From Corynebacterium sp. CNCTC7651 (GTDB lineage Bacteria > Actinomycetota > Actinomycetes > Mycobacteriales > Mycobacteriaceae), in NCBI RefSeq assembly GCF_021496665.1, contig NZ_CP071246.1, positions 1,612,001 through 1,676,000 on the forward strand: a DNA stretch of 64,000 nucleotides. The letters are read 5' to 3'. Both the position numbers and the translations under genes were made by a program. Below the pieces are notes generated by a model, which was not told the origin of the DNA, ran no database searches, and worked only from the letters and a program-made list of their open reading frames with translations. Each line of letters begins with the position of its first letter. Position 1 is the stretch's first letter. This document shows, in pieces, positions 1-64,000 of the stretch.

Positions 1-1816
1 CCGGCACCCGCGCCAGCGCGTCCATGCCCACGCTCGGACTCACCCCCGGGGCGAGTTTGACCCAGACGGATTGGGAGGGAGCGTCGAAAAGCGCAATATC
101 GCTCCGGTTCAGCACGCCCATCAGCGGCGCGCCCTCAACCACCTGGATGGAAAACACGCGCGTCACCCCTGGTTGGTGGAGGGCAACGCTTGTCGACGCC
201 GCACGCCCAGCCGTTTGCGGAGTCGGCGGCAGGATGATCGTGCCCGGCGTGGGTTCGGCAATCGCGGTGTCGGTGCGGAGCACGCCGCCAAGCTGCGGAT
301 TCCACGCCGCGACGGTCATCGGCCCTTCGGTGTCGGCGAAGGACGCATCCAGCACCAGATCCGTCACCGCCGCGGCCGCCTCCACCTCCGGCAATTCGGC
401 GATAGTCGCAGCGAGCGCCCCCGCATCGCCGTTCGGCGTGACCACGACATCCGTCGGCGTCGCGCCCTCCACCGCCTCCGACAACGTGGCCTGGGCGGAC
501 GCGCCGCCCACCAGCAACGCCGCCGTCAGCGTGGCACCGATCCACACCGCGGCCGCCGTCGCCCCGGAACGCCCCGGGTGCCGCGCCAGCTGGGCGACCG
601 CCTGCCGCCCCTCCGGCCCGCTCACTCGGGCCATCTGCTTTGCGACGAACGTAAACACCGACCCCGCAGCCGAACCCGTCGCTTCGACATCGGCAGCTCG
701 CAACGCTTGGAGCGGCGAGACTCGTGTGGCCGCGTAGGCGGGGCGCAGGGCCGCAAGGACGCTGGGCACCACCCCGGCCGCGAGGCCAACCGCCACAAGG
801 CCGGCCCAAAAACCCGGTCGCGCGGCACCGGCGGGCAGGCCCCGCAGCACCGCTGCACCCGCAAGAACGCCGAGGGCGATGCCGCCGAGCGCGCCGATCA
901 CCCCGGCGCGCAGCGCGTTGGAGGTCAGGAGCCAGAAGACTTGGCGCCGCAACGCACCGATGCTGCGCAGCAGCGCGATCTCCCGGGTGCTGCGCGCGAG
1001 CTGGAGCTGGTAGTTGTTCCCGATCACCACAAACGCCGCGAGCAGGGACACCGCGCTGAGCAGCTTGAGGGCTAGGGCGATGGTCCGCGTGCCGACGGCA
1101 TAGTTCGACGCGTTCGCAGCAACGTATGCCTCGCTCGCCATAACGCTCGCCCCCGCGCCAGACGCTGCCACGAGCTCATCAACCGCGGCAAAGACCTCCC
1201 CTGCGTCGCCCTCCGCGGCCACCAGCAGCGTCGTACTCCCCTCAACGCCAAGCAAGCGCTGGGCTGTGGGCAGGTCAGACAGCAGCGTGGGCAGGCTCGG
1301 TTCTTCGGTAGCACCCAGAGCCGCGGTCGCAATGCCAGCGATCGTGACGTGCTCCGCCTCGCCGCCGTACCCCTCCACTTCGATCTGGGCGCCGACGGGA
1401 TAGCGCGTGGGTTTGCCGGGGACCTCCACAAGCAGCGCCTCGGATTCACCGGCGGGCAGGTGCCCGTCGGTGATGGTGAGCAGGGAAGCGTCGATAAGCA
1501 CTTGCACCCCGACGGCGGTCGGCGGCTCGGTGCGGGTGACCGCGATGCCCGCCGCTTGCTCAGTGACGCCGCGGACGCCCGGGAGGCCGCGGATGCCCTC
1601 GGCGAGCGAGGGCCGCAACCCGACCTCGCTGCTCGCTGAGGTGACAACCACAGACGCGTCGCCGATAGACGTGCGAACGGCGCGCTCCATCTCGGCCCGA
1701 ATGCCGTGCTGGATCAGGAAGGTGAAGCTGACCAGCGCGGTTGCCAAGAGGACGGCGATAACTGTCGCCGGAGAAAGCCGTGTGGTGTTGCGCAGGCGCC
1801 CGCCTGCAGGATGCAT
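1..1816 (-). CDS. FtsX/MacB-type ABC transporter permease (partial, runs off the left edge)
   Basis: The reading frame is open from an ATG at 1816 to the window edge (about 605 codons), so the C-terminus is missing. The protein starts with a basic stretch and a membrane segment (about residues 14-34), then has a long extracytoplasmic part, a cluster of membrane helices from about residue 240, and a second half that begins again with a membrane helix (ATAAAVWIGATLTAALLVGG). The segment STREIALLRSIGALRRQVFW just after a helix is the cytoplasmic coupling motif of FtsX-like permeases. Members work with an ATPase subunit, expected outside the window to the left, in lipid, lipoprotein or peptide export or in cell-wall hydrolase control. 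The substrate cannot be told. AGGGGC before the ATG is a plausible ribosome site. Family assignment is firm; role is open. Confidence 0.85.
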   Translation of the reverse strand, partial: MHPAGGRLRNTTRLSPATVIAVLLATALVSFTFLIQHGIRAEMERAVRTSIGDASVVVTSASSEVGLRPSLAEGIRGLPGVRGVTEQAAGIAVTRTEPPTAVGVQVLIDASLLTITDGHLPAGESEALLVEVPGKPTRYPVGAQIEVEGYGGEAEHVTIAGIATAALGATEEPSLPTLLSDLPTAQRLLGVEGSTTLLVAAEGDAGEVFAAVDELVAASGAGASVMASEAYVAANASNYAVGTRTIALALKLLSAVSLLAAFVVIGNNYQLQLARSTREIALLRSIGALRRQVFWLLTSNALRAGVIGALGGIALGVLAGAAVLRGLPAGAARPGFWAGLVAVGLAAGVVPSVLAALRPAYAATRVSPLQALRAADVEATGSAAGSVFTFVAKQMARVSGPEGRQAVAQLARHPGRSGATAAAVWIGATLTAALLVGGASAQATLSEAVEGATPTDVVVTPNGDAGALAATIAELPEVEAAAAVTDLVLDASFADTEGPMTVAAWNPQLGGVLRTDTAIAEPTPGTIILPPTPQTAGRAASTSVALHQPGVTRVFSIQVVEGAPLMGVLNRSDIALFDAPSQSVWVKLAPGVSPSVGMDALARVP

Positions 1817-1838
1817 GCCGCTGCCCCTGCGCCGCGGC

Positions 1839-2054
1839 CTACTTCTCGTCCTTCTCCCAAGACGGGGTGGCACCCCAGTTGTCGTCGGCCTCATCGATCG
1901 CGTCGGCGCGCTTGGTGCGCTCCTTGGCAATCGCGATGGCGTGCTCCGCCTCCTCGCGGGTGTCGTACGGGCCCATGCGGTTGTCCCAGGATTCGACCTT
2001 GCCCTGGGTCACTTCGCCGGTTGCGGGGTTGTAGTAGAACTTCTCGTCGGCCAC
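1839..2054 (-). CDS. Small conserved protein, SPOR-like
   Basis: This 71-residue acidic protein starts MADEKFYYNPATGEVTQGK and includes a DTREEAEHAIAIAKER segment. It has no signal peptide or membrane segment. Small proteins of this kind, with a WxxRMGPYDTREEAE-like core, are common in corynebacteria and resemble the short repeat of SPOR domains, but the function is unknown. It ends 22 bp before the FtsX-type permease start and may be co-transcribed with it. Confidence 0.75.
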   Translation of the reverse strand: MADEKFYYNPATGEVTQGKVESWDNRMGPYDTREEAEHAIAIAKERTKRADAIDEADDNWGATPSWEKDEK

Positions 2055-2131
2055 GGTAGCTCCTTAACGCTCCAGTTGAGGGTGTGATTTGTCTCTCCAA
2101 CCCTACCCGCGCCGTTGGTACTGTGGGGCCC

Positions 2132-3331
2132 ATGGCTTTTTACACTGGCCCGGAGGATGCGGCGGCTGGGCGCGCCGTCGAAAAGCATAAAGCCCTGGTG
2201 GGGCACGCGCCGGCGCACGTGGCTTCGGCGCCGGGGACGTGGGTGCTGATTGGGGAGAACGTTGACCACTTCGGCGGCGTGACCATTCTGGGGCTTGCGG
2301 GGGTGCGCGCGGCCGCGGCGGTGAGCCCGCGCGAGGACGGGGAGATTGTGATTCGGGCGGAGGGGCCGCTCGCCGAGCCACTTGAGGTGCGCGGGAGCCT
2401 TTCCATGCTTGCCGACGGCAGCATTGAAAACCCCTTGGCTAACCGCTTCATCGGGTTGATTCAGGCGCTGATTCAGCGGCAGATCATCTCGCGGGATACG
2501 TCGGGGATGGATATCACGATTGTGTCGGACTTCCCGCTGGGCGCTGGGCTTGGCGCGCTGTACGCGGCGGATGCAGCGCTGGCACTGGCGCTGGCGGCGG
2601 AGCACCCTGAGGTGAATGAGCCGCCGCTGCGCGCGCGGTTGGCGGAGATTTGCTCCCACGCCGTGGCGACGCACTCCACCCTGGCCGTGTTGCGGGCGCG
2701 CCACACGCTGGCGCTGCGCGGCACGGAAGGCCAAGTCAACGTGGTGGATTACGCGGACGGGTCCGTCACTCCTGCCCCGCACCCGGCGAAGCTGGGCGTG
2801 CGGATTTTCTCCGTGGCCAAGGAGCTGGGGCAGCCGCACGGTGCCCAGGCGGAGCAGATCGCGCAGTGGCGCGGGTTCATCGATGATGCGGTGAGCAACT
2901 TCGGCGTGACCTCGCTGCGGGAGCTGCCGGATAACGTCGACCGCGTAGTCGCGTGGGTCGAGGCGCGCCGGGATGCCGGGGATGCCAACGCCCCCGATCC
3001 GGCGACCGCGCGCCAGTGGGTGCAGTTCTGCGAAACCGAGACGCTGCGCAGCCTGGCCACCGCGAAGGCGCTGCGCTCCCGGCGCGGCAATGAGCTGTTC
3101 ACGCTGCTGAACTCGCGTTCTGAGGCGCACGACATCGACACTCCGGATGCCCTTGTCGCCCAGGTGCTGGACGGCGGCGCGGTTGCGGCGCGCCCGGCGG
3201 CTGCCGGCACCTCCCAGGCCGTCATGGCGTTCGTGCCGGTGCAGGACGCGGATGCGTTCGTGGATCGTTTTGCCGAGGACTTCGAGGTCCTGGAGATCGC
3301 CGCCGGCGAGCCGGCCCGCGTGGAGGTTTAG
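2132..3331 (+). CDS. galK: Galactokinase (GHMP kinase family)
   Basis: Predicted to phosphorylate galactose with ATP in the cytoplasm (Leloir pathway). The galactokinase signature appears as GTWVLIGENVDHFGG at residues 35-49. The GHMP ATP-binding segment is DFPLGAGLGALYAADAAL at about 131-148; it is divergent, having GLGALYAA where many family members have GLSSSAA. At 399 residues the length is normal. The start at 2132 is preferred over an upstream ATG at 2084 because TACTGT (2119-2124) lies 7 nt before it, the pattern of a leaderless corynebacterial transcript. No other gal gene is adjacent, so a related GHMP sugar kinase activity is possible. One copy of the recurring CGTCGAWAAGC motif lies at 2176-2186. 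Confidence 0.85.
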   Translation: MAFYTGPEDAAAGRAVEKHKALVGHAPAHVASAPGTWVLIGENVDHFGGVTILGLAGVRAAAAVSPREDGEIVIRAEGPLAEPLEVRGSLSMLADGSIENPLANRFIGLIQALIQRQIISRDTSGMDITIVSDFPLGAGLGALYAADAALALALAAEHPEVNEPPLRARLAEICSHAVATHSTLAVLRARHTLALRGTEGQVNVVDYADGSVTPAPHPAKLGVRIFSVAKELGQPHGAQAEQIAQWRGFIDDAVSNFGVTSLRELPDNVDRVVAWVEARRDAGDANAPDPATARQWVQFCETETLRSLATAKALRSRRGNELFTLLNSRSEAHDIDTPDALVAQVLDGGAVAARPAAAGTSQAVMAFVPVQDADAFVDRFAEDFEVLEIAAGEPARVEV

Positions 3332-3380
3332 CGGCGAGGCGGGGCGGGCCGTGTGGCGCGCCGGCTGCCCCGCTAGTCCG

Positions 3381-4778
3381 CTAGTCCGCCGGCCAGGCGA
3401 ACACCACTTCGCGCGCCGCGGGATCGGCGCGCACCAGCGAAAACATCGCCTCCGTCCCCTCCGGCGGCGCGCCGATGGACGGCCCCAGCACCGGCGGGTT
3501 GGTGACAAAAATGCGGGCGCGATCCTCCGCCTCCTCGCCGCGCTTGAGCACCACGCCGCTGAAGTTCTGCCCCACCCATGGGGCCAGCACCGTCGCCTCC
3601 GTGAGGTGCAGCGCCGCGCGGTCCACGGTGTTGGCCAGTTGGGAGGTGCGCGCCATGGTCTGTAAAACGGTGGCGGTGGATTCGGTCACCCAGGCCGGAA
3701 CCTCATAGCCGCCGCAGATGGCCAGGCAATACTCGGTGGCGTACCTGTCCACCAGCCGGCGCAGCGGCGCGGTCACGTGGCTGTAGTACCCGCCGATCCC
3801 GGCGTGCACCTCCGGCGCTTTCTCACTTAGGTCCACGTAGCCTGCACCGCGCAGGAGTTTCTGCGCCTCGCGCATCACGGCCATGCCGCGCGGGGTGTCC
3901 GCGTCCACGCCGGCAAGGAACTCGCCGATGCCGCAGTCCCCCGGAATGTCATACCCCAAGTTCACGGCCTCGCGGCGGAACTCCGCTTCCGCTTCCGCCG
4001 TCGCCGGGCCCAGCGTGCGCAGAATCCCCTGGCCGGCCTCCTCCATCATCCGCCCCGCGACCATGCCGGTGAGCAGGGAGATCTCGGAGTTGTAGTCCAT
4101 CACCGGGTGCCGCGGCTCGATGACCAGCTCGTACACACCGCCATCTTCCACCACGCGGACGGACGGCACGCGCAGGTTGATAGCAGCTCTACGTAGCGAC
4201 GACTGCTGCCGCAACCGCCCAACTTCTGGCAGGAGGTGGATGGAGGGGTGTTCCTGGGAACGTCGAAAAGCATCCTGCACCCCGTCGTAATCCAAGCGGG
4301 CGACGGAGTGGACCAGCGCGCGCTCCACGTGCGCGTCCTCCACCTCTCCCGCGGCGTCGAGGTCGAACCTCCACAGCACGGCGGGCCGATCCACGCCCGG
4401 CAGCAGGGACGCGGACCCCTCCGACAGCGGCGCGGGGTGCAGGCGCGCGGGCTCATCCGGCAGGTAGACGGTTTGGCCGCGGATGAGGGACTCCTGCTTG
4501 ACCAGCGTCGCAGGCTCCACGAACGCGGCCACGTCCGCGATGGCGTAGAGGACGCGGTAGCCGTCGCCGCGGCGCTCAATGTACACGGCCTGGTCCAAGT
4601 CCTTGGACCCCGGCGGATCGATGGTGACCAGCGGAATCGCGCGCGCATCGCGGCGGGCCTCCGCGTACTGGTCCGAAAGCCGCGCGGCCTCCTCCACCAC
4701 CTCGGGGGCGAAGTCGGTGGGCACGGCGAACTCCTCGGCCAAGGCCCGGAAATTCAGCGGCGCGGCGTACAGCTTCAT
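3381..4778 (-). CDS. RNB-domain ribonuclease (RNase II/R family)
   Basis: This 465-residue cytoplasmic exoribonuclease-like protein has the RNB catalytic core. IDPPGSKDLDQAVYIERR (about residues 53-70) carries the metal-binding aspartates, followed by GYRVLYAIADVAAFVEP and, later, HSTV-like GYYSHVTAPLRRLVDRY, the substrate-binding signature of the family. Usual RNase II/R proteins have N-terminal cold-shock domains and a C-terminal S1 domain and exceed 600 residues. This actinobacterial form is short and lacks clear versions of those, although a small OB-like tail (GQNFSGVVLKRGEE) is present. It converges on galK. An internal CGTCGAWAAGC copy lies at 4261-4271. Confidence 0.85.
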   Translation of the reverse strand: MKLYAAPLNFRALAEEFAVPTDFAPEVVEEAARLSDQYAEARRDARAIPLVTIDPPGSKDLDQAVYIERRGDGYRVLYAIADVAAFVEPATLVKQESLIRGQTVYLPDEPARLHPAPLSEGSASLLPGVDRPAVLWRFDLDAAGEVEDAHVERALVHSVARLDYDGVQDAFRRSQEHPSIHLLPEVGRLRQQSSLRRAAINLRVPSVRVVEDGGVYELVIEPRHPVMDYNSEISLLTGMVAGRMMEEAGQGILRTLGPATAEAEAEFRREAVNLGYDIPGDCGIGEFLAGVDADTPRGMAVMREAQKLLRGAGYVDLSEKAPEVHAGIGGYYSHVTAPLRRLVDRYATEYCLAICGGYEVPAWVTESTATVLQTMARTSQLANTVDRAALHLTEATVLAPWVGQNFSGVVLKRGEEAEDRARIFVTNPPVLGPSIGAPPEGTEAMFSLVRADPAAREVVFAWPAD

Positions 4779-4816
4779 GGTGTGCCATCGTGCCAGAAGT
4801 TGGCGGCCCAGGCTGG

Positions 4817-5232
<416 letters not shown>

Positions 5233-5259
5233 GAGCGATTCTACGCCCGGCGCGCGCGT

Positions 5260-6681
5260 TTAGGAAAGCGGCTGCCGGTGATGCGCCACGTCATTGAACG
5301 TGCGCACCACGCCAAACTCCCCGTAGAACTCCACCACGGACACACTGGCCAGGTCCAGGAAGATGTGCCGGAACGTCTCCGCGCCCGCGCCCAGCGCCTG
5401 CCGGATCACGGATTTGATCGGCGTCATGTGCGTTACCACCAGCACCGTCTGTCCCTCGTGCGCCTCCTGCACCTTCAGCCTCGCGCGCGTTACGCGCCGG
5501 TGCAGCTGGGTCAGCGATTCGCCTTCCGGGGGCTTCCCGCTTATCGACGCCTCCCATCCACCAAACTCCTCCGAGTACCTCTCCATGGCCTCTTGGCGGG
5601 TGAGCCCTTCGAAGACTCCGAAGCTCATTTCCCTGAAATCGTCGATGACCTCGATATTTTCAGGGTCGATGCCCAGGGCGTCCGCGCACACGGCCGCCGT
5701 CTGGCGGGCGCGCTTCTGCGGCGAGCTGATAATCGCGTCGATCTGGCCCATGTTGGCCAGCGCCTTTGCAGCCCTTTGGGCCTGGGCGTGGCCGATGTCC
5801 GTCAGCTCCGGGTCAGATGTTCCCGAGTACCGACGTTCCGCGGAATGTTGCGTCTGCCCGTGCCGCAGCAGCACAAACCGGGTCCGCGGCGCGTCGCTGC
5901 CCGACCAGTGGGCGGGGTTGCCCGTCTGGTGAGCCTTGCCGGCAGTGGCTTCCCCACCAGCCTCAACTACCCCTCCGGCCTCAGCTGCCCCACCGGCCGG
6001 GGCGCCACCAGCCTCAACTACCCCTCCGGCCCTACCTGCCTCCCCGGCCTCCCCAGCCGAACCTGAGACGCGCATAAGTTTGTCACCTTCCGCTCCAGCG
6101 GCCTTATCGGCCCTGGTCGGTGCAGAATCGGACAAACTTTGGCTCTGGGGGGTGCGGCTGTCAGCCTCCCCACCGGAGGCTCCACCCGCGTCGGCAGAGG
6201 CACCGCCGGCGCCACCCGCGCCAGCGGAGGCTCCACCGCCTGGCGCATCGCCGCCGAGGACGCGAGGGGTGCCGTCCTTGGCGGCGGCATCCATGGCGAC
6301 GTTGGAAAGTTCGTCGGCCTTCTTGTTCTTCGCGCGCGGGACCCAGGAGTAGGTGACCTTCTCAAACTGTTTTGCCAGGTCGCGAGCCTCACGCGCGAGC
6401 TGCTGCATGTCGGGGTGTTTGATCTTCCAGCGCCCAGTCATCTGCTCGACGACCAGCTTGGAGTCCATCGACACGTCCACGCGGGTGGCGCCGAGCTCGG
6501 CGGCGGCCTCCAGGCCCTTAATCAGGCCGTGGTACTCGGCGACGTTGTTGGAGGCCTTCTTCCCGACCACGTACGCGACCTCGGCAAGGGTCTCCCCCTC
6601 CGGGCCATAGACGACGGAGCCGGAACCGGCGACGCCGGGGTTCCCGCGGGAGCCGCCGTCGCAAAACATCTGGACGTGCAT
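5260..6681 (-). CDS. Bifunctional RNase HI / acid phosphatase (histidine phosphatase)
   Basis: The N-terminal RNase HI domain (residues 1-135) shows the catalytic set D8 (CDGGSRGNPG), E49 (NNVAEYHG), D73 (VSMDSKL) and D123 (KADELSN), and cleaves RNA in RNA-DNA hybrids. The C-terminal domain (about 267-473) is a histidine phosphatase: RHGQTQHS at 273-280 and a second histidine in VVTHMTPIKS. In actinobacteria this fusion has both RNase H and acid or alpha-ribazole phosphatase activity. The linker (about 140-262) is unusually long and rich in Gly, Ala and Glu. Its DNA contains a near-identical repeat of about 25 bp (copies near 5955 and 6007), so it probably varies in length between strains. 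It lies in a run with the zinc-ribbon gene. Confidence 0.92.
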   Translation of the reverse strand: MHVQMFCDGGSRGNPGVAGSGSVVYGPEGETLAEVAYVVGKKASNNVAEYHGLIKGLEAAAELGATRVDVSMDSKLVVEQMTGRWKIKHPDMQQLAREARDLAKQFEKVTYSWVPRAKNKKADELSNVAMDAAAKDGTPRVLGGDAPGGGASAGAGGAGGASADAGGASGGEADSRTPQSQSLSDSAPTRADKAAGAEGDKLMRVSGSAGEAGEAGRAGGVVEAGGAPAGGAAEAGGVVEAGGEATAGKAHQTGNPAHWSGSDAPRTRFVLLRHGQTQHSAERRYSGTSDPELTDIGHAQAQRAAKALANMGQIDAIISSPQKRARQTAAVCADALGIDPENIEVIDDFREMSFGVFEGLTRQEAMERYSEEFGGWEASISGKPPEGESLTQLHRRVTRARLKVQEAHEGQTVLVVTHMTPIKSVIRQALGAGAETFRHIFLDLASVSVVEFYGEFGVVRTFNDVAHHRQPLS

Positions 6682-6690
6682 GCGGCGGCC

Positions 6691-7374
6691 TTACTCCACC
6701 GGCGAGACGCGGACCAGCAGGGTGCCGCAGTTCGGGCAGGTCGGCAGTTCGTCCTCGTCCACCGCCAGTACCTCTGCGCGCTCGGCCGGAGGCAGCTGGA
6801 TGTAGCAGCCGCCACAGGTGCGGGTGTTGAAGGAGGCTGCTCCGATTTCGTCGTAAAGCGAAAGCACCTCGGCGGGAAGCTGGGAGCGCAACGCGGCGGG
6901 ATCAGCCTGTTCCACGGTGGGGAGGGCGTCCACGGCGCGCTGGGCGGCTTCGACCTTGCGGTTCAGCTCGTCCAGGCGCGCGCCGTGGTTGTCGCGGTTG
7001 TTGCGAAGCGCCGCGATCTCGTTGTGCGCCTCCTTGAGTTCGTACAGCAGGTCGGCGATGCGGGACTTCGCGGCGTAGCGGTCGTGCTCGAGGTCCTTGC
7101 GGCGCTCGGGGTCGGTCTCGGCGGTGAGCTGGCGCTTGTCGTCGAGTTCGCGGCGCTTGAGCTTGCGCTCGTCCTCCTGGATGCGCAGGATCTCCAGCTC
7201 CATGTCATCCACGGCCATCTGGGCGGCGGACGCGGCGGACTGCAGGCGCTCGCGCTCCGCGAGTAGCTTGGCCAGCTCCTTCTCCTCGGGACGGGTCTGC
7301 GTCGGCTGCCCGGCGGCGCGCTCGGCGCGGGCCAACTCGAGGAGTACGGGCTGCAGGTCTTTCTTCAGGTGCAT
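6691..7374 (-). CDS. Coiled-coil zinc-ribbon protein
   Basis: This 227-residue protein is mostly a long charged coiled coil (about residues 30-150) followed by a C4 zinc ribbon: C187-G-G-C190 and C213-P-N-C216. It belongs to the conserved actinobacterial family (C4-type zinc ribbon, homologues next to the RNase HI/phosphatase gene in mycobacteria and corynebacteria). Its function is not established; the structure suggests nucleic acid or protein binding. It lies 9 bp upstream of the RNase HI gene and 11 bp after the Nif3-like gene, so the three probably form one operon. Confidence 0.88.
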   Translation of the reverse strand: MHLKKDLQPVLLELARAERAAGQPTQTRPEEKELAKLLAERERLQSAASAAQMAVDDMELEILRIQEDERKLKRRELDDKRQLTAETDPERRKDLEHDRYAAKSRIADLLYELKEAHNEIAALRNNRDNHGARLDELNRKVEAAQRAVDALPTVEQADPAALRSQLPAEVLSLYDEIGAASFNTRTCGGCYIQLPPAERAEVLAVDEDELPTCPNCGTLLVRVSPVE

Positions 7375-7385
7375 AATGGGTCCTC

Positions 7386-8603
7386 CTAGGGCTTGGGGTT
7401 GCCGGGCTCGGGGTCGGCAGACACCGGGTCGCCGGGCCCGGGGTCGGCCGACTCAGGATGTGCCGACACGGTCCACGGGTCGGTGCGGATGTGCAGAATC
7501 TCGGTGTCCACGTCTAGGCGTGCCACGATACCCGCGGCCTGCTCGGTCCACGGAAACTCGCTGGCCCAGTGCGCGGTGTCAATCACGGCGGGGCCGCCGG
7601 CGCGCAGGTGCTCGTCCACGGGGTGGTGGCGCAGGTCGGAGGTGACGTACACGTCCACGCCCAAGCGTGCAACGTCCTCGAGGAAGCTGTCGCCGGAGCC
7701 GGAGGACACGGCCACCTTCTTCACCATCTGCTCCGGGTCGCCGGCAGCGCGCACGCCCCAGGCGGTCTCCGGCAGCGCGTTCGCCACCTGCTGCGTGAAC
7801 TCCCGCAGCGTCATCGCCTCCGGCAGCTCGCCGATGCGCCCCAGCCCGGTCGCGATCTCCAAGTCGCGCGTCTCCTCCATCTGCACCACATCGAAGGCTG
7901 GTTCTTCATAGGGGTGGGTGTGACGGAGAACGTCGATAAGCGTGCGGCGCAGGCGGGTGGGGGCGACGAACTCGGCGCGGACCTCGGCCCCGGAGTGGTG
8001 CTCGCCCACGGTCCCCTCGGTCGGGTCCGCGCCCTCCACCGGCGTGAAGCTGCCCTCGCCCTCCCAGGTGAAGGCGCAGTCGCGGTAGTCGCCGATCTCG
8101 CCTGCACCGGCGTCGAAGAGCGCGCGCATCACGCGCTCCACGTCCGCGGGCGGAATGTGCACGCCCCACGCGTCCATGCCGCCCAGAAACACCGGCTTGA
8201 TCGGCCGACCAGGGGTAATGCCCACAAGCTCAGCCAGGCGGTCGGACACGCCCGGGCGCGCCGAATCCGCGTTCGTGTGCGCCGCAAACAGCGCGCAGCC
8301 GCCGGTCAACAGCGTGTGGATGACCTTGCCCTTCGGCGTGTTCGCGGCCACAGAGTGCACGCCGCGCAGCAACAGCGGGTGGTGTACCACCAGGAGCTGA
8401 GCCCCACTATCGACGGCCGCTTCCGCCACCCCCTGCGTACAGTCCAGCGCGAACGCGACCTTGGTCACCTCCGTATCCGGGTCGCCGCAGATCAGGCCCA
8501 CGTGGTCCCAGCTCTCCGCGAGCTGCGGCGGATAGGCGGCCTCGAGCGCGGCAACAACGTCGCCGACGGTGGTTGGTCCTTGCGCAGTCTTGGCACCAGT
8601 CAT
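7386..8603 (-). CDS. Nif3-like dinuclear metal-centre protein (YqfO/YbgI family)
   Basis: At 405 residues this is the long form of the family, with an inserted middle domain. Metal-site motifs include SWDHVGLICGDP near the N-terminus, LLVVHHPLLLRG (the HHP pair), FAAHTNADSA, and C-terminal DVYVTSDLRHHPVDEHL with VIDTAHWASE. Members form toroidal hexamers and are annotated as GTP cyclohydrolase I type 2-like, but the true role is unclear. The start at 8603 (MTGAKTAQ) is preferred over an upstream ATG at 8651, which would overlap the divergent HAD gene. The C-terminal tail is low complexity (SADPGPGDPVSADPEPGN). A CGTCGAWAAGC motif lies at 7931-7941. Confidence 0.9.
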   Translation of the reverse strand: MTGAKTAQGPTTVGDVVAALEAAYPPQLAESWDHVGLICGDPDTEVTKVAFALDCTQGVAEAAVDSGAQLLVVHHPLLLRGVHSVAANTPKGKVIHTLLTGGCALFAAHTNADSARPGVSDRLAELVGITPGRPIKPVFLGGMDAWGVHIPPADVERVMRALFDAGAGEIGDYRDCAFTWEGEGSFTPVEGADPTEGTVGEHHSGAEVRAEFVAPTRLRRTLIDVLRHTHPYEEPAFDVVQMEETRDLEIATGLGRIGELPEAMTLREFTQQVANALPETAWGVRAAGDPEQMVKKVAVSSGSGDSFLEDVARLGVDVYVTSDLRHHPVDEHLRAGGPAVIDTAHWASEFPWTEQAAGIVARLDVDTEILHIRTDPWTVSAHPESADPGPGDPVSADPEPGNPKP

Positions 8604-8638
8604 GGCACCCAGCCTACAAATTTGGCACGCTGGGCCGG

Positions 8639-9286
8639 GTGATCCCCTCAACAGTTATGCTCGACGTGGACGGCACGCTCATCGACTCCTTCCCCGGCAT
8701 CCGGGAGGGCTTCGTCCGCGCGCTCGACTCGATTGGGCACCCGCTTCCCGACGATCAATTTTTAGCCCGTATCCCCGGACCACCCATGCGCGAATCCATG
8801 GCCGCGGCGGGACTCGACCCGGAGCAGGTTGCCCGCGCCATGAGGGTGTATTCCGACTTCATGTCCACCGAGGGCTGGCGCGATTTCACCGTGTTCGACG
8901 GTGTACTGGACCTGGTCGCCGAGTGGAAGGCGGAGGGGTTGGGCGTGGTCACCGCCACGTCCAAGTCGGAACGCTTCGCGCGCCTGGCGCTCGAAGAGGC
9001 AGGGATTATGCAGCACATCGACTTTTTGGGCGCCGCGAACCCGGATGCTGGCCGCGTGACCAAGATCGAGGTCATCCGCCACGTGCTGGATTCCGTCGAC
9101 CCGCCGCACCCGATCATGGTGGGCGACCGGATCCACGACTTCGAGGGCGCAGCCGAGTTCGGCATCCCGTCCGTGGCGGTAACGTGGGGCTACGGCACAG
9201 AGGAGGAGTGGGCGCAGGCGAACCACATCGCGCGCAGCCCGGAAGCACTTAAGGAGATTGTGAAGCACCATGTCGCAGGCGAATGA
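8639..9286 (+). CDS. HAD-family phosphatase (phosphoglycolate phosphatase-like)
   Basis: Cytoplasmic 215-residue hydrolase. Motif I is MLDVDGTLIDS close to the N-terminus (nucleophile and acid/base aspartates), motif II is VVTATSKSE, the lysine lies in GRVTKIEVI, and motif IV is PIMVGDRIHDFEGA. The cap (PGIREGFVRALDSIG...) is that of the phosphoglycolate phosphatase/beta-phosphoglucomutase class. The GTG at 8639 is chosen because an upstream extension to 8573 would read through the start of the divergent Nif3-like gene. TACAAA near 8614 is a possible -10. The next gene's ATG overlaps its last codons, so the two are translationally coupled. The substrate is not certain. Confidence 0.88.
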   Translation: MIPSTVMLDVDGTLIDSFPGIREGFVRALDSIGHPLPDDQFLARIPGPPMRESMAAAGLDPEQVARAMRVYSDFMSTEGWRDFTVFDGVLDLVAEWKAEGLGVVTATSKSERFARLALEEAGIMQHIDFLGAANPDAGRVTKIEVIRHVLDSVDPPHPIMVGDRIHDFEGAAEFGIPSVAVTWGYGTEEEWAQANHIARSPEALKEIVKHHVAGE

Positions 9287-9780
9287 GAACGCGGGCACCC
9301 CGCAACTGCACATCGACTTTGTCTGCACCGGCAACATCTGCCGCTCCCCGATGGCGGAGGTCATCGTGCGCGACAAGCTCGCCGCGGCTCGCCGCGGCCG
9401 GCTTCACGGACCAGGTCCGCGTGACCTCCAGCGGCATCGGCGGCTGGCACGTCGGCCACTCGGCGGATAACCGCGCCGTCGCGGAACTCGCCGCCCACGG
9501 CTACGACGGCTCCGCCCACATCGCCCAGCAGTTCGGTACCGAGCAGCAGGCCGCGGACCTGATCGTGGCACTTGATACCGGCCACGTCTCCGAGCTGGTG
9601 GCCCGCGGCGTGCCGGAGGAGAAGATCCGCCTCCTGCGCTCCTTCGACCCGGCGGCCGAGGAGGGCGCGGGCGTCGCCGACCCGTACTACGGCGGCCCGG
9701 AAGGCTTCACCACCACCCGCGAACAAATCGAGGCCGCCGCGGACGGCATTATCGCCTGGGTGCGCAGCCGACTAAGCTAG
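9270..9780 (+). pseudogene. Low-molecular-weight protein tyrosine phosphatase, frameshifted by a 10-bp duplication
   Basis: The first frame from ATG 9270 reads MSQANENAGTPQLHIDFVCTGNICRSPMAEV, with the CTGNICR (C-X5-R) active-site loop. Family continuity resumes in the next frame as AAAGFTDQVRVTSSGIGGWH and ends at 9780, including the general-acid segment VADPYYGG. The break is explained exactly by a tandem duplication of CTCGCCGCGG (9378-9387 and 9388-9397). Removing one copy restores D-K-L-A-A-A-G-F-T and a protein of about 166 residues. As it stands the product ends after 66 residues. This may be a real mutation, a reversible slippage tract or a sequencing/assembly error. Confidence 0.88.
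9378..9397 (+). repeat. 10-bp perfect tandem duplication inside the tyrosine phosphatase gene
   Basis: Two adjacent copies of CTCGCCGCGG. The extra copy shifts the frame right after the active-site loop. Confidence 0.95.
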
Positions 9781-9786
9781 GCCGAT

Positions 9787-10686
9787 GTGAGTACCCAGCT
9801 GAAAGAAAAGCCCTGGTGGCGGACGTTTCTCACCCCCGGCTGGGTCATCGCGGCGCTTTTGATCGTCGCATTTTCCTACTTCGCGTTCACCGTGCTCGCA
9901 CCCTGGCAGCTGAACAAGAACGAGCGGCTGGAGCAGCGCAACGAGCACATCGTCACCGCGTTTGAGCAGGACCCGGTGCCGCTCGGCTCCGTCCTCCGCG
10001 CGGACGGCACCCTCTCGCCTGAAGACGAATGGACCCGCGTCACCGCCACCGGCCGCTACATCGAGCCGGAGGTGCTCCTGCGCCTGCGCCCGGTCGACCG
10101 CACCCCCGCGTTCCAGGCGCTCACCCCGTTCCAGTTGGACAGCGGCGAGGTCCTCCTGGTCAACCGCGGCTGGGTGCCCGCGCAAGACTCCACGAAGGTC
10201 CCGGACATCGCCGCCGCGCCCACCCAAACGGTCACCCTCACGGGCATGCTGCGTGTCGACGAAGGCACGCACCCAACCGCCCCCATGCACGACCAGGGCT
10301 ACCAGATGGTCTACTCCATCAGCCCGCCGCAAATCGCGGAGCTCACCGGCACCGAGATGCTCAGCCCCTACCTCCAGCTCCTAGAGGGCGAACCCGGCGT
10401 GCTCACCCCCATCCCACTTCCCCAGCTGGAAACCGGCAACCATCTCTCCTACGGCTTGCAGTGGATCGCCTTCGGCATCCTCGCCCCCGCCGGGCTCATC
10501 TACTTCATCGCCGCCGAAACCCGCGAACGCCGCCGCTTCCGCGAGGAACAGGAGCAATTGCTTATCGACGCTCCCTTGAACGTCGATAAGCACCAAGCCC
10601 CGCCCGAAACCCGCGCGCGCTACGGGCACGCCAGGCGCAACCCGTGGGCCACGGCCTACGATAAGGAGCAGGACCGCACCAGCTAG
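9787..10686 (+). CDS. SURF1-family cytochrome oxidase assembly protein
   Basis: This 299-residue membrane protein has the family layout: an N-terminal transmembrane helix (about residues 14-36) ending FTVLAPWQLNKNERLEQRN, a soluble domain with RGWVPAQDS and GYQMVYSI, and a C-terminal helix (about 220-240). SURF1 proteins help haem insertion and assembly of the cytochrome aa3 oxidase. The start is GTG 9787. The C-terminal cytoplasmic tail (EQEQLLIDAPLNVDKHQAPP) is encoded by an inverted pair of the 11-bp motif (10560-10591), so it may have been shaped by the DNA signal rather than by protein function. The gene follows the phosphatase pseudogene by 6 bp. Confidence 0.9.
   Translation: MSTQLKEKPWWRTFLTPGWVIAALLIVAFSYFAFTVLAPWQLNKNERLEQRNEHIVTAFEQDPVPLGSVLRADGTLSPEDEWTRVTATGRYIEPEVLLRLRPVDRTPAFQALTPFQLDSGEVLLVNRGWVPAQDSTKVPDIAAAPTQTVTLTGMLRVDEGTHPTAPMHDQGYQMVYSISPPQIAELTGTEMLSPYLQLLEGEPGVLTPIPLPQLETGNHLSYGLQWIAFGILAPAGLIYFIAAETRERRRFREEQEQLLIDAPLNVDKHQAPPETRARYGHARRNPWATAYDKEQDRTS
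10560..10591. repeat. Inverted pair of the CGTCGATAAGC motif
   Basis: GCTTATCGACG (10560-10570) and CGTCGATAAGC (10581-10591) face each other across 10 nt, giving an 11-bp perfect stem. It lies inside the SURF1 gene. This is the only paired occurrence of a motif found 14 times in the window. Confidence 0.9.
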
Positions 10687-10703
10687 ACCGTGGAGGCTTT
10701 TGC

Positions 10704-11315
10704 ATGCACGCCGAACTGACAGACCGCGACGTTGAGACTTTGGAGAACTGCCTGGCGCTGCTCGCGCGGGCGGGCGTGACGCTGGCGCAGGATGTGGAGC
10801 CGGCGGATGTGGAGGACGCGGTTGCGGATGAGCTGGAGCTGTTCCGCGCCTACCCGCTGACCACGGTGGCTGGTCTGGATGATCCGGACGGCGCGCCGCT
10901 GCTCGCGGGTGCCGTGGTGTCGGGTGCGGAGGTGTCGGCCGGCGCTGCCACTGCCGGTGGCCTTGCCGGCGCCGACGCGATCGTGGAGATCGTGGAGCGC
11001 TTCGCCGGCGCGGCGGGCGCGGAGGCCACCGACGTGGCCGTTATGCCCGACCCGGAGACCGGCGGCGCGACCGGCTCTGTGCGCGTGCGCTTTGGCCTGT
11101 GGGATGTCGCGGACATCAACTACAGCTTCGACGAGGGCGCGGACCCGCGCGACTTCGAGCTGGATATTGTCGCCGCGGCGCTCCCCCTCGACGCGGCCGC
11201 TGCGACCTTCCCCACCCCGGACGGCCGCGACGTCACCCTCTTCATCCCGGCCGAGGCCGACCAGGACGCGGTGGACGAACTCTTCGCGGCCATCGAGGCC
11301 GAATTCAGCGCATAA
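10704..11315 (+). CDS. Hypothetical acidic protein
   Basis: This 203-residue, Ala- and Asp-rich protein starts MHAELTDRDVETLENCLALL. It has no signal peptide or membrane segment. GGAGG lies 8 nt before the ATG. The middle (GTAVVSGAEVSAGAATAGG-like) is low complexity, and the rest alternates strands and helices as in a compact alpha/beta fold. I do not recognise a family. It follows SURF1 by 17 bp and may share its transcript. Codon use fits the surrounding core genes. Confidence 0.7.
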   Translation: MHAELTDRDVETLENCLALLARAGVTLAQDVEPADVEDAVADELELFRAYPLTTVAGLDDPDGAPLLAGAVVSGAEVSAGAATAGGLAGADAIVEIVERFAGAAGAEATDVAVMPDPETGGATGSVRVRFGLWDVADINYSFDEGADPRDFELDIVAAALPLDAAAATFPTPDGRDVTLFIPAEADQDAVDELFAAIEAEFSA

Positions 11316-11317
11316 AG

Positions 11318-11340
11318 AAAGCCCGCCTGGCGACGGGCTC
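11318..11340 (-). terminator. Hairpin terminator for the small minus-strand gene
   Basis: On the minus strand AGCCCG pairs with CGGGCT across an 8-nt loop, followed by TTTCTTTA. It lies just past the stop of the 47-residue ORF. Confidence 0.65.
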
Positions 11341-11354
11341 CCGGAATTCAGCGC

Positions 11355-11498
11355 CTAGCGCTTGAACACGGAGTTCAGGAACTCGGTGGTCTGCTGGTAA
11401 CCGAAGTCCCACACGCCCTGCCACACGCCGCTGAACAGGGAGGAGATGGAGTGCCAGGCAGCGTTGGCGGAGAGGCCGAGAAGCAGGTTGGAAAGCAT
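11355..11498 (-). CDS. 47-residue peptide, candidate small porin-like or membrane-active peptide
   Basis: The product starts MLSNLLLGLSANAAWHSISS and ends FLNSVFKR. GAAAGG lies about 8 nt before the ATG and a T-rich hairpin terminator follows the stop, so it looks like a genuine single-gene unit. The peptide has no signal sequence and can form an amphipathic helix with several Trp and Phe residues. The corynebacterial PorA/PorH channel proteins are also 45-57 residues, helical and without signal peptides, so a porin-like role is possible. I see no clear sequence identity to them, and function is unproven. Confidence 0.6.
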   Translation of the reverse strand: MLSNLLLGLSANAAWHSISSLFSGVWQGVWDFGYQQTTEFLNSVFKR

Positions 11499-11624
11499 GG
11501 TGGGGACCTTTCGGGGAGGATCAGCGTTGAACTCGCTAGTTGTACCCCGGCGTAGCTCAAGGTGTCAACGGTTTCCCTCGGGGTTTGGTTCCAGCGCTAG
11601 GCGTTTGTTACTATGGCCCAACGC

Positions 11625-11697
11625 GCGCCGTTAGCTCAGCTGGAAGAGCAACTGGTTTACACCCAGTAGGTCGGCGGTTCGAGCCCGTCATGGCGCA
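11625..11697 (+). tRNA. tRNA-Val (anticodon TAC)
   Basis: The cloverleaf is complete: acceptor GCGCCGT pairs with ATGGCGC, the D arm is GCTC/GAGC, the anticodon stem is ACTGG/CCAGT with loop TTTACAC, and the T arm is GGCGG-TTCGAGC-CCGTC. The anticodon TAC reads valine codons. The terminal CCA is not encoded. Confidence 0.93.
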
Positions 11698-11704
11698 CAA
11701 GTAA

Positions 11705-11737
11705 GAAGGCCGCTTCCCGTGGAGGGAGGCGGCCTTC
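11705..11737. terminator. Terminator between tRNA-Val and the DUF3052 gene
   Basis: GAAGGCCGC pairs with GCGGCCTTC across a loop that contains a further CCC/GGG pair. It is followed by AATTGTT. It can serve the tRNA and, in the other direction, the convergent DUF3052 gene. Confidence 0.75.
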
Positions 11738-11763
11738 AATTGTTCGTCGTCAAGCAGGAGCCC

Positions 11764-12174
11764 CTACTTGCGGCCGGTGGGAGCCGTGAGCAGCGAGCCC
11801 TGCCACTGGCCGAAGCGATCGGCCTTGGTTTGGGTGAGGCCGGCGAGCTGCGCGGACTCCGAGATCACGCCCGGCTGCACGCCGCCCTCGGTGCCGGCGG
11901 CGGGAGTGAGCAGCCAGATGCGGCCGCCCTCGCCGAGGTTGCGGATGGCGTCCACGAGGGAATCCACCAGGTCGCCGTCCTCGTCGCGGTGCCAGAGGAG
12001 GATCACGTCGCAAAGTTCGGTCGAATCCTCCTCCAGCAGGGGCTCGCCGATCGCGTCCTCGATCGCCTCGGAGATAGCGGAATCCGCGTCCTCATCCCAA
12101 CCGATCTCCTGGACGATGTCTCCGTGTTTGACCCCTAAGCGGGCGGCGTACGTATCTTCACCGGTAGCTGCCAT
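11764..12174 (-). CDS. DUF3052 family protein
   Basis: This 136-residue soluble protein begins MAATGEDTYAARLGVKHGDI and includes DVILLWHRDEDGDLVDSLVDA and GRIWLLTPAAG, the conserved core of DUF3052 (homologues sit beside aceE in mycobacteria and corynebacteria). The function is unknown. The start at 12174 is chosen over 12195 because TAAGCT (a -10 like box) ends 7 nt before it, which suits a leaderless transcript; the upstream ATG has its purine-rich stretch too close. It is divergent from aceE. Confidence 0.85.
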   Translation of the reverse strand: MAATGEDTYAARLGVKHGDIVQEIGWDEDADSAISEAIEDAIGEPLLEEDSTELCDVILLWHRDEDGDLVDSLVDAIRNLGEGGRIWLLTPAAGTEGGVQPGVISESAQLAGLTQTKADRFGQWQGSLLTAPTGRK

Positions 12175-12264
12175 GAGGTCGAGCTTACCTGCCATTCCTC
12201 CCCCGCGCGCTACCCCTAGATATCACTTTAAGGATGGGGCGCGTCCGGGGAATCGGAAAGGAAC

Positions 12265-12270
12265 TAGAAT
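12265..12270 (+). promoter_or_regulatory. Likely -10 box of aceE
   Basis: TAGAAT lies about 75 nt upstream of the aceE start codon, giving a leader of roughly 68 nt. Confidence 0.5.
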
Positions 12271-12344
12271 TATCGGCGACCCCTGTTACCAACGCGGGCG
12301 CCGGCACCCCGCCGGTTGGCCCTGATGAATCCGGGAGGAATCTC

Positions 12345-15161
12345 GTGGCTGACACGACCGATAACAAGCCGAACCTCGACCAAGTCGATGTGTACGGCAA
12401 CCCGCAGGAAACCAACATCCCGATGCTGCGCGAGGGCGTTGCGTCCTACCTGCACGATAGCGACCCAGAAGAGACCCAGGAGTGGATGGACTCCCTCGAC
12501 GGCCTTCTGGACGCGTCCGACCCGGAGCGCGCCCGCTACCTCATGCTGCGCCTGATCGAGCGCGCCAACGCCAAGCGCGTGGACCTGCCGGCGCTGTCCT
12601 CCACCGACTTTGTCAACACCATTCCGACGAACCTGGAGCCGGAGTTCCCGGGCGACGAGAAGATTGAGAAGCGCTACCGCCGCTGGATGCGCTGGAACGC
12701 TGCCGTGATGGTGCACCGCGCACAGCGCCCGGGCATCAAGGTCGGCGGCCACATCTCCACCTACGCGTCCGCAGCGGCGCTCTACGAGGTCGGTTTCAAC
12801 CACTTCTTCCGCGGCAAGGACGCAGAGCAGGGCGGCGACCAGATCTTCTTCCAGGGCCACGCCTCCCCGGGCATGTACGCCCGCGCGTTCCTTGAGGGCC
12901 GCCTGACCGAGGACGACTTGGACGGCTTCCGCCAAGAGCACTCCCGCCCGCAGGGCGGCCTCCCGTCCTACCCGCACCCGTACGGCATGCCGGAGTTCTG
13001 GGAGTTTCCCACTGTCTCCATGGGCCTTGGCCCGATGAACGCCATCTACCAGGCACGCTTTAACAAGTACCTGCAGGACCGCGGCATCAAGGACACCGAC
13101 AAGCAGCACGTCTGGGCTTTCCTTGGCGACGGCGAGATGGATGAGCCGGAATCCCGCGGCCTCCTCCAGATGGCTGCGCTGTACGGCCTGGACAACCTGA
13201 CCTTTGTGATCAACTGCAACCTGCAGCGCCTGGACGGCCCGGTGCGCGGCAACGGCCAGATCATCCAGGAGCTGGAGACCTTCTTCATCGGTGCCGGCTG
13301 GAACGTGATCAAGGTTGTCTGGGGCCGCGAGTGGGATGAGCTGCTGGAGCGCGACAAGGACGGCGCGCTGGTCCACATCATGAACACCACCCCGGACGGT
13401 GACTACCAGACGTTCAAGGCCAACGACGGCGCGTACGTCCGCGAGCACTTCTTCGGCCGAGACGAGCGCACCCTCAAGCTGGTCGAGGACATGTCCGACG
13501 AGGAGATCTGGGCGCTGCGCCGCGGCGGCCACGACTACCGCAAGGTCTACGCCGCCTACAAGAAGGCCCTGGAGAACAAGGGCAAGCCGACGGTCATCCT
13601 CGCCCACACCGTGAAGGGTTACGGCCTGGGCCACAATTTCGAGGGCCGCAACGCTACCCACCAGATGAAGAAGCTGACGCTGGAGGACCTGAAGCTCTTC
13701 CGCGACAAGCAGGGCATCCCGATTACGGACGAGGAGCTGGAGAAGGACCCGTACCTGCCGCCGTACTACCACCCGGGCGAGGAGGCGGACGAGATCAAGT
13801 ACCTGAAGGAGCGCCGCAAGGAACTCGGCGGCTCCCTGCCGGAGCGCCGCGTGAACTTCACGCCGCTGGAGCAGCCGGACTTCGAGAAGACCTTCAAGGC
13901 CCTGTTCAAGGACTCCGGTAACAACGAAGTGGCCTCCACCATGGCGCTGGTACGTACCTTCAAGGCGCTCATGCGCGACAAGGAGATTGGCAAGCGCGTT
14001 GTGCCGATCATCCCGGATGAGGCCCGCACCTTCGGCCTGGACTCCTGGTTCCCGACGCTGAAGATCTACAACCCCAACGGCCAGAACTACGTGCCGGTGG
14101 ACCACGACCTGCAGCTGAGCTACCGCGAGGCGAAGGACGGCCAGATCCTCCACGAGGGTATCAACGAGGACGGCTCCTCCGCATCCTTCCTGGCTGCGGC
14201 AACGTCGTACGCGACGCACGGCGAGCCGATGATCCCGATGTACATCTTCTACTCCATGTTCGGCTTCCAGCGCACCGGCGACAACTTCTGGGCCGCCGGC
14301 GACCAGATGGGCCGCGGCTTCATCATCGGTGCCACCGCCGGCCGCACCACCCTCTTCGGCGAGGGCCTGCAGCACATGGACGGCCACTCCCCGATCCTGG
14401 CCTCCACCAACCCGGCCATGGTGGTCTACGACCCGGCCTTTGCGTACGAGATGCCGTACATCATTTCCGACGGTATCGAGCGCATGTACGGCTCCAACCC
14501 GGGCGAGAACGTGATGTACTACATCACCGTCTACAACCAGCCCATCCACCAGCCGGCCCGCCCGGAGAACCTGGACGTTGAGGGCCTCAAGAGGGGCATT
14601 TACCTTTACGACGAAGGCGAGAAGAAAGACCACAACGTCTCCCTCCTGGCCTCCGGTGTTGGCATGGTGCAGGCCCTCGAGGCGCAGCGCATGCTGCAGG
14701 AGGACTACGGCATCGGCGCCGCGATCTACTCCGTGACCTCCTGGGTTGAGTGCGCCCGCGACGGTGCACACCTGGCCACCGAGCAGCTGCTCCACCCGGG
14801 CGAGGACGTGGGCACCCCGTTCGTGACCACGCAGCTGAAGCAGACTGAGGGCCCGTACATTGCGACCTCCGACTTTGCGACGGACCTGCAGGAGCAGATC
14901 CGCCCGTACGTCCCGGGCCAGTACATCGTCCTCGGTGCAGACGGCTTCGGCTTCGCCGACACCCGCGAGTCCGCACGCCGCTTCTTCAACATCGACGCCG
15001 AGTCCATGGTTGTCGCCGCCCTCATGGGCCTGGCCAACGAGGGCAAGATCGACATGTCCATCGCCGCCCAGGCAGCGAAGGACCTGAAGATCGACGACCC
15101 GACGGCTGCAACCCCGAACTCCCCGACCGACGACGAGGGCGAAGAGAACGCCGTTGAGTAA
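12345..15161 (+). CDS. aceE: Pyruvate dehydrogenase E1 component (homodimeric type)
   Basis: This 938-residue enzyme decarboxylates pyruvate with thiamine diphosphate and passes the acetyl group to the E2 lipoyl domain. Recognisable parts include [21 protein letters not shown], the thiamine diphosphate motif [12 protein letters not shown] with the later [17 protein letters not shown], and a transketolase-like C-terminal half with [19 protein letters not shown]. The length matches the single-chain E1 of gamma-proteobacteria and actinobacteria. The GTG at 12345 follows GGGAGG by 8 nt; upstream in-frame extension to 12234 lacks coding character. It is monocistronic and ends at a strong hairpin. 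In corynebacteria this E1 works with E2 and E3 encoded elsewhere. Confidence 0.97.
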
Positions 15162-15179
15162 GGCGTAGGCGCCGCGCCG

Positions 15180-15291
15180 GTGCGCGGGCCCTGCGGTCCT
15201 GCGCGAGCGCTGCGCCGGTCCTGCGCCGCGCCGCGCCGGTCCTGCGCCGCTCCAGTCCTGCGCCGCGCCGGTCCTGCGCGAGCGCGGCGCG
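15180..15291. repeat. Degenerate GC-rich repeat after aceE
   Basis: Short units close to GCGCCGGTCCTGCG recur about six to eight times with small changes between aceE and its terminator. No gene is seen here. Confidence 0.7.
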
Positions 15292-15296
15292 ACACA

Positions 15297-15342
15297 CCCC
15301 CAGATCGACCACCACCCCGTGGTTGACCTGGGGGTTTGTCGT
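15297..15342 (+). terminator. Strong terminator of aceE
   Basis: A 16-bp stem CCCCCAGATCGACCAC / GTGGTTGACCTGGGGG (one mismatch, one wobble) has a 6-nt loop and is followed by TTTGTCGTT. Confidence 0.85.
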
Positions 15343-15374
15343 TGCTTCCGGCTCTAAGTCCCGGCCGACGCTAA

Positions 15375-15494
15375 GGGGCATAACTGCAGGTCACACTCAG
15401 GGGCATGTATTCAGGGGCATATCAGCTGGCCAGACGCTTTTACGGCACCTGTCGTCGAAATCTGCCACAAACCCGCTACCAGCAGTTATGCCCC
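15375..15494. repeat. 120-bp intergenic element bounded by inverted repeats
   Basis: GGGGCATAACTGC (15375-15387) is matched exactly and inverted by GCAGTTATGCCCC (15482-15494). With one mismatch the match extends to 17 bp. The interior also holds two further GGGGCAT copies. There is no coding potential. It may be a small non-autonomous element or a structured RNA. Confidence 0.65.
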
Positions 15495-15500
15495 GGAACA

Positions 15501-15612
15501 CCTGCCCCGGAACCTATCGACCTGAACACCTGCCCCGGAACCTATCGACCTGAACACCTGCCCCGGAACCTATCGACCTGAACACCTGCCCCGGAACGTA
15601 TCGACCTAAACA
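15501..15612. repeat. Four tandem copies of a 28-bp unit
   Basis: The unit begins CCTGCCCCGGAACCTATCG and ends ACCTGAACA. Copies 1-3 (15501-15528, 15529-15556, 15557-15584) are identical and copy 4 (15585-15612) has two changes. Half-units flank the array on both sides. There are no spacers, so it is a minisatellite and not a CRISPR array. Confidence 0.92.
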
Positions 15613-15691
15613 CCTGCCCCGGAACACCCGCCCGGGAACACCTACCCCAAAAACACCGACCCGCAAGCCCCCCGGCGGACAACCGCAGAAC

Positions 15692-16669
15692 CTACACAAC
15701 CCGCTCCAGCACCCGCGCGATCGCTGCCGTCACCGCGCCGGGCGCGTCTAGGGGCGGCATGTGGCCGGAATCAGGAAGTACCTGCATGTACGCGCGCGGC
15801 CAGATGGACCACAGGCGCGAGGACTGGGACACCGGCGTCACGTGATCTTTGTCGCCCACCAGGATGTAGCCCGGCAGATCCGCGAGCACACCAGCAGCCG
15901 AAAGCTCCGAATGGTGCAGCAAGTCCTCGAAATACCCGGCGTAGGTGGCCAGCGGCGTCTCCTGGATCATTGCGGCGTGAAACTGGATGACGTCGTAATC
16001 CATCGGCCGGAAGTAGAACCCCAGCGCAAGGATTGGGGCGAGCGTGTCCGTCACCACCCGGCGCACGCCCTCCGCGAAATACGGCCAGTGCTCGACCATG
16101 AACTCTAGAAATCTGCCGATCGGCCCGGCGAGCACCTGCGGCATCCCCTGCACCGTGAATGGCTCAACCGCGGACGAGATTTGCACTGACCCGGCCCAGT
16201 TGAACTCCTCGCTGTAGCGCCGCATCAGCGACAGGGACACGGGCCCGCCGAGCGAGTGCCCCACCACCACAACCGGCCCCCTCACGCCGCGATGCCGTAA
16301 GGCACAAGCGACATCGTCGGCAGCCGCGTCGATGGTCAAAAGCTCCGGGTCGCACTTGCCCGTCTGCCCGTGGCCGCGCAGATCCACCAGCACCTGCCGC
16401 ACGCCGAGCGGCCGCAGGCCCTCAACCTGCTTGTAAAACTCGCCGGCAGAGATGTTGAATCCGTGCACGTACACCACGGTCGGCGTCTCCGGATCCTCCG
16501 GGCCGACCTCGTACCACCGCACGGACACGCCGCAGGAGTCGACGGTTCCGTCGCGGTCGGCGCGCAATCCGATGGTGGTGTCGGCTTTGCGGAGGTTGGA
16601 GCGGACGTCGGCAAGCAAACGGCGCCCTGCCGGCGTGAGGGAGCGGAGGATGGCGGCGGGTGCATGCAT
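15692..16669 (-). CDS. Alpha/beta hydrolase
   Basis: This 325-residue protein has the alpha/beta-hydrolase fold markers: VVYVHGFNISAGEF (oxyanion segment), DLRGHGQT, the nucleophile elbow VVVGHSLGGPVS, an acid in VGDKDHVTP and the catalytic histidine in DSGHMPPLDAP. No signal peptide is seen. The start at 16669 (MHAPAAILRSL) is preferred; the open frame continues upstream into the divergent acyl carrier gene but that part is its antisense. It is divergent from the acyl carrier/HAD pair with 24 bp between start codons. The likely substrate is an ester or lipid; not determinable. Confidence 0.85.
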   Translation of the reverse strand: MHAPAAILRSLTPAGRRLLADVRSNLRKADTTIGLRADRDGTVDSCGVSVRWYEVGPEDPETPTVVYVHGFNISAGEFYKQVEGLRPLGVRQVLVDLRGHGQTGKCDPELLTIDAAADDVACALRHRGVRGPVVVVGHSLGGPVSLSLMRRYSEEFNWAGSVQISSAVEPFTVQGMPQVLAGPIGRFLEFMVEHWPYFAEGVRRVVTDTLAPILALGFYFRPMDYDVIQFHAAMIQETPLATYAGYFEDLLHHSELSAAGVLADLPGYILVGDKDHVTPVSQSSRLWSIWPRAYMQVLPDSGHMPPLDAPGAVTAAIARVLERVV

Positions 16670-16680
16670 AGCCTTAACCC

Positions 16681-16686
16681 TATTAT
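16681..16686 (+). promoter_or_regulatory. -10 box of the acyl carrier gene (leaderless)
   Basis: TATTAT ends 7 nt before ATG 16694, which fixes that start and suggests a leaderless transcript. Confidence 0.6.
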
Positions 16687-16693
16687 GTGGGGC

Positions 16694-16966
16694 ATGGAAC
16701 TCTCTCAGCGCCTGAATCTGGAGGCGATCGAGGTGGAGCCGGACGACGCGTTCTCGCGGCTTGCCCAGCTTATCGACGACTCCTTCAACCTCTCCATCTC
16801 CCCCACAACCGCCCTCGCCGATTCGGGCCTGAGTTCGCTCGACCGCATTGAGCTTGCGATTCGCATCGAGGAGCACTTTGGCGTGCGCATTACGGAGGCT
16901 ATTTACGACGATTACTCCACCGCCGGCGCTCTCGCCGAATATTTGGCTGAAGAGGGAGACAACTGA
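16694..16966 (+). CDS. Acyl carrier protein
   Basis: This 90-residue acidic helical protein has the phosphopantetheine attachment region ALADSGLSSLDRIELAIRIE; the serine aligned with the DSL motif is in SSLD (the usual aspartate before it is a serine here). It carries acyl groups on a 4'-phosphopantetheine arm. Corynebacteria make fatty acids mainly with type I synthases that contain their own carrier domain, so this free carrier probably serves a side pathway, perhaps with the divergent hydrolase or the coupled HAD protein. Its stop codon overlaps the next gene's ATG. An in-frame ATG at 16685 is an alternative start. Confidence 0.88.
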   Translation: MELSQRLNLEAIEVEPDDAFSRLAQLIDDSFNLSISPTTALADSGLSSLDRIELAIRIEEHFGVRITEAIYDDYSTAGALAEYLAEEGDN

Positions 16967-17760
16967 TGAGCATTTCTTACCTGACTGACATGGACGGCGT
17001 CCTCCACCGCGAGGGCGACGTGATCCCCGGCGCGGACGAGTTCATCCGTGCGTTGCGCAGCGAGGACATCCCGTTCATGGTGTTGACGAACAACTCGATC
17101 CAAACGCCGCGCGACCTCTCCGCGAAGCTCATGCGCATGGGCCTGGACATTGAGCCGGAGCGCATCTGGACATCCGCCACCGCGACCGCGAAGTTCTTGT
17201 CGCAGCAGGCCGGCGAGGCGAGCGCGTACGTGATCGGCGAGGCCGGCCTCACCACCGCCCTGCACGAAATGGGCTGGATTCTTACCGACGCTGACCCAGA
17301 CTTCGTTGTCCTTGGCGAAACCCGCACCTATTCCTTTGAGGCGCTGACCACCGCGAGCAACCTGATCCGCGGCGGCTCGCGCTTCATCGCCACCAACCCG
17401 GACCTCACCGGCCCGGGCCCCAACGGCGTGATCCCGGCGACCGGGTCCGTCGCCGCCATGATCACCGCAGTGACCGGCCAGGAGCCCTACTACGTGGGCA
17501 AACCCAACCCGGTGATGATGCGCTCCGCATTGAACAACATCGGCGCCCACTCCGAAAACACCGTGATGATCGGCGACCGCATGGACACCGACGTCAAGGC
17601 CGGGCTCGAGGCCGGCATGCGCACCATTCTCGTGCGCACCGGCATTGCCGACGACGCCGAAATCGCCCGCTACCCCTACCGCCCCACCAAGGTCCTCGAT
17701 TCCGTCGCCTCGCTGGTGGACACGATCCGCGACCCCTTTGGCGACGGGTTTTACCAGTAG
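16966..17760 (+). CDS. HAD-IIA hydrolase (NagD-like)
   Basis: This 264-residue HAD phosphatase has motif I TDMDGVLHREGD, motif II VLTNNSIQTP, the lysine in YYVGKPNPVMM and motif IV MIGDRMDTDVKAGLEAGM. The large C2-type cap between them contains TNPDLTGPGPNGVIPATGS, typical of NagD and p-nitrophenyl phosphatase relatives. It overlaps the acyl carrier stop (TGATG), so the two are translationally coupled and probably act together. The specific substrate is unknown. Confidence 0.9.
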   Translation: MSISYLTDMDGVLHREGDVIPGADEFIRALRSEDIPFMVLTNNSIQTPRDLSAKLMRMGLDIEPERIWTSATATAKFLSQQAGEASAYVIGEAGLTTALHEMGWILTDADPDFVVLGETRTYSFEALTTASNLIRGGSRFIATNPDLTGPGPNGVIPATGSVAAMITAVTGQEPYYVGKPNPVMMRSALNNIGAHSENTVMIGDRMDTDVKAGLEAGMRTILVRTGIADDAEIARYPYRPTKVLDSVASLVDTIRDPFGDGFYQ

Positions 17761-17853
17761 GTCGCGCTGGGGCCCGGCCACGCCCAGCGCGGCCGCGCCC
17801 GGGCGCCTTGCCACCCAGCCGCTCCGCCCCACAGCCAGCCCACCCCGCAGCCC

Positions 17854-17920
17854 TCTGACCAGGTACTTTACGCCCGCCCTGCCCCGTAGCCCCCCACACC
17901 AGTCTGACCAGGTACTTTAC
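17854..17920. repeat. Pair of 18-bp direct repeats
   Basis: TCTGACCAGGTACTTTAC occurs at 17854-17871 and again at 17903-17920. Confidence 0.9.
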
Positions 17921-17948
17921 ACCCGACCCGCCCGCCGACCTGCGCAAA

Positions 17949-18027
17949 CCCAGATGGTGAGACCCACTGGGTAACTCCCACCGGCGGTTTTGAGGCCTAC
18001 TTCACCAAGTGGGTCTCACCATCTGGG
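17949..18027. repeat. 79-bp element with 20-bp perfect inverted repeats
   Basis: CCCAGATGGTGAGACCCACT (17949-17968) is exactly inverted at 18008-18027 across 39 nt. This could be a small mobile element, a terminator-like hairpin or a structured RNA. Confidence 0.85.
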
Positions 18028-18120
18028 CGAGCGGTTGCCCGGGCGAGCGGTTGCCCGGGCGAGCGGTTGCCCGGGCGAGCGGTTGCCCGGCAGAGCGGCG
18101 GCCCGGCAGAGCGGCGGTCT
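18025..18120. repeat. 16-bp tandem array
   Basis: Four exact copies of GGGCGAGCGGTTGCCC (18025-18088) are followed by two degraded copies. The array starts inside the right arm of the 79-bp element. Confidence 0.9.
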
Positions 18121-18228
18121 GATTGGGCGGTTGTCCGGCTGAGGGCGGGCCGGCGGACTGGATCGCACCGGCGGTGTTGGCGGCACCGGCAACCCCGGCC
18201 CGAGCAGCAGCGCCACCGCCTGCAACGT

Positions 18229-18275
18229 GAAAGATCCCGCGAATGACCAGGCAAGAGGCATTCGCGGGATCTTTC
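18229..18275. terminator. 17-bp perfect hairpin
   Basis: GAAAGATCCCGCGAATG pairs perfectly with CATTCGCGGGATCTTTC across 13 nt. The T tract is short, so a terminator is likely but other structured roles are possible. Confidence 0.6.
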
Positions 18276-18354
18276 GTGCATTGACCGCTGGTAACCATGG
18301 AGGTGCATCGCTGCGATTACCGCGAAGGGGCTTCACAGGGCACCCTTCGTTGAT

Positions 18355-18373
18355 TCAGGTTAGCCTAACCTTG
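18355..18373. promoter_or_regulatory. DtxR-type iron box with no clear target
   Basis: TCAGGTTAGCCTAACCTTG matches the DtxR consensus TTAGGTTAGCCTAACCTAA at 16 of 19 positions, including the whole central palindrome. Genes on both sides converge toward it, so neither flanking gene starts here. Confidence 0.65.
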
Positions 18374-18517
18374 CAAGGTGGTCAAGGGGGGTGACGGAAC
18401 CTTGGTCACGGGGGTGACGGAACCTTGGTCACGGGAGCGACGGAACCCCGGTCAAGGGGCGACCCCACAACCCCGACCTCACAACCCCGACCCCACAAGA
18501 CCCCACAACCCCGACCC

Positions 18518-19345
18518 CTAACTCTCAAACCCGGCCACGAACTCCTCGATGGCCGCGTTCACGGCAGCCGGATTGTCCATGTTGGCGTTGTGGCCGGCGT
18601 TGGGGATCCAGGTGAGGGGGTGGGCGTCGTCAAGCGCCCAAGCCCTGTTGAACCCGCGGATCATGCCGGCGCCGTCGTGCTCGCCGCAGAGCAGCAAAGT
18701 CGGCGGCAGGCGCAGGGGCAGGCCGAGGGCGACGGTGTCGGACATCGCGCGGAAGGTGGTGGCGGCGAGCTGGATGTACTCCTCGCGGTCGTAGACGCTG
18801 AGCATCTCGCGGGTGGCCTGCTGCGCGGCCTCGGTCACGGATGTCTCCGCCGGCGCCTTCGCCAGGATCTGCTCCCACGACCGCATCCGCAGCACCGGCT
18901 CCATGTGGCGGATGGCGCGGATCTGCCACGGCCGCCACAACGCGCGGCTCATCGGCATCGTGTCCACGCCGACAAACCCGCGCGCCAGCCCCGGCTCCAA
19001 GCTCATCGACGCCTGCGCCACCATCCCGCCAAAGGACTGCCCCACCAGCACGGGACGGGTCACGCCAGCATCCGCGAGCACCTCGAGCAGCACCTCCGCG
19101 ACCCCGAGCACTCCGCCACTACGAATCGCGTCCAACGAGTACGGACGCGACTCGCTGTGCGCCGGGCTGTCCCACGCCAGCACGTTGTACGCCTCGCCGA
19201 AGTGCTCCAGCTGCGGCGCGAACAGCCGGTGATCCACAAGCATCCCGTGCAGAAACACCAGCCACGGCCGCCGCGGATCCGGCTCCCGCGTCACCCAGTA
19301 CGCCACACGCCCGTGGGCGGCGGCATACTCGCGCCTGACCGTCAC
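18518..19345 (-). CDS. Alpha/beta hydrolase
   Basis: This 275-residue hydrolase has WLVFLHGMLVDHR (oxyanion segment), the nucleophile elbow LVGQSFGGMVAQ, an acid in LLCGEHDGAGM and the terminal histidine in PNAGHNANMDNP. It resembles haloalkane dehalogenase/lipase-type hydrolases; substrate unknown. The GTG at 19345 follows AAGGAG by 5 nt and is preferred over the in-frame ATG at 19396. It lies 66 bp downstream of the aldehyde dehydrogenase on the same strand and may be co-transcribed. Confidence 0.85.
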   Translation of the reverse strand: MTVRREYAAAHGRVAYWVTREPDPRRPWLVFLHGMLVDHRLFAPQLEHFGEAYNVLAWDSPAHSESRPYSLDAIRSGGVLGVAEVLLEVLADAGVTRPVLVGQSFGGMVAQASMSLEPGLARGFVGVDTMPMSRALWRPWQIRAIRHMEPVLRMRSWEQILAKAPAETSVTEAAQQATREMLSVYDREEYIQLAATTFRAMSDTVALGLPLRLPPTLLLCGEHDGAGMIRGFNRAWALDDAHPLTWIPNAGHNANMDNPAAVNAAIEEFVAGFES

Positions 19346-19411
19346 GGCTGCTCCTTCCCGTTCCCTCGCTTTACGACGGTCACATGGCCACCCCACAAGC
19401 AGGGGCCGCCC

Positions 19412-20884
19412 CTAGTCGGCTACGTAAAAGCGCTGCATGTTCACGAACTCGTCCATGCCCAGCGGCCCAAGCTCGCGGCCAAGGCCGGAGTTCTTGATGC
19501 CGCCGAACGGCAGCTCGGCACCGCGGGCCTGGGGGATGTTCACGTGGATCATACCGGTCTCAATCTTGTCGGCCACGCGCTTCGCCCGCTGAGTGTCCGT
19601 GGACATCACGGCGCCGCCAAGGCCGTAGCGGGAGTTGTTAGCCAGCTCGATGGCTTCCTCTTCCGTCGATACGCGGTAAACGGCGGCGACGGGGCCGAAG
19701 AACTCCTCGTAGTAGATGTCCGAACCTACAGGGATGTCGGTAATCACGGCGGGGGTGAAGTAGGCACCCTCGCCCGTCAGCTCGCCACCGGTGTGCAGCT
19801 TCGCGCCCGCCTCAACGGCGATGTCGGTAATCACGGCGGGGGTGAAGTAGGCACCCTCGCCCGTCAGCTCGCCACCGGTGTGCAGCTTCGCGCCCGCCTC
19901 AACGGCGTCCTCGATCTGGCCCACCAGCTTCTCGGCCGCATCGCGGGAGGAGAGCGGGAAGAACTCGCGCTCGCCGGCTGCGCCCGGGTTCATCGGGTCG
20001 CCGGCAACGGTGGCCTCCGCAAGCTTGACCAGCTCAGCCACGAAGTCGTCGAAGATGTCCTCCATCACAATCATGCGCTTGTTGGAAGTGCAGGACTGGC
20101 CGGTGTTGCCGCTGCGCTTCTTCCACGCGGTCTTGGCCGCCTCCGGCACATCGTCAGCGTCCAGCACCACGTACGCATCGGTGCCGCCGAGCTCCAGCAC
20201 GCACTTCTTCAGGTTCTCGCCGGCCAGCTTGCCAATCGCACGGCCCGCACGCTCCGAGCCCGTCAGGGACACGCCCTGCACGCGCGGGTCAGCGATCAGC
20301 GTCTCAATCTGATCGTGCGTGGCGTAGATGTTGGTAACCGCACCGGCAGGCAGGCCAGCGTCGGTGAAAATCTCTTCGATCGCCTCGGAAGAGCGCGGGC
20401 AGATTTCCGCGTGCTTCACCATTACCACGTTGCCGGCCATCAGCGCCGGCGCGGCGAAGCGAATTGCCTGGTAGTACGGGTAGTTCCACGGCATAACTCC
20501 CACGATCACGCCAAGGGGCACCTTGCGGATCACCACACTGCCATCCCCATCGTGCGGCAGCTGCTGATCAGCACCGAACTCCGCGCCGTTTTCGGCGTAG
20601 TAGTTCAGAATCTCCACACAATCATCTACCTCGCCGTCGCCCTCCTCGATGGACTTGCCCATCTCTTCGGCGATGAGTTTGGCGAGGGTCTCCCTGCGAG
20701 CGTCGAAAAGCTTGGCTGCCTCAGCGAGGCGCTCCCCGCGCTCGGCGTAACTCAGCTCGCGCCACGTGCCAAACGTCTCGTGCGCGGTAGCCAGCGCGTC
20801 CTCGAGCGCGGTGTCGGTGATGAAATCGAATTCCTCGACAATTTCGTTGGTTGCGGGATTTTGTACGCGGTACGGATTATTCAT
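19412..20884 (-). CDS. Aldehyde dehydrogenase, probably succinate-semialdehyde dehydrogenase, with an internal 29-residue duplication
   Basis: This NAD(P)-dependent enzyme oxidises an aldehyde to an acid. Family marks include the VMPWNYPYYQAIRF segment, catalytic glutamate in VLELGGTDAYVVLDDAD-like context, and catalytic cysteine in NTGQSCTSNKRMIV. FFGPVAAVYRV and NIPQARGAELPFGGIKNSG near the C-terminus fit the succinate-semialdehyde dehydrogenase group. The protein is 490 residues; without an exact 87-bp tandem repeat (19733-19906) it would be 461, the usual size. The repeat encodes EAGAKLHTGGELTGEGAYF and neighbours twice, in frame. The start at 20884 (MNNPYRVQNP) is preferred. Whether the enlarged enzyme works is unclear. 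Confidence 0.88.
   Translation of the reverse strand: MNNPYRVQNPATNEIVEEFDFITDTALEDALATAHETFGTWRELSYAERGERLAEAAKLFDARRETLAKLIAEEMGKSIEEGDGEVDDCVEILNYYAENGAEFGADQQLPHDGDGSVVIRKVPLGVIVGVMPWNYPYYQAIRFAAPALMAGNVVMVKHAEICPRSSEAIEEIFTDAGLPAGAVTNIYATHDQIETLIADPRVQGVSLTGSERAGRAIGKLAGENLKKCVLELGGTDAYVVLDADDVPEAAKTAWKKRSGNTGQSCTSNKRMIVMEDIFDDFVAELVKLAEATVAGDPMNPGAAGEREFFPLSSRDAAEKLVGQIEDAVEAGAKLHTGGELTGEGAYFTPAVITDIAVEAGAKLHTGGELTGEGAYFTPAVITDIPVGSDIYYEEFFGPVAAVYRVSTEEEAIELANNSRYGLGGAVMSTDTQRAKRVADKIETGMIHVNIPQARGAELPFGGIKNSGLGRELGPLGMDEFVNMQRFYVAD
19733..19906 (-). repeat. 87-bp perfect tandem duplication within the aldehyde dehydrogenase gene
   Basis: Copies 19733-19819 and 19820-19906 are identical and add exactly 29 codons. 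Confidence 0.97.
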
Positions 20885-21197
20885 GCGCCCCATGGTAGGG
20901 ACGCGCCGTGACAAATGCCACGAACCCCCAGCTAGCAGCCAGTTCGCGCAAATCCGCCTCGAACGCGTCCAACGCAGCGTCCGGCGCGTGCAGGCGCTCG
21001 CGGCACGCATACGTGCCATCCGCGCGGCGCCGCCAGCGGGTAAACCACACCTCGCCCGGCTCGGTTGACTCGGGCAGCTGGAGCAAAAGCTTTTCGACGC
21101 TCATCCGAGCACCCCGAGGCATCGAATCAATCACCAACGTCGCCTGACGGGCAGCCGGAAGCGGGCGCGACGGAGAGTGCAACAGCGAAGTTGTCAT
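20877..21197 (-). CDS. Hypothetical protein upstream of the aldehyde dehydrogenase
   Basis: This 106-residue protein begins MTTSLLHSPSRPLPAARQAT and has a core MSVEKLLLQLPESTEPGEVW. There is no signal peptide or membrane segment, and I recognise no family. Its last codons overlap the start of the aldehyde dehydrogenase, so the two are translationally coupled. Its leader contains a structured element (21226-21314). One CGTCGAWAAGC copy lies at 21089-21099. Confidence 0.65.
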   Translation of the reverse strand: MTTSLLHSPSRPLPAARQATLVIDSMPRGARMSVEKLLLQLPESTEPGEVWFTRWRRRADGTYACRERLHAPDAALDAFEADLRELAASWGFVAFVTARPYHGAHE

Positions 21198-21225
21198 GCG
21201 GGGACCTTCATGGATTGAAAACGGC

Positions 21226-21314
21226 GCACTCCGTTCGGTGATCCCCGGTGACTAAGCGGGCCACGTCCGGTGACTAGCCGGGCGCGGTGGAGTGCGAGAC
21301 GAGAGGTTCGTCTT
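21226..21314 (-). promoter_or_regulatory. Structured leader, candidate attenuator or cis-regulatory RNA
   Basis: On the minus strand the region holds a hairpin AGACGA/TCGTCT, then CGCACTCC pairing with GGAGTGCG over 57 nt, followed directly by CCGTTTTC, 20-30 nt before the ATG at 21197. Between the arms TAGTCACCGG is repeated twice. It does not match a riboswitch class I can name. It could be an RNA switch or a set of repressor sites. Confidence 0.4.
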
Positions 21315-21434
21315 CCCCAACGGCCTCTTGTTACTCAGCGGTAAGCTCAACCGATCTTGCGTCACTTGAATCACCCCAGCAACCCTCAACCGCAGCTTGA
21401 TCCCCCTATTCACTGAAGCTGAGGTTGAGCGTTA

Positions 21435-21490
21435 GGCCGCGGGGCCGCGGAGCGCGGCCACCCCGCGACGGGGTGTTCCACCCCGCGGCC
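21435..21490 (-). terminator. GC-rich inverted repeat at the end of the transporter gene
   Basis: GGCCGCGGGG (21435-21444) pairs with CCCCGCGGCC (21481-21490), with further short pairing inside. No T tract is seen. The 298-bp gap 21198-21495 otherwise shows no gene. Confidence 0.4.
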
Positions 21491-21495
21491 GACGC

Positions 21496-22365
21496 CTAGA
21501 GCAGCCGCACCGCCACCACGCCCGCCAGCGTAAGCGCCAGCCCCACCAGCCGGCGGGTATCCAGCGGCCGCTTGCGAGCCCCGAACGCGCCGACGGATTC
21601 CATCACCTGGCCGCCCGCGATCGTGCCGGCGTTGAACGCGATCACGGTGGTGGCCGTGCCCAGGATCGGAGCCAGCGTGGCACCCCCGGCCACGAACACA
21701 GCACCAATCACGCCGCCCAGCCACATCCACCACGGCCCCGGCTCCGGCCGCCGCACCAGTTGCCGCGGGCTGGTCACCAGTACCGCCGCCAGCAGCAGGA
21801 CCGCGCCCACGGTCAGGTTGATTTCCGCGGCGTGGAACGCGGACCCGGCGATGGTGCCCAGGTAGCCGTTGATGGCGGTCTGCATCGCGGAGCCCATGCC
21901 GATGCCCACGCCCAGCGCGCGATACGCCCACACGCCCGCGCCGTCCGCAGCACCGCCCAGCACGGAGCCGCCAGAACCGCCAGAACCAGCACCCCCAACC
22001 CCAGCGCGCCCCACGCCCAGCACCACCGCGATGCCCACCAGCACCACCCCAGCACCGAGCAACCGCAACACCCCAACATCGACCTGCTTGGCCCCGAACA
22101 GGCCGAACTGGTCAATCGCCAACCCCATGGTCACCTGCCCCAGGATCGGCAGCACCACGGTCTGCACCGCGCCAAGCTTGGGAAACAGCAGGATGTTGCC
22201 AATCACAAACAGCACGCCGAAGCAGCCGCCCAGCCAAATCCACCAGGGGTTACCCACCTGCGAATCAAAACTCGGCAGCGGATTCCCCCGCGCGAGCGAC
22301 GAGTTCGCGGCCGTCTGAATCGGAATGATCGCCCCGATCATCAGGGCGACAAGCAGGTACACCAC
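21496..22365 (-). CDS. DMT-superfamily transporter (YdcZ/DUF606 type, two repeats)
   Basis: This 289-residue membrane protein has about ten hydrophobic helices in two homologous halves. Half one contains IPIQTAANSSLARGNPLPSF and PWWIWLGGCFGVLFVIGNIL; half two contains AMQTAINGYLGTIAGSAFHA and PWWMWLGGVIGAVFVAGGAT. Each half matches the DMT YdcZ family, whose members usually have one repeat per chain, so this is the fused form. The linker between halves is glycine-rich (GVGGAGSGGSGGSVLGG). Substrates of this family are poorly known; efflux of small metabolites is likely. Confidence 0.85.
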   Translation of the reverse strand: MVYLLVALMIGAIIPIQTAANSSLARGNPLPSFDSQVGNPWWIWLGGCFGVLFVIGNILLFPKLGAVQTVVLPILGQVTMGLAIDQFGLFGAKQVDVGVLRLLGAGVVLVGIAVVLGVGRAGVGGAGSGGSGGSVLGGAADGAGVWAYRALGVGIGMGSAMQTAINGYLGTIAGSAFHAAEINLTVGAVLLLAAVLVTSPRQLVRRPEPGPWWMWLGGVIGAVFVAGGATLAPILGTATTVIAFNAGTIAGGQVMESVGAFGARKRPLDTRRLVGLALTLAGVVAVRLL

Positions 22366-22421
22366 GCGCGTCTAACCCAACTCAGTCCAAACTCAATCCC
22401 ACACCCAAACCCGAGCCAAAC

Positions 22422-23228
22422 TCAGCCCAGCTCAGCCCAAATCGCCGTGTTGGTCTCCTGCCACAGCGGCTTGGCCCAATCACCGAACTCGCGGTCCGTC
22501 AGCGCCACCATCGCGTGCTCGCCCGCCACCCACAGGTACGTGCCGCTCATGCCGAAGTGCCCGGCGGTCTCCGCCGGCATCCCGTCACCGGTCCAATGCG
22601 GGCTTTTCTCGCCCTTCAGCTCAAAGCCCAGGCCCCACGGGCACGGCTTCTGCATCCCGTAGCCCGGGACCACGCCGCGCAGGTCCCCGAACTGGTTCGT
22701 GCGCGCCTCGCGCAGCGTCTCCTCCGCCAGCAGTTTCGGCGACAGCAGCTCCCGCGCGAACTGCGCCAGATCGCTTATCGACGCCTCCGCCCCATGCCCC
22801 GCACTCCCCACCAACCGCGCAGTCTCCATCCCAAGCGGCTGGAACACGCCCTCGCGCAGGTACTCCGGGAACGCGATCCCCGTCGTCTCCTCCACAAAAT
22901 CGGCCAGGATCTCGTACCCCGCGGACGAGTAGATCCGCCGCTCCCCCGCCGGTTTCTGCTGCTCACGGCTATCAAATCCCACGCCCGACGCATGCGCCAG
23001 GAGGTGTCGCACGGTGGACCCGGCCGGCCCGCAAGCGCTATCCAGCTCGAACGCCCCCTCCTCCACCGCCAGCAGCACGCCGTACGCACTGAGCAGCTTG
23101 GTCACGCTCGCCAGCGCAAACACGCGCTCCGCGTCCCCGTAGGCTTCTTCCCGCTTACCGACGATCACCGCCGCCACATTGTCCGCCGGCCAACCAGCAA
23201 GCTGCGTTTCCAGGATGTTCCCGCTCAT
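22422..23228 (-). CDS. Serine hydrolase of the beta-lactamase/penicillin-binding family
   Basis: This 268-residue protein has the SxxK motif in LASVTKLLSA (about residues 40-49), the YxS/N motif in RRIYSSAGYEILADF, and an HFGMSGT segment in place of the KTG box. It has no signal peptide, so it is probably cytoplasmic and more likely an esterase or peptidase than a true beta-lactamase. A CGTCGAWAAGC copy lies at 22773-22783. Confidence 0.82.
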   Translation of the reverse strand: MSGNILETQLAGWPADNVAAVIVGKREEAYGDAERVFALASVTKLLSAYGVLLAVEEGAFELDSACGPAGSTVRHLLAHASGVGFDSREQQKPAGERRIYSSAGYEILADFVEETTGIAFPEYLREGVFQPLGMETARLVGSAGHGAEASISDLAQFARELLSPKLLAEETLREARTNQFGDLRGVVPGYGMQKPCPWGLGFELKGEKSPHWTGDGMPAETAGHFGMSGTYLWVAGEHAMVALTDREFGDWAKPLWQETNTAIWAELG

Positions 23229-23252
23229 GGGCCACGATCCTAGTCGCGCCCG

Positions 23253-23912
23253 CTAATTACTCAGCCGAACGCGCACCTCATACCCCTCCAGCGCCGTTCC
23301 CGCAGCCATCGCGCGCGCGTGCGCTTCCAGGAGCTCCCCCACGCGTGACGACGCCCGCTCGAGCAAACCCTGCTCCACCGCCTTATCCTCCGCAAGTTTT
23401 TCCTGCTCGGCGATGAACCGGGTCACGTCGTCCACCCGCACCTGGTTCAGCGGGTTCATCGACTGGTCGTGCACCACCACGCTCGAGGCATCGATGTTAG
23501 AGCTCAGCACCTCCACCGGTGGCACCTGAATCTCGATGGCCTTTGCCACGTCATCCACCGACACCCGGATCCCTTCCGCGTTGCGGATACCGGCGGTTAC
23601 CTTGCCGTCATACGTCACCAGGAAGTTGCGCCCCGTGAACGGCACCTCAAACCCGCGGACCAAGAGCCCCTCTTTGTCGTACGAGCCCACGTTGGAGTAC
23701 ACGTACTCCTCCACGCTCAGCTCCGCGACCTCGTTGAATGACGCCCCGATCGACTCCGCCGTGATCCGCTCCTCCCCCATTCCGAACAGCGATGGCCGCA
23801 GGAACACCGCCGCAAGTAGGAGCCCAAGCGTGATTGCGATCGCCCCCAGACACCCCACAGCCCTCGAACCAGCGCGACGGACGGGGCGGGGCATCTTGGC
23901 AGCGGTGCTCAT
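23253..23912 (-). CDS. DUF4230-family membrane-anchored protein
   Basis: This 219-residue protein has one N-terminal membrane helix (about residues 18-38, AVGCLGAIAITLGLLLAAVF) and an extracytoplasmic domain rich in strands with GFEVPFTGRNFLVTYDGKVTAGI and a C-terminal helix. This layout fits DUF4230; the function is unknown. The start at 23912 is chosen because the upstream part of the open frame is antisense to the next small gene. Confidence 0.78.
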   Translation of the reverse strand: MSTAAKMPRPVRRAGSRAVGCLGAIAITLGLLLAAVFLRPSLFGMGEERITAESIGASFNEVAELSVEEYVYSNVGSYDKEGLLVRGFEVPFTGRNFLVTYDGKVTAGIRNAEGIRVSVDDVAKAIEIQVPPVEVLSSNIDASSVVVHDQSMNPLNQVRVDDVTRFIAEQEKLAEDKAVEQGLLERASSRVGELLEAHARAMAAGTALEGYEVRVRLSN

Positions 23913-23923
23913 GAGGAAAAATC

Positions 23924-24136
23924 CTAGCGCGACTCCGGTTCTTGGCTCCGCCGCCAGCGCAGCCAACGGCGTACCAGGAGCACCTCGAGCGTGATCATCA
24001 CAGCGGCGAACAGCGCCGGCCACACCGCTGGCTCCGGCCGGAAGACGTTCACCACCGCTTGGATCAGTGCGAGTGCCGTGAAGAATCCGACGAAGCCGAC
24101 AATGCTCTGCCACACGAGGTCTTTGCGCAGGTCCAC
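23924..24136 (-). CDS. Small two-helix membrane protein
   Basis: This 70-residue protein begins MDLRKDLVWQSIVGFVGFFT and has two hydrophobic helices (about 10-32 and 38-58) with a basic tail (RRWLRWRRSQEPESR). It lies 11 bp upstream of the DUF4230 gene, so co-transcription is likely. No function can be given. Confidence 0.75.
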   Translation of the reverse strand: MDLRKDLVWQSIVGFVGFFTALALIQAVVNVFRPEPAVWPALFAAVMITLEVLLVRRWLRWRRSQEPESR

Positions 24137-24190
24137 GCGCCGCAGTCTAGTCGGTCCTCCCGGTCTTGCCGGGCCCCTGCCCGGCCGGCC

Positions 24191-26761
24191 CTACCGGCGC
24201 GTGTTTTCCCCGATTACGCTGGGCAGCACCAGCGGAGCATCCCCCAGCAGCGCCTTTAGGTTGCCGTCGCGCTCCACCGCGCTGGTGACGGCCTTCACCT
24301 TGCTGGACTTCTTGCCCTGCTGGCCAGCCCCACCGGCGCCCGCGCCCGCGGCCATGGGCACCGCACCCGCCTGCGCCGCGTGCCTGCCACCCGCCTGCCC
24401 CGGAGAACCCGCCTGCCCGCTGGCACCCGCGCCGCTCACGCCGCCGCTAACACCACCCGCAGCCGACCCCAACGGCCCGCCGGCACCACCCGGCAGCGAC
24501 CCCTGCGGCAACCCCGCACCGACGCCTCCAGCCGCACCCGCACCGCCAACGCCACCCACTGCACCCGCGCCGAAGCTGCCCGGGTTGAAGCCGCCAAACC
24601 CGCCGACACCCGCTGGAGACCCCGCGCCCAGGTTCAGACTGCCCACGTTGAAACCGCCCGCCGGCACGCTGCCCATGCCCGCGCCGCCAGCCTTTCCGCG
24701 AACACCGGCAGCACCCGGCGCGCCAATCCCGCCGAATCCGTCCATCCCGCCGAGAACGTTCGTGGCACCCTGCGGCAGCGTCATGCCGCCGAGCCCCGCC
24801 GGCGTTGTAGACCCCGGCAGCGCGTGCTTCCCGCCTGCTCCAAAGCTGCCAGGCCCTGCGCCCGAGCCCGCACCAGCGATACCACCGGCTCCAGTCCCGG
24901 CCCCGACACCCGGACGCGCCGTCCCGCCAATCACACCCGCATTCCCGCCGGGACCAGCACCCGCGCCACTGATGCCAGGGGTAACACCCGCACTAGCAAA
25001 CCCGCGGCCGGTCCCGGCACCGGCACCCGGCCCCGCGAATCCAGCCGGCATGCCTCCGGCAGCTGCTGCGCCATCACGCGCCGCGTTCACCCCAGAAGCG
25101 CCAACCCCCTTCGCGCGGCCAACGCCACCAACACCGCTAGGACCAGCCGCCGACGCCGGCGACCACTTGGTGCTCCCCGATCCGCCCGCGCCACCCAGCG
25201 TGGGCAACGAGAACGGGGCCGCGCCCGCAGCAGCGCCAGCGCCACCGAGCAACGCACCCGCACCGAGACCGAGCCCCACGCTCGGCAGCACGGGCCGCGC
25301 ACCCGCGCCAAGACCAACCCCGGAACCAACCGACGCACCAGCACCCGGCACCGACGCGTTCGGATCCGTCCATGTGATCTCCGGCAGCGGCTCCCTGTCC
25401 TCCAGTCGGTGCCGCCCGCCCTTCTCACCTCCCGGCACTACCGGCGGCACGCTCTCACCAATCCGCGGCACACCAGCCGACCTACCACCAGCGCCCCGAC
25501 CGGCCACCGCGCCACCAATCCCGGACGCGATCTTCCCCAGCCCACTAAGCGGCGACGCACCCGGATCCCCCGGCGAACCTGCACCAGCACCAGCGCCGGA
25601 ACCACCCCCCGACGCACCAGCACCACCCACCAACGCCCCCGGATTCAGCGACGGCGGCATGGACGGCGAAGCCACAGCTGCAGCCTGCGTGGCAGTCGCA
25701 CCGGCCGAGATTGCCTCCAGCACGTCCCGGTTCGGCCTCCCGTACGCGCCCACCACCTCGGTCGGTGTGGTGGCACGCGCCAAGTCGCCATGCCCGCGCG
25801 CGGTCAACGCCTCCTGCAGCACTTGCGGCAGCGGGGACGCCTCAAACGAAGGTGCCGCCGGCTCCGCAATCTCCCCGATCCGGAACGGATCCCCCGTAAT
25901 CACCGCCAGGTCCGGCAACAGTTGCGTGAACGCCGGCACCGTCGACATCAGCTGCGCGCTCATGCGCGGCCCGAACGATGCCAAGTAGCTTTGCTCAATC
26001 AACGGCTTCGCCGGCGGCGGCGCGGCAACATACGCGGCCATCACCGCAGAGGCGAACACCTGCTCCGATGCCGCCACGGTACCCAGCGCCTCCACATGCC
26101 CCGCCATCGCCCGAGACCGCGCGCCCAACGTCCCAGCCGCACGCTGAATTTGGTTGACGCGCTGCTGCGCCCGCTGCACCCACTGCGTCTCAGCCGACGA
26201 TGCCAACGCGCTCTTTGTCCGAAACAGAGCCTCCGTCGCCCCGGCCGTCTGCATGGACACCTTGTGCCACGCCATCGCATCCGCACCCACAGCCGCCGTG
26301 TTGGTGCCAAGGAGCTTGTGGTGCAGCAGCATCAAGTTCGGCTCATACCCCGCCGCCGGCGTCGGCGGCGTAAACCGCGAAGCCCGCGGGTTCGCCGCGC
26401 CCACATTGGGCTTGAAGTCCCCCGGCACCGCCCGGTACGCCGCAGTCCCCGGCGCGTTCACCACATCGAGCGCCCGCGCCAAAGACCCGTCCGCTCGCAC
26501 CGTGTTCTGCAGGTTCGTCTCCGCAACCTCAGCCGCATCCAGCATATGCCGCGCCAGCACACCCACCGCCTCAGGCGCGTAGAAGCCGGAGACGTGCCCC
26601 AGCCGCTGCCCCACCTCCCGCAGGCCGGAAACCAGCGAGAACGCCCCCAGCGCCGACGTCCCGCGGCAGCCTGACGCAGCGTTCAGCCTCCCCGCCTCCG
26701 CGCGCAGCGAGGCAATCGCTTGCTCCACCGACGTTTGATCCACCAGCATCCGAACACCCAT
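24191..26761 (-). CDS. Large protein with helical N-terminus and glycine/alanine-rich C-terminus (PPE/Esp-like architecture)
   Basis: This 856-residue protein has a helical N-terminal region (about residues 1-340) with AEAGRLNAASGCRGTSALG, several predicted long helices and no signal peptide. A region of about 450 residues very rich in Gly, Ala, Pro and Ser follows (about 365-810), ending in the conserved-looking tail KVKAVTSAVERDGNLKALLG. Mycobacterial PPE and ESX-associated proteins share this layout, but the PPE motif and a clear WxG are not seen, and no ESX secretion gene is nearby. The start at 26761 follows GGGGGAGA by about 6 nt. The repetitive part is probably length-variable. Function unknown. 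Confidence 0.8.
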   Translation of the reverse strand: MGVRMLVDQTSVEQAIASLRAEAGRLNAASGCRGTSALGAFSLVSGLREVGQRLGHVSGFYAPEAVGVLARHMLDAAEVAETNLQNTVRADGSLARALDVVNAPGTAAYRAVPGDFKPNVGAANPRASRFTPPTPAAGYEPNLMLLHHKLLGTNTAAVGADAMAWHKVSMQTAGATEALFRTKSALASSAETQWVQRAQQRVNQIQRAAGTLGARSRAMAGHVEALGTVAASEQVFASAVMAAYVAAPPPAKPLIEQSYLASFGPRMSAQLMSTVPAFTQLLPDLAVITGDPFRIGEIAEPAAPSFEASPLPQVLQEALTARGHGDLARATTPTEVVGAYGRPNRDVLEAISAGATATQAAAVASPSMPPSLNPGALVGGAGASGGGSGAGAGAGSPGDPGASPLSGLGKIASGIGGAVAGRGAGGRSAGVPRIGESVPPVVPGGEKGGRHRLEDREPLPEITWTDPNASVPGAGASVGSGVGLGAGARPVLPSVGLGLGAGALLGGAGAAAGAAPFSLPTLGGAGGSGSTKWSPASAAGPSGVGGVGRAKGVGASGVNAARDGAAAAGGMPAGFAGPGAGAGTGRGFASAGVTPGISGAGAGPGGNAGVIGGTARPGVGAGTGAGGIAGAGSGAGPGSFGAGGKHALPGSTTPAGLGGMTLPQGATNVLGGMDGFGGIGAPGAAGVRGKAGGAGMGSVPAGGFNVGSLNLGAGSPAGVGGFGGFNPGSFGAGAVGGVGGAGAAGGVGAGLPQGSLPGGAGGPLGSAAGGVSGGVSGAGASGQAGSPGQAGGRHAAQAGAVPMAAGAGAGGAGQQGKKSSKVKAVTSAVERDGNLKALLGDAPLVLPSVIGENTRR

Positions 26762-26842
26762 AGATGTCTCCCCCAGAAAAGTTGCGTGCGAGTTCGCCCC
26801 CAACCTTCACAGACTCCCCCGCCCCACGGCTAGAGCCTGCGC

Positions 26843-26858
26843 GTCCACTTCAGTGGAC
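26843..26858. promoter_or_regulatory. Inverted repeat over the promoter of the M20 peptidase gene
   Basis: GTCCACTTCAGTGGAC (7-bp arms, 2-nt spacer) overlaps the probable -10 box GACAAT (26856-26861), so it is a candidate operator. Confidence 0.45.
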
Positions 26859-26867
26859 AATGGGACT

Positions 26868-28034
26868 ATGCAACGCATCGAGATTTCCACCGCAGCTCAA
26901 CACCTCGACCAGATCCTCGCGGACGCGATGATGCTCGTGGAGCACGAATCCCCCTCCACCAGCAAACCCCACCTCAACACCACCCTCGACGCGCTTATCC
27001 AACTCACCACAGACCGCCTCGGCGAGCCCGGCGAGTTCCAGCGCATCGAGACCGACAGCACCCACGGGGACATCGCCGTCTTCACCTACCCCGGCACCCT
27101 GAACAAGCACGTCCTCATCGCCGGGCACTACGACACGGTCTGGCCCGTCGGCACCCTCGCCGGATGGAACCCGCCCGCCAACGAGGACCCGCGCGAGCGC
27201 CTTTCCGGCCCCGGCCTTTTCGACATGAAGGCCGGGCTCGCCCAGGCCATCTGGGCACTCAAGCTTCTCGACGATCACAGCATCCCCCGGCCCCACGTCA
27301 CCCTCATCTTCAACGGGGACGAAGAAATCGGCTCCCCCACCTCCAGCCCCACCATCCGCGAACTCGCCCGCACTGCCGACGCCGGCTTCGTCCTCGAAGC
27401 TCCCCTGAACGGCGCCGTGAAGATCGGCCGCAAGGGCATCGGCAACGTCGTCGTCACCGCGGAAGGCATCGAGGCCCACGCGGGCGTGGAGCCCGAGAAG
27501 GGCGCCTCCGCCATCATCGCCCTCGCGGAGTGGTGTCTCGCCGCCGCCCAGTGCGCCGACCCGGAGCGCGGCACCACCATCAACGTCGGCCTCATCGAGG
27601 GCGGCACCGGCGCCAACGTCATCCCCGGCCGCGCCCAGGCGGTGCTGGACATCCGCCACTGGGATCCGCAGGAGCCTTCGCTTATTAGCGCCTCCTTTGA
27701 CGCCATCCAAGTTTCCGACCCACGCGTCCGCATCACCCAAGACCGCACCTGGAACCGCCCGCCAATGCCCACCACCGACGGCATCGAGCGCCTCTACGCC
27801 CTCCTCAAACAGGAGGCAGAGGCCATGGGCAAAGACCTCGAAGGCGTTGCCGTAGGCGGCGGCTCCGACGCGAACTTCATCGCCGCCGAGGGCACGCCCG
27901 TCATCTGCGGCCTGGGTGCGGATGGCGGCGGGGCCCACGCCCGCCACGAGTTCATCTACCCGGACTCCGTGCCCTTCTTCATGGCCCTCCTCGCCAACGG
28001 CATCGCCGCCGTCGGCCGCGACTGGGAGAAGTAG
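26868..28034 (+). CDS. M20-family metallopeptidase (glutamate carboxypeptidase-like)
   Basis: This 388-residue zinc hydrolase has the metal-site segments VLIAGHYDTVWPVG (His, Asp), GLFDMKAGLAQA (bridging Asp), LIFNGDEEIGSPTS (catalytic Glu and metal Glu) and a C-terminal His in GGGAHARHEFI. The dimerisation domain between contains GIEAHAGVEPEKG. It resembles carboxypeptidase G2, which removes C-terminal glutamate from folate-like or peptide substrates. No signal peptide. ATG 26868 is preferred: the -10 like GACAAT ends 6 nt before it, suggesting a leaderless transcript. It is divergent from the glycine-rich protein gene. Confidence 0.9.
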   Translation: MQRIEISTAAQHLDQILADAMMLVEHESPSTSKPHLNTTLDALIQLTTDRLGEPGEFQRIETDSTHGDIAVFTYPGTLNKHVLIAGHYDTVWPVGTLAGWNPPANEDPRERLSGPGLFDMKAGLAQAIWALKLLDDHSIPRPHVTLIFNGDEEIGSPTSSPTIRELARTADAGFVLEAPLNGAVKIGRKGIGNVVVTAEGIEAHAGVEPEKGASAIIALAEWCLAAAQCADPERGTTINVGLIEGGTGANVIPGRAQAVLDIRHWDPQEPSLISASFDAIQVSDPRVRITQDRTWNRPPMPTTDGIERLYALLKQEAEAMGKDLEGVAVGGGSDANFIAAEGTPVICGLGADGGGAHARHEFIYPDSVPFFMALLANGIAAVGRDWEK

Positions 28035-28051
28035 TCAGCGCCCGCTATCAA

Positions 28052-28627
28052 CTAGCGCCCGATTTCCTCCGGCGTGCAGATGGTTGCCACCCGGATGAAC
28101 TCCTCCGGCGCCCCCATGTCCCGCAGCTTGTAGCTGTTGAAGCACACATAATCCGCCGGCTGCTTCTTCCCGTCCGGCTGAATGCGGGACCACGCCCCGT
28201 TCACAAAGCGGAAGTGCTCAACCCAGTCGGACTGCGCGGCACCCACCTTCGCAAACTGCCCGTCGCAGTACATCACCGTGGTGCCCAGCGGCCCCGGCCA
28301 GCCCGGCACCGCGCTGTCAAACTCCTGGGCCTCGCACGACCCGCGCTGCGCCTTCGCCCCGGGCAAACCGAATTGCTTGGCGATCCCCTGCGGCAACTGC
28401 ACAATCCCCTGCTGAACCGCCCAGAACGATCCACCCGCCACGAGCGCGAGCACGCCGAGCGTAATCCCGACGATCGCACCCGCGCTCAACTCGGTTTCAC
28501 TCGACGAGAACTCCGAGGACGCAGCTTCGCCCGCTGCAGGGTCCTGCTCCGCAAGAGCAGGCGTTGCGACGACAACAGAAAGAGTCAGCGCGGCAGCGGC
28601 GCTGAGTGCAAGCGCTGGTTTCTTCAT
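28052..28627 (-). CDS. Secreted or membrane-anchored hypothetical protein
   Basis: This protein of about 191 residues begins MKKPALALSAAAALTLSVVV with cleavage likely after ATPALA. A second hydrophobic segment follows (about residues 48-72, AGAIVGITLGVLALVAGGSF), so the domain beyond it probably faces the cytoplasm or stays membrane-tethered. The C-terminal half has four cysteines (SCEAQEF, MYCDG, YVCFNSY, TICTPEE), which suggests disulfides and an extracytoplasmic location. No family is recognised. The start just inside the longer frame is chosen for the clean signal peptide. Confidence 0.7.
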   Translation of the reverse strand: MKKPALALSAAAALTLSVVVATPALAEQDPAAGEAASSEFSSSETELSAGAIVGITLGVLALVAGGSFWAVQQGIVQLPQGIAKQFGLPGAKAQRGSCEAQEFDSAVPGWPGPLGTTVMYCDGQFAKVGAAQSDWVEHFRFVNGAWSRIQPDGKKQPADYVCFNSYKLRDMGAPEEFIRVATICTPEEIGR

Positions 28628-28652
28628 ACCCCCAACCATAGACCGGATCGCA

Positions 28653-28958
28653 TTATCCCCACCTGCGGTCTATGAATGCGGGCCGCGTCCCCTCCGGCAC
28701 AAGCATCGTCCCCCACAACCCGACAATGATTGCAGCGCCGACGATGACCCACCACCACGCCCCCGACGGCTTGCCGAAGAGCTTCGAGCTCACGAGCCAA
28801 ACGACGGACGGAATAATCAGCGCCACACCGAGGAGCACGAGAGACCTCCAATCCCCCTCTCTGGTCGATGTCACGAGCAACACCAACCCGAACGCCAGTA
28901 GTGCCCACGCGCGCTCATTCTGGCGTTTGTTAAAGTCAAAAATTCGAAAGAATCTCAT
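28653..28958 (-). CDS. Small membrane protein
   Basis: This 101-residue protein begins MRFFRIFDFNKRQNERAWAL and has three hydrophobic helices (about 18-32, 40-58, 66-86). It is upstream of the secreted protein on the same strand. Function unknown. Confidence 0.65.
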   Translation of the reverse strand: MRFFRIFDFNKRQNERAWALLAFGLVLLVTSTREGDWRSLVLLGVALIIPSVVWLVSSKLFGKPSGAWWWVIVGAAIIVGLWGTMLVPEGTRPAFIDRRWG

Positions 28959-29052
28959 GCCCTACCTGCCGATTTTGGTTTTTCTCACCATCGCACTACT
29001 GTTACAACACGTTGCAGGGAGCAATCAAGCGACAACGCAACAAACTACATAT

Positions 29053-29125
29053 TCCTCCATAGCTCAGTTGGCAGAGCATTCGACTGTTAATCGAAGGGTC
29101 ACTGGTTCGAGCCCAGTTGGAGGAG
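29053..29125 (+). tRNA. tRNA-Asn (anticodon GTT)
   Basis: Acceptor TCCTCCA pairs with TGGAGGA, D arm GCTC/GAGC, anticodon loop CTGTTAA with stem TTCGA/TCGAA, T arm CTGG-TTCGAGC-CCAG. The anticodon GTT reads asparagine codons. CCA is not encoded. Confidence 0.93.
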
Positions 29126-29129
29126 CAAT

Positions 29130-29171
29130 TAAAACCCCGACGGCCACAAGCTTGCTGGCTGTTGGGGTTTT
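29130..29171 (+). terminator. Terminator after tRNA-Asn
   Basis: AAAACCCC pairs with GGGGTTTT, with inner pairing between ACGGCCA and TGGCTGT. Located directly after the tRNA. Confidence 0.8.
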
Positions 29172-29410
29172 CGCGTTTCTGGCTACCCACCGCCGTTGCA
29201 AAAGTTCCAGACCGTTTTGTCGTGGGATTGTCGTCGTGCCCCAAACAGACGCCCAGAGCGGGATAAGTAGCAATGTGTGTTCCTTTGGCGTGTCGTCGGC
29301 GAGGATCCGGCCGAAGATGTTTAGACCACGTGTTTAGTAACGGTGTGGTGGGTTTCGGGTAACACCCGGGTGGGTTTCGGGTAACACCCGGGTGCTGTGG
29401 GGGTTGGGGG

Positions 29411-30179
29411 TTAGGTTGTCAGTCGCATGTTGTCTCCTTCGAGTGGGATGATTTCGGCGCCGGCGACGAGGCGGTTGAGGATGGATTCGGCGATGACGGC
29501 GTCGGGGATGGATTTGTACCACTCATCTGGTGTGAACTGGGATGTCACGATTGTGGATCCTCGGTGCTCTCGCTCGGCAAGGATGGTCAGCAGTTGGTGG
29601 GCGGTTGCGGCATCGATTGGGGTGGTGAGGAAATCATCAAGCACGAGCACATCCGCGGTGTGGAGTTCCTCGAGGAACTTCATCCGCTCTAGGTCACCGT
29701 GTTTGAGCACTGCTAGGTGGTTGGCCAGGGTGTCGGTGCGGAAGAACTTGGCTGTGTAGTCCTTTCGGCAGGCGGCGTTGAGCAGTGCGAGTGCGAGGTA
29801 GGTTTTGCCGACGGAGGATTTGGCCTTAGATGACAATGTTTTGCGCGCTTTGGCACCATTGGCAGTGAGCGAGTCGGGTGATTTGCTCTTTGTTGATGGT
29901 GCGGCTGGGCGCGTAGGTGATTTCTTCAATACAAGCATCGGGATTTGGCGATCGGGATGCTTTGAGCAGTTTGTTGACTCGCCGTTCGCGCTTGGCCGCG
30001 ACCTCTTTATCGAGTGCGTAGAGCACTTTGTCGGAAAATGACCAGTCGTCGAATTCGGGGTCGGCGGCGATGTCGATGACGCTTTGGCCGAATGCGGTCA
30101 TGCGCAGGCTGGTGAAGACCGGCAGGACGGATTCATCCAGGAAGCGTGCGTTGGCTGATGCTGGTTGTGGCGGGATCAT
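29411..30179 (-). pseudogene. istB: istB, ATP-binding helper of transposition, broken at the P-loop
   Basis: The 5' part (from 30179) reads to AHCQWCQSAQNIVI and then meets a TAA near 29827. The family continues in another frame with SSVGKTYLALALLNAACRKD (the rest of Walker A), then VLVLDDFLTT (Walker B) and RLVAGAEIIPLEGDNMRL to 29411. A stop and one extra base within the Walker A region separate the two. IstB is an AAA+ ATPase needed for IS21 transposition, so the element is probably unable to move by itself unless frameshifting restores the protein. Confidence 0.85.
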
Positions 30180-31810
30180 TGGGTGGGGCCTTTCTTCGTG
30201 AGGTTTTCCAAGCTGAACTGGGCGGCACCGCCGAGGTAGGCGCCGCGCGTGTCACGAGCCGGCGCCGGAGTAGTGCTTTGTACTGGTGTGGTGTCCCTGG
30301 CGGGGGGTGTCGTGCCGGTGGGGCGGGTGGTGTGGTCTTTGCGGACCGCGGCCATCATGTTCTTCACCGCGGTGTAGCTCACTGCCCGGCGAGCACCGCC
30401 CGCATCTATGAGGCGACGACAGGCTTCTTCCAGGACGAGCTTGTCGCGCTTGCCCATGGTCAGCACGTTGCGGCACGACTGGTGCGCCTGGGCCGGTATC
30501 GCTTTCTGGGCGATCATCTCCGCGATGACTTCTTTGGTGGCAGGGCCTATGCGTGAGGCTTCGCGTAGGAAGTACTCACTCGTCCACAACCCCCGGGTGT
30601 CAGCCATGTTCGCGGGCACGTGGTCGGTGTCGGTGACATACACTGCGCGTTGACGCGCGACCTGGTGGGTTGCGACATGCTCGCCGGCGTCGAAGATGGT
30701 GAGGACGTCACCGGTGATGCGCACATCCACAGTGCGACCTACCAGCTGGTACGGAACCGAATACCGGGCGGTGTTGACGGTGATGTGGAAGTTCGGTGCG
30801 ACTTTGGCCCGTTTCCACACGGTGCGCTGCCACGTGGTGGCGGGTAGTGCGGCGAGTTGGTCGCGTTCGTACTCGTTGAACACCTCACGGCGACTTGTGT
30901 CCTGGTTGCGAAACGGAGTGGCGGTGTTGATCGCATCGACCAGTGCACGGATTCTGGTGTTGAGCTCATCGATGTCAACGCACTGGTGACCATCGAGTGC
31001 GTGAATGACCTTCTGGGTGACGATCTTCACCGCGGCTTCCACACTGGCTTTGTCTTTGGGTCTTTTCGCCCGCGCCGGCAAAGCGGCGGTGTTGTAGTGC
31101 TCCAGAAACTCCTCATAGGTGGAATTGACCCGCCGGTTGCGATCAGCAGCACTGATCGAATTCGACGCCGTCGACGCATTATCCGGCACGATAACCTCTG
31201 CCACCCCGCCGAAGTAGGAAAACGCCTGCACATGAGCTGAAAGCCAGGACTGTTGGCGCTCATCGGGGCAGGCGCAGGCGAAGATCATCCCCGAATACGG
31301 CAGCGAGGCGACGAACACGCTGACTTTCGGGCCCTGACCTGCGGTGGGGTCGAACAGGCGCATCTTAGTGCCCGCCCAATCGACCTGCATCGTGTGTCCC
31401 GGGGCGTGCGTGATCCTGGCTGTCAGCCCCGTAGCATCAACGTGCTGCGCCACGAGCTGGCGGAAACGCTCGTAACTGTAATAACGCTGCCCATCAGCAG
31501 CCGGGGTGGCAGTGTAGCGGCCCCACAAAACCTGCAGCGTTACTTTGTGCCTGCCGGTCCTGGCCTTGGCCACGGCATCGTAATCGATCGGGACGAAATC
31601 GCCCTGGCCGGTGCTGCGCCCATCATGAAACAGCCCGGCTAATGATTCACTGCTCAATCCCGCGAGTTGGGCTTCGGTAGTGATCCCTGAAGCTTCGAGC
31701 GCCTCGCGGGCTTTTTGAACTGTGGTGTGCGAACACCCCACGGTGGTACGGATTTGGCGGACGGACCAACCTTTGAGCACAAGGTCCATCACCGCCCGGT
31801 AATCAGTCAC
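30176..31810 (-). CDS. istA: IstA transposase (IS21 family, DDE)
   Basis: This 544-residue transposase has an N-terminal helix-turn-helix (MDLVLKGWSVRQIRTTVGCS) and a DDE catalytic core: D in HTMQVDWAGTKMRLFD, D in VIVPDNAST and E in KASVEAAVKIV. The C-terminal region has the Mu-type beta-barrel (YSVPYQLVGRTVDVR). The GTG at 31810 follows GAGGAG by 7 nt. It overlaps istB by 4 bp. The frame is intact. Confidence 0.92.
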   Translation of the reverse strand: MTDYRAVMDLVLKGWSVRQIRTTVGCSHTTVQKAREALEASGITTEAQLAGLSSESLAGLFHDGRSTGQGDFVPIDYDAVAKARTGRHKVTLQVLWGRYTATPAADGQRYYSYERFRQLVAQHVDATGLTARITHAPGHTMQVDWAGTKMRLFDPTAGQGPKVSVFVASLPYSGMIFACACPDERQQSWLSAHVQAFSYFGGVAEVIVPDNASTASNSISAADRNRRVNSTYEEFLEHYNTAALPARAKRPKDKASVEAAVKIVTQKVIHALDGHQCVDIDELNTRIRALVDAINTATPFRNQDTSRREVFNEYERDQLAALPATTWQRTVWKRAKVAPNFHITVNTARYSVPYQLVGRTVDVRITGDVLTIFDAGEHVATHQVARQRAVYVTDTDHVPANMADTRGLWTSEYFLREASRIGPATKEVIAEMIAQKAIPAQAHQSCRNVLTMGKRDKLVLEEACRRLIDAGGARRAVSYTAVKNMMAAVRKDHTTRPTGTTPPARDTTPVQSTTPAPARDTRGAYLGGAAQFSLENLTKKGPTQ

Positions 31811-32080
31811 AACTGGACTCCTCTGGCAATGCCGCGCGCCCTGTAGTCGCGCGGTCACCAGCATCGTCCCCCAAGGCGTTACTGGATACTCACCATCGCG
31901 TTACTCGAAACCCACCACGGTGTTACTAGATAAACCCGCGCAACACGAAGATTCGTTACCTATCGCGCGATCAACCTCGGGTGAACAACTCTTACGAGAC
32001 CCAAGCAGAAGCGAACCAAACAATGTCGGACCGAGTCGGCGGCTTGGCGGTCCTCTATGCCGGAATATTAGAATGAAAAT

Positions 32081-32635
32081 ATGACTTATTCGACATACGC
32101 AGATTTCATTCGAACTATTTTCAATGAAGTCAGAGGGACCCTAGCCGAGGACATTGGCGCACAGATTGTGGCGATAACGGCCACCTTCATTTTTCTCACT
32201 CCAAAGGTCTTAAAGGCCTTGGATGCTGGAGAGAAGCGCTTCGGAGCTAATGCCTATTTCGACAAAGCCGACTGGTTTAGAGAACGGGCCAGCAGGGAAA
32301 CCGACCCCCTAAAAATAGCCATTCTTTACCGCAAATATACCGAGAACATGTCGCTCGGTAACTGGGCCTTGATGGCGGGTTGGTACGTGTACCCCTTAGC
32401 CGCCGGGATTACAATCACGACAACGATATTCATTTCTACCCTGGCGGCAAACTGGTACCTTTCCTGCGGTTGGGCATGGCCATTCAAATTCGCAACTGTT
32501 GCATTGGCTTTGGCGGCTGGGGTTGCAACCTCGCTAGTGGTGGCCAAAATTTGGGTAGATTGGAATCGGACGAAGGCTCGCATCCCCTCCCTCACCACTG
32601 TTGGAAAGCAGCAGTTTTTGGGGCCTCACAAATGA
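32081..32635 (+). CDS. Hypothetical membrane protein
   Basis: This 184-residue protein begins MTYSTYADFIRTIFNEVRGT. Three hydrophobic helices are likely (about 26-42, 90-118 and 126-152), with a charged segment RERASRETDPLKIAILYRKYT between. No family is recognised. Its codon use is less GC-biased than that of core genes, and it lies between the IS21 element and the polysaccharide locus, so it may be acquired. Confidence 0.65.
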   Translation: MTYSTYADFIRTIFNEVRGTLAEDIGAQIVAITATFIFLTPKVLKALDAGEKRFGANAYFDKADWFRERASRETDPLKIAILYRKYTENMSLGNWALMAGWYVYPLAAGITITTTIFISTLAANWYLSCGWAWPFKFATVALALAAGVATSLVVAKIWVDWNRTKARIPSLTTVGKQQFLGPHK

Positions 32636-32848
32636 TCTACACAACTAACGGCCGCGATCGAGCCGAGCGGAGGTTTTGTTGTGAACTGGGTCGATTCGGC
32701 TCTCTCGAGGTGCCGGACAATGCCAAGGTTGTTGTCTAGCACGCTGAATGGATGCGCACTGCCGAACTTGCCTGATCACTAAACTGGGGCGGTTCGATCT
32801 ACCTCACACTTTTGACCACCATCGCCCTGCGTCCTATCTACTTGTGTG

Positions 32849-32854
32849 CATAAT
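32849..32854 (+). promoter_or_regulatory. -10 box of ugd (leaderless)
   Basis: CATAAT ends 7 nt before ATG 32862 and settles the start against the longer open frame. Confidence 0.55.
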
Positions 32855-32861
32855 CGACTGC

Positions 32862-34193
32862 ATGCGTATGACGGTGATTGGTACGGGCTACTTGGGTGCG
32901 ACCCACGCGGCCTGCATGGCGGAGCTGGGCCACGAAGTCCTTGGTGTGGACGTGGACCAGGCGAAGATTGACTCCCTGCAAAACGGTGAGGTGCCGTTCT
33001 TTGAGCCGGGTCTTCCCGAGGTGCTGGAGCGCAACCTCGAGGCCGGCCGCCTGGCGTTTACCACTGACTATGACAAGGCAGCAGAGTTCGCCAACGTCCA
33101 CTTCATCGGTGTGGGCACCCCGCAGCAGCGCGGCTCGTATGCGGCGGACACCCGCTACGTCGAAGCGGTGATCGAGGACCTGGTGCCCAAGCTTAAGGGT
33201 GATCACCTGATCTTCGGCAAGTCCACCGTGCCGGTCGGCACCGCGGCAGCGTTGCAGGTCCGCGCGGATGCGTTGGCCCCGGAAGGCACCCACGTGGAGA
33301 TCGCGTGGAACCCGGAGTTTTTGCGTGAAGGCTACGCGGTGCAAGACACGATCACCCCGGACCGCATCGTGCTCGGTGTGCGCGGCACCCACACGGGTGA
33401 AACCACCCGGGCGGAGGAGGTTGCCCGCGAGGTGTACGCCACCCCGCTTGCGAACAACACCCCGTTCATCGTCACCGACCTGCAAACCGCGGAACTTGTG
33501 AAGGTGTCCGCGAACGCGTTTTTGGCCACCAAGATCTCGTTTATCAACGCCGTGAGCGAGGTGTGCGAGATTGTGGGTGCGGATGTGACCCAGCTTGCGG
33601 ATGCGATTGGCCACGACGACCGCATTGGGCGGAAGTTCCTCGGTGCTGGTCTGGGTTTCGGTGGTGGGTGTTTGCCGAAGGATATTCGTGCGTTCATGGC
33701 CCGCGCCGGCGAGGTCGGTGCGGACCAGGCGCTCACCTTCCTTCGTGAGGTGGATGCGATCAACATGCGCCGCCGCCAGCGCGTGGTGGACCTCTCGCGT
33801 GAGGTGTTGGGCAGCTTGATCGGTAAGCGTGTCACGGTGCTTGGTGCGGCGTTCAAGCCGAACTCTGACGATGTGCGCGATTCGCCCGCCCTGGCTGTCG
33901 CCGGTCAGCTGTCTTTGGCGGGTGCGAGTGTGCGTGTGTATGACCCGCAGGGCATGGACAACGCGCGCCGCGTGTTCCCCACCCTGGACTACGCCTCCTC
34001 CTTGGAGGACGCGCTGCGTGGTGCGGAGCTGGTGATCCTTGCTACCGAGTGGGACGAGTTCAAGCAGATGGATCCTACCTGGGCCGCAAACCTCGTCGAG
34101 AAGCAACTCATCATCGACGGCCGCAACGTCCTGCCCGTCACCCAATGGCAACACGCCGGCTGGAACATCCACGCGCTCGGCCGCAGCCTGTAA
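32862..34193 (+). CDS. ugd: UDP-glucose 6-dehydrogenase
   Basis: This 443-residue enzyme oxidises UDP-glucose to UDP-glucuronate with two NAD+. The Rossmann motif is VIGTGYLGATHAACMAELGH (residues 5-24), the catalytic cysteine is C270 in GLGFGGGCLPKD, and the substrate-binding STVPVGT and AWNPEFLREG are present. The third domain has GAAFKPNSDDVRDSPA. It opens the polysaccharide locus and works directly after GalU, encoded 46 bp downstream. Its GC-rich codon use is core-like, unlike the genes inside the locus, so it may be an ancestral gene beside which the locus grew. Confidence 0.95.
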   Translation: MRMTVIGTGYLGATHAACMAELGHEVLGVDVDQAKIDSLQNGEVPFFEPGLPEVLERNLEAGRLAFTTDYDKAAEFANVHFIGVGTPQQRGSYAADTRYVEAVIEDLVPKLKGDHLIFGKSTVPVGTAAALQVRADALAPEGTHVEIAWNPEFLREGYAVQDTITPDRIVLGVRGTHTGETTRAEEVAREVYATPLANNTPFIVTDLQTAELVKVSANAFLATKISFINAVSEVCEIVGADVTQLADAIGHDDRIGRKFLGAGLGFGGGCLPKDIRAFMARAGEVGADQALTFLREVDAINMRRRQRVVDLSREVLGSLIGKRVTVLGAAFKPNSDDVRDSPALAVAGQLSLAGASVRVYDPQGMDNARRVFPTLDYASSLEDALRGAELVILATEWDEFKQMDPTWAANLVEKQLIIDGRNVLPVTQWQHAGWNIHALGRSL

Positions 34194-34239
34194 CTGACTC
34201 TCCAGCCCGGTGCTAATTATCCGGGTAAGGTTGCTTCTT

Positions 34240-35199
34240 ATGCAGAAGTCTATCGGTCAGTTTCGGGTTCCTTCTGGTGCGGCGGTGCGCACGGTGGTTG
34301 TGCCGGCGGCGGGGATGGGCACGAGGTTCCTCCCGGCCACCAAGACGGTGCCGAAGGAACTCCTGCCGGTAGTAGACACCCCAGGCATCGAACTCATCGC
34401 CGAAGAAGCCGCAGCACTCGGTGCCGAACGCCTAGCGATCGTGGTCGCCCCCGACAAGCAAGAAATCATGCGCCACTTCGGGGAATTCGCCACCTTGCGC
34501 AACCGCCTCCTGGAGCGCGGCAAAGACGAGCAGGCCGAAAAAGTCTCCCGCGCCAACGGGCTGATCCACGCAGTAGCAGTCACCCAGGATGAGCCTTTGG
34601 GGTTGGGCCATGCGGTGGGGTGCGCGGAGGCCGCCCTGGATGCGGAAGAAGATGTGGTGGCTGTGATGCTGCCGGATGACCTGGTGCTGCCGACTGGTGT
34701 GATGGCGAAGATGGCTGCCGCCCGCGAGGCGTTCGGGGGTTCGGTGTTGTGCGCGTTCAATGTGACACCCGATGAGGTGTTCAACTACGGCGTGTTCGAC
34801 GTCGAACCCGCCGACGGCACCGTCGATGGCGTCGAGGAGTTGAAGGTACGCGGCATGGTAGAAAAGCCCGCGAAGGAGGAAGCCCCCTCGACGCTGGTGG
34901 CTACTGGGCGCTACTTGCTGGACCGTGCGGTGTTTGATGCGCTGCGTCGTATCACTCCGGGTAAGGGTGGGGAGTTGCAGCTCACGGACGCGATTGAGTT
35001 GATGATCCAGGAAGGCCACCCTGTGCATGTGGTGGTGCATGACGGCAAGCGCCACGATTTGGGTAACCCGGGTGGGTATATCCCGGCGAATGTGGATTTC
35101 GGTTTGCGTGACCCGAAATACGGGCCCGCCCTGTACACCGCGATCACTCAGATCATCGCCGACTTTGAGGCCGAACACCCAGAGGTCATACAAGCATAA
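34240..35199 (+). CDS. galU: UTP-glucose-1-phosphate uridylyltransferase
   Basis: This 319-residue enzyme makes UDP-glucose from glucose-1-phosphate and UTP. The nucleotide-binding signature is VVPAAGMGTRFLPATKTVPKE near the N-terminus, followed by LPVVDTPGIELIAEEA, DEPLGLGHAVG, VMLPDDLVLP and GKGGELQLTDAI. The start at 34240 gives the shortest sensible N-terminus; TAAGGT a few bases upstream could be a -10. Its product feeds Ugd, the adjacent upstream gene. Confidence 0.95.
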   Translation: MQKSIGQFRVPSGAAVRTVVVPAAGMGTRFLPATKTVPKELLPVVDTPGIELIAEEAAALGAERLAIVVAPDKQEIMRHFGEFATLRNRLLERGKDEQAEKVSRANGLIHAVAVTQDEPLGLGHAVGCAEAALDAEEDVVAVMLPDDLVLPTGVMAKMAAAREAFGGSVLCAFNVTPDEVFNYGVFDVEPADGTVDGVEELKVRGMVEKPAKEEAPSTLVATGRYLLDRAVFDALRRITPGKGGELQLTDAIELMIQEGHPVHVVVHDGKRHDLGNPGGYIPANVDFGLRDPKYGPALYTAITQIIADFEAEHPEVIQA

Positions 35200-35370
35200 C
35201 CACAAAATATGCCAGCCGGAATGACGCTCGGGTGTAGTTCTTCGAAATTAGGAAACAGTCACCTACAGAAGTCTATCGCTCCATCTCTGTCCTAGACCTG
35301 CACGGATGAGTGGCCGATATATTAATGCAGGCAGTTTTTGCAGAACAATCAGCCCAAGGGACTCTGGATT

Positions 35371-36297
35371 CTACTCTTCACTAGAGGTGTAAAGCGCTCT
35401 GAATAGATCGAACCCGTTCAGGTTTCCCGGCGGGCACAAGCCAATTCCGCGACATGCCGCCGATATAACCGGCAGTGGAGGCGGCGCATGACCATCGGAC
35501 CACTCCCCCAGAACCATCGATAGTTTGTCATGCTTTAAATAGGTGGGGGGCGCGGAGAATATACACCCCAGATTTTCCAGTAAAGGCTTTGTCTGTGAGC
35601 TCCAAAACCGGTTATCTTTTCGAGACTGTAAAACATTCACAGGGTTCACAAGTCCCCCTTTGTCCAGAATCAACTCACGCAAGTCGAACACTACGTCAGG
35701 ATGCTTTGAAATAGCCTCTTCAAATGTTTCTGCATCATTCAATTCCGACGCAAATAGCTTCCTCGGCACATCTTGGACGGATTCTTTCACGTTGAAAACG
35801 GGCGCGAGCAGCAGCGCAGTAGAGTTTTCAAAGACCTGAGAATAATAGACTGCTGGAAAGCCACCTCCGCTAGATCCAAGGAATACCAGTTCTGTGATTT
35901 CAAGGTAGTCCCTAAAGAAGCTGATTAGCTTTGCGATCTCATTCTGGAAATTGCCCTTTTTGTTTGCCGTATACCAGCCAAGAGTCGCATTCTCTGAAAC
36001 ATTCAATGTCGGGTCAGCTATATGCAAGCGCGAGCAGTCTAAGAGTTTACCCACGTTTGCCCAAGTAAATAACTTTAAGTCACCCCCCGGCTTCTGTTGT
36101 GAGTTAAAAATGACGGCGAGGCGACGAGACCCCTTACGCACCTTAATTGAAAAATCCAAATGATCGCCGAGGCTCTTTACGCTGCCAGTCACCCAGCTTC
36201 CGTCGTACTTGTCCGAAAGATCTTCAAGATCTGCAAACTCGAACCAAGCGCCTTTCGCTAGGTAAGGTTCAACTGCCTTATCGCGCCGTTTTGACAT
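35371..36297 (-). CDS. Putative alpha/beta-hydrolase-like protein of the polysaccharide locus
   Basis: This 308-residue protein begins MSKRRDKAVEPYLAKGAWFE. The central segment ELVFLGSSGGGFPAVYYSQV looks like a serine nucleophile elbow (GSSGGG), and IFNSQQKPGG earlier could be the oxyanion region. That pattern is shared with Asp2-like and acyl-transferring hydrolases found in surface polymer loci, so polymer deacylation or acylation is possible but unproven. AAAGGA lies about 6 nt before the ATG. The DNA is much less GC-rich than the flanking core. It is the last gene of a minus-strand run. Confidence 0.65.
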   Translation of the reverse strand: MSKRRDKAVEPYLAKGAWFEFADLEDLSDKYDGSWVTGSVKSLGDHLDFSIKVRKGSRRLAVIFNSQQKPGGDLKLFTWANVGKLLDCSRLHIADPTLNVSENATLGWYTANKKGNFQNEIAKLISFFRDYLEITELVFLGSSGGGFPAVYYSQVFENSTALLLAPVFNVKESVQDVPRKLFASELNDAETFEEAISKHPDVVFDLRELILDKGGLVNPVNVLQSRKDNRFWSSQTKPLLENLGCIFSAPPTYLKHDKLSMVLGEWSDGHAPPPLPVISAACRGIGLCPPGNLNGFDLFRALYTSSEE

Positions 36298-36391
36298 TCG
36301 TTCCTTTACTCATGGCATAGGTTCGCGAACCTAGCGACCTTACGGGAGATGCACTCAGATGGTATCAAAGCCATCCCACCAACTTGATATG

Positions 36392-37309
36392 TCATAACCC
36401 TTCGGCGCCCATAAACCATTCCGCCGATTCCCACGGCCTGAGGAGGTGACGGCTCCAAAGATCTTTAATCAACTCAATTTGATCTGGTAGCAGATTCGGT
36501 ACGCGGTTGCGGTGGAGTCCGAACATTGCGACTTCGTCCTCCCGGACCTTGTTGATCAGTTCTACTACTTTCTCAGGTTCGCGAGGTCCCACTGTAAACA
36601 AAGTGCGATTTGGCTGAACGGCGTTGTAGTAGTTCTCCACTCCATGGCGTCCAGCTACATGAGCGTAATACATCAAGAACTCGGTCGCGTCGCCAGTTTC
36701 TTCAAAAACCTCAGGTAGTGGAAGGCTGTACTTGTTCTCGAGGAACTGGCAAACCTCTTGGGCGTATTCTGTGTACATAATATACGGAGTCACCGACGGC
36801 CACATAGTCGTTTTGAACTTGTCATCTACTTCCATCACTTCGACAGATGGGATCAAACAACGCTCCCAAAAACCAGCAACCGTGCCCCACAAAGGCAATT
36901 TCGGCTTCCCTTCCTGGAAGAAATCGAAAACGCTACTCGGTCTAACGAAGTGGTTCTTACCGTCAAGAATGAGATAAAATTCGTCGTCGATGATCCGGGA
37001 CGCGCCGAGCTTAATCGCCTGCTGATCCCTTTTCCCAACTTTCCCTACGCTGGGAAAAATGTCCGACCACCCAATAATGGAGACCTTGTCGCGCATGGAC
37101 TCCGACAGGACGTTGGGGAGAGAGATCCATTCGTTCAGAGTATCTTTCGTCTCCTGAGCCTGCTCTGGTGTCCTGTCATTCACCACCACTCGGAAAGCCC
37201 CAAGACGATCGCATTCAAACAGTCGATCGAAGCTCAGAATCTGAAGGAACGTTAGGCGGATGTCGTCGGCAAATGTAATGGAAACTACAGGGAGCTTATC
37301 GGGGAGCAT
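36392..37309 (-). CDS. DUF6492-like glycosyltransferase-type protein
   Basis: This protein of 305 residues (MLPDKLPVVSITFADDIRLT) has a GT-A-like beginning, a probable nucleotide-sugar Asp in FYLILDGKNHFVRPSS, and aromatic C-terminal motifs (WSRHLLRPWESAEWFM). It matches the general pattern of DUF6492 proteins found in polysaccharide clusters. The start at 37309 has GGAGA 5 nt upstream; an in-frame ATG at 37357 with TAGAAT before it is the alternative. Substrate unknown. Confidence 0.65.
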   Translation of the reverse strand: MLPDKLPVVSITFADDIRLTFLQILSFDRLFECDRLGAFRVVVNDRTPEQAQETKDTLNEWISLPNVLSESMRDKVSIIGWSDIFPSVGKVGKRDQQAIKLGASRIIDDEFYLILDGKNHFVRPSSVFDFFQEGKPKLPLWGTVAGFWERCLIPSVEVMEVDDKFKTTMWPSVTPYIMYTEYAQEVCQFLENKYSLPLPEVFEETGDATEFLMYYAHVAGRHGVENYYNAVQPNRTLFTVGPREPEKVVELINKVREDEVAMFGLHRNRVPNLLPDQIELIKDLWSRHLLRPWESAEWFMGAEGL

Positions 37310-37614
37310 GATTCTCCAAAGTTGATTCAAAGTCGGGTTTGCTGGCGAAGCGCGCATGTGTATTCTAGCGCATCTGGGTTTCCATGATCGCGCTTTCCAG
37401 ACCTAATACTTTCCCCTTACTGGGCCACCTATTTGGTTTCGACGATGCTCAATAGTTGGTCCGCACGTCTTACAAAAGGTCCAGAAAAGGAATTAACGAA
37501 ACAACATATTGAGAGAAGATCACCACGAGGTTCAGTGCCCACGGTTCTTTAAGACACTTGAAAGGCGGAGGTCTCGCACGTCAGTCAGCTGGTAGGAAGC
37601 TCGCTAGCGATTCC

Positions 37615-38778
37615 TTACGCCGAGTTGCTGGTCGTAAAAGATGTCTCTGCCAAACCCAAAGCCTTCACCCAGACTTCATCCTCGACAAAATTTCCATCAG
37701 GTTCACGAAGCGGATACGTATAGCTAAAATCTCCGGCTCGCCAGTTTAGATGAAGGCCTCGGAAATGACGCACGAAGCCCACCCCCCGCTGAACGGAGGT
37801 CGCGCCTGAAATCGCGTGAACTTTTAGCTGTTGTTTATCCGATAGTCGCTCAGGAATGACTACATATTTTGGCAGGCCGAGCCTAGCCTCTGGGTCATAG
37901 TACCCAAAGTGGTGATGGCGTCGTATCTCCCCTTCAGAAAGAACTACACAATCGTCAGTGACGGGCGATAGCTCCCTAGAGTCGAAGTAGCAGACACCAC
38001 TTGGACTTTCTTGAGCATGCAGATAGGCGGGGCGGCCGTCCTCAGAAAGGATAATCTCGTCTACATCACAAACCATCAAGGACTGACTCAGACGTCCAAA
38101 CCGTTGGCGGGCAACCTCCCATGCCGCGTACTGCCCATAGTCCGAATCCCAGTATGGAGAAACAGCTCCATACGGATGGGGCCATTCGACAATAATCAGG
38201 CGTTCGAGCCCCGGAACCGATCTCAAGTTCTTCAGCAAGTCCGCACTGCTGTAATTATCTGATCGGTTATCGAAGATGATGGCAGAGTCGATGCCGTTCA
38301 TCTGGACGTTAAGTTCCAACCAGTCGCGGACATTGGCGAGCGGATTATTGCGGTTCATTGTCACCAAGAGGTTACTTCCCTCGAAATCGGTGACGTATGA
38401 ACTTCCAATGCCGGACCGCAACTCGAGGTCGCGAAACGACAGCTGAAGGTCCGTCGGCTGACCAAGGTTGCCCTGGAGAGTGATGGCAGTCCGAGACATC
38501 CGATCGAATTCGGACCATCGTACTAGAGAGGAATCATCGATGGTATTTCCATCCAGCTTGATCGCCGCTTCGCCCAACCACTCTTTCAAGTTGCGATAAG
38601 GCGGCCCGATGGCCAGAACCCGATCGCCATCGACGAAAACGTCGTAAAAGATAGATTGAAAATCATACGTCGAGAAGTAGCGCTGCTGGTCTTTTTCGGG
38701 CAGCCTCGGCGGCATTCGTACCAGATCGTAGTTTGATGGTATCGCCATTGAGTTTGTCTTTAAGACTGCTGCCAGCAT
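37615..38778 (-). CDS. GT92-like glycosyltransferase
   Basis: This 387-residue protein has the family core: NNPLANVRDWLELNVQMNGI then SAIIFDNRSDNYSS, LIIVEWPHPYG, and the metal-binding motif SLMVCDVDEIILSED. The C-terminal HFRGLHLNW resembles the end of GT92/DUF23 enzymes. It has no membrane segment and probably acts at the inner face of the membrane, adding a sugar to the growing polymer. GGAAG lies before ATG 38778. The donor is not determinable. Confidence 0.72.
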   Translation of the reverse strand: MLAAVLKTNSMAIPSNYDLVRMPPRLPEKDQQRYFSTYDFQSIFYDVFVDGDRVLAIGPPYRNLKEWLGEAAIKLDGNTIDDSSLVRWSEFDRMSRTAITLQGNLGQPTDLQLSFRDLELRSGIGSSYVTDFEGSNLLVTMNRNNPLANVRDWLELNVQMNGIDSAIIFDNRSDNYSSADLLKNLRSVPGLERLIIVEWPHPYGAVSPYWDSDYGQYAAWEVARQRFGRLSQSLMVCDVDEIILSEDGRPAYLHAQESPSGVCYFDSRELSPVTDDCVVLSEGEIRRHHHFGYYDPEARLGLPKYVVIPERLSDKQQLKVHAISGATSVQRGVGFVRHFRGLHLNWRAGDFSYTYPLREPDGNFVEDEVWVKALGLAETSFTTSNSA

Positions 38779-38815
38779 GTTCTTCCTGTCCTTAACTCAG
38801 GATACTTTCGATAGT

Positions 38816-39478
38816 TCAGGGATTCCAGGTGGCGGCTGTAGTGAGGGACACTTTGCAGCTCTCGAGGAGGAATCGAATACGGTGGAAATCGGAGTCTCGC
38901 ACGCCGTTTACGAAACTATCCGAGACGACGATTCGTCGCGCGAAGTAAGTCTCGGCATACAGGAGAGCTACCGCTATATGAGCGGCAAGCACAGAGGCAG
39001 CCCCAGCATACTGACCAATCGTCGTGGCGTTTGAGTTTGTGATTAGACCATCGGAGCTCGCCAATGATCCGGCGAAATCACCTGAGTCCAGCGAAATGAG
39101 AGTGGAGACTCTCGGCTCACCCCAGCATGACCTGGGCCGGTATTCATTCAGTTCCTTACCTAGAAACAGCAACCCGTCACCGGTCAAGTTCGCCCTAGGT
39201 TCGAAGTTGATTGGCCCAACAGAGACCCAAGCAGGTTCGCAGTATTTTTGAATGGCACTCGCAACCTCAGGTGATACTTGGCGGGGAAGCCTTAGCTCTC
39301 CCCCACAGTATTGGCCAAACAACAATGTGCTAACTACCGCGAGGATGTCATCGTGAACGTAGAGTGGTTCCGACTCCAAAAGCAACGCATTTACAGGGGG
39401 GACCCCGTCGTAAGGACCAGGTGTTGCTTCAAGTCGCAACCTGCCATCTCCGCCCCTAGTTCCCCATACAATTCTCAT
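38816..39478 (-). CDS. Hypothetical protein of the polysaccharide locus
   Basis: This 220-residue protein begins MRIVWGTRGGDGRLRLEATP. Its start overlaps the stop of the upstream glycosyltransferase (ATGA), so the two are coupled. No signal peptide, membrane helix or known motif is seen. The context suggests a role in polymer synthesis; I cannot name it. Confidence 0.6.
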   Translation of the reverse strand: MRIVWGTRGGDGRLRLEATPGPYDGVPPVNALLLESEPLYVHDDILAVVSTLLFGQYCGGELRLPRQVSPEVASAIQKYCEPAWVSVGPINFEPRANLTGDGLLFLGKELNEYRPRSCWGEPRVSTLISLDSGDFAGSLASSDGLITNSNATTIGQYAGAASVLAAHIAVALLYAETYFARRIVVSDSFVNGVRDSDFHRIRFLLESCKVSLTTAATWNP

Positions 39479-41526
39479 TGATCTCCCTTTCGTACGAACT
39501 CCCACGTTGCAGCGGCACCGGCAATACTTGCTTCGCCCGCGTCTCGAACCGCGTCGCGGACTACATAGATCTTCATCGTGTCGCCGCTTTTCAGCTCTAC
39601 CCAGAGAGACGGCGCGCTGGACTCGCGGATATCCTCCGTATCAACTACATCGAGATACTCATAAACAATGTATTCGCCAGCCGGCAGCTCACCGAGAGCG
39701 GTAGAAACGATCGGCTCGAATTCCCCGCCATCGCCTGCTGTAGCAGCAAACGAATCCACGTCATCCTCGCTGAGCTGGATGGCCGATCCTAGATGACCGT
39801 GAAGTGCAAACGCGTCTGCCAACGAAACAGCCTCGGCTTCAAACGCGCGAACAGTTCCGGCATCATGGGTGTACGTGGCCGCCAGCTCAAAGCCTCGAAA
39901 CTCTGGTAAATGGGCTACCTCGACCCACTGGTCCTCCGAGAGAACAGCACTACCTCTTCTAGATACTAGGTGATCAGGCAGGTACGGCCGGATTGTCGGC
40001 TCGGCATCTTTTTGGTCGATGACTTTAACCCAGTCCTTGCGGGGCCTTTCCTTCTTCGCTTCTTCGCGATCGTGCGGCCCGAAGGAGGCACGAGCCAACG
40101 CACCAGAAATCCGGCCGGAGGCCTTTTGGAAGTGCCCAAATTGGTTCGTGATTTGTCCCTCGTGACCACGTCGGAGAATAACGTATTTCCCGCAGTGCTG
40201 AAGGTTCGCCCCTGAGCGAGCGAGGCGAACAGCTAAGTTGTAGTCGGACCCGCTGCGCATGCTTTCCGTATATGGCACGAGCTCCATCAATCGTCGTTCA
40301 ACCAAGAGGGTTGGGTGTAGGTAGATCCCGGAATTGAACGCAAGAGATTCGAGCGAAAAGCCCTTACCCCGATTCCAGATTAGGTCTCCGGTCTCGTTGT
40401 CAAAATCGACCCAACCCCCGTAGGCTCCATTGACTCCTGCACCAAGAACTCGAAGCTGATCCGCCAACCTCGTAGGAAGCATCAGGTCGTCATCATCGTG
40501 GACTGCAATATATGTTCCTCTAGCCTCTGCCGTGATTCGGTTGCGAGCAGCGGCCAATCCCCTATTCTCTTGGTGAATCACCCGCAGGCGCGGGTCATCA
40601 ATCGACTCGAGAACCTCTTTGGTGTTATCCGTCGACCCATCATTGACCACGATGACTTCAAAATCGCGGAACGTTTGAGCGAAAACAGAGGCAAGGCATT
40701 CTGGCAGAAACTCCGCACGGTTAAAGGTCGAAATTGCCACCGTGACTAACGGGTTGCTGACCGCAGACTTCCCGTTCCACTCTGATAAGTTTCGAATCGT
40801 AGATGCATCGTTCTTGTGGACCTCCCGATTTCGTTCAACCGCTTGCTTACCACTCTTCGTGTTTTCAGCTGCTTTAAGCGATGACGGGTGCCACACATGA
40901 AACATTCGAACATCTGGATCAGTTACCCAGACGCGACGCAATCCGCAGCGCATGAGGCGCTTAGCTAGATCGATATCTTCGCCACCGTAGATTTCAAGAC
41001 GCTCATCAAGCCCACGCAGTCGATCGAATGCTTCGCGAGAGAATGCAATTAGCCCACCCATTCCCCATCGAGGACGCAACTGGGAGTTGTATTCAAGTTC
41101 CTCGAAGCTGACTGAACCTTCCAGAACATCAGCGTGTGAGATGCCCTCTGGCAGATCCCGACATTGAACGATGTAATAGCTCCAGGGATCAGATTCCAGC
41201 ATTTCCAAAATCCGAGGAAAGGTAGTGGGGCTAAAGATCATGTCAGCGTCCGTAGTGACGATGAACCTCCCCCTGCTTCGACTAACACCAAGGTTAAGCG
41301 CACGCGAACGCGACCACACACCGTCTGTTTCAAAGTAATGGTAGTGGGCCCCTTCGGCCTCGAGTCTCTCCCTGAAACCAGTCGACGATTCGGATCCGTA
41401 ATCCGCAATCACAACTTCAATTTTTTCACCTAAACCAGACTGTTGGATTGACTTGGTGACACCGAGGAGTCGGTCTAGGCCCCAATCCTTAAAACATACA
41501 ACTACCGAAAGTGCGGGATTACCCAT
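39475..41526 (-). CDS. Glycosyltransferase with two GT2 domains
   Basis: This 683-residue protein has a first GT2 domain (about residues 1-240: ALSVVVCFKDWGLDRLL, TTDADMIFSP, and GGEDIDLAKRLM) and a second (about 255-470: LVTVAISTFNRAEFLPECLA, VVNDGSTDNTKEV, AVHDDDDLMLP). The C-terminal 200 residues form a different, strand-rich region (YIVYEYLDVVDTEDIRE). Dual-domain enzymes of this kind can add two different sugars or alternate linkages, as chain polymerases do. It probably acts on the cytoplasmic face. It is coupled with the downstream hypothetical gene. Confidence 0.85.
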   Translation of the reverse strand: MGNPALSVVVCFKDWGLDRLLGVTKSIQQSGLGEKIEVVIADYGSESSTGFRERLEAEGAHYHYFETDGVWSRSRALNLGVSRSRGRFIVTTDADMIFSPTTFPRILEMLESDPWSYYIVQCRDLPEGISHADVLEGSVSFEELEYNSQLRPRWGMGGLIAFSREAFDRLRGLDERLEIYGGEDIDLAKRLMRCGLRRVWVTDPDVRMFHVWHPSSLKAAENTKSGKQAVERNREVHKNDASTIRNLSEWNGKSAVSNPLVTVAISTFNRAEFLPECLASVFAQTFRDFEVIVVNDGSTDNTKEVLESIDDPRLRVIHQENRGLAAARNRITAEARGTYIAVHDDDDLMLPTRLADQLRVLGAGVNGAYGGWVDFDNETGDLIWNRGKGFSLESLAFNSGIYLHPTLLVERRLMELVPYTESMRSGSDYNLAVRLARSGANLQHCGKYVILRRGHEGQITNQFGHFQKASGRISGALARASFGPHDREEAKKERPRKDWVKVIDQKDAEPTIRPYLPDHLVSRRGSAVLSEDQWVEVAHLPEFRGFELAATYTHDAGTVRAFEAEAVSLADAFALHGHLGSAIQLSEDDVDSFAATAGDGGEFEPIVSTALGELPAGEYIVYEYLDVVDTEDIRESSAPSLWVELKSGDTMKIYVVRDAVRDAGEASIAGAAATWEFVRKGDQ

Positions 41527-41530
41527 TTGC

Positions 41531-41938
41531 CTATACCAGTTTTCTTACTAGAGAGCCATGCTGAAAAGGTATTTCAAAGCCAACACCCAAAATTCTTGCA
41601 TCGATATCTTCATCCGGCCCTGCCGCCCAGCTACGTATGAAGAAGTAGTCGCCAGGTTTACTGAGCGAAACAGGTCCAACCTTGAAGACCGTAGGCTCGG
41701 TAGTTACCGGTGAATAAACATAAGCGCCATCGAGGCCGAGGCTCGGAACCAAGCTGGGGTTCCTCGAACAAACGTCTTCAAAATCCTCGCCCGATACCCC
41801 AAATACGAGATCCTTGTGCTGCAGGCCCGCAGGTAGCTGCACATGAAAGACCGTCGGTGTGGGGATTGGTGCAGTTGCACTGAACGCGTATATACCATCC
41901 ACCAACTGGAGCTCAAAAGTAGTCCGATTTAAAACCAT
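41531..41938 (-). CDS. Hypothetical protein of the polysaccharide locus
   Basis: This 135-residue, strand-rich protein begins MVLNRTTFELQLVDGIYAFS and lacks signal peptide and membrane helices. GAGGAGG lies about 8 nt before the ATG at 41938. It ends 4 bp before the next frame begins and is probably co-transcribed with the double GT2 enzyme. No family is recognised; the pattern resembles a beta-sandwich. Confidence 0.6.
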   Translation of the reverse strand: MVLNRTTFELQLVDGIYAFSATAPIPTPTVFHVQLPAGLQHKDLVFGVSGEDFEDVCSRNPSLVPSLGLDGAYVYSPVTTEPTVFKVGPVSLSKPGDYFFIRSWAAGPDEDIDARILGVGFEIPFQHGSLVRKLV

Positions 41939-42112
41939 GGATTCAACCTCCTCATGCCGAAATAGTATCATTGACCAGCGAAATTCGCGTCAGTTTTATA
42001 GAACACTTGATGGTCTTCGCCCGGACATTCATTTTCTTATCTACCTAGAGACCAGCGCGAGCGCTGATTGGTTTCGCGTTGCTTCTGTTCGAGACCCACC
42101 ACCGGAGTGATC

Positions 42113-43432
42113 TCACTTAGGCTCACACGAGTGCTCCGTACCGAATATCGCCTGAATAGTTCTCGGCGCCTCGATTTTTTGCTCCTGCCGTACCCAATTC
42201 GCACCTGCAGGACAGACAGCGAGTTGCTCCCGATTTCGAGCTAGATCAGCCCAAGCGGCCGCAAGCGCAGTCGCGTCTCCGGGCGGCACAACGACCCCAG
42301 CCTTTAACTGGAGGATAAGATCTGCTACTTCCCCTGAAGCAGCAAGGGTGATGTGCTGTCCGTTCGCCATTAACTCGTAGGTTTTGCTCGGCACCGTGGT
42401 ACTGAGAGATTTCCAGGGAGCTAACTGGACAAGCACCGTGTCAGCCAATAGATAGTTCTCCGCCAGTTCAGCTGGAGATACACGGTGCTGCATTTCGACT
42501 GGCACACCGAGAGAATCAGCCCGCTCCCGGCACGTTGACCAAGCTGCTCCATCTCCAATGATTCTCAAGGTCACCTCTACTCCGAGCTCATTTCTCGCTA
42601 TTCGAACTGCTTCAATCGCAGTTGTGAGTTGTTGTGCTCGACCGACTGTCCCCGCGTAGATAACCTTCAACGATGTCAGATCCCTTGTGAGTAATGGATC
42701 CGCAGATCCGGGTCTCGAAGCTGCGGCGGGAGGACAGGGTGTCGGGAACACATTTCGAACTACGTGAATGTCTGGTGGGTTCTTGGTAAGTCGGAAATCA
42801 CTGTCAAGTTTGGCCTTGTGGCCTTCGGTGGTGACTATTACGGTTTCTGCACGTTTAAGTACCCACAGGATTGACCCCTTTGCTGCCTTCTTCAAAAAGC
42901 TGACTACGAAGGAGCGCTCTGGGACCGTCAAAGTCCGATCGCCTGTCGTCTCACGGTTCCAATCCGCCATGTCATCCAGTATCTCGGGCCAAGCATCTCT
43001 GAGGTCGATGATGAATCGTCGTTTAGTGAAGCACGAAAAAATATAGGCAGAGAATAGAGAAGGGACCGCGGGTACGGTGCCGATGACTACATCGGGGCGC
43101 CTCTCACTGTCGAAGACCTCTTTGCGAAGAGCGGTCACGACGCTTCCTAATGCTACAAAGAGCTGATTCAACGCCCTAACCCTGATAGAAGTCCCTGAAA
43201 CCGAAAATGGGCTTCTATGAATAAGTTCTCCTCCGGGTCCTACCTCTTCACCTCGGAGGGCCGCCTCCGGCTCCCCGCTGACTGAGGTCGAAAGGTGACG
43301 CGCTGACGTTTTTGGAACTACTGCGACCACTTCGTGCCCCTGCTTCGTCAAAAGCTCCGACAACCATCGCCATCGTCTCTGTGGAACCCCGTCTTCTGGG
43401 TACCAATTCTGCGAAAACACGAGGATCTTCAA
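42113..43432 (-). CDS. GT4-family glycosyltransferase
   Basis: This 439-residue GT-B enzyme begins MKILVFSQNWYPEDGVPQRR (TTG start with AAGGA 6 nt upstream). It contains the glycine-rich N-terminal domain, a donor domain with VIYAGTVGRAQQLTTAIEAV, LRIIGDGAAWSTCRE, and a terminal VPSKTYELMANGQHITLAAS where the usual catalytic Glu is in KTYELMA. It is likely to transfer a sugar from a nucleotide donor to a lipid-linked polymer. It lies 13 bp from the CAU tRNA on the same strand. Confidence 0.85.
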   Translation of the reverse strand: MKILVFSQNWYPEDGVPQRRWRWLSELLTKQGHEVVAVVPKTSARHLSTSVSGEPEAALRGEEVGPGGELIHRSPFSVSGTSIRVRALNQLFVALGSVVTALRKEVFDSERRPDVVIGTVPAVPSLFSAYIFSCFTKRRFIIDLRDAWPEILDDMADWNRETTGDRTLTVPERSFVVSFLKKAAKGSILWVLKRAETVIVTTEGHKAKLDSDFRLTKNPPDIHVVRNVFPTPCPPAAASRPGSADPLLTRDLTSLKVIYAGTVGRAQQLTTAIEAVRIARNELGVEVTLRIIGDGAAWSTCRERADSLGVPVEMQHRVSPAELAENYLLADTVLVQLAPWKSLSTTVPSKTYELMANGQHITLAASGEVADLILQLKAGVVVPPGDATALAAAWADLARNREQLAVCPAGANWVRQEQKIEAPRTIQAIFGTEHSCEPK

Positions 43433-43445
43433 AAGCGTTCCTTAG

Positions 43446-43519
43446 TGGGGCCAGCGGGGCTCGAACCCGCGACCAGCGGATTATGAGTCCGCAGCTCTAA
43501 CCGACTGAGCTATAGCCCC
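43446..43519 (-). tRNA. tRNA with CAU anticodon (tRNA-Met or tRNA-Ile2)
   Basis: On the minus strand the acceptor GGGGCTA pairs with TGGCCCC, the D arm is GCTC/GAGC, the anticodon stem is GCGGA/TCCGC with loop CTCATAA, and the T arm is CGGG-TTCGAGC-CCCG. The anticodon CAT can be elongator methionine or, after lysidine modification, isoleucine AUA; the sequence alone does not settle it. CCA is not encoded. It stands inside the polysaccharide locus. Confidence 0.9.
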
Positions 43520-43647
43520 TAGTTACAACAGTTGCGCAACCCAATTGATATTAGCTGAGTCGAACTGATGCCGCGGCAGCAGACACCCCGCAGATTCGAG
43601 CACCTACAAGACTCGGAATTAGCAAAGTCAAGAGATACACTTCAGCC

Positions 43648-44877
43648 ATGCAATACGATGTCTGCGTGGTGGGGCTCGGCTACATCGGTCTCCCCACGGC
43701 GATCCTCCTCGCTAAATCTGGCAAAAAGACTCTCGGTGTCGATATCAACACCGATAGGATCCAAGCCATTGCTTCTGGGTCCCTTGAGATTTCAGAGCCT
43801 GGGCTGGCACCACTTCTGCAGGCCGTTGTCGACTCCGCCCAGCTCGAAGTCTCCACAAAACCTCACGGCAGTAAAGCATTCGTCATTGCGGTTCCAACTC
43901 CGTCTTGTGAGGACCACTCAGCGGACTTGGAGTTTGTATGGGCGGCCGTGGAGTCGATCATTCCTGTTCTCTCAGAAGGCAATCTAGTCGCAATCGAGTC
44001 GACGTGCCCTCCAGGTACCACAGTAAAAGTCGAGAGAAAGATCGTTGCCGCCCGTCCGGAGCTAGAGGGTTAAGTAGATGTCGCGTATTGCCCTGAGCGT
44101 ATCCTGCCCGGAAACGCCGTCGAAGAACTAAGAATTAACGACAGAACGATTGGCGGAACCACGGAACAGGCGTCGCGTCACGCGGCCGATCTATACAAGT
44201 CTTTTTGCGACGGTGAGCTTTTGATCACCGATGCCACATCCGCCGAAATGGTTAAACTCGCCGAGAACGCTTACCGCGACGTCAACATTGCTTTCGCCAA
44301 CGAACTTTCGCTTATTGCCGACACGCTTGACGTCGACCCATGGCAAGTCATTGAACTTGCCAACAGGCATCCCCGAGTGAACATCTTGAAACCAGGGCCA
44401 GGCGTTGGTGGCCACTGCATCGCGGTAGATCCCTGGTTCCTAATTGAGAGTGCGCCACAACAAGCTGAGATCACTCGAACTGCGCGGGAGGTCAATGACC
44501 GCAAACCCGACTGGGTAATTGCGAAAGCAGAGTCAATAATCGACCGACTGGACCCGCGCAAGGTCGCCATCTTGGGCTTGTCCTTTAAAGCAGACATTGA
44601 CGATCTGAGGCAGTCGCCTGCCCTCCAGATTGCCTCCGATCTTGCGTCTCGTAATCCAGAGACAAATTTCATCGCTGTCGAGCCGAACATTCGCGACACG
44701 CCTACGCAATTCAATACGCCCAACATTTCTTGGACCCCAGCATTGCCATCTGACGAAGAGCTTCAGCTCGTTGTGTGGCTTGTTGACCACCAGGAGTTTA
44801 GAAACGCGGAGTCATCGATCTATCGCACTGTCCCGATTTTGGACGCATGTGGAAACCGCTCTAGGCTAAGCCGGTAG
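43648..44877 (+). pseudogene. wecC: UDP-N-acetyl-D-mannosamine dehydrogenase interrupted by an in-frame TAA
   Basis: The frame is continuous from ATG 43648 to 44877 (409 sense-plus-stop positions) except for TAA at 44071-44073, after ...AARPELEG. Upstream are VGLGYIGLPTAILLAKSGKK and STCPPGTTVK; downstream are VDVAYCPERILPGN, the catalytic cysteine C257 in PGVGGHCIAVDPW and GLSFKADIDDLRQSP. WecC oxidises UDP-ManNAc to UDP-ManNAcA, the product expected for a polymer needing WecB. The single stop would cut the protein at 141 residues, before the catalytic cysteine. TACACT just before the ATG may be a -10. Loss, read-through or a sequencing error are all possible. Confidence 0.88.
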
Positions 44878-44883
44878 CCGAAA

Positions 44884-46032
44884 TTAGAACTGGTAGAGAT
44901 CGGAGAGGGCTTCTCTTACTTTCTCGACCGACTCGAAGTGCGAGTCTTCGTACCATTCGATGCCGCTGCGATCTAAAGCAGACTCTAGGCGGTCAAACAA
45001 CTCGCGGGGATACGCAGCGTAGTAGTTCGGATCCGCCCTGAGCATGAAGTCGAAGTCCTCGTCCACCAAACCTAGGTGGTCAAGAGACGGGCTGTCAGAG
45101 ACAATGCCCTCGGCGAGGTCTCCACGGCCGCAGGCCTTGAAGAAGAGGGCAGTTAGGTCGACTGCGAAGTTTTGGCCGAATGTGTAGTGAACGCGCTGGC
45201 CTACCGGGAGCGCAGGCAACTCTAAGTCGAGGCCTGACCTCTCGGCAACTACCCGCGCTAGCGCAATTTTTCGGAAGAACTTCTCTTCGCCTGGGTTGGC
45301 AAGCGAGTAAAGTGATTCCGCCAATAAGTCCGGACGATGCGCCAGTACGGTGAGAACTGTCCCAGCTTCTGAAATCCCGGCGACTGGCGCTGCGTTTGTG
45401 AATCCGGCCATCCTAAAGGGCGGGAAGGTGAAGTTTCCTTTAGCTGGTTCCTTTAAATGTAACTGCCCAGCCTCAAGAATTGAACCGAATGAGAAGTACT
45501 GCGCCTTGATCTGGTCTGCAAGGAGTAACGGACCTATACCCATGAAAGACCAGCTGTTATATCGGAGGTCTGTTTCGATGAGGTTGGTTCTAATTGTGTG
45601 GGTATCAAACCTCTGGAAAAACGCTTTCTCTCTTGAAAACCGGCCGCCCAAATCCAGCGACACAAGGACGGGGTCACCGAGCAGAAAGTATGATGCTAGC
45701 GAGTCCAAGCCGCCACTGAAATTTAGGACTGCTTTGCCGTTATCGCGCGAATAACTTGTAGATTCAGCACCGGACTCAGCAAAAACCTCAGATTGAGTCC
45801 AATCACCAATGCCCTTGGCGACGTCGTCACTGACGGCGAAGTCAAAGTTGATCTCGTCGAATACAGTGCCGCACAAGGTGCTAAGAGCAATAGCTAAGGA
45901 ATCCTCCTCGATGAGAGTCGGTTCCTCGAACTCAAAAACCAGCCGCTCGGTTTTGCTCTCTGTGGCTACATTCAGCTCGAGAGTACGGGTATCCCACTCC
46001 AGGGGGCTAAATCTAATGGTGTTCATCTGCAC
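44884..46032 (-). CDS. PP-loop (ATP pyrophosphatase-like) protein in the polysaccharide export operon
   Basis: This 382-residue protein has an N-terminal strand-rich part and then AVLNFSGGLDSLASYFLLG; SGGLDS at 106-111 is the PP-loop of N-type ATP pyrophosphatases (QueC, asparagine synthetase, ThiI-like enzymes), which adenylate a substrate with release of pyrophosphate. No glutaminase or zinc motif is seen. The gene ends an operon with the ABC exporter ATPase (2 bp away), so the likely substrate is a sugar or polymer precursor rather than tRNA. The specific reaction is unknown. Confidence 0.72.
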   Translation of the reverse strand: MQMNTIRFSPLEWDTRTLELNVATESKTERLVFEFEEPTLIEEDSLAIALSTLCGTVFDEINFDFAVSDDVAKGIGDWTQSEVFAESGAESTSYSRDNGKAVLNFSGGLDSLASYFLLGDPVLVSLDLGGRFSREKAFFQRFDTHTIRTNLIETDLRYNSWSFMGIGPLLLADQIKAQYFSFGSILEAGQLHLKEPAKGNFTFPPFRMAGFTNAAPVAGISEAGTVLTVLAHRPDLLAESLYSLANPGEEKFFRKIALARVVAERSGLDLELPALPVGQRVHYTFGQNFAVDLTALFFKACGRGDLAEGIVSDSPSLDHLGLVDEDFDFMLRADPNYYAAYPRELFDRLESALDRSGIEWYEDSHFESVEKVREALSDLYQF

Positions 46033-46033
46033 G

Positions 46034-46888
46034 TCACCCCTCTTCTGAAGTGAACTCGATCTCGGGTTTCACATATTCGGCCCGAATAGATTCGATATAA
46101 CCAGCTTGCTCTCCGCGCTTGATTCTGCCAGTCCACTCCCTGTACTCACCTACAACGCGATCTGAGGGACCATCTGAGATGATTTCTCCTCGGTGGATCC
46201 AAATAGAACGATTGCAGTTATTCAAGATCTGATCTGGCGAGTGCGAGACTAGGAACAGGTTTCCAGCCTCATCCAGAAGTTTAGACATCCTGTCGCGGGC
46301 TCGATCTGCAAAAGCCGCATCGCCCGTTGAAAGGGCTTCGTCAACAAGCAGAATTTCTGGTTTTACTGCAGTCGAGATCGCGAAACCCAACCTGGCGCCT
46401 TGACCTGCCGAATAGGTGCGCAGCGGCCGATCTATTGCGTCACCAATGTCAGCCCACTCTGAAATGCCAGGTTCAATCTCTAGAGCCTCATCTCTGCTCA
46501 TCCCGAGCGCAAGACAACCCAAGATTACATTTTGTCTACCCGTAAGATACGGCTGAAGCGCTGGCGCAACCCCAAGCAATAATGGCTGTGAGCGGACAAG
46601 AACTGTACCCTTGGTAGGCGGTTCCGCGCCGGCGACGAGTTTAAGGAAAGTCGATTTACCCGAGCCATTCTGGCCAATTACGCCAACTGATTCACCGCGC
46701 GTTGAAAGGAAATTGGTAGGTCGAAGCGAGTGTACGTAGCGGGTGCGCCGACCTTTTGGACTCTCACCGGATTTCTTACCGGCATCCCTGGATTTGGAAT
46801 CGGTAACAACGTAAGTCTTGTTCGCCTCTCGCATGACCACCATTGGTTCAGGCGACTGCCCCGAGGTGTTATGAGAAAGACTTTGCAT
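46034..46888 (-). CDS. ABC transporter ATPase for polysaccharide export (Wzt/TagH type)
   Basis: This 284-residue ATPase has Walker A VIGQNGSGKSTFLKLVAG (GQNGSGKST at 72-80), the Q-loop region QPLLLGVAPAL, signature YSAGQGARLGFAI and Walker B EILLVDEALSTGD, with the H-loop in LVSHSPDQI. The signature has AGQGA rather than SSGM-type residues, as in polymer-export ATPases. It overlaps the permease gene by about 20 bp. It has no extra C-terminal carbohydrate-binding domain, in contrast to some Wzt proteins. Confidence 0.9.
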   Translation of the reverse strand: MQSLSHNTSGQSPEPMVVMREANKTYVVTDSKSRDAGKKSGESPKGRRTRYVHSLRPTNFLSTRGESVGVIGQNGSGKSTFLKLVAGAEPPTKGTVLVRSQPLLLGVAPALQPYLTGRQNVILGCLALGMSRDEALEIEPGISEWADIGDAIDRPLRTYSAGQGARLGFAISTAVKPEILLVDEALSTGDAAFADRARDRMSKLLDEAGNLFLVSHSPDQILNNCNRSIWIHRGEIISDGPSDRVVGEYREWTGRIKRGEQAGYIESIRAEYVKPEIEFTSEEG

Positions 46889-47804
46889 AACGCTTTTCTG
46901 GCCCCCAGAAGTATACAAATCCTACTACGAAGGTGCCCAAAGCCCATCCAGTGAGAATCAACCACTCCTGCAACGAGGGAACATTTCCATACATTACCAC
47001 ATCGCGGAAAGCCCGGATGAAGCGATAAGCAGGGTTAGCGCTGAAAATCTGGTAGATCAAAGGGTCCTGGGCGAAACGTTCGATGGAATAGAAAATTCCC
47101 GACGAGAACATCCAGCCACGCATAAACAAATCGAGCAGCACCCGTGTCTCTGGCAATAAGGCGGTCATCCTAGCGGCGATGAACATCAAACCAGTGCCGA
47201 AAGTAACGGCAAGGAAAAACAACGGAACAGTTAGTACGACTGTCCATGAGGGAACCGCGGGTGCTTGAAATGCTAGCGCGACCACGATCGCAACGACGAT
47301 GGAGGGCAAAGTGTCGTAGATGTAGCGTAATGCGTTTGAGAGCACCACCGCTGCCCGAGGGAACGAGAACGTCTGCAACATGCTCCGGTTGGCCTCGAGA
47401 AGCCCAACACCGCCCATAAGCATGCGGCTGGTAGCGCTGAAGACAGCCATGCCGATGATGACATACCCAACGAAGTTGTCGATGCCCCGATTAGTTTTGA
47501 GAAGAAGGCCGAAAATTGCCCCGTACATCAGAGCTTCCAACACCGGGTTGGCTATGAGCCAAAATTGCCACCACCGGTAGTTGCGGGTGGTTCGAAATGC
47601 CTTCGCTTTCGCATCTGCGAAAATAAAGTCACGGCGCCTTCGCAGCTCTTTGATGTATTCGCCAAAGGAAAGGGTGTGTCGAACCACACGGAGTTTACTG
47701 TCATCCACGACAATTCGAGCACCGTCAGTACCGGAATGCGCCTCTCGCAGGCTAACTTCCGATATCGCGCCTGATGTTCCAGTCGCGTTTTTCGAGTCTT
47801 CCAC
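46869..47804 (-). CDS. ABC-2 type permease for polysaccharide export (Wzm/TagG type)
   Basis: This 311-residue membrane protein has a soluble N-terminus (about 70 residues), then six likely helices, with YRWWQFWLIANPVLEALMYG ahead of the first and ETRVLLDLFMRGWMFSSGIF later, typical of ABC-2 exporters of O-antigen, teichoic acid and capsule. It pairs with the overlapping ATPase gene. The GTG start lies 4 bp after the previous stop. It should move the lipid-linked polymer across the membrane. Confidence 0.9.
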   Translation of the reverse strand: MEDSKNATGTSGAISEVSLREAHSGTDGARIVVDDSKLRVVRHTLSFGEYIKELRRRRDFIFADAKAKAFRTTRNYRWWQFWLIANPVLEALMYGAIFGLLLKTNRGIDNFVGYVIIGMAVFSATSRMLMGGVGLLEANRSMLQTFSFPRAAVVLSNALRYIYDTLPSIVVAIVVALAFQAPAVPSWTVVLTVPLFFLAVTFGTGLMFIAARMTALLPETRVLLDLFMRGWMFSSGIFYSIERFAQDPLIYQIFSANPAYRFIRAFRDVVMYGNVPSLQEWLILTGWALGTFVVGFVYFWGPEKRYAKSFS

Positions 47805-47808
47805 GTGG

Positions 47809-49914
47809 CTACCCTACAACGTCCTGGTGCTGGGCAAAATCGTGCAACACGGTCATCAGTGTCTCGCTGATCTCCTCCACGTGGTCTCCCGCCGTGACGT
47901 AAGCCAGCTGGGAGCTGGATAGCGGCGATCCAGCCTCAACAACACCCCAGATCGGCGTGCCCGACCCCAAGTAGTCCGCGTACTTCGACGGAAGGAACGG
48001 ATTGCGACCATAGAAGCCAGATGTGGTGGTGTCGGTCACCAGTAAAATGTCCATCTTTCGCGAAAGACTCAGGAATTCTAGGTAGGACCGGTACCCGTTC
48101 ACTCTCACGGGAGTGCCCACCGGCGCATCGAGTTCCACCGGACTATTGGTGAAAATGTGAAGGCGAATCCGCTCTCGATCCTGAGGCTGCAGCGACGCGA
48201 CAGCATCGAGGACGTTTCCGATGCCCCTGTTCGGGTAGAAGGCACCGAAGTAAGCGATGTCGACGGTGCTTTTGTTCAGTGGGTAATCGCAAGGCTCGAC
48301 CCCGAAGAGACCAGGCTGTGGGACAGGGTGGCCGGCGATCGTGGATTTCGCACGGACGAGTGCAGCGAAGGATTCATCGTAGAGTTCCAACATCACCTCA
48401 CGCTGGGCTTCATTCGTAAAGACCAACTCGTCCGCCATGGCCAACGTCGCTTTCTCAACAACCTCAAACAAGGTGTGCGACTCGCTGTCCATTTGCCATT
48501 CAGCGGCGTGGAGCATTGAGCGGGCGATTGAGTCGTCACCGAGCGGGCCTGGCCGAAGCTGCCCATCAATGCCACGCGCGAGAGGGTCCGAGAACTCCGC
48601 GATCCAACGGACTTCGGGGTGTTGCTGCTTGTATGCAAACGCGGCGACGTGGGAGGCAATCCAAAGAGCTCGGGAGTAAATGGACTTGTAGTTGTTTTCC
48701 GATTCCTCAGCTACTCGGTTTGCATCTGCTGCCCAACTCGAGATTGCATCCCAATTGGCAAACGACGTAGGGGTTTCGAGCACAATGTGGTTGCGCACCC
48801 AACGTTGGATTACACCGTAGAAGCGATCGTCTTGCTCCCGGACCGCGCGCATGTCGTTGCTGATGACATCCACAACGTCGCCCGCGTTCATGATGCGTTT
48901 GGCCATTACGTTGGAGCTGGTGTCTGCGTCCGGCGGGAAGCAGTAGGCGAAAACGAGAGTCTTAGCCTCTCCTTTATCAAAAAGGTCCCAGGGGAAATCG
49001 GAGAAGCCTCTATAGGCGATAGCGTCCAATGCCTTTCGCCCGATTGGCGAATCCGCATGTTGCGCGTGGAAGCGGGCGATGAAGCCCGCCTGCGCCTTGA
49101 CGAGAGCCTGTTGAGCGACTTGGTTTGCCTCAGGCACCTCCATACCGCGGATGAGTTCGATGGCATCGAGGCGCTCGTCGACCGAGAACTCGAAGTCATC
49201 GCGGCGCGACACCGAACCTTCCGTGATGGTCCGGAGGTAGCGAGCCCCATCCGCGTCCTGCACGGGCCGCAGTTTCAGATTGGAGCGACGCAAAAGTTGA
49301 GCAAAGAAGACAACATCTTCGCCGGATGCGAGGTTCTCGGGAAACTCGGCGTCGGCAAGCAAGCCCCAATGGACCAGCTTGCAAGCAACAAACCCGAGGG
49401 CCCAAGGAGAGTCAGCCAGCTCCGTAGATTTGCGCGGCAGAGCAGCTATGCGGTCCTCCAGCGTATTGGAAGGTTGCGCGCCACTCTCATGCATGTTGGT
49501 GATGCCGGTTATGGCAATGGTCTGGGGTTCTGCAGCGCGCTTGAGTTGTGAAAGGTATTCGGGCTCGATGCGGTCATCATCGTCGAGGAAGGTCACGTAT
49601 TCGCGCGTACAAGCTGCGAGACCGATGTTGCGGGCACGCCCCGCACCGGGAGTCTCGGAGCGGATGTACACCCAAGTGATTCCATCTTGATCCACACCGT
49701 TGCGGAGGCCCTCTACAACGTCCCGGGCCGGCGCTTCGGGGCCGTTATCAACAACGACCACTTCGATGTCACTGTGGTCGATGGTTTGGGCTACCACGGA
49801 TTCCAGTGCAGTTCGCAGCTGTTCTCCACCTCTGTAGGAAGGAACGATCACGCTGATCCCAGCGCGGCGAGGTGGTTGCTGGACTACTGGTGGTAGATCG
49901 AGCGGCCGGCTCAT
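47809..49914 (-). CDS. Fused glycosyltransferase (GT2 domain plus GT4-like domain)
   Basis: This 701-residue protein has an N-terminal GT2 domain (about residues 20-250: ISVIVPSYRGGEQLRTALES, VVVVDNGPEAPARD, TFLDDDDRIEPEY) and, from about 330, a second catalytic unit that resembles GT-B enzymes (FAYCFPPDADTSSNVMAKRI ... IAYFGAFYPNRGIGNVLDAV ... FLPSKYADYLGSGTPIWGVV). Such fusions can build a disaccharide unit. The start at 49914 overlaps the upstream stop (ATGA), so the genes are coupled. It precedes the exporter. Confidence 0.85.
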   Translation of the reverse strand: MSRPLDLPPVVQQPPRRAGISVIVPSYRGGEQLRTALESVVAQTIDHSDIEVVVVDNGPEAPARDVVEGLRNGVDQDGITWVYIRSETPGAGRARNIGLAACTREYVTFLDDDDRIEPEYLSQLKRAAEPQTIAITGITNMHESGAQPSNTLEDRIAALPRKSTELADSPWALGFVACKLVHWGLLADAEFPENLASGEDVVFFAQLLRRSNLKLRPVQDADGARYLRTITEGSVSRRDDFEFSVDERLDAIELIRGMEVPEANQVAQQALVKAQAGFIARFHAQHADSPIGRKALDAIAYRGFSDFPWDLFDKGEAKTLVFAYCFPPDADTSSNVMAKRIMNAGDVVDVISNDMRAVREQDDRFYGVIQRWVRNHIVLETPTSFANWDAISSWAADANRVAEESENNYKSIYSRALWIASHVAAFAYKQQHPEVRWIAEFSDPLARGIDGQLRPGPLGDDSIARSMLHAAEWQMDSESHTLFEVVEKATLAMADELVFTNEAQREVMLELYDESFAALVRAKSTIAGHPVPQPGLFGVEPCDYPLNKSTVDIAYFGAFYPNRGIGNVLDAVASLQPQDRERIRLHIFTNSPVELDAPVGTPVRVNGYRSYLEFLSLSRKMDILLVTDTTTSGFYGRNPFLPSKYADYLGSGTPIWGVVEAGSPLSSSQLAYVTAGDHVEEISETLMTVLHDFAQHQDVVG

Positions 49915-50489
49915 TGGGTCCTCCTCATCATTGCACCCCATGTGCGGAGCGCTTGCTTCCTCACTGGGCCAGGAAGGTGCGGGTAGATCGCCTTGCCTAG
50001 GGGCTTTACTCGCCCCAACATCTTGGAGGCACGCGTTTGCGTGATTGGGGTTGGCTGGGTCTTCGGTGAACCAATTGGCGTGGACGCTCCGCCACCGGCA
50101 CTACGCTCAAGTGCTTCGTAACCGTCTCTCCACTGCACCAGTAGATCCACAAGACGACGGGAGTTTTCGAACGCATCTCCGCGCCGCAGCCACAGCGCAT
50201 CACCTTCGAGCTCCAGAAGCAGGCCGGAGAATTCAGTTTCGCGTCCGCTCAGCTCACCGATTCGCCGGCTTGGTACGTAAAATTCGACCCGGGGATGGTC
50301 GTCGGCCGGGTCGATCCGGTAGTTACCGACCACGTTGACACAGCCGATAGCTTGCGGGAAGCGCTCGAGTAAAGCATTAAAAGCCTCAAGGTCAGATGTA
50401 ACTACGCACCCATCAACCAACATCCCTTGAGGGATCTCTCTGCCGTTGGGGGTGAGAAATATTGTCCGAGCCTCAGTTTCTCGCGCCAA
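49911..50489 (-). CDS. Hypothetical protein between wecB and the fused glycosyltransferase
   Basis: This 192-residue protein starts at a TTG (MARETEARTIFLTPNGREIP) with AGGAGG upstream. It has a soluble N-terminal half and a basic C-terminal tail (GRVKPLGKAIYPHLPGPVRK). No family is recognised. It is coupled to the downstream glycosyltransferase and lies 20 bp after wecB. Confidence 0.65.
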   Translation of the reverse strand: MARETEARTIFLTPNGREIPQGMLVDGCVVTSDLEAFNALLERFPQAIGCVNVVGNYRIDPADDHPRVEFYVPSRRIGELSGRETEFSGLLLELEGDALWLRRGDAFENSRRLVDLLVQWRDGYEALERSAGGGASTPIGSPKTQPTPITQTRASKMLGRVKPLGKAIYPHLPGPVRKQALRTWGAMMRRTQ

Positions 50490-50509
50490 CGCAGAAACCT
50501 CCTTGCTTT

Positions 50510-51682
50510 CTAAACCGCATGCTCACCAAATTCCGGCTCGAAATCATCGATCCGCTCCCCTGCCCCGACGAGCTGGGCAAGTGCCGCAACCGTGCGTTCC
50601 GTCGCGTGGCCGTCGCCGTAGGGGTTCACTGCATTAGCCATCGCGTCATAGGCCGCTGGTTGATTAAGCAGGTTGGACACCTCAGCCACGATCAGGTCCC
50701 GCTTGGTGCCGACCAGTTTCACGGTGCCGGCGATGACCGCCTCGGGGCGCTCCGTATTTTCCCGCATAACTAGGACGGGTTTGCCGAGAGAAGGCGCCTC
50801 TTCCTGAATACCGCCAGAATCAGTGAGCACCAAGTGAGCCCGGTTCATCACTGCGATGAACTGGTCGTACGGCAGCGGATCAGTGATCAGGACATTTGAG
50901 AGTGCGGCGACCTCGGCCCCAAGCGGTTCGCGAACCCGCGGATTGGGGTGAAGCGGCAGCACGAAATAGTCGTCCGGGTGCTCGGTGGCGAGATCGCGCA
51001 CAGCTTGGCCGATCCCCTGTAGCAATGCACGATTCTCGCGGCGGTGCGCTGTCACCAGGACAATTCGTCGCCCTGATTCGATCACCGCCCGAAGGGCACT
51101 GTCGCTGATTTCGACGTCCCAGTGGGCTGCAATGTTCAGTGCGTCGATGACCGTGTTTCCGGTGACCGCGATCTGCTTCGATCGGATATTTTCCGCGCGG
51201 AGGTTTTCGGCTGAGGCGGGAGTAGGTGCAAGGTGCAAGCTTGAAATCTGTGCAATCATCCGCCGGTTCGCCTCCTCAGGAAAAGGCGATTGAAGATTAC
51301 CGGTGCGCAGCCCCGCCTCTAAGTGGGCAATCTGCGAGCCCACATGAAAGCCGGCAAGCGCCCCGGCAAGAGCAGTAGAAGTGTCACCCTGCACCAGGGT
51401 GATGTTGGGGCGGTGTAGGACGCAAATTGGATGAAGGCCCTCAAGTGCACGCGCCACGAAAACGCTCAGAGGTTGACCGTTCGCCATCAAGTCCAAGTCA
51501 AAATCAGGCTCGATACCGAAGCGTCCAACCACTTGGCGGAGCATCTCGCGATGTTGGCCAGTGGAGACAACAGTAGTGTCGAAGCGGTCGTCGGCACGCA
51601 ATGCCCGGATAACAGGGGCGAGTTTGATTGCCTCCGGCCGAGTGCCATACACGGCGAGGATGCTGGGTTTATCCTGGCTCAA
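50510..51682 (-). CDS. wecB: UDP-N-acetylglucosamine 2-epimerase (non-hydrolysing)
   Basis: This 390-residue GT-B fold enzyme converts UDP-GlcNAc to UDP-ManNAc. Family marks are ILAVYGTRPEAIKLAPVIRAL at the N-terminus, VQGDTSTALAGALAGFHVGS, HLEAGLRTGNLQSPFPEEAN, VTAHRRENR and TDSGGIQEEAPSLGKPVLVM near the end. TTG start with GAGGAG 5-6 nt upstream. It is the first gene of the export operon. Its product is the substrate of WecC, whose gene nearby carries a stop. Confidence 0.95.
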   Translation of the reverse strand: MSQDKPSILAVYGTRPEAIKLAPVIRALRADDRFDTTVVSTGQHREMLRQVVGRFGIEPDFDLDLMANGQPLSVFVARALEGLHPICVLHRPNITLVQGDTSTALAGALAGFHVGSQIAHLEAGLRTGNLQSPFPEEANRRMIAQISSLHLAPTPASAENLRAENIRSKQIAVTGNTVIDALNIAAHWDVEISDSALRAVIESGRRIVLVTAHRRENRALLQGIGQAVRDLATEHPDDYFVLPLHPNPRVREPLGAEVAALSNVLITDPLPYDQFIAVMNRAHLVLTDSGGIQEEAPSLGKPVLVMRENTERPEAVIAGTVKLVGTKRDLIVAEVSNLLNQPAAYDAMANAVNPYGDGHATERTVAALAQLVGAGERIDDFEPEFGEHAV

Positions 51683-51742
51683 ACGTGCTCCTCAGTAGTG
51701 CTTCGGCTGACAGAACCATGAAAGTTCGTCATTTTTGTTGAT

Positions 51743-51762
51743 GATAGTCCAAGTGGACTATC
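51743..51762. promoter_or_regulatory. Palindrome in the wecB promoter region
   Basis: GATAGTCCA-AG-TGGACTATC, with perfect 9-bp arms, lies between the divergent wecB and the next gene, so it is a candidate operator. Confidence 0.5.
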
Positions 51763-51798
51763 CGTTCCGAGCTAGAGCTGATCTGTAGGCTTGACCCC

Positions 51799-52095
51799 AT
51801 GTATCAATTCGTTGTCGGAGCCGCCGCCGGGTACGTATTCGGCACGAAGGCTGGCCGCAAGCGCTACCACCAGATCGTCAACGCGACCCAGGCTGTGATC
51901 AACTCGCCGGTGACCAAGCAGGTGACCAGCTCTGCCAGGAAGGCGCTCGCGAACAAGATCGATCCGGAACCACGGATGCGCGAGCTCAAGGACGTTAGCG
52001 GCAAGAAGGGTCGCTCACTCCGTGGGGGCAAGGGCAAGCAGGACGGGCGTGACGCTGATACTCGCGACCAGATTCTCGAGCCGGACGAGGACTAA
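51799..52095 (+). CDS. YtxH-like small protein
   Basis: This 98-residue protein begins MYQFVVGAAAGYVFGTKAGR, with a short hydrophobic glycine-rich N-terminal segment followed by a helical, charged tail. This fits YtxH/gas-vesicle-like small membrane-associated proteins. TAGGCT 7 nt before the ATG suggests a leaderless transcript. The gene overlaps the 3' end of ppx/gppA by a few bases. Confidence 0.75.
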   Translation: MYQFVVGAAAGYVFGTKAGRKRYHQIVNATQAVINSPVTKQVTSSARKALANKIDPEPRMRELKDVSGKKGRSLRGGKGKQDGRDADTRDQILEPDED

Positions 52096-53033
52096 TAAGC
52101 AAGCCCCGCGACAATCCCGTCGAGGATGTCTTTCTCGCTGATGTAAAACAGGCTGGCGCCGGCCGATGTTTCGAACGCATCCATCAGCTCCTCCACCACG
52201 GTGGAGCCGGCGGCGATAACGTCCGCGCGGCCAGGGTGAACCACGGGGTTCTCGGCGCGCTGCTGGGAGGTTTTGGCCCTTAGGTCTTCGGTAACCTCCC
52301 GCATCCGGGAAAACGGGATCTCCGACATGTGGATGCGGTTCGGGTCATATTCGGGGAGGTTCTGGGCGAGGGCGGAGAGCGTGGTGAAGGTGCCGGCACA
52401 GCCCACGAAGGTCTTGGCTTGATCGAAGGGGACGGCTGCGCGAGCCTCTGCGATGCGCTCGCGGATGTAGGCGCGGGCGGCCTCGGTCTCCTCGGCCGTG
52501 GGCGGATCGGAGCGCATGAAGCGCTCGGTGATGCGCACGCAGCCCATTTGCGTGGATACCGCGGCACCCTCCATGACGAACTCGGTGGAGCCGCCGCCGA
52601 GGTCGATGACGCAGGCTGGGCCGCTTCCGTCTGGCAAATCCACGGTTGCACCAGCGAACGACAGCGCTGCCTCCTCCTCGCCTGAGATGACCTCGGCGAC
52701 CGCACCTGGCTGGATGCGGCCGAGGAGATCGCGGGTCATGGCGAAGAAGTCCTCGCGGTTGGCGGCATCGCGGGTGGCGGAGGTGGCGACCATGCGCACC
52801 TTGGAAACACCCTCGCGCTCCATCTCCTCAACGTACGCTGCGAGGGCTTTTCGGGTGCGCTCGATTGCGTCGGGGTTGAAGCGCCCGGTCTCGTCCACAC
52901 CCTCTCCGAGGCGGACAATGGTGTTGCGGCGGCAGATCTCGGCGCCGAGGGTGCCGTCTTGGTTGATCTCCTGGATCAGCAAGCGGATGGAGTTTGTGCC
53001 GCAGTCGACGGCGGCTACGCGGGTGTGGGTCAT
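52092..53033 (-). CDS. Ppx/GppA exopolyphosphatase family protein
   Basis: This 313-residue protein belongs to the ASKHA fold. It begins MTHTRVAAVDCGTNSIRLLI and contains VATSATRDAANRE, EVISGEEEAALSF, and the phosphate-binding VIDLGGGSTEFVM with GCVRITERF. Members hydrolyse polyphosphate or pppGpp. The start at 53033 is chosen because the longer open frame upstream is antisense to the DUF501 gene. It overlaps the fusion gene upstream by 4 bp. Corynebacterial members are polyphosphatases. Confidence 0.9.
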   Translation of the reverse strand: MTHTRVAAVDCGTNSIRLLIQEINQDGTLGAEICRRNTIVRLGEGVDETGRFNPDAIERTRKALAAYVEEMEREGVSKVRMVATSATRDAANREDFFAMTRDLLGRIQPGAVAEVISGEEEAALSFAGATVDLPDGSGPACVIDLGGGSTEFVMEGAAVSTQMGCVRITERFMRSDPPTAEETEAARAYIRERIAEARAAVPFDQAKTFVGCAGTFTTLSALAQNLPEYDPNRIHMSEIPFSRMREVTEDLRAKTSQQRAENPVVHPGRADVIAAGSTVVEELMDAFETSAGASLFYISEKDILDGIVAGLAY

Positions 53034-54265
53034 GCGAGGTCCTCTCCGGCGTCGGCAAGCGAAATGCCCAAGCGCTCCAGCGTGGGCCAGTCCTGCGGGA
53101 TTGCGGAACCGCGAAGGCCTGCGTGTTCGGCGGCGAGGGCGATGGCTTCGGTGCCGAAGCGGAGGCGGCCGGGGCCCTCGGCGAGGGCGTAGGCGATCAG
53201 CACGTGGAGGCACTTCACGCGGTCCGGCATGCCGCCGCCGGAGAAGTCCGTGCCCAAGTCCTCGATGGCGTTGCGCTCGGCGAGGTAGTGCTCGTGGGCG
53301 GCCTTGTAATCGGCCTGGAGCTCCTCCGATTCGGCGAGGCGGGATTCCATCCACTTCATCACCTGCGCCACCTCGAGGCGGGAGGCCTCCGCGGTCAGGC
53401 GCGGGTCGGTGAGGTAGTAGAGGGTGGGAAACGGGGTGCCGTCCTCAAGTCGCGGGGCCGTCTTGACCACCGCGGGCTGGCCGTCCGGTGTGCGGTAGGC
53501 CACAGCGAGGACGCCGCGCGGCTCGCGGCCGAGCTGCTGCGTGATTGTTTCGATGTCTTGTGGGGACACGGTCATAGCCTCGATTGTGTCACGCAGCGCC
53601 GCCTCGAGGCGTCTCGCCTGGCTGCGCAGCGACGTGTAGGTGAGCGCCCCGGTGACGACGCCGCCGAGGACGGGGATGGCCTTTGCTGTGGAGCGGAGCG
53701 CGGTGCGCCGGGCGACGTTGGCGATGGCGCGGCTGGCGGCGCGGCGAGCAACCCGGTTGGCGGTGCGTTGGGCGGCGCGCTCGCCGAGGTCCGTCGCTGT
53801 GGTTTGCGTGAGATAGCTGCGGAGGATGTGTTGCGAGCCTTGGGCGCCGAGCATGGTGGCCAGGAGGGTGGCGAGCTGGTCCGTCTGGGTGGGGTATTTG
53901 AGGTCGAGGCGGGTCCAGCCGTTGAGGTAGGCGAGTTTTTGAATGAGGCGGAGCGCGTGGGCGTAGTACTGGACGATGTCGCCGGGGATTGAGACCAGCA
54001 TGGTGAAGAAGCCGCCGAAGCTCAGGCCGAAGGAGACTGCTGAGCTGCGGGTGACTTCGGCCTCGATGGTGGCTTTGGCGATGTCGTCGAGGATGTCGCG
54101 GGGGATCCCTGCAGCGATGACGTCGCTGGCGAGTGCGCGGTCGATCTGCTCCTGCGGGATACCGCGCTTGCGAAGTTCTTTGCTCAGGAACCTTTCGCGG
54201 TCGATCTGTGCCGGTTTGAGGCGAATGATCCGCGCGAGATAGAGGGCTTCGTCGTTGTTCGCCAC
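53030..54265 (-). CDS. EcsC-like/DUF501 fusion protein
   Basis: This 411-residue protein joins two parts that are usually separate. Residues 1-230 are EcsC-like, with the membrane-facing segment SFGGFFTMLVSIPGDIVQYY and a basic helix run (RTANRVARRAASRAIANVAR). From about M231 (MTVSPQDIETITQQLGREPR) the sequence is a DUF501 protein, including KTAPRLEDGTPFPTLYYLTD and GGGMPDRVKCLHVLIAYALA. The frame is continuous with no stop between. A separate start at 53575 is possible, but its ribosome site is poor (GAGG 2-3 nt away). DUF501 genes often sit between ftsB and ppx, as here. Neither function is established. Confidence 0.8.
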   Translation of the reverse strand: MANNDEALYLARIIRLKPAQIDRERFLSKELRKRGIPQEQIDRALASDVIAAGIPRDILDDIAKATIEAEVTRSSAVSFGLSFGGFFTMLVSIPGDIVQYYAHALRLIQKLAYLNGWTRLDLKYPTQTDQLATLLATMLGAQGSQHILRSYLTQTTATDLGERAAQRTANRVARRAASRAIANVARRTALRSTAKAIPVLGGVVTGALTYTSLRSQARRLEAALRDTIEAMTVSPQDIETITQQLGREPRGVLAVAYRTPDGQPAVVKTAPRLEDGTPFPTLYYLTDPRLTAEASRLEVAQVMKWMESRLAESEELQADYKAAHEHYLAERNAIEDLGTDFSGGGMPDRVKCLHVLIAYALAEGPGRLRFGTEAIALAAEHAGLRGSAIPQDWPTLERLGISLADAGEDLA

Positions 54266-54290
54266 GGAGCTTATTGTGGCTTATTGGGCC

Positions 54291-54971
54291 CTACTGCGGT
54301 GCGGGTGCGGGCGTGGGGGCTTCGGGATTTTCTTCGGGTGCCGGCGGGGCATCCTCTACTGCGGGCTGCTCCGGCGGAGCTTCCGCGGGCGCGGCGGGGT
54401 TTTCGGGTGCCTCTGAAAGATCGATTGCGGCTGGCGTGGGGGATTCGGGAGCTTCGGCCTCTGGGAGCTCGCGCAGGGAATCCCACAGCACTTCCTGCCA
54501 CGGGCGGGTGTCTGGGATCTGGTCTGTGGTGATGTTGGGGGCCTGGGTCATGCGCGGGTCGATGATGCGCCATGCGGTCTCACCCTCCTCCAGCACACCG
54601 AGGCGGCGGCGGGCTTCCTGCCGGATGTATTCCGGGTCCTGGTAGCGGGCGATATCGGATTCGAGCTGACGTTTCTGCGCCTCCAGCGCCTGGATTGAGG
54701 CTTGCGCGCGTGCGATTTCGCCGCGGCCCTCGTAGTAGTTGCGCAGCGGCACAGCGATAGCCACCAGCACAATTAAGATCACTGCGATGAGGATGCCGGT
54801 CGATGCTACGTCCTGCCTCCACAGGGAGGGCTTGGCCTTCCTGCGGCGCTTTTTCGCTTCCTTTTGCTCCTGCCGCGCCTGCTCGCGGGAGGCTACCGGC
54901 ACGCTTCGCGGCGCGCGGCCGCGGCGCGGGGATTTCGCCGGCCCGGAGGAGGGTGTGACTGGAGTGGTCAT
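54291..54971 (-). CDS. ftsB: FtsB/DivIC septum formation initiator
   Basis: This 226-residue protein has a basic cytoplasmic N-terminus, one membrane helix (about 55-76, ASTGILIAVILIVLVAIAVP), a coiled coil (GEIARAQASIQALEAQKRQL) and the DivIC motif YQDPEYIRQEARRRLGVLEEGE. The C-terminal tail is Pro/Ala/Glu-rich. The protein joins FtsL and FtsQ in the divisome. The start at 54971 (MTTPVTPSSG) is preferred over 55028. Its place next to eno and the porin genes matches the corynebacterial arrangement. Confidence 0.9.
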   Translation of the reverse strand: MTTPVTPSSGPAKSPRRGRAPRSVPVASREQARQEQKEAKKRRRKAKPSLWRQDVASTGILIAVILIVLVAIAVPLRNYYEGRGEIARAQASIQALEAQKRQLESDIARYQDPEYIRQEARRRLGVLEEGETAWRIIDPRMTQAPNITTDQIPDTRPWQEVLWDSLRELPEAEAPESPTPAAIDLSEAPENPAAPAEAPPEQPAVEDAPPAPEENPEAPTPAPAPQ

Positions 54972-55088
54972 AGTGGTTGTTGAGTGTAGACCACAGCTAG
55001 AGCTCGCCCCGATGACACAGCCGGTCACGCAGAAGAATTTTGATTAAGCTGCAATTCGTTCAAACTTCCAATCGCCAAGGATGACATC

Positions 55089-55637
55089 ATGCGCCCATCA
55101 CTGAGAAAAGCCGCTGCCGCTACCGCAGCATTGATCGTGTCCTCCAGCCTGGCCTTCGCCGCTCCAGCCCAGGCTCAGGAGCGGAACATGGCCAACCTCA
55201 TGAAAGTGGCCACCCAGGCCGACACAATCGCATGCAAGGACCTCAAGTCCCACCTCAACCGGACTGGCCGCGTGAACTCCAACACCACACGGGGCGATCT
55301 TGTAGCGATGGCCAACGCCGAGTTGGCCTCTACGCCGCTGCTGCGAATGGCCGCGCGCCCGACAATCAACAAGGTCGCTGACCGTGCGCTGGCGTGCAAG
55401 CTGGTCAAGTCGGGCGGGCCATCCAAGAACGGGCAGGGCAAGGCTCCCTCCCAACCGAGCAAGGCACCGGCAAAGCCGGGCCCATCTCAGCCCGGCAAGG
55501 CACCAGCAAAGCCGGGCCCATCCCAGCCCGGCAAGGCGCAGCCCAAACCCGCGCAGCCAGCCCAGGAGGAGTCCGGGAGCTCCCTGTCCTCGAATTCTTT
55601 CTCGTCCCTAAGCTCCTCCCGGGGGTCCAGCTCTTAA
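55089..55637 (+). CDS. PorB/PorC-family porin-like protein with basic repeat tail
   Basis: This 182-residue exported protein has a signal peptide ending at PAQAQE and a helical domain of about 80 residues (MANLMKVATQADTIACKDLK ... TTRGDLVAMANAEL ... ADRALACKLVK). The two mature cysteines, one in each of IACKDL and ALACKL, probably form the disulfide known in PorB. PorB/PorC are anion-selective channels of the corynebacterial outer mycomembrane, encoded beside eno. Here a tail of repeats (KAPAKPGPSQPG twice) and a serine-rich end follow, which normal PorB lacks. The tail may bind the cell wall. Confidence 0.78.
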   Translation: MRPSLRKAAAATAALIVSSSLAFAAPAQAQERNMANLMKVATQADTIACKDLKSHLNRTGRVNSNTTRGDLVAMANAELASTPLLRMAARPTINKVADRALACKLVKSGGPSKNGQGKAPSQPSKAPAKPGPSQPGKAPAKPGPSQPGKAQPKPAQPAQEESGSSLSSNSFSSLSSSRGSSS

Positions 55638-55654
55638 CTAGCACCCTCAAGCCT

Positions 55655-55692
55655 GCCTCGCCCCGGCAATGCAGTCCGGGTCGAGGCTTTTT
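55655..55692 (+). terminator. Terminator after the first porin gene
   Basis: GCCTCGCCCCGG pairs with CCGGGTCGAGGC (one mismatch) and is followed by TTTTT. Confidence 0.85.
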
Positions 55693-55791
55693 AATTTGAA
55701 GCCCGCAACCCCTGCGTAACATATACCCCATCCGTCACATTGGTGATACACTGCCCCACGATTCCTCCGTTGTCGTTCAAAGGACGTACCC

Positions 55792-56469
55792 ATGCGCTTC
55801 TCCCCTGCTAAAACCGCTGGCACCGCCGCGGCGCTGATCGCGTCCGCCGGCCTGATCTTCGCCGCGCCGTCGCTGGCGCAGCCCCGCAACATGGAAACAC
55901 TGATGAAGGTCGCCTCCCAGGCGGACTCCATCTCCTGCTCCGACCTGCAGACCCAGTTGAAGAACACCGGTCGCGTGAACGCGAACACCACCCGCGGCGA
56001 CTTGATCGCCATGGCCAACGCGGAGCTGGCCAAGGAGTCCCCGATGGTGCGTTCAATGGCCGCGCCCACCGTGAACAAAGTGGCGGACCGCGCGGTGTCC
56101 TGCGGCATCGTGAAGGCCAACAACGCTTCCGCCCCGGCTCCGGCGCAGCAGGCCCAGCCGAAGCAGCAGGCTCCCGCCAAGGCCCCGGCGAACAACCCGG
56201 CCAAGCCAGCTCCGGCCCCGGCACCCGCTAACAAGCCGGCCCCGGCACCCGCTAGCAACCCGGCCCCGATCCAGGCACCGCAGATCCAGGTGCCGCAGCT
56301 GCCGGCACTGCCGGGCGGTATCCAGGTGGACAAGGTGGTTGAGGATGTCAACCGCGCGATCGCAGACGCGACCGCGCAGGTCAACCAGCTCTCCTCCAAC
56401 CCGCAGGCGCAGATCGACGCACTGCGCGCGCAGGTGAACGCAATCCTGCCGACGGGTTCTAGCTTCTAG
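55792..56469 (+). CDS. PorB/PorC-family porin-like protein with Pro/Ala linker and helical tail
   Basis: This 225-residue exported protein has a signal peptide ending near PSLAQP and the same domain as its neighbour: METLMKVASQADSISCSDLQ, TTRGDLIAMANAELAK and ADRAVSCGIVK, with two cysteines. A Pro/Ala/Lys linker (about residues 115-165) is followed by an amphipathic helical end (VDKVVEDVNRAIADATAQVN). Family role: anion channel in the mycomembrane. The extended tail is unlike the roughly 100-residue mature PorB of C. glutamicum. Confidence 0.8.
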   Translation: MRFSPAKTAGTAAALIASAGLIFAAPSLAQPRNMETLMKVASQADSISCSDLQTQLKNTGRVNANTTRGDLIAMANAELAKESPMVRSMAAPTVNKVADRAVSCGIVKANNASAPAPAQQAQPKQQAPAKAPANNPAKPAPAPAPANKPAPAPASNPAPIQAPQIQVPQLPALPGGIQVDKVVEDVNRAIADATAQVNQLSSNPQAQIDALRAQVNAILPTGSSF

Positions 56470-56501
56470 CAACAGCATTCAACTGCGGCAAGACAAGACT
56501 T

Positions 56502-56537
56502 AACCCCGCGCTCCCTTTTGTTCAGGGGCGCGGGGTT
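56502..56537. terminator. Bidirectional terminator between porin and enolase genes
   Basis: AACCCCGCGC pairs with GCGCGGGGTT (with a short bulge) across TTTTG-containing loop; T and A tracts lie on the two sides, so it can end both convergent transcripts. Confidence 0.8.
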
Positions 56538-56591
56538 TGAGCGTCGTAAAGCAAGGTGCCCGGAGCCTACAGTCCCGGCACCAGCGAGCGC

Positions 56592-58732
<2,141 letters not shown>

Positions 58733-58905
58733 GGCGCATGATCCTACCGGCGGGTTGGTTTTGGGCGGGCATTGTGCAGGTTGGGTGGGTTGGTTCGCGC
58801 GGACTTGAGCGAGCTAGTCACAATTTTCCCTTTTGTCACACAAACCACTTACGTAACAAGTACCATCTGGGGTTGTTCTGTATTCCCTTGAAGTAAAGGA
58901 CCCCT

Positions 58906-59334
58906 ATGCGCCGCTTTACCGCCACCCTCGCCGCAGCCGCAATCGCTGCTACCGCCCTCGTCGCCCCGACCGCTCAGGCCCAGGATCTGGGCACCCTCGG
59001 TGCACTGACCCAGCTGAGCAAGCTGAGCACCGAGACCGTCGCCACCATGGACTGCGGCCTGCTGCGCACCTCCCTGCAGGCGACCAAGATGGTCAACGCA
59101 GAGACCACACGCTCCGGCCTGGTTTCCAACCTGAACACCGTTGCAGGCAACACCACCTTCAAGCTCATCGGCGCGCCGACCATCAACGCTATCGGCGACC
59201 GCGCTCTTGCCTGCGGCATTGTGAAGCCGGACCCGGTCACCCCGGCATCCAAGCTCATCGAGATGAGCTCCGCACTGTCCTCCAACGCCGGCCTGCCGGA
59301 GCTGCGCACCATCGCGGCGCTGTCCAGCAAGTAA
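58906..59334 (+). CDS. PorB/PorC-family porin-like protein (short form)
   Basis: This 142-residue exported protein has a signal peptide ending TAQAQD and the family domain: TETVATMDCGLLRTSLQATK, TTRSGLVSNLNTVAGN, GDRALACGIVK, with the two cysteines in place. It lacks the long tails of the two neighbours, so it is closest to the classical PorB size. AAAGGA precedes the ATG. It is divergent from the transglycosylase gene. Confidence 0.82.
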   Translation: MRRFTATLAAAAIAATALVAPTAQAQDLGTLGALTQLSKLSTETVATMDCGLLRTSLQATKMVNAETTRSGLVSNLNTVAGNTTFKLIGAPTINAIGDRALACGIVKPDPVTPASKLIEMSSALSSNAGLPELRTIAALSSK

Positions 59335-59362
59335 GCGTTAGCTCGTAAGCGCTGGCAAGTTT

Positions 59363-59956
59363 TTAGCGCTCCCGGGCCTTCCCCTCGGCCCAGAGGCGAT
59401 CCTGCGTCGCCACATCAACAAGTCCCGTGGACCCGTCGAACAAGTACGGGGCACGGGACTGCATCTTTTGCACGAACGCCTGCGCCACGTCGCCGAAATC
59501 AAACGCGCTGCGCTCTTGGGCGATCTCCGCGTGGAAGAGGACTTGGAGGAGGACGTCGGAAAGTTCTTTTTTGAGGTGTTGGTCGCTGGCGTGCTGCTCG
59601 ATCGCTTCCGCGAGCTCTTGAGTTTCTTCCTTGAGGAACGGGATGAGCGACGTGTGGGTCATCGACCGTTCCCACTCCCCTCGCGTGCGCGCGGCGTGCA
59701 TCACTTGGACTGCCTGGAAGACCGAGTCTTCGAGGGAGGGGACTTTGAGGACGTCGGGGTCGGCGGTGGTTGCGTGTGCGCGGGCGGCATCGGGGTCCGT
59801 GGTGATGAGCCAGGGCTCGCCCGCCGGGATGTCGACGAACAGTGCTCTTACGTCGGCAGGAACGTCGTCCGTGAACGTGACGGGGCCACGGATTTGCCGC
59901 GACACGTCGAGCGGCACCATCGCAGGCCAGCGGGGGTCAAGCACGAGGACCGTCAT
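59363..59956 (-). CDS. mazG: MazG nucleotide pyrophosphohydrolase
   Basis: This 197-residue protein has the MazG metal-binding pattern: FLKEETQELAEAIEQHA and LKKELSDVLLQVLFHAEIAQ. It hydrolyses nucleoside triphosphates to monophosphates and removes damaged or excess nucleotides. The N-terminal 90 residues are a separate alpha/beta segment seen in actinobacterial MazG. ATG 59956 is supported by TATTGT 7 nt upstream, so the transcript is likely leaderless. Confidence 0.88.
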   Translation of the reverse strand: MTVLVLDPRWPAMVPLDVSRQIRGPVTFTDDVPADVRALFVDIPAGEPWLITTDPDAARAHATTADPDVLKVPSLEDSVFQAVQVMHAARTRGEWERSMTHTSLIPFLKEETQELAEAIEQHASDQHLKKELSDVLLQVLFHAEIAQERSAFDFGDVAQAFVQKMQSRAPYLFDGSTGLVDVATQDRLWAEGKARER

Positions 59957-59962
59957 GCATGA

Positions 59963-59969
59963 GACAATA
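59963..59969. promoter_or_regulatory. Overlapping face-to-face -10 boxes for mazG and its divergent neighbour
   Basis: GACAAT on the plus strand (59963-59968) and TATTGT on the minus strand (59969-59964) share the same DNA. Each ends 7 nt before its gene's ATG (59976 and 59956), only 19 bp apart. Confidence 0.7.
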
Positions 59970-59975
59970 TCGCGC

Positions 59976-60620
59976 ATGGCAAACCAACTCACCGAAGCAC
60001 TCGAGGCCGTGAAGCCGACGACCGGCGATGTCCTCGAGCACTCCGTCACCTTCTCCCCCATCCGCTGGAAGACGGGCTGGCCGCACCACCTGCGCCGCGT
60101 CCCGCCGTTCCGCGACGATGCCCGCGCGTCCATCACCCGCCGCGAGGTCTTCGACTTCGCCGCAGATGTCCGCGATTCTGGCTACAACCGCGACCAGATC
60201 ATCGACTTCCTGGGCGCAGCGTTGGCGTACCGCGCTGGCCAGACCAACCAGGTCATGGAAATGCAGCAGTTCCTGCGCAACAAGGGCAAGGCTGCGCAGT
60301 TGCTCAACGCGATCCGCCAGATCGAGGGCAAGAACGCCGTCGAGGCCTACGAGTCTCTGACCGCGACCGGCCTGCCGCCGAAGTTCGCATCTTCCGTGGC
60401 CTACTTCTTGGCCGGTGAGCAGGAGGATGGCGAGGCGGACAAGCCCGTGATCATTTGCAACAAGCGTGCCGAGGTTGCCGGCCTTGAGCCGTCCGGCGCG
60501 TGGACCGCAGAGAAGTACGGCGAGTACCTTTCCCGCCTGCGCGAAGCCCGCGACGCGTTCGATGCCTCCCTCCCGCTCGACGCGGTGGAGTACGCAGCCC
60601 GCGAGTTCGCTGAAAAGTAA
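59976..60620 (+). CDS. Hypothetical protein, OGG-fold-like
   Basis: This 214-residue soluble protein begins MANQLTEALEAVKPTTGDVL. It has segments resembling 8-oxoguanine glycosylase-fold proteins (GLPPKFASSVAYFLAG and DKPVIICNKRAEVAG match the helix and DxR-like positions), but the catalytic residues are not clearly conserved. It is divergent from mazG with a shared -10 region, and both would protect against damaged nucleotides if the resemblance holds. That link is inference. A large inverted-repeat element follows the gene. Confidence 0.65.
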   Translation: MANQLTEALEAVKPTTGDVLEHSVTFSPIRWKTGWPHHLRRVPPFRDDARASITRREVFDFAADVRDSGYNRDQIIDFLGAALAYRAGQTNQVMEMQQFLRNKGKAAQLLNAIRQIEGKNAVEAYESLTATGLPPKFASSVAYFLAGEQEDGEADKPVIICNKRAEVAGLEPSGAWTAEKYGEYLSRLREARDAFDASLPLDAVEYAAREFAEK

Positions 60621-60637
60621 CTGCGACGTACTTTTTC

Positions 60638-60701
60638 AATAGCTCGGTTTGCGTGAAATCCGGCCGGATTTCGGGGTGAAAAGCCCTCAAACCGAGCTAT
60701 T
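60638..60701. repeat. Nested inverted-repeat element
   Basis: AATAGCTCGGTTTG (60638-60651) is exactly inverted at 60688-60701, and an 18-bp perfect palindrome GAAATCCGGCCGGATTTC (60655-60672) lies inside. It separates the convergent dnaG and OGG-like genes and may also end transcription. Confidence 0.85.
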
Positions 60702-60708
60702 GCCTTCT

Positions 60709-62694
60709 TTAGGTTCCGGGCGGGGTGGAGCGCAGAGCGCGGGTGTTCAAGTCGCGGCGGGCCTGCTCGAGGGCCAGGAGGTCTGAGAAGAGCGCGTTGT
60801 AGGCCTGCTCGTCGTCTGACGGGCGCATGCGCTGCAGTTGCGCCTTGAGCTGGGCGATCTGGTCGCCCACGCGGACCTCCTGGAGGCGGGAAAGCACGGA
60901 ATCGATGTAGACATCGATGTTGTCGGCGTGGACGGGCTCGACGGCGAGCTCCGAAACCAAGTTGCGGCCGGCGAAGTCTCGCATCTCCCCGGCCACGGCG
61001 GCGATCCAGTTGGGATCGGCTTCGCCGTCGTTGTTCGGGGCGGTGTGGCTGCCGGGTGGGGTCTGGCTGCCGGATGCGGCGGCAGTGGCACCCGCGGCAA
61101 CGCCGCCGGCGGCGGTGATTGCCTCGCGGACCTGGTGGTAGGCGAGATTTGTGAAGGCATCGGGGTGGATGCCGTCGAAGTAGGTGCCCGCCTTGCCCGG
61201 ATACTGCAGTGCGGCCTTCAAAGCTTCGCGCTGGGGCCAGAGAATCGGGTCGTTCGGGTTGGGCGCGACAAGTGCCGGGGCGCTGCCGGGTTGCGGTGAC
61301 TGGGTGCTGCGGGAAGGTTGGGTCTGGGGTTTCGTCGAAAAGCGGGGGCCCTGCTTCGGTTTCTTGGACTCCTCGCGGACCTGCTGCACCACCTCGTCCG
61401 GGTTGGCCCAGCCCACCCAGCCGGCTAGGCGGCGGGCGTACTCGGTGCGCAGAACCGGATCGTTGACCTCGGCGACGATGGGCACGGTGCGTCGCAAAGC
61501 CTGGAGGCGGCCCTCGGCGGAATCGAGGGGGTAATCGGCCAGGATGGACTCGAGGACGAACTCGAGCATGGGCACGCGGTCCGCCACCAGGTCGCGTACG
61601 GCGGCGTCGCCCTTGGCCAGGCGCAGATCGCAGGGGTCCATGCCGTCGGGGGCCACGGACACGAAGCTCTGGCCGGTGAACTGCTGGTCGCCCGCGAAGG
61701 CGCGCATGGCGGCTTTCTGGCCGGCCTCATCGCCGTCGAAGGTGTAGATGAGCTCGCCGCGGAAGAAGTTATCGTCCAGCATGAGGCGGCGGATGGTCTG
61801 CAGGTGGTCTGTGCCGAAGGCGGTACCGCAGGAGGCCACGGCGGTTTTCACACCGGCGGCGTGCATGGCCATCACGTCGGTGTAGCCCTCCACGATCACC
61901 GCCTGGTGGTTGGTGGCGATGTGCTTCTTCGCCAAATCCAGCCCGAAGAGGACTTTGGACTTGTGGTACAGCAGCGTGTCCTGGGTGTTGATGTATTTGC
62001 CCATCGGGTCATCGTCGTAAAGCTTGCGTGCCCCGAAGCCGATGACGTTGCCGGCCGCGTCCTTGATGGGCCACAGCAGGCGGCGGCGGAATTTGTCGAT
62101 GGGGCCGCGCTTGCCCATGGAGCTTAAGCCCGCGTCCTGGAGTTCCTGGACGTCGAAGCCTTTGCGCAGCAGGTGCTTCGTCAGCGTGTCCCAGCCGTCC
62201 GGGGCGTAGCCGCACTCGAAGTGGTAGATGTGCTCGCGCGTGAAGCCGCGGTCCAGCAGGAAATTGCGGCCGCGCTCCGCCTGCGGGGTCTCCAGCTGCT
62301 GGCGGTAGAACTCGTGTGCGGCCTTGTTGGCGGCGAGCAGGCGGGCGCGGGTGCCGGGCTTGACGTCGCGGGCGCCGGTGGAGCCGCCCTGGTAGTTGAT
62401 GCGGTAGCCGATTTGGTCCGCGACCGCCTCGACCGCCTCGGGGAACGTGAGCTGCTCCATCTCCATGAGGAACGTGAACACGTCCCCGCCCTTGCCGGTG
62501 GAGAAGCAGTGGAAATAGCCGCGCGCGGGGCGCACGTGGAACGAGGGCGTTTTTTCGTCCTTGAAGGGGCTCAAGCCCTTCAAGGAGTCGTGCCCGGCGG
62601 GCTTGAGCTGCACGTATTCGCCGACAATGTCCTCGATTGCCGCGCGCTCGCGGATAGCCTCAATATCGCTATCCGGAATTCTTCCCCGTGCCAT
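60709..62694 (-). CDS. dnaG: DNA primase, lacking most zinc-finger ligands
   Basis: This 661-residue primase makes RNA primers for replication. The N-terminal zinc-binding domain region keeps the framework (GLSPFKDEKTPSFHVRPARG ... HCFSTGKGGDVF) but the canonical C-x2-H ... C-x2-C ligands are S42, K45, C63 and T66, so three of four are gone. The Toprim core is intact: VIVEGYTDVMAMHAAG and IYTFDGDEAGQKAAM. The C-terminal helicase-binding region is present. The start at 62694 (MARGRIPDSD) fits family N-termini. A CGTCGAWAAGC copy lies at 61333-61343. Confidence 0.93.
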   Translation of the reverse strand: MARGRIPDSDIEAIRERAAIEDIVGEYVQLKPAGHDSLKGLSPFKDEKTPSFHVRPARGYFHCFSTGKGGDVFTFLMEMEQLTFPEAVEAVADQIGYRINYQGGSTGARDVKPGTRARLLAANKAAHEFYRQQLETPQAERGRNFLLDRGFTREHIYHFECGYAPDGWDTLTKHLLRKGFDVQELQDAGLSSMGKRGPIDKFRRRLLWPIKDAAGNVIGFGARKLYDDDPMGKYINTQDTLLYHKSKVLFGLDLAKKHIATNHQAVIVEGYTDVMAMHAAGVKTAVASCGTAFGTDHLQTIRRLMLDDNFFRGELIYTFDGDEAGQKAAMRAFAGDQQFTGQSFVSVAPDGMDPCDLRLAKGDAAVRDLVADRVPMLEFVLESILADYPLDSAEGRLQALRRTVPIVAEVNDPVLRTEYARRLAGWVGWANPDEVVQQVREESKKPKQGPRFSTKPQTQPSRSTQSPQPGSAPALVAPNPNDPILWPQREALKAALQYPGKAGTYFDGIHPDAFTNLAYHQVREAITAAGGVAAGATAAASGSQTPPGSHTAPNNDGEADPNWIAAVAGEMRDFAGRNLVSELAVEPVHADNIDVYIDSVLSRLQEVRVGDQIAQLKAQLQRMRPSDDEQAYNALFSDLLALEQARRDLNTRALRSTPPGT

Positions 62695-62726
62695 GCCCGC
62701 AATCGTAGTGTGGGACAATCCGGGGC

Positions 62727-63116
62727 GTGAAAGCGCGCACTGGCATCCTGGCGGCGTGCCTGCTGCTGGGCGGGTGCGGGGTTCTGGAGGCGTCCGGGTC
62801 GACACCGTCCGGGCTCCCCGCTTGCGGGCGCTTGCCGGCGGAAGCTACGAGCACCATCGAGTTAGTGAAGGCCGGCGGGCCGTTCCCCTACCCGGACAAC
62901 GATGACAAGCGATTTGGCAACTACGAGGGCGTACTTCCGGACGAGAAATTGGGCTACTACCGCGAATACACCGTGGAAACGCCGGGGCTAGGCCACCGCG
63001 GGGCACGGCGCGTGATTACGGGCGGCGGTACTGACGGTGTGGTGGACAGCTGGTTCTACACGGCGGACCACTACGAATCGTTCTGCGAGATTGTTGGGGA
63101 GGGGCAACGTGGATAA
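62727..63116 (+). CDS. Secreted guanyl-specific ribonuclease (RNase Sa-like) lipoprotein
   Basis: The N-terminus (KARTGILAACLLLGGCGVLE) ends in a lipobox LGGC, so the enzyme is probably exported and lipid-anchored. The mature part aligns well with Streptomyces RNase Sa: LPAEATSTIELVKAGGPFPY, GNYEGVLPDEKLGYYREYTV, ETPGLGHRGARRVITGG and WFYTADHYESF. The catalytic Glu (REYTV), Arg (ARR) and His (DHY) are conserved. It cleaves RNA after guanosine. The start is GTG 62727. The stop overlaps the barstar-like start by 8 bp, so toxin and inhibitor are translationally coupled. Confidence 0.85.
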   Translation: MKARTGILAACLLLGGCGVLEASGSTPSGLPACGRLPAEATSTIELVKAGGPFPYPDNDDKRFGNYEGVLPDEKLGYYREYTVETPGLGHRGARRVITGGGTDGVVDSWFYTADHYESFCEIVGEGQRG

Positions 63117-63354
63117 ACGGAATCCGGTGCTGCTCACGGCGCCGGTGGATTCCGTCGCCGGGTTTGTTGCGGCGATTTCCCATGCGGTGTTCGGGGTGGA
63201 ACGCACGGCGCCGACGAATTTGGACGGGCTGGCTGACATGCTTCGAGAGGCCCGCGTGACCCACGTGGTCGCGTCCGACTGGCGGCTGGACCCGGAGGAG
63301 ACGCGCCGCGTGCAGCGGGTGCTGCTGGACAATGACGTGGTGTTGTACCGGTAG
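63109..63354 (+). CDS. Barstar-like ribonuclease inhibitor
   Basis: This 81-residue protein (GTG start after GGGGAGGGG) has the barstar core TAPTNLDGLADMLREAR, which lines up with the NLDALWD segment of barstar whose aspartate inserts into the RNase active site, and ends in the strand pattern VQRVLLDNDVVLYR. It is cytoplasmic and would protect the cell from the ribonuclease encoded just upstream before it is exported. The RNase/barstar pairing is well known in Bacillus and Streptomyces. Confidence 0.8.
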   Translation: MDKRNPVLLTAPVDSVAGFVAAISHAVFGVERTAPTNLDGLADMLREARVTHVVASDWRLDPEETRRVQRVLLDNDVVLYR

Positions 63355-63618
63355 GTGGGATTTGGGCGTCGATAAGCACAGTGCTCCCGGGAACCGTAGG
63401 GATTTGTGCTCTTAGATGCGTCGGCGGGAAAGCCCTGGTGGGGAGCGTTTTCGCTGGTCGGAGGCGTGCTTCGAGGGAGGCTTATGCGCGGCGGGCGACG
63501 CAACTGGGAGCTAAAACCCCGAGGATGCTGGGGAGAAGTGTAGGGAACCCTAGCGATTGGATGTGAGTTATGTCATAATCCATAGGACTGTGATGTAGAG
63601 CACGCAAGGGAGGAAGCG
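63355..63618. other. 264-bp gap before the CstA gene
   Basis: No gene is convincing here; an open frame at 63381-63566 has no family look. The CGTCGATAAGC motif lies at 63367-63377, the only clear intergenic copy. Confidence 0.6.
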
Positions 63619-64000
63619 GTGAACTCGGTAGTTCTCGTTGTAATCGGCCTGACCATGATGGCGCTGGGCTTTTTGCTGTATTCGAAGTTCCTGGGCCGCC
63701 GGGTGTACCAGCTGTCTGAGGCGTACACGACGCCGGCGCACACGATGGAAGACGGCGTGGACTACGTGCCCACCAACAAGTACGTGCTGTGGGGCCACCA
63801 CTTCACGTCCGTGGCGGGTGCGGCGCCGATCGTCGGACCGGCTGTGGCCGTGATCTGGGGCTGGTTCCCGGCGTTCCTGTGGGTCACGCTGGGCACGGTG
63901 TTCTTCGCGGGTATGCACGACTTTGGTGCGCTGTGGGCATCGCAGCGGCACAAGGGCCAATCAATCGGCACGCTGTCCGGCCGCTACATCGGCGCGCGCG
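63619..64000 (+). CDS. cstA: CstA-family peptide/pyruvate transporter (partial, runs off the right edge)
   Basis: The GTG at 63619 follows AAGGGAGG and the frame stays open to the window end (about 127 codons). The product [20 protein letters not shown] starts with a membrane helix and continues with [40 protein letters not shown] and [17 protein letters not shown], the strongly conserved N-terminus of the carbon starvation CstA family. Members import peptides or pyruvate during starvation. The rest lies outside the window. Confidence 0.92.

Follow-up and report, generated by a model that had tools for sequence, protein, structure and literature searches.

A short directional word repeated throughout Corynebacterium genomes resembles a DNA uptake sequence with two spellings

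Abundant uptake sequences have been described from the Pasteurellaceae and the Neisseriaceae, two Gram-negative families (PMC2346458, PMC3630211, PMC7811141, PMC12616744), and the excerpts of these papers used here give the following picture. The DUS of the Neisseriaceae, which has ComP as receptor, is a short motif with thousands of copies per genome, often inside genes; it occurs in dialects which follow the phylogeny and keep a constant core, and some members of the family are without any (PMC3630211). The USS of the Pasteurellaceae, with PpdA/ComN as candidate receptor, consists of a core and flanking tracts at a spacing of about 1 kb and comes in two clade-specific types (PMC7811141, PMC12616744), one orientation being favoured in reading frames (PMC2346458). 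For Micrococcus luteus, a member of the Actinobacteria, the excerpted text describes Tad-dependent natural transformation and tad clusters with ComEA/ComEC (PMC8467076); the term "uptake sequence" is absent from the main text of that paper. Inverted pairs acting as terminators have been reported to be common in Neisseria and H. influenzae, again judged from excerpts. Campylobacter has a methylation-dependent preference for DNA. For Corynebacterium a literature search gave no report of natural transformation among the titles and abstracts of the matches listed.

A preliminary description of the window, i.e. the whole 64-kb stretch of Corynebacterium DNA analysed here, listed 14 exact copies of the word CGTCGAWAAGC on both strands and suggested a genome-wide DNA signal, with an uptake sequence, a chi-like site and a nucleoid or methylation target as candidate roles. 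All 14 copies are present, 9 on the plus strand and 5 on the minus strand. The spelling CGTCGAAAAGC is found at 82-92, 2176-2186, 4261-4271, 20701-20711 and, in dnaG, 61333-61343 (all +) and at 21089-21099 (-), and CGTCGATAAGC at 1489-1499, 7931-7941 and, between genes, 63367-63377 (all +) and at 5539-5549, 16768-16778 and 22773-22783 (all -). Two further exact cores form an inverted pair at 10560-10591 (10560-10570 on -, 10581-10591 on +), which lies within a predicted gene (9787-10686) and is therefore not an obvious terminator. The description had estimated well under one copy by chance in 64 kb; shuffled versions of the window give a mean of 0.07, and 14 copies were reached in 0 of 100 shuffles. 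The signal is genome-wide on a scale that exceeds the earlier claim: the whole host genome carries 297 forward and 269 reverse copies, 566 in all, and the reversed pattern used as control gives 1 + 2 = 3. Nor is the count close to a Markov expectation, since a 464-kb sample of the host genome holds 100 exact copies against 0.65 expected from a third-order Markov model (Markov-3). The true core is CGTCGNNAAGC, which is broader than the exact word and occurs 242 times in the same sample against 8.5 expected (Markov-3).

There are 31 copies of CGTCGNNAAGC in the window. Those outside the exact word lie on the plus strand at 6849-6859, 11745-11755 (intergenic), 16606-16616, 18625-18635 and, in dnaG, 61490-61500 and 62013-62023, and on the minus strand at 188-198, 637-647, 2407-2417, 8743-8753 and 19368-19378 (intergenic); six more lie between 22.8 and 61.3 kb, at 23153-23163 and 27263-27273 (both -) and at 34094-34104, 49350-49360, 53050-53060 and 56542-56552 (all +, the last intergenic). 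The gap which had been noted between 22.8 and 61.3 kb thus exists for the exact word but not for the relaxed core. Within it the stretch 28000-52000, with 50-61% G+C per 2-kb bin, has 2 relaxed cores in 24 kb and encodes IS21 IstA/IstB, glycosyltransferases and a UDP-GlcNAc 2-epimerase. Taken alone, the 38.5-kb gap in exact copies is by our estimate only mildly unusual genome-wide; the rarity of the motif in AT-rich DNA rests on a base-composition test, in which AT-rich bins contain 2 sites where 13.7 would be expected (p 2e-4) even when the window is left out. With base composition as a stand-in for foreign origin, copies are rare in recently acquired DNA. Among the best 30 of 3865 records matched by the IS21 protein no Corynebacterium plasmid was found.

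The relation of the motif to genes was followed in a 500-kb sample of the host genome. Here 157 of the 233 coding copies are antisense and 76 sense, and a single antisense frame (xxG CTT NNC GAC G, reading L-x-D) holds 143 of them, the remaining 90 being distributed over five frame and sense classes. It had been stated that the word is read in different frames and both senses; this is true, but the use is uneven. Another 27 of 264 copies are intergenic, at a non-coding share of 12.9% according to our own gene finder. The spread over several frames and senses together with the intergenic copies argues that selection acts on the DNA, and codon tolerance decides where copies fit. A G-rich arm of 35 bp precedes the core whether the site is sense, antisense or intergenic and is on the motif strand in every context, with a skew of 0.27 at antisense, 0.38 at sense and 0.26 at intergenic or edge sites, and a skew of about 0 downstream of the core. 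The GGGAG reported ahead of the core is real as a partial consensus only. The flanks of different copies are unrelated in sequence and share mainly their composition, so the copies are not confined to one repeat family, and a mobile short repeat of the REP or MITE type was rejected. A hairpin between the arm and a downstream C-run was not convincing (z 4.1 for the best of 150 stems, at 10 of 241 sites), and inverted pairs which could act as terminators are rare, with 3 close pairs among the 264 sites, one of them intergenic.

At least 52 exact copies are present in 138 of 201 genomes of the genus, and none of 199 sampled relatives which belong to the same order but to other genera has a clear enrichment. 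A second spelling, CATCGNNAAGC, which differs at core position 2, is found in 11 of the 201 genomes with 625-1337 copies each. All eleven form one clade of the TadA tree, and the four of them taken into another tree also grouped together; dialects follow phylogeny, and there was one dialect change only. The change has taken place on the spot: at orthologous places CGTCG has become CATCG in second-dialect genomes at 128 of 443 alignable sites, and the same reading is found at 6 of 2149 sites in CG-dialect genomes and at 11 of 1386 in genomes assigned to neither dialect. Counted over genome pairs that are not independent of each other, 604 of 2149 sites are kept from CG to CG genomes (112.0 expected), 110 of 289 from CA to CA (29.5 expected) and 27 of 1386 from CG to genomes without the motif (66.5 expected). 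Conservation above the surroundings thus holds between bearers of the same spelling and not towards species without that spelling.

In several lineages the motif has been lost nearly completely. Sixteen of the 50 motif-free genomes, searched by enumeration of gapped words (20 kb each, 10 of them at 36 kb), showed no third dialect, although a rare or low-density one could escape such a search. In one of these genomes, G047, which has an exact count of 8, the relaxed core is nevertheless raised (8 against 0.8 expected in 36 kb), and the motif-free class may thus hide a weak remnant there; an excess of CGTCGNNGAGC in G047, G131 and G132 is read as L-x-D codon background.

The machinery for uptake is present throughout: ComEC in 191 of 191 genomes, TadA in 79 of 80, DprA in 80 of 80 and ComEA in 40 of 40 loci. 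ComEC appears as two partial matches in the motif-bearing genomes G001, G111 and G113, where the gene may be split or frameshifted. Tad, ComEA and ComEC are equally present with and without the motif, and co-occurrence therefore fails to tie the motif to the machinery. Loss of ComEC, TadA or DprA was likewise rejected as the cause of motif loss, because these genes are still present in motif-free genomes. A comparison of TadE and TadF by eye in 40 genomes gave no clean dialect marker and no receptor. A two-residue TadE insertion at first matched the second dialect but fails on the 40 genomes, being present in the CG-dialect G161 and the motif-free G013 and absent from the CA-dialect G137 and G052.

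A word repeated hundreds of times in most sampled Corynebacterium genomes has the appearance of a tag that marks DNA as self for uptake. Among the roles proposed in the preliminary description an uptake sequence fits best, and we find it probable that the motif is the DNA uptake (self-recognition) sequence, with dialects, of naturally transforming corynebacteria; its action in uptake, a receptor and molecular drive are what we infer. The directional element, the arm followed by CGTCGNNAAGC or, in one clade, CATCGNNAAGC, would be bound on double-stranded DNA by a putative surface or envelope receptor, which would hand the DNA on to the Tad pilus, with ComEA/ComEC as the next step. New copies would originate by point mutation; as DNA with the tag would enter cells and recombine more often, they would spread and be retained. 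Such a drive would make copies frequent in shared DNA and rare in newly arrived DNA, and a change in receptor preference would, through the drive, re-spell the copies together.

In the strongest competing reading, still an unlikely one, a protein that organises the chromosome or associates with the nucleoid would bind at these sites and would have changed its specificity once in the genus. The genome-wide spread, the directional element, the dialects and a spacing slightly more even than random (5 neighbours closer than 100 bp against 13.1 expected) are all compatible with it, but the spelling of hundreds of sites would have had to change with no drive to do it, as the 128 swaps in place indicate, and it would be strange for a structural system to be depleted in AT-rich DNA and to have all but disappeared from several lineages. 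Chi-like sites controlling recombination, or KOPS-like sites guiding a translocase, would also be short, very frequent, non-palindromic and genome-wide, and the arm is G-rich as is the E. coli chi sequence. The polarity expected of such sites is absent, which makes this reading quite improbable: relaxed cores number 53 on the plus and 49 on the minus strand in ten samples from the contig's first half and 51 and 58 in ten from its second, with 7 to 2 and 0 to 2 as the extremes among single 20-kb samples; the first 846.5 kb hold 98 exact copies in forward and 95 in reverse orientation, and the 138 enriched Corynebacterium genomes combined hold 21,610 and 21,663. If the motif were instead a self-mark that acts in the cell interior once DNA has entered by uptake or conjugation, for instance to protect or channel that DNA, no surface signal would be needed and the same drive and dialects would result, and entry machinery does exist in species without the motif. 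Nothing in the data demands an internal step, however, and we know of no intracellular self-mark system with such a tag at about 1 per 2 kb, so this reading too seems very doubtful. Chance composition, codon bias or an L-x-D protein repeat, which the 143 coding copies in one antisense frame might recall, is refuted by the counts (100 against 0.65 and 242 against 8.5), the intergenic copies, the dialect swap at position 2 and the arm, which follows the motif strand wherever the site lies.

Returning to uptake, we lean slightly towards a Gram-positive uptake-sequence system which arose within Corynebacterium and has an origin separate from those of Gram-negative bacteria; it would consist of an arm and a core, have changed dialect wholesale once and have been lost several times while Tad, ComEA, ComEC and DprA stayed behind. 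If true, this would imply natural transformation in Corynebacterium, the pattern would mean that a separate and dispensable receptor reads the self-recognition signal, and, as an independent actinobacterial case, the system would show that DNA self-tagging evolves repeatedly, also with other pili. Because there are two dialects and several losses, receptor candidates and the drive model can be tested directly.

As far as the excerpts of the cited papers allow comparison, the Corynebacterium motif is like the DUS of the Neisseriaceae short, abundant, commonly intragenic, divided into dialects by clade and absent in some members. It differs in belonging to a Gram-positive genus with a Tad cluster and in its 35-bp G-rich arm; two dialects were seen against eight, and inverted pairs are rare where those of Neisseria and H. 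influenzae are common. With the USS of the Pasteurellaceae it shares a core with a flank, two clade-specific types and an orientation bias in genes (157 antisense and 76 sense), but the flank is G-rich where that of the USS is AT-rich, and the cores are unrelated by eye. Like Micrococcus luteus, in so far as the excerpted text describes it, Corynebacterium is an actinobacterium which encodes Tad together with ComEA/ComEC.

The motif CGTCGAWAAGC is a real, genus-wide DNA signal which exists in two dialects. The preliminary description counted 14 exact copies in the window; all of them are found in place, and none of 100 shuffled sequences reaches this number (shuffle mean 0.07). It also took the motif for a genome-wide signal, and this is borne out by 297 forward and 269 reverse exact copies in the 2,453,109 bases of the single contig, compared to 1 forward and 2 reverse for the reversed control, in which the motif letters are read backwards. 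Counts of the one-base neighbours of the motif in 464 kb of the genome show CGTCG and the final GC to be near-invariant; positions 6 and 7 tolerate substitution, as does position 9 in part. For this 464-kb sample a third-order Markov model predicts 8.5 copies of the relaxed core CGTCGNNAAGC and 0.65 of the exact form; the observed numbers are 242 and 100. The core is preceded on its upstream side by an arm, some 35 bases long, which is G-rich and C-poor on the motif strand, with a G-C skew of 0.27 at antisense sites (n = 141), 0.38 at sense sites (n = 72) and 0.26 at intergenic or edge sites (n = 28); on the downstream side the values are 0.01, 0.09 and -0.05. The G residues of the arm have a three-base rhythm which moves with the reading-frame class of the site; such a shift would be predicted if G occupied whichever positions the codons leave free. 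On the 3' side the core is followed in this genome by a short segment rich in A and G, and by a run of C at +16 to +20.

A sample of 201 genomes drawn evenly from the genus, the present one included, falls into two groups with no genome between them: 138 with 52-900 exact copies and 63 with 1-31. The median of the low group, 7, equals that of the reversed control across all 201. In relatives from the same order outside the genus (n = 199) each genome has 0-26 copies of the exact word, a number close to the control or exceeding it by no more than a few-fold. Seven loci titled Corynebacterium were compared by relaxed cores. Four of them bear the motif: C. urinipleomorphum has 14 in 21 kb, Corynebacterium sp. 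MSK041 has 7, and the MAGs S30M_Sa_12 and S17M_Sa_7 have 18 and 4 (the latter in 15 kb). One further Corynebacterium MAG has 1, and the loci of C. variabile and of a C. urealyticum MAG have none.

A gapped-word search in 20 motif-poor genomes revealed the second dialect, CATCGNNAAGC, in four of them at 8-11 copies per 20 kb against about 0.5 expected. Both dialects are preceded by the same arm. By these two counts the 201 genomes divide into 137 with the CG spelling, 11 with the CA spelling (G006, G052, G093, G104, G110, G137, G142, G143, G150, G152 and G178; 625-1337 copies), three weak in CA (G072, G083 and G200; 159-213 copies, the usual count in the genus being near 50) and 50 with neither. 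G142 additionally holds 80 CG copies. Eleven CG genomes with 90-165 exact CG and 118-159 CA copies (G004, G005, G010, G035, G050, G051, G073, G092, G108, G181 and G198) may be mixed or transitional. In a TadA tree of 41 genomes all eleven CA genomes lie in one clade, read from a tree printed without support values, together with the weak-CA G072 and G200 and the motif-free G013 and G170; a seven-protein tree of 40 genomes, four of them CA, agrees with this clade. When the latter is rooted at its midpoint a basal group of nine has neither dialect, and inside the bearing clade G131 with G151, G047, G128, G170, G013 and G132 are motif-free, G128 being the sister of the CG-bearing G063. Provided that the midpoint rooting is right, this suggests a single origin of the motif followed by several losses; it should be noted that some nodes have support under 0.8 and that the deeper branches differ between the two trees. 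The loss may be incomplete in G047, since the relaxed core is raised there (8 against 0.8 in 36 kb).

The sites were compared one by one in pairwise alignments of the orthologous comEC and tad regions, leaving out pairs with identity above 97% or less than 2.5 kb aligned; the pairs have common ancestry and are not independent. The expectation was obtained by shifting the same nine positions 30-90 bp with the frame kept. From CG to CG genomes 604 of 2149 sites are intact against 112.0 expected (CA spelling in 6), and from CA to CA 110 of 289 against 29.5. Between dialects the sites are swapped: from CG to CA 4 of 443 are intact (18.0 expected) and 128 read the CA spelling in the same place, and from CA to CG 2 of 481 are intact (22.6 expected) and 127 are swapped. 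From CG towards motif-free genomes 27 of 1386 are intact against 66.5 expected, with the CA spelling in 11, and another comparison towards such genomes gave 6 of 385 against 18.6. Towards the weak-CA G200 none of 25 and none of 22 sites are intact and none are swapped. A smaller run gave 0 of 8 sites kept for the sisters G063 and G128, compared in that direction (1.6 expected), and 39 of 68 for eight CG-CG or CA-CA pairs together (11.1 expected). These counts point to one set of sites, constrained where the motif is used, abandoned elsewhere and jointly re-spelled in one clade.

A chi-like or KOPS-like role is disfavoured by the lack of strand polarity. Of the exact copies in the first 846.5 kb of the contig 98 are forward and 95 are reverse, and the 138 enriched genomes together hold 21,610 and 21,663 on the two strands. 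The GC skew of 20 evenly spaced samples gives a faint, noisy signal, for the most part above zero as far as 1.1 Mb and below zero from there on; relaxed sites number 53+/49- in the first ten samples and 51+/58- in the second ten, halves defined by sample order rather than by a gene-located origin and terminus, and no sample is strongly one-sided.

In 500,001 sampled bases, with a non-coding share of 12.9% according to our own gene finder, 264 sites divide into 233 coding, 27 intergenic and 4 on an edge; antisense orientation accounts for 157 of the coding sites and sense for 76, and 143 share one antisense frame. Spacing, analyzed without the part of the window beyond 28 kb, is slightly more regular than chance would give (5 neighbours closer than 100 bp against 13.1 expected, a value as low in 0.55% of simulations), the effect being weaker at larger distances. 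Bins of 2 kb below 60% G+C contain 4 sites against 25.0 expected, or 2 against 13.7 when the window is excluded (p = 2e-4). The motif-poor, AT-rich stretch at 28000-52000 of the window carries an IS21 IstA/IstB pair, DUF6492, several glycosyltransferases and a UDP-GlcNAc 2-epimerase, and judging from composition and content it is probably an acquired surface-glycan island of foreign origin.

The competence machinery is present throughout: ComEC (PF03772) in 191 of 191 genomes, comEA with comEC in 40 of 40 fetched loci, DprA (PF02481) in 80 of 80 (two pieces in G176) and TadA (PF00437) in 79 of 80, the sole miss being the fragmented assembly G023. The present genome has a tad cluster with tadZ, A, B, C, flp and two small pilin-like genes, named by inspection. 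In the sets searched, presence of ComEC, comEA, TadA or DprA does not separate motif-bearing from motif-free genomes. This is where the uptake reading is weakest, for it has to assume a dedicated receptor. A two-residue insertion in TadE matched initially as a marker and did not hold up. ComEC appears as two partial matches, possibly a split or frameshift, in the motif-bearing G001, G111 and G113. Among the entries listed, comEC open frames above 700 aa occur in twelve motif-free genomes (e.g. G146, G094 and G133) and two CG genomes (G018 and G079); they could represent an extra domain or merely an open frame in GC-rich DNA. ComEC of the basal motif-free G009, G029, G146, G165 and G176 is far from that of the present genome (146-162 bits); the other CG-dialect genomes score 219-626 bits.

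Some loci carry repeats of their own. In the comEC region of G151 a palindromic, GC-rich repeat recurs some twenty times in 20 kb, possibly as a CRISPR array; TGTGGCTTG was counted 8 times in a G170 locus and TACCCGGAC 15 times in a G158 locus, each within 20 kb and on both strands. In the text available to us, a survey of spaced motifs that included three Corynebacterium species reports for these only CRISPR repeats (PMC5217627). Among the matches listed from open PMC full text, no title or abstract concerns the motif or uptake sequences in Corynebacterium; a search by the motif letters matched 14 papers, two of them on C. glutamicum, and none on the motif judging by title and beginning of the abstract.

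Uptake is a candidate function. On the computable tests made, and compared with the Gram-negative DUS and USS as described in the portions available of PMC3630211, PMC7811141, PMC12616744 and PMC2346458, the motif resembles an uptake sequence, with two exceptions: inverted pairs are scarce, and genomes with and without the motif are alike in their machinery.
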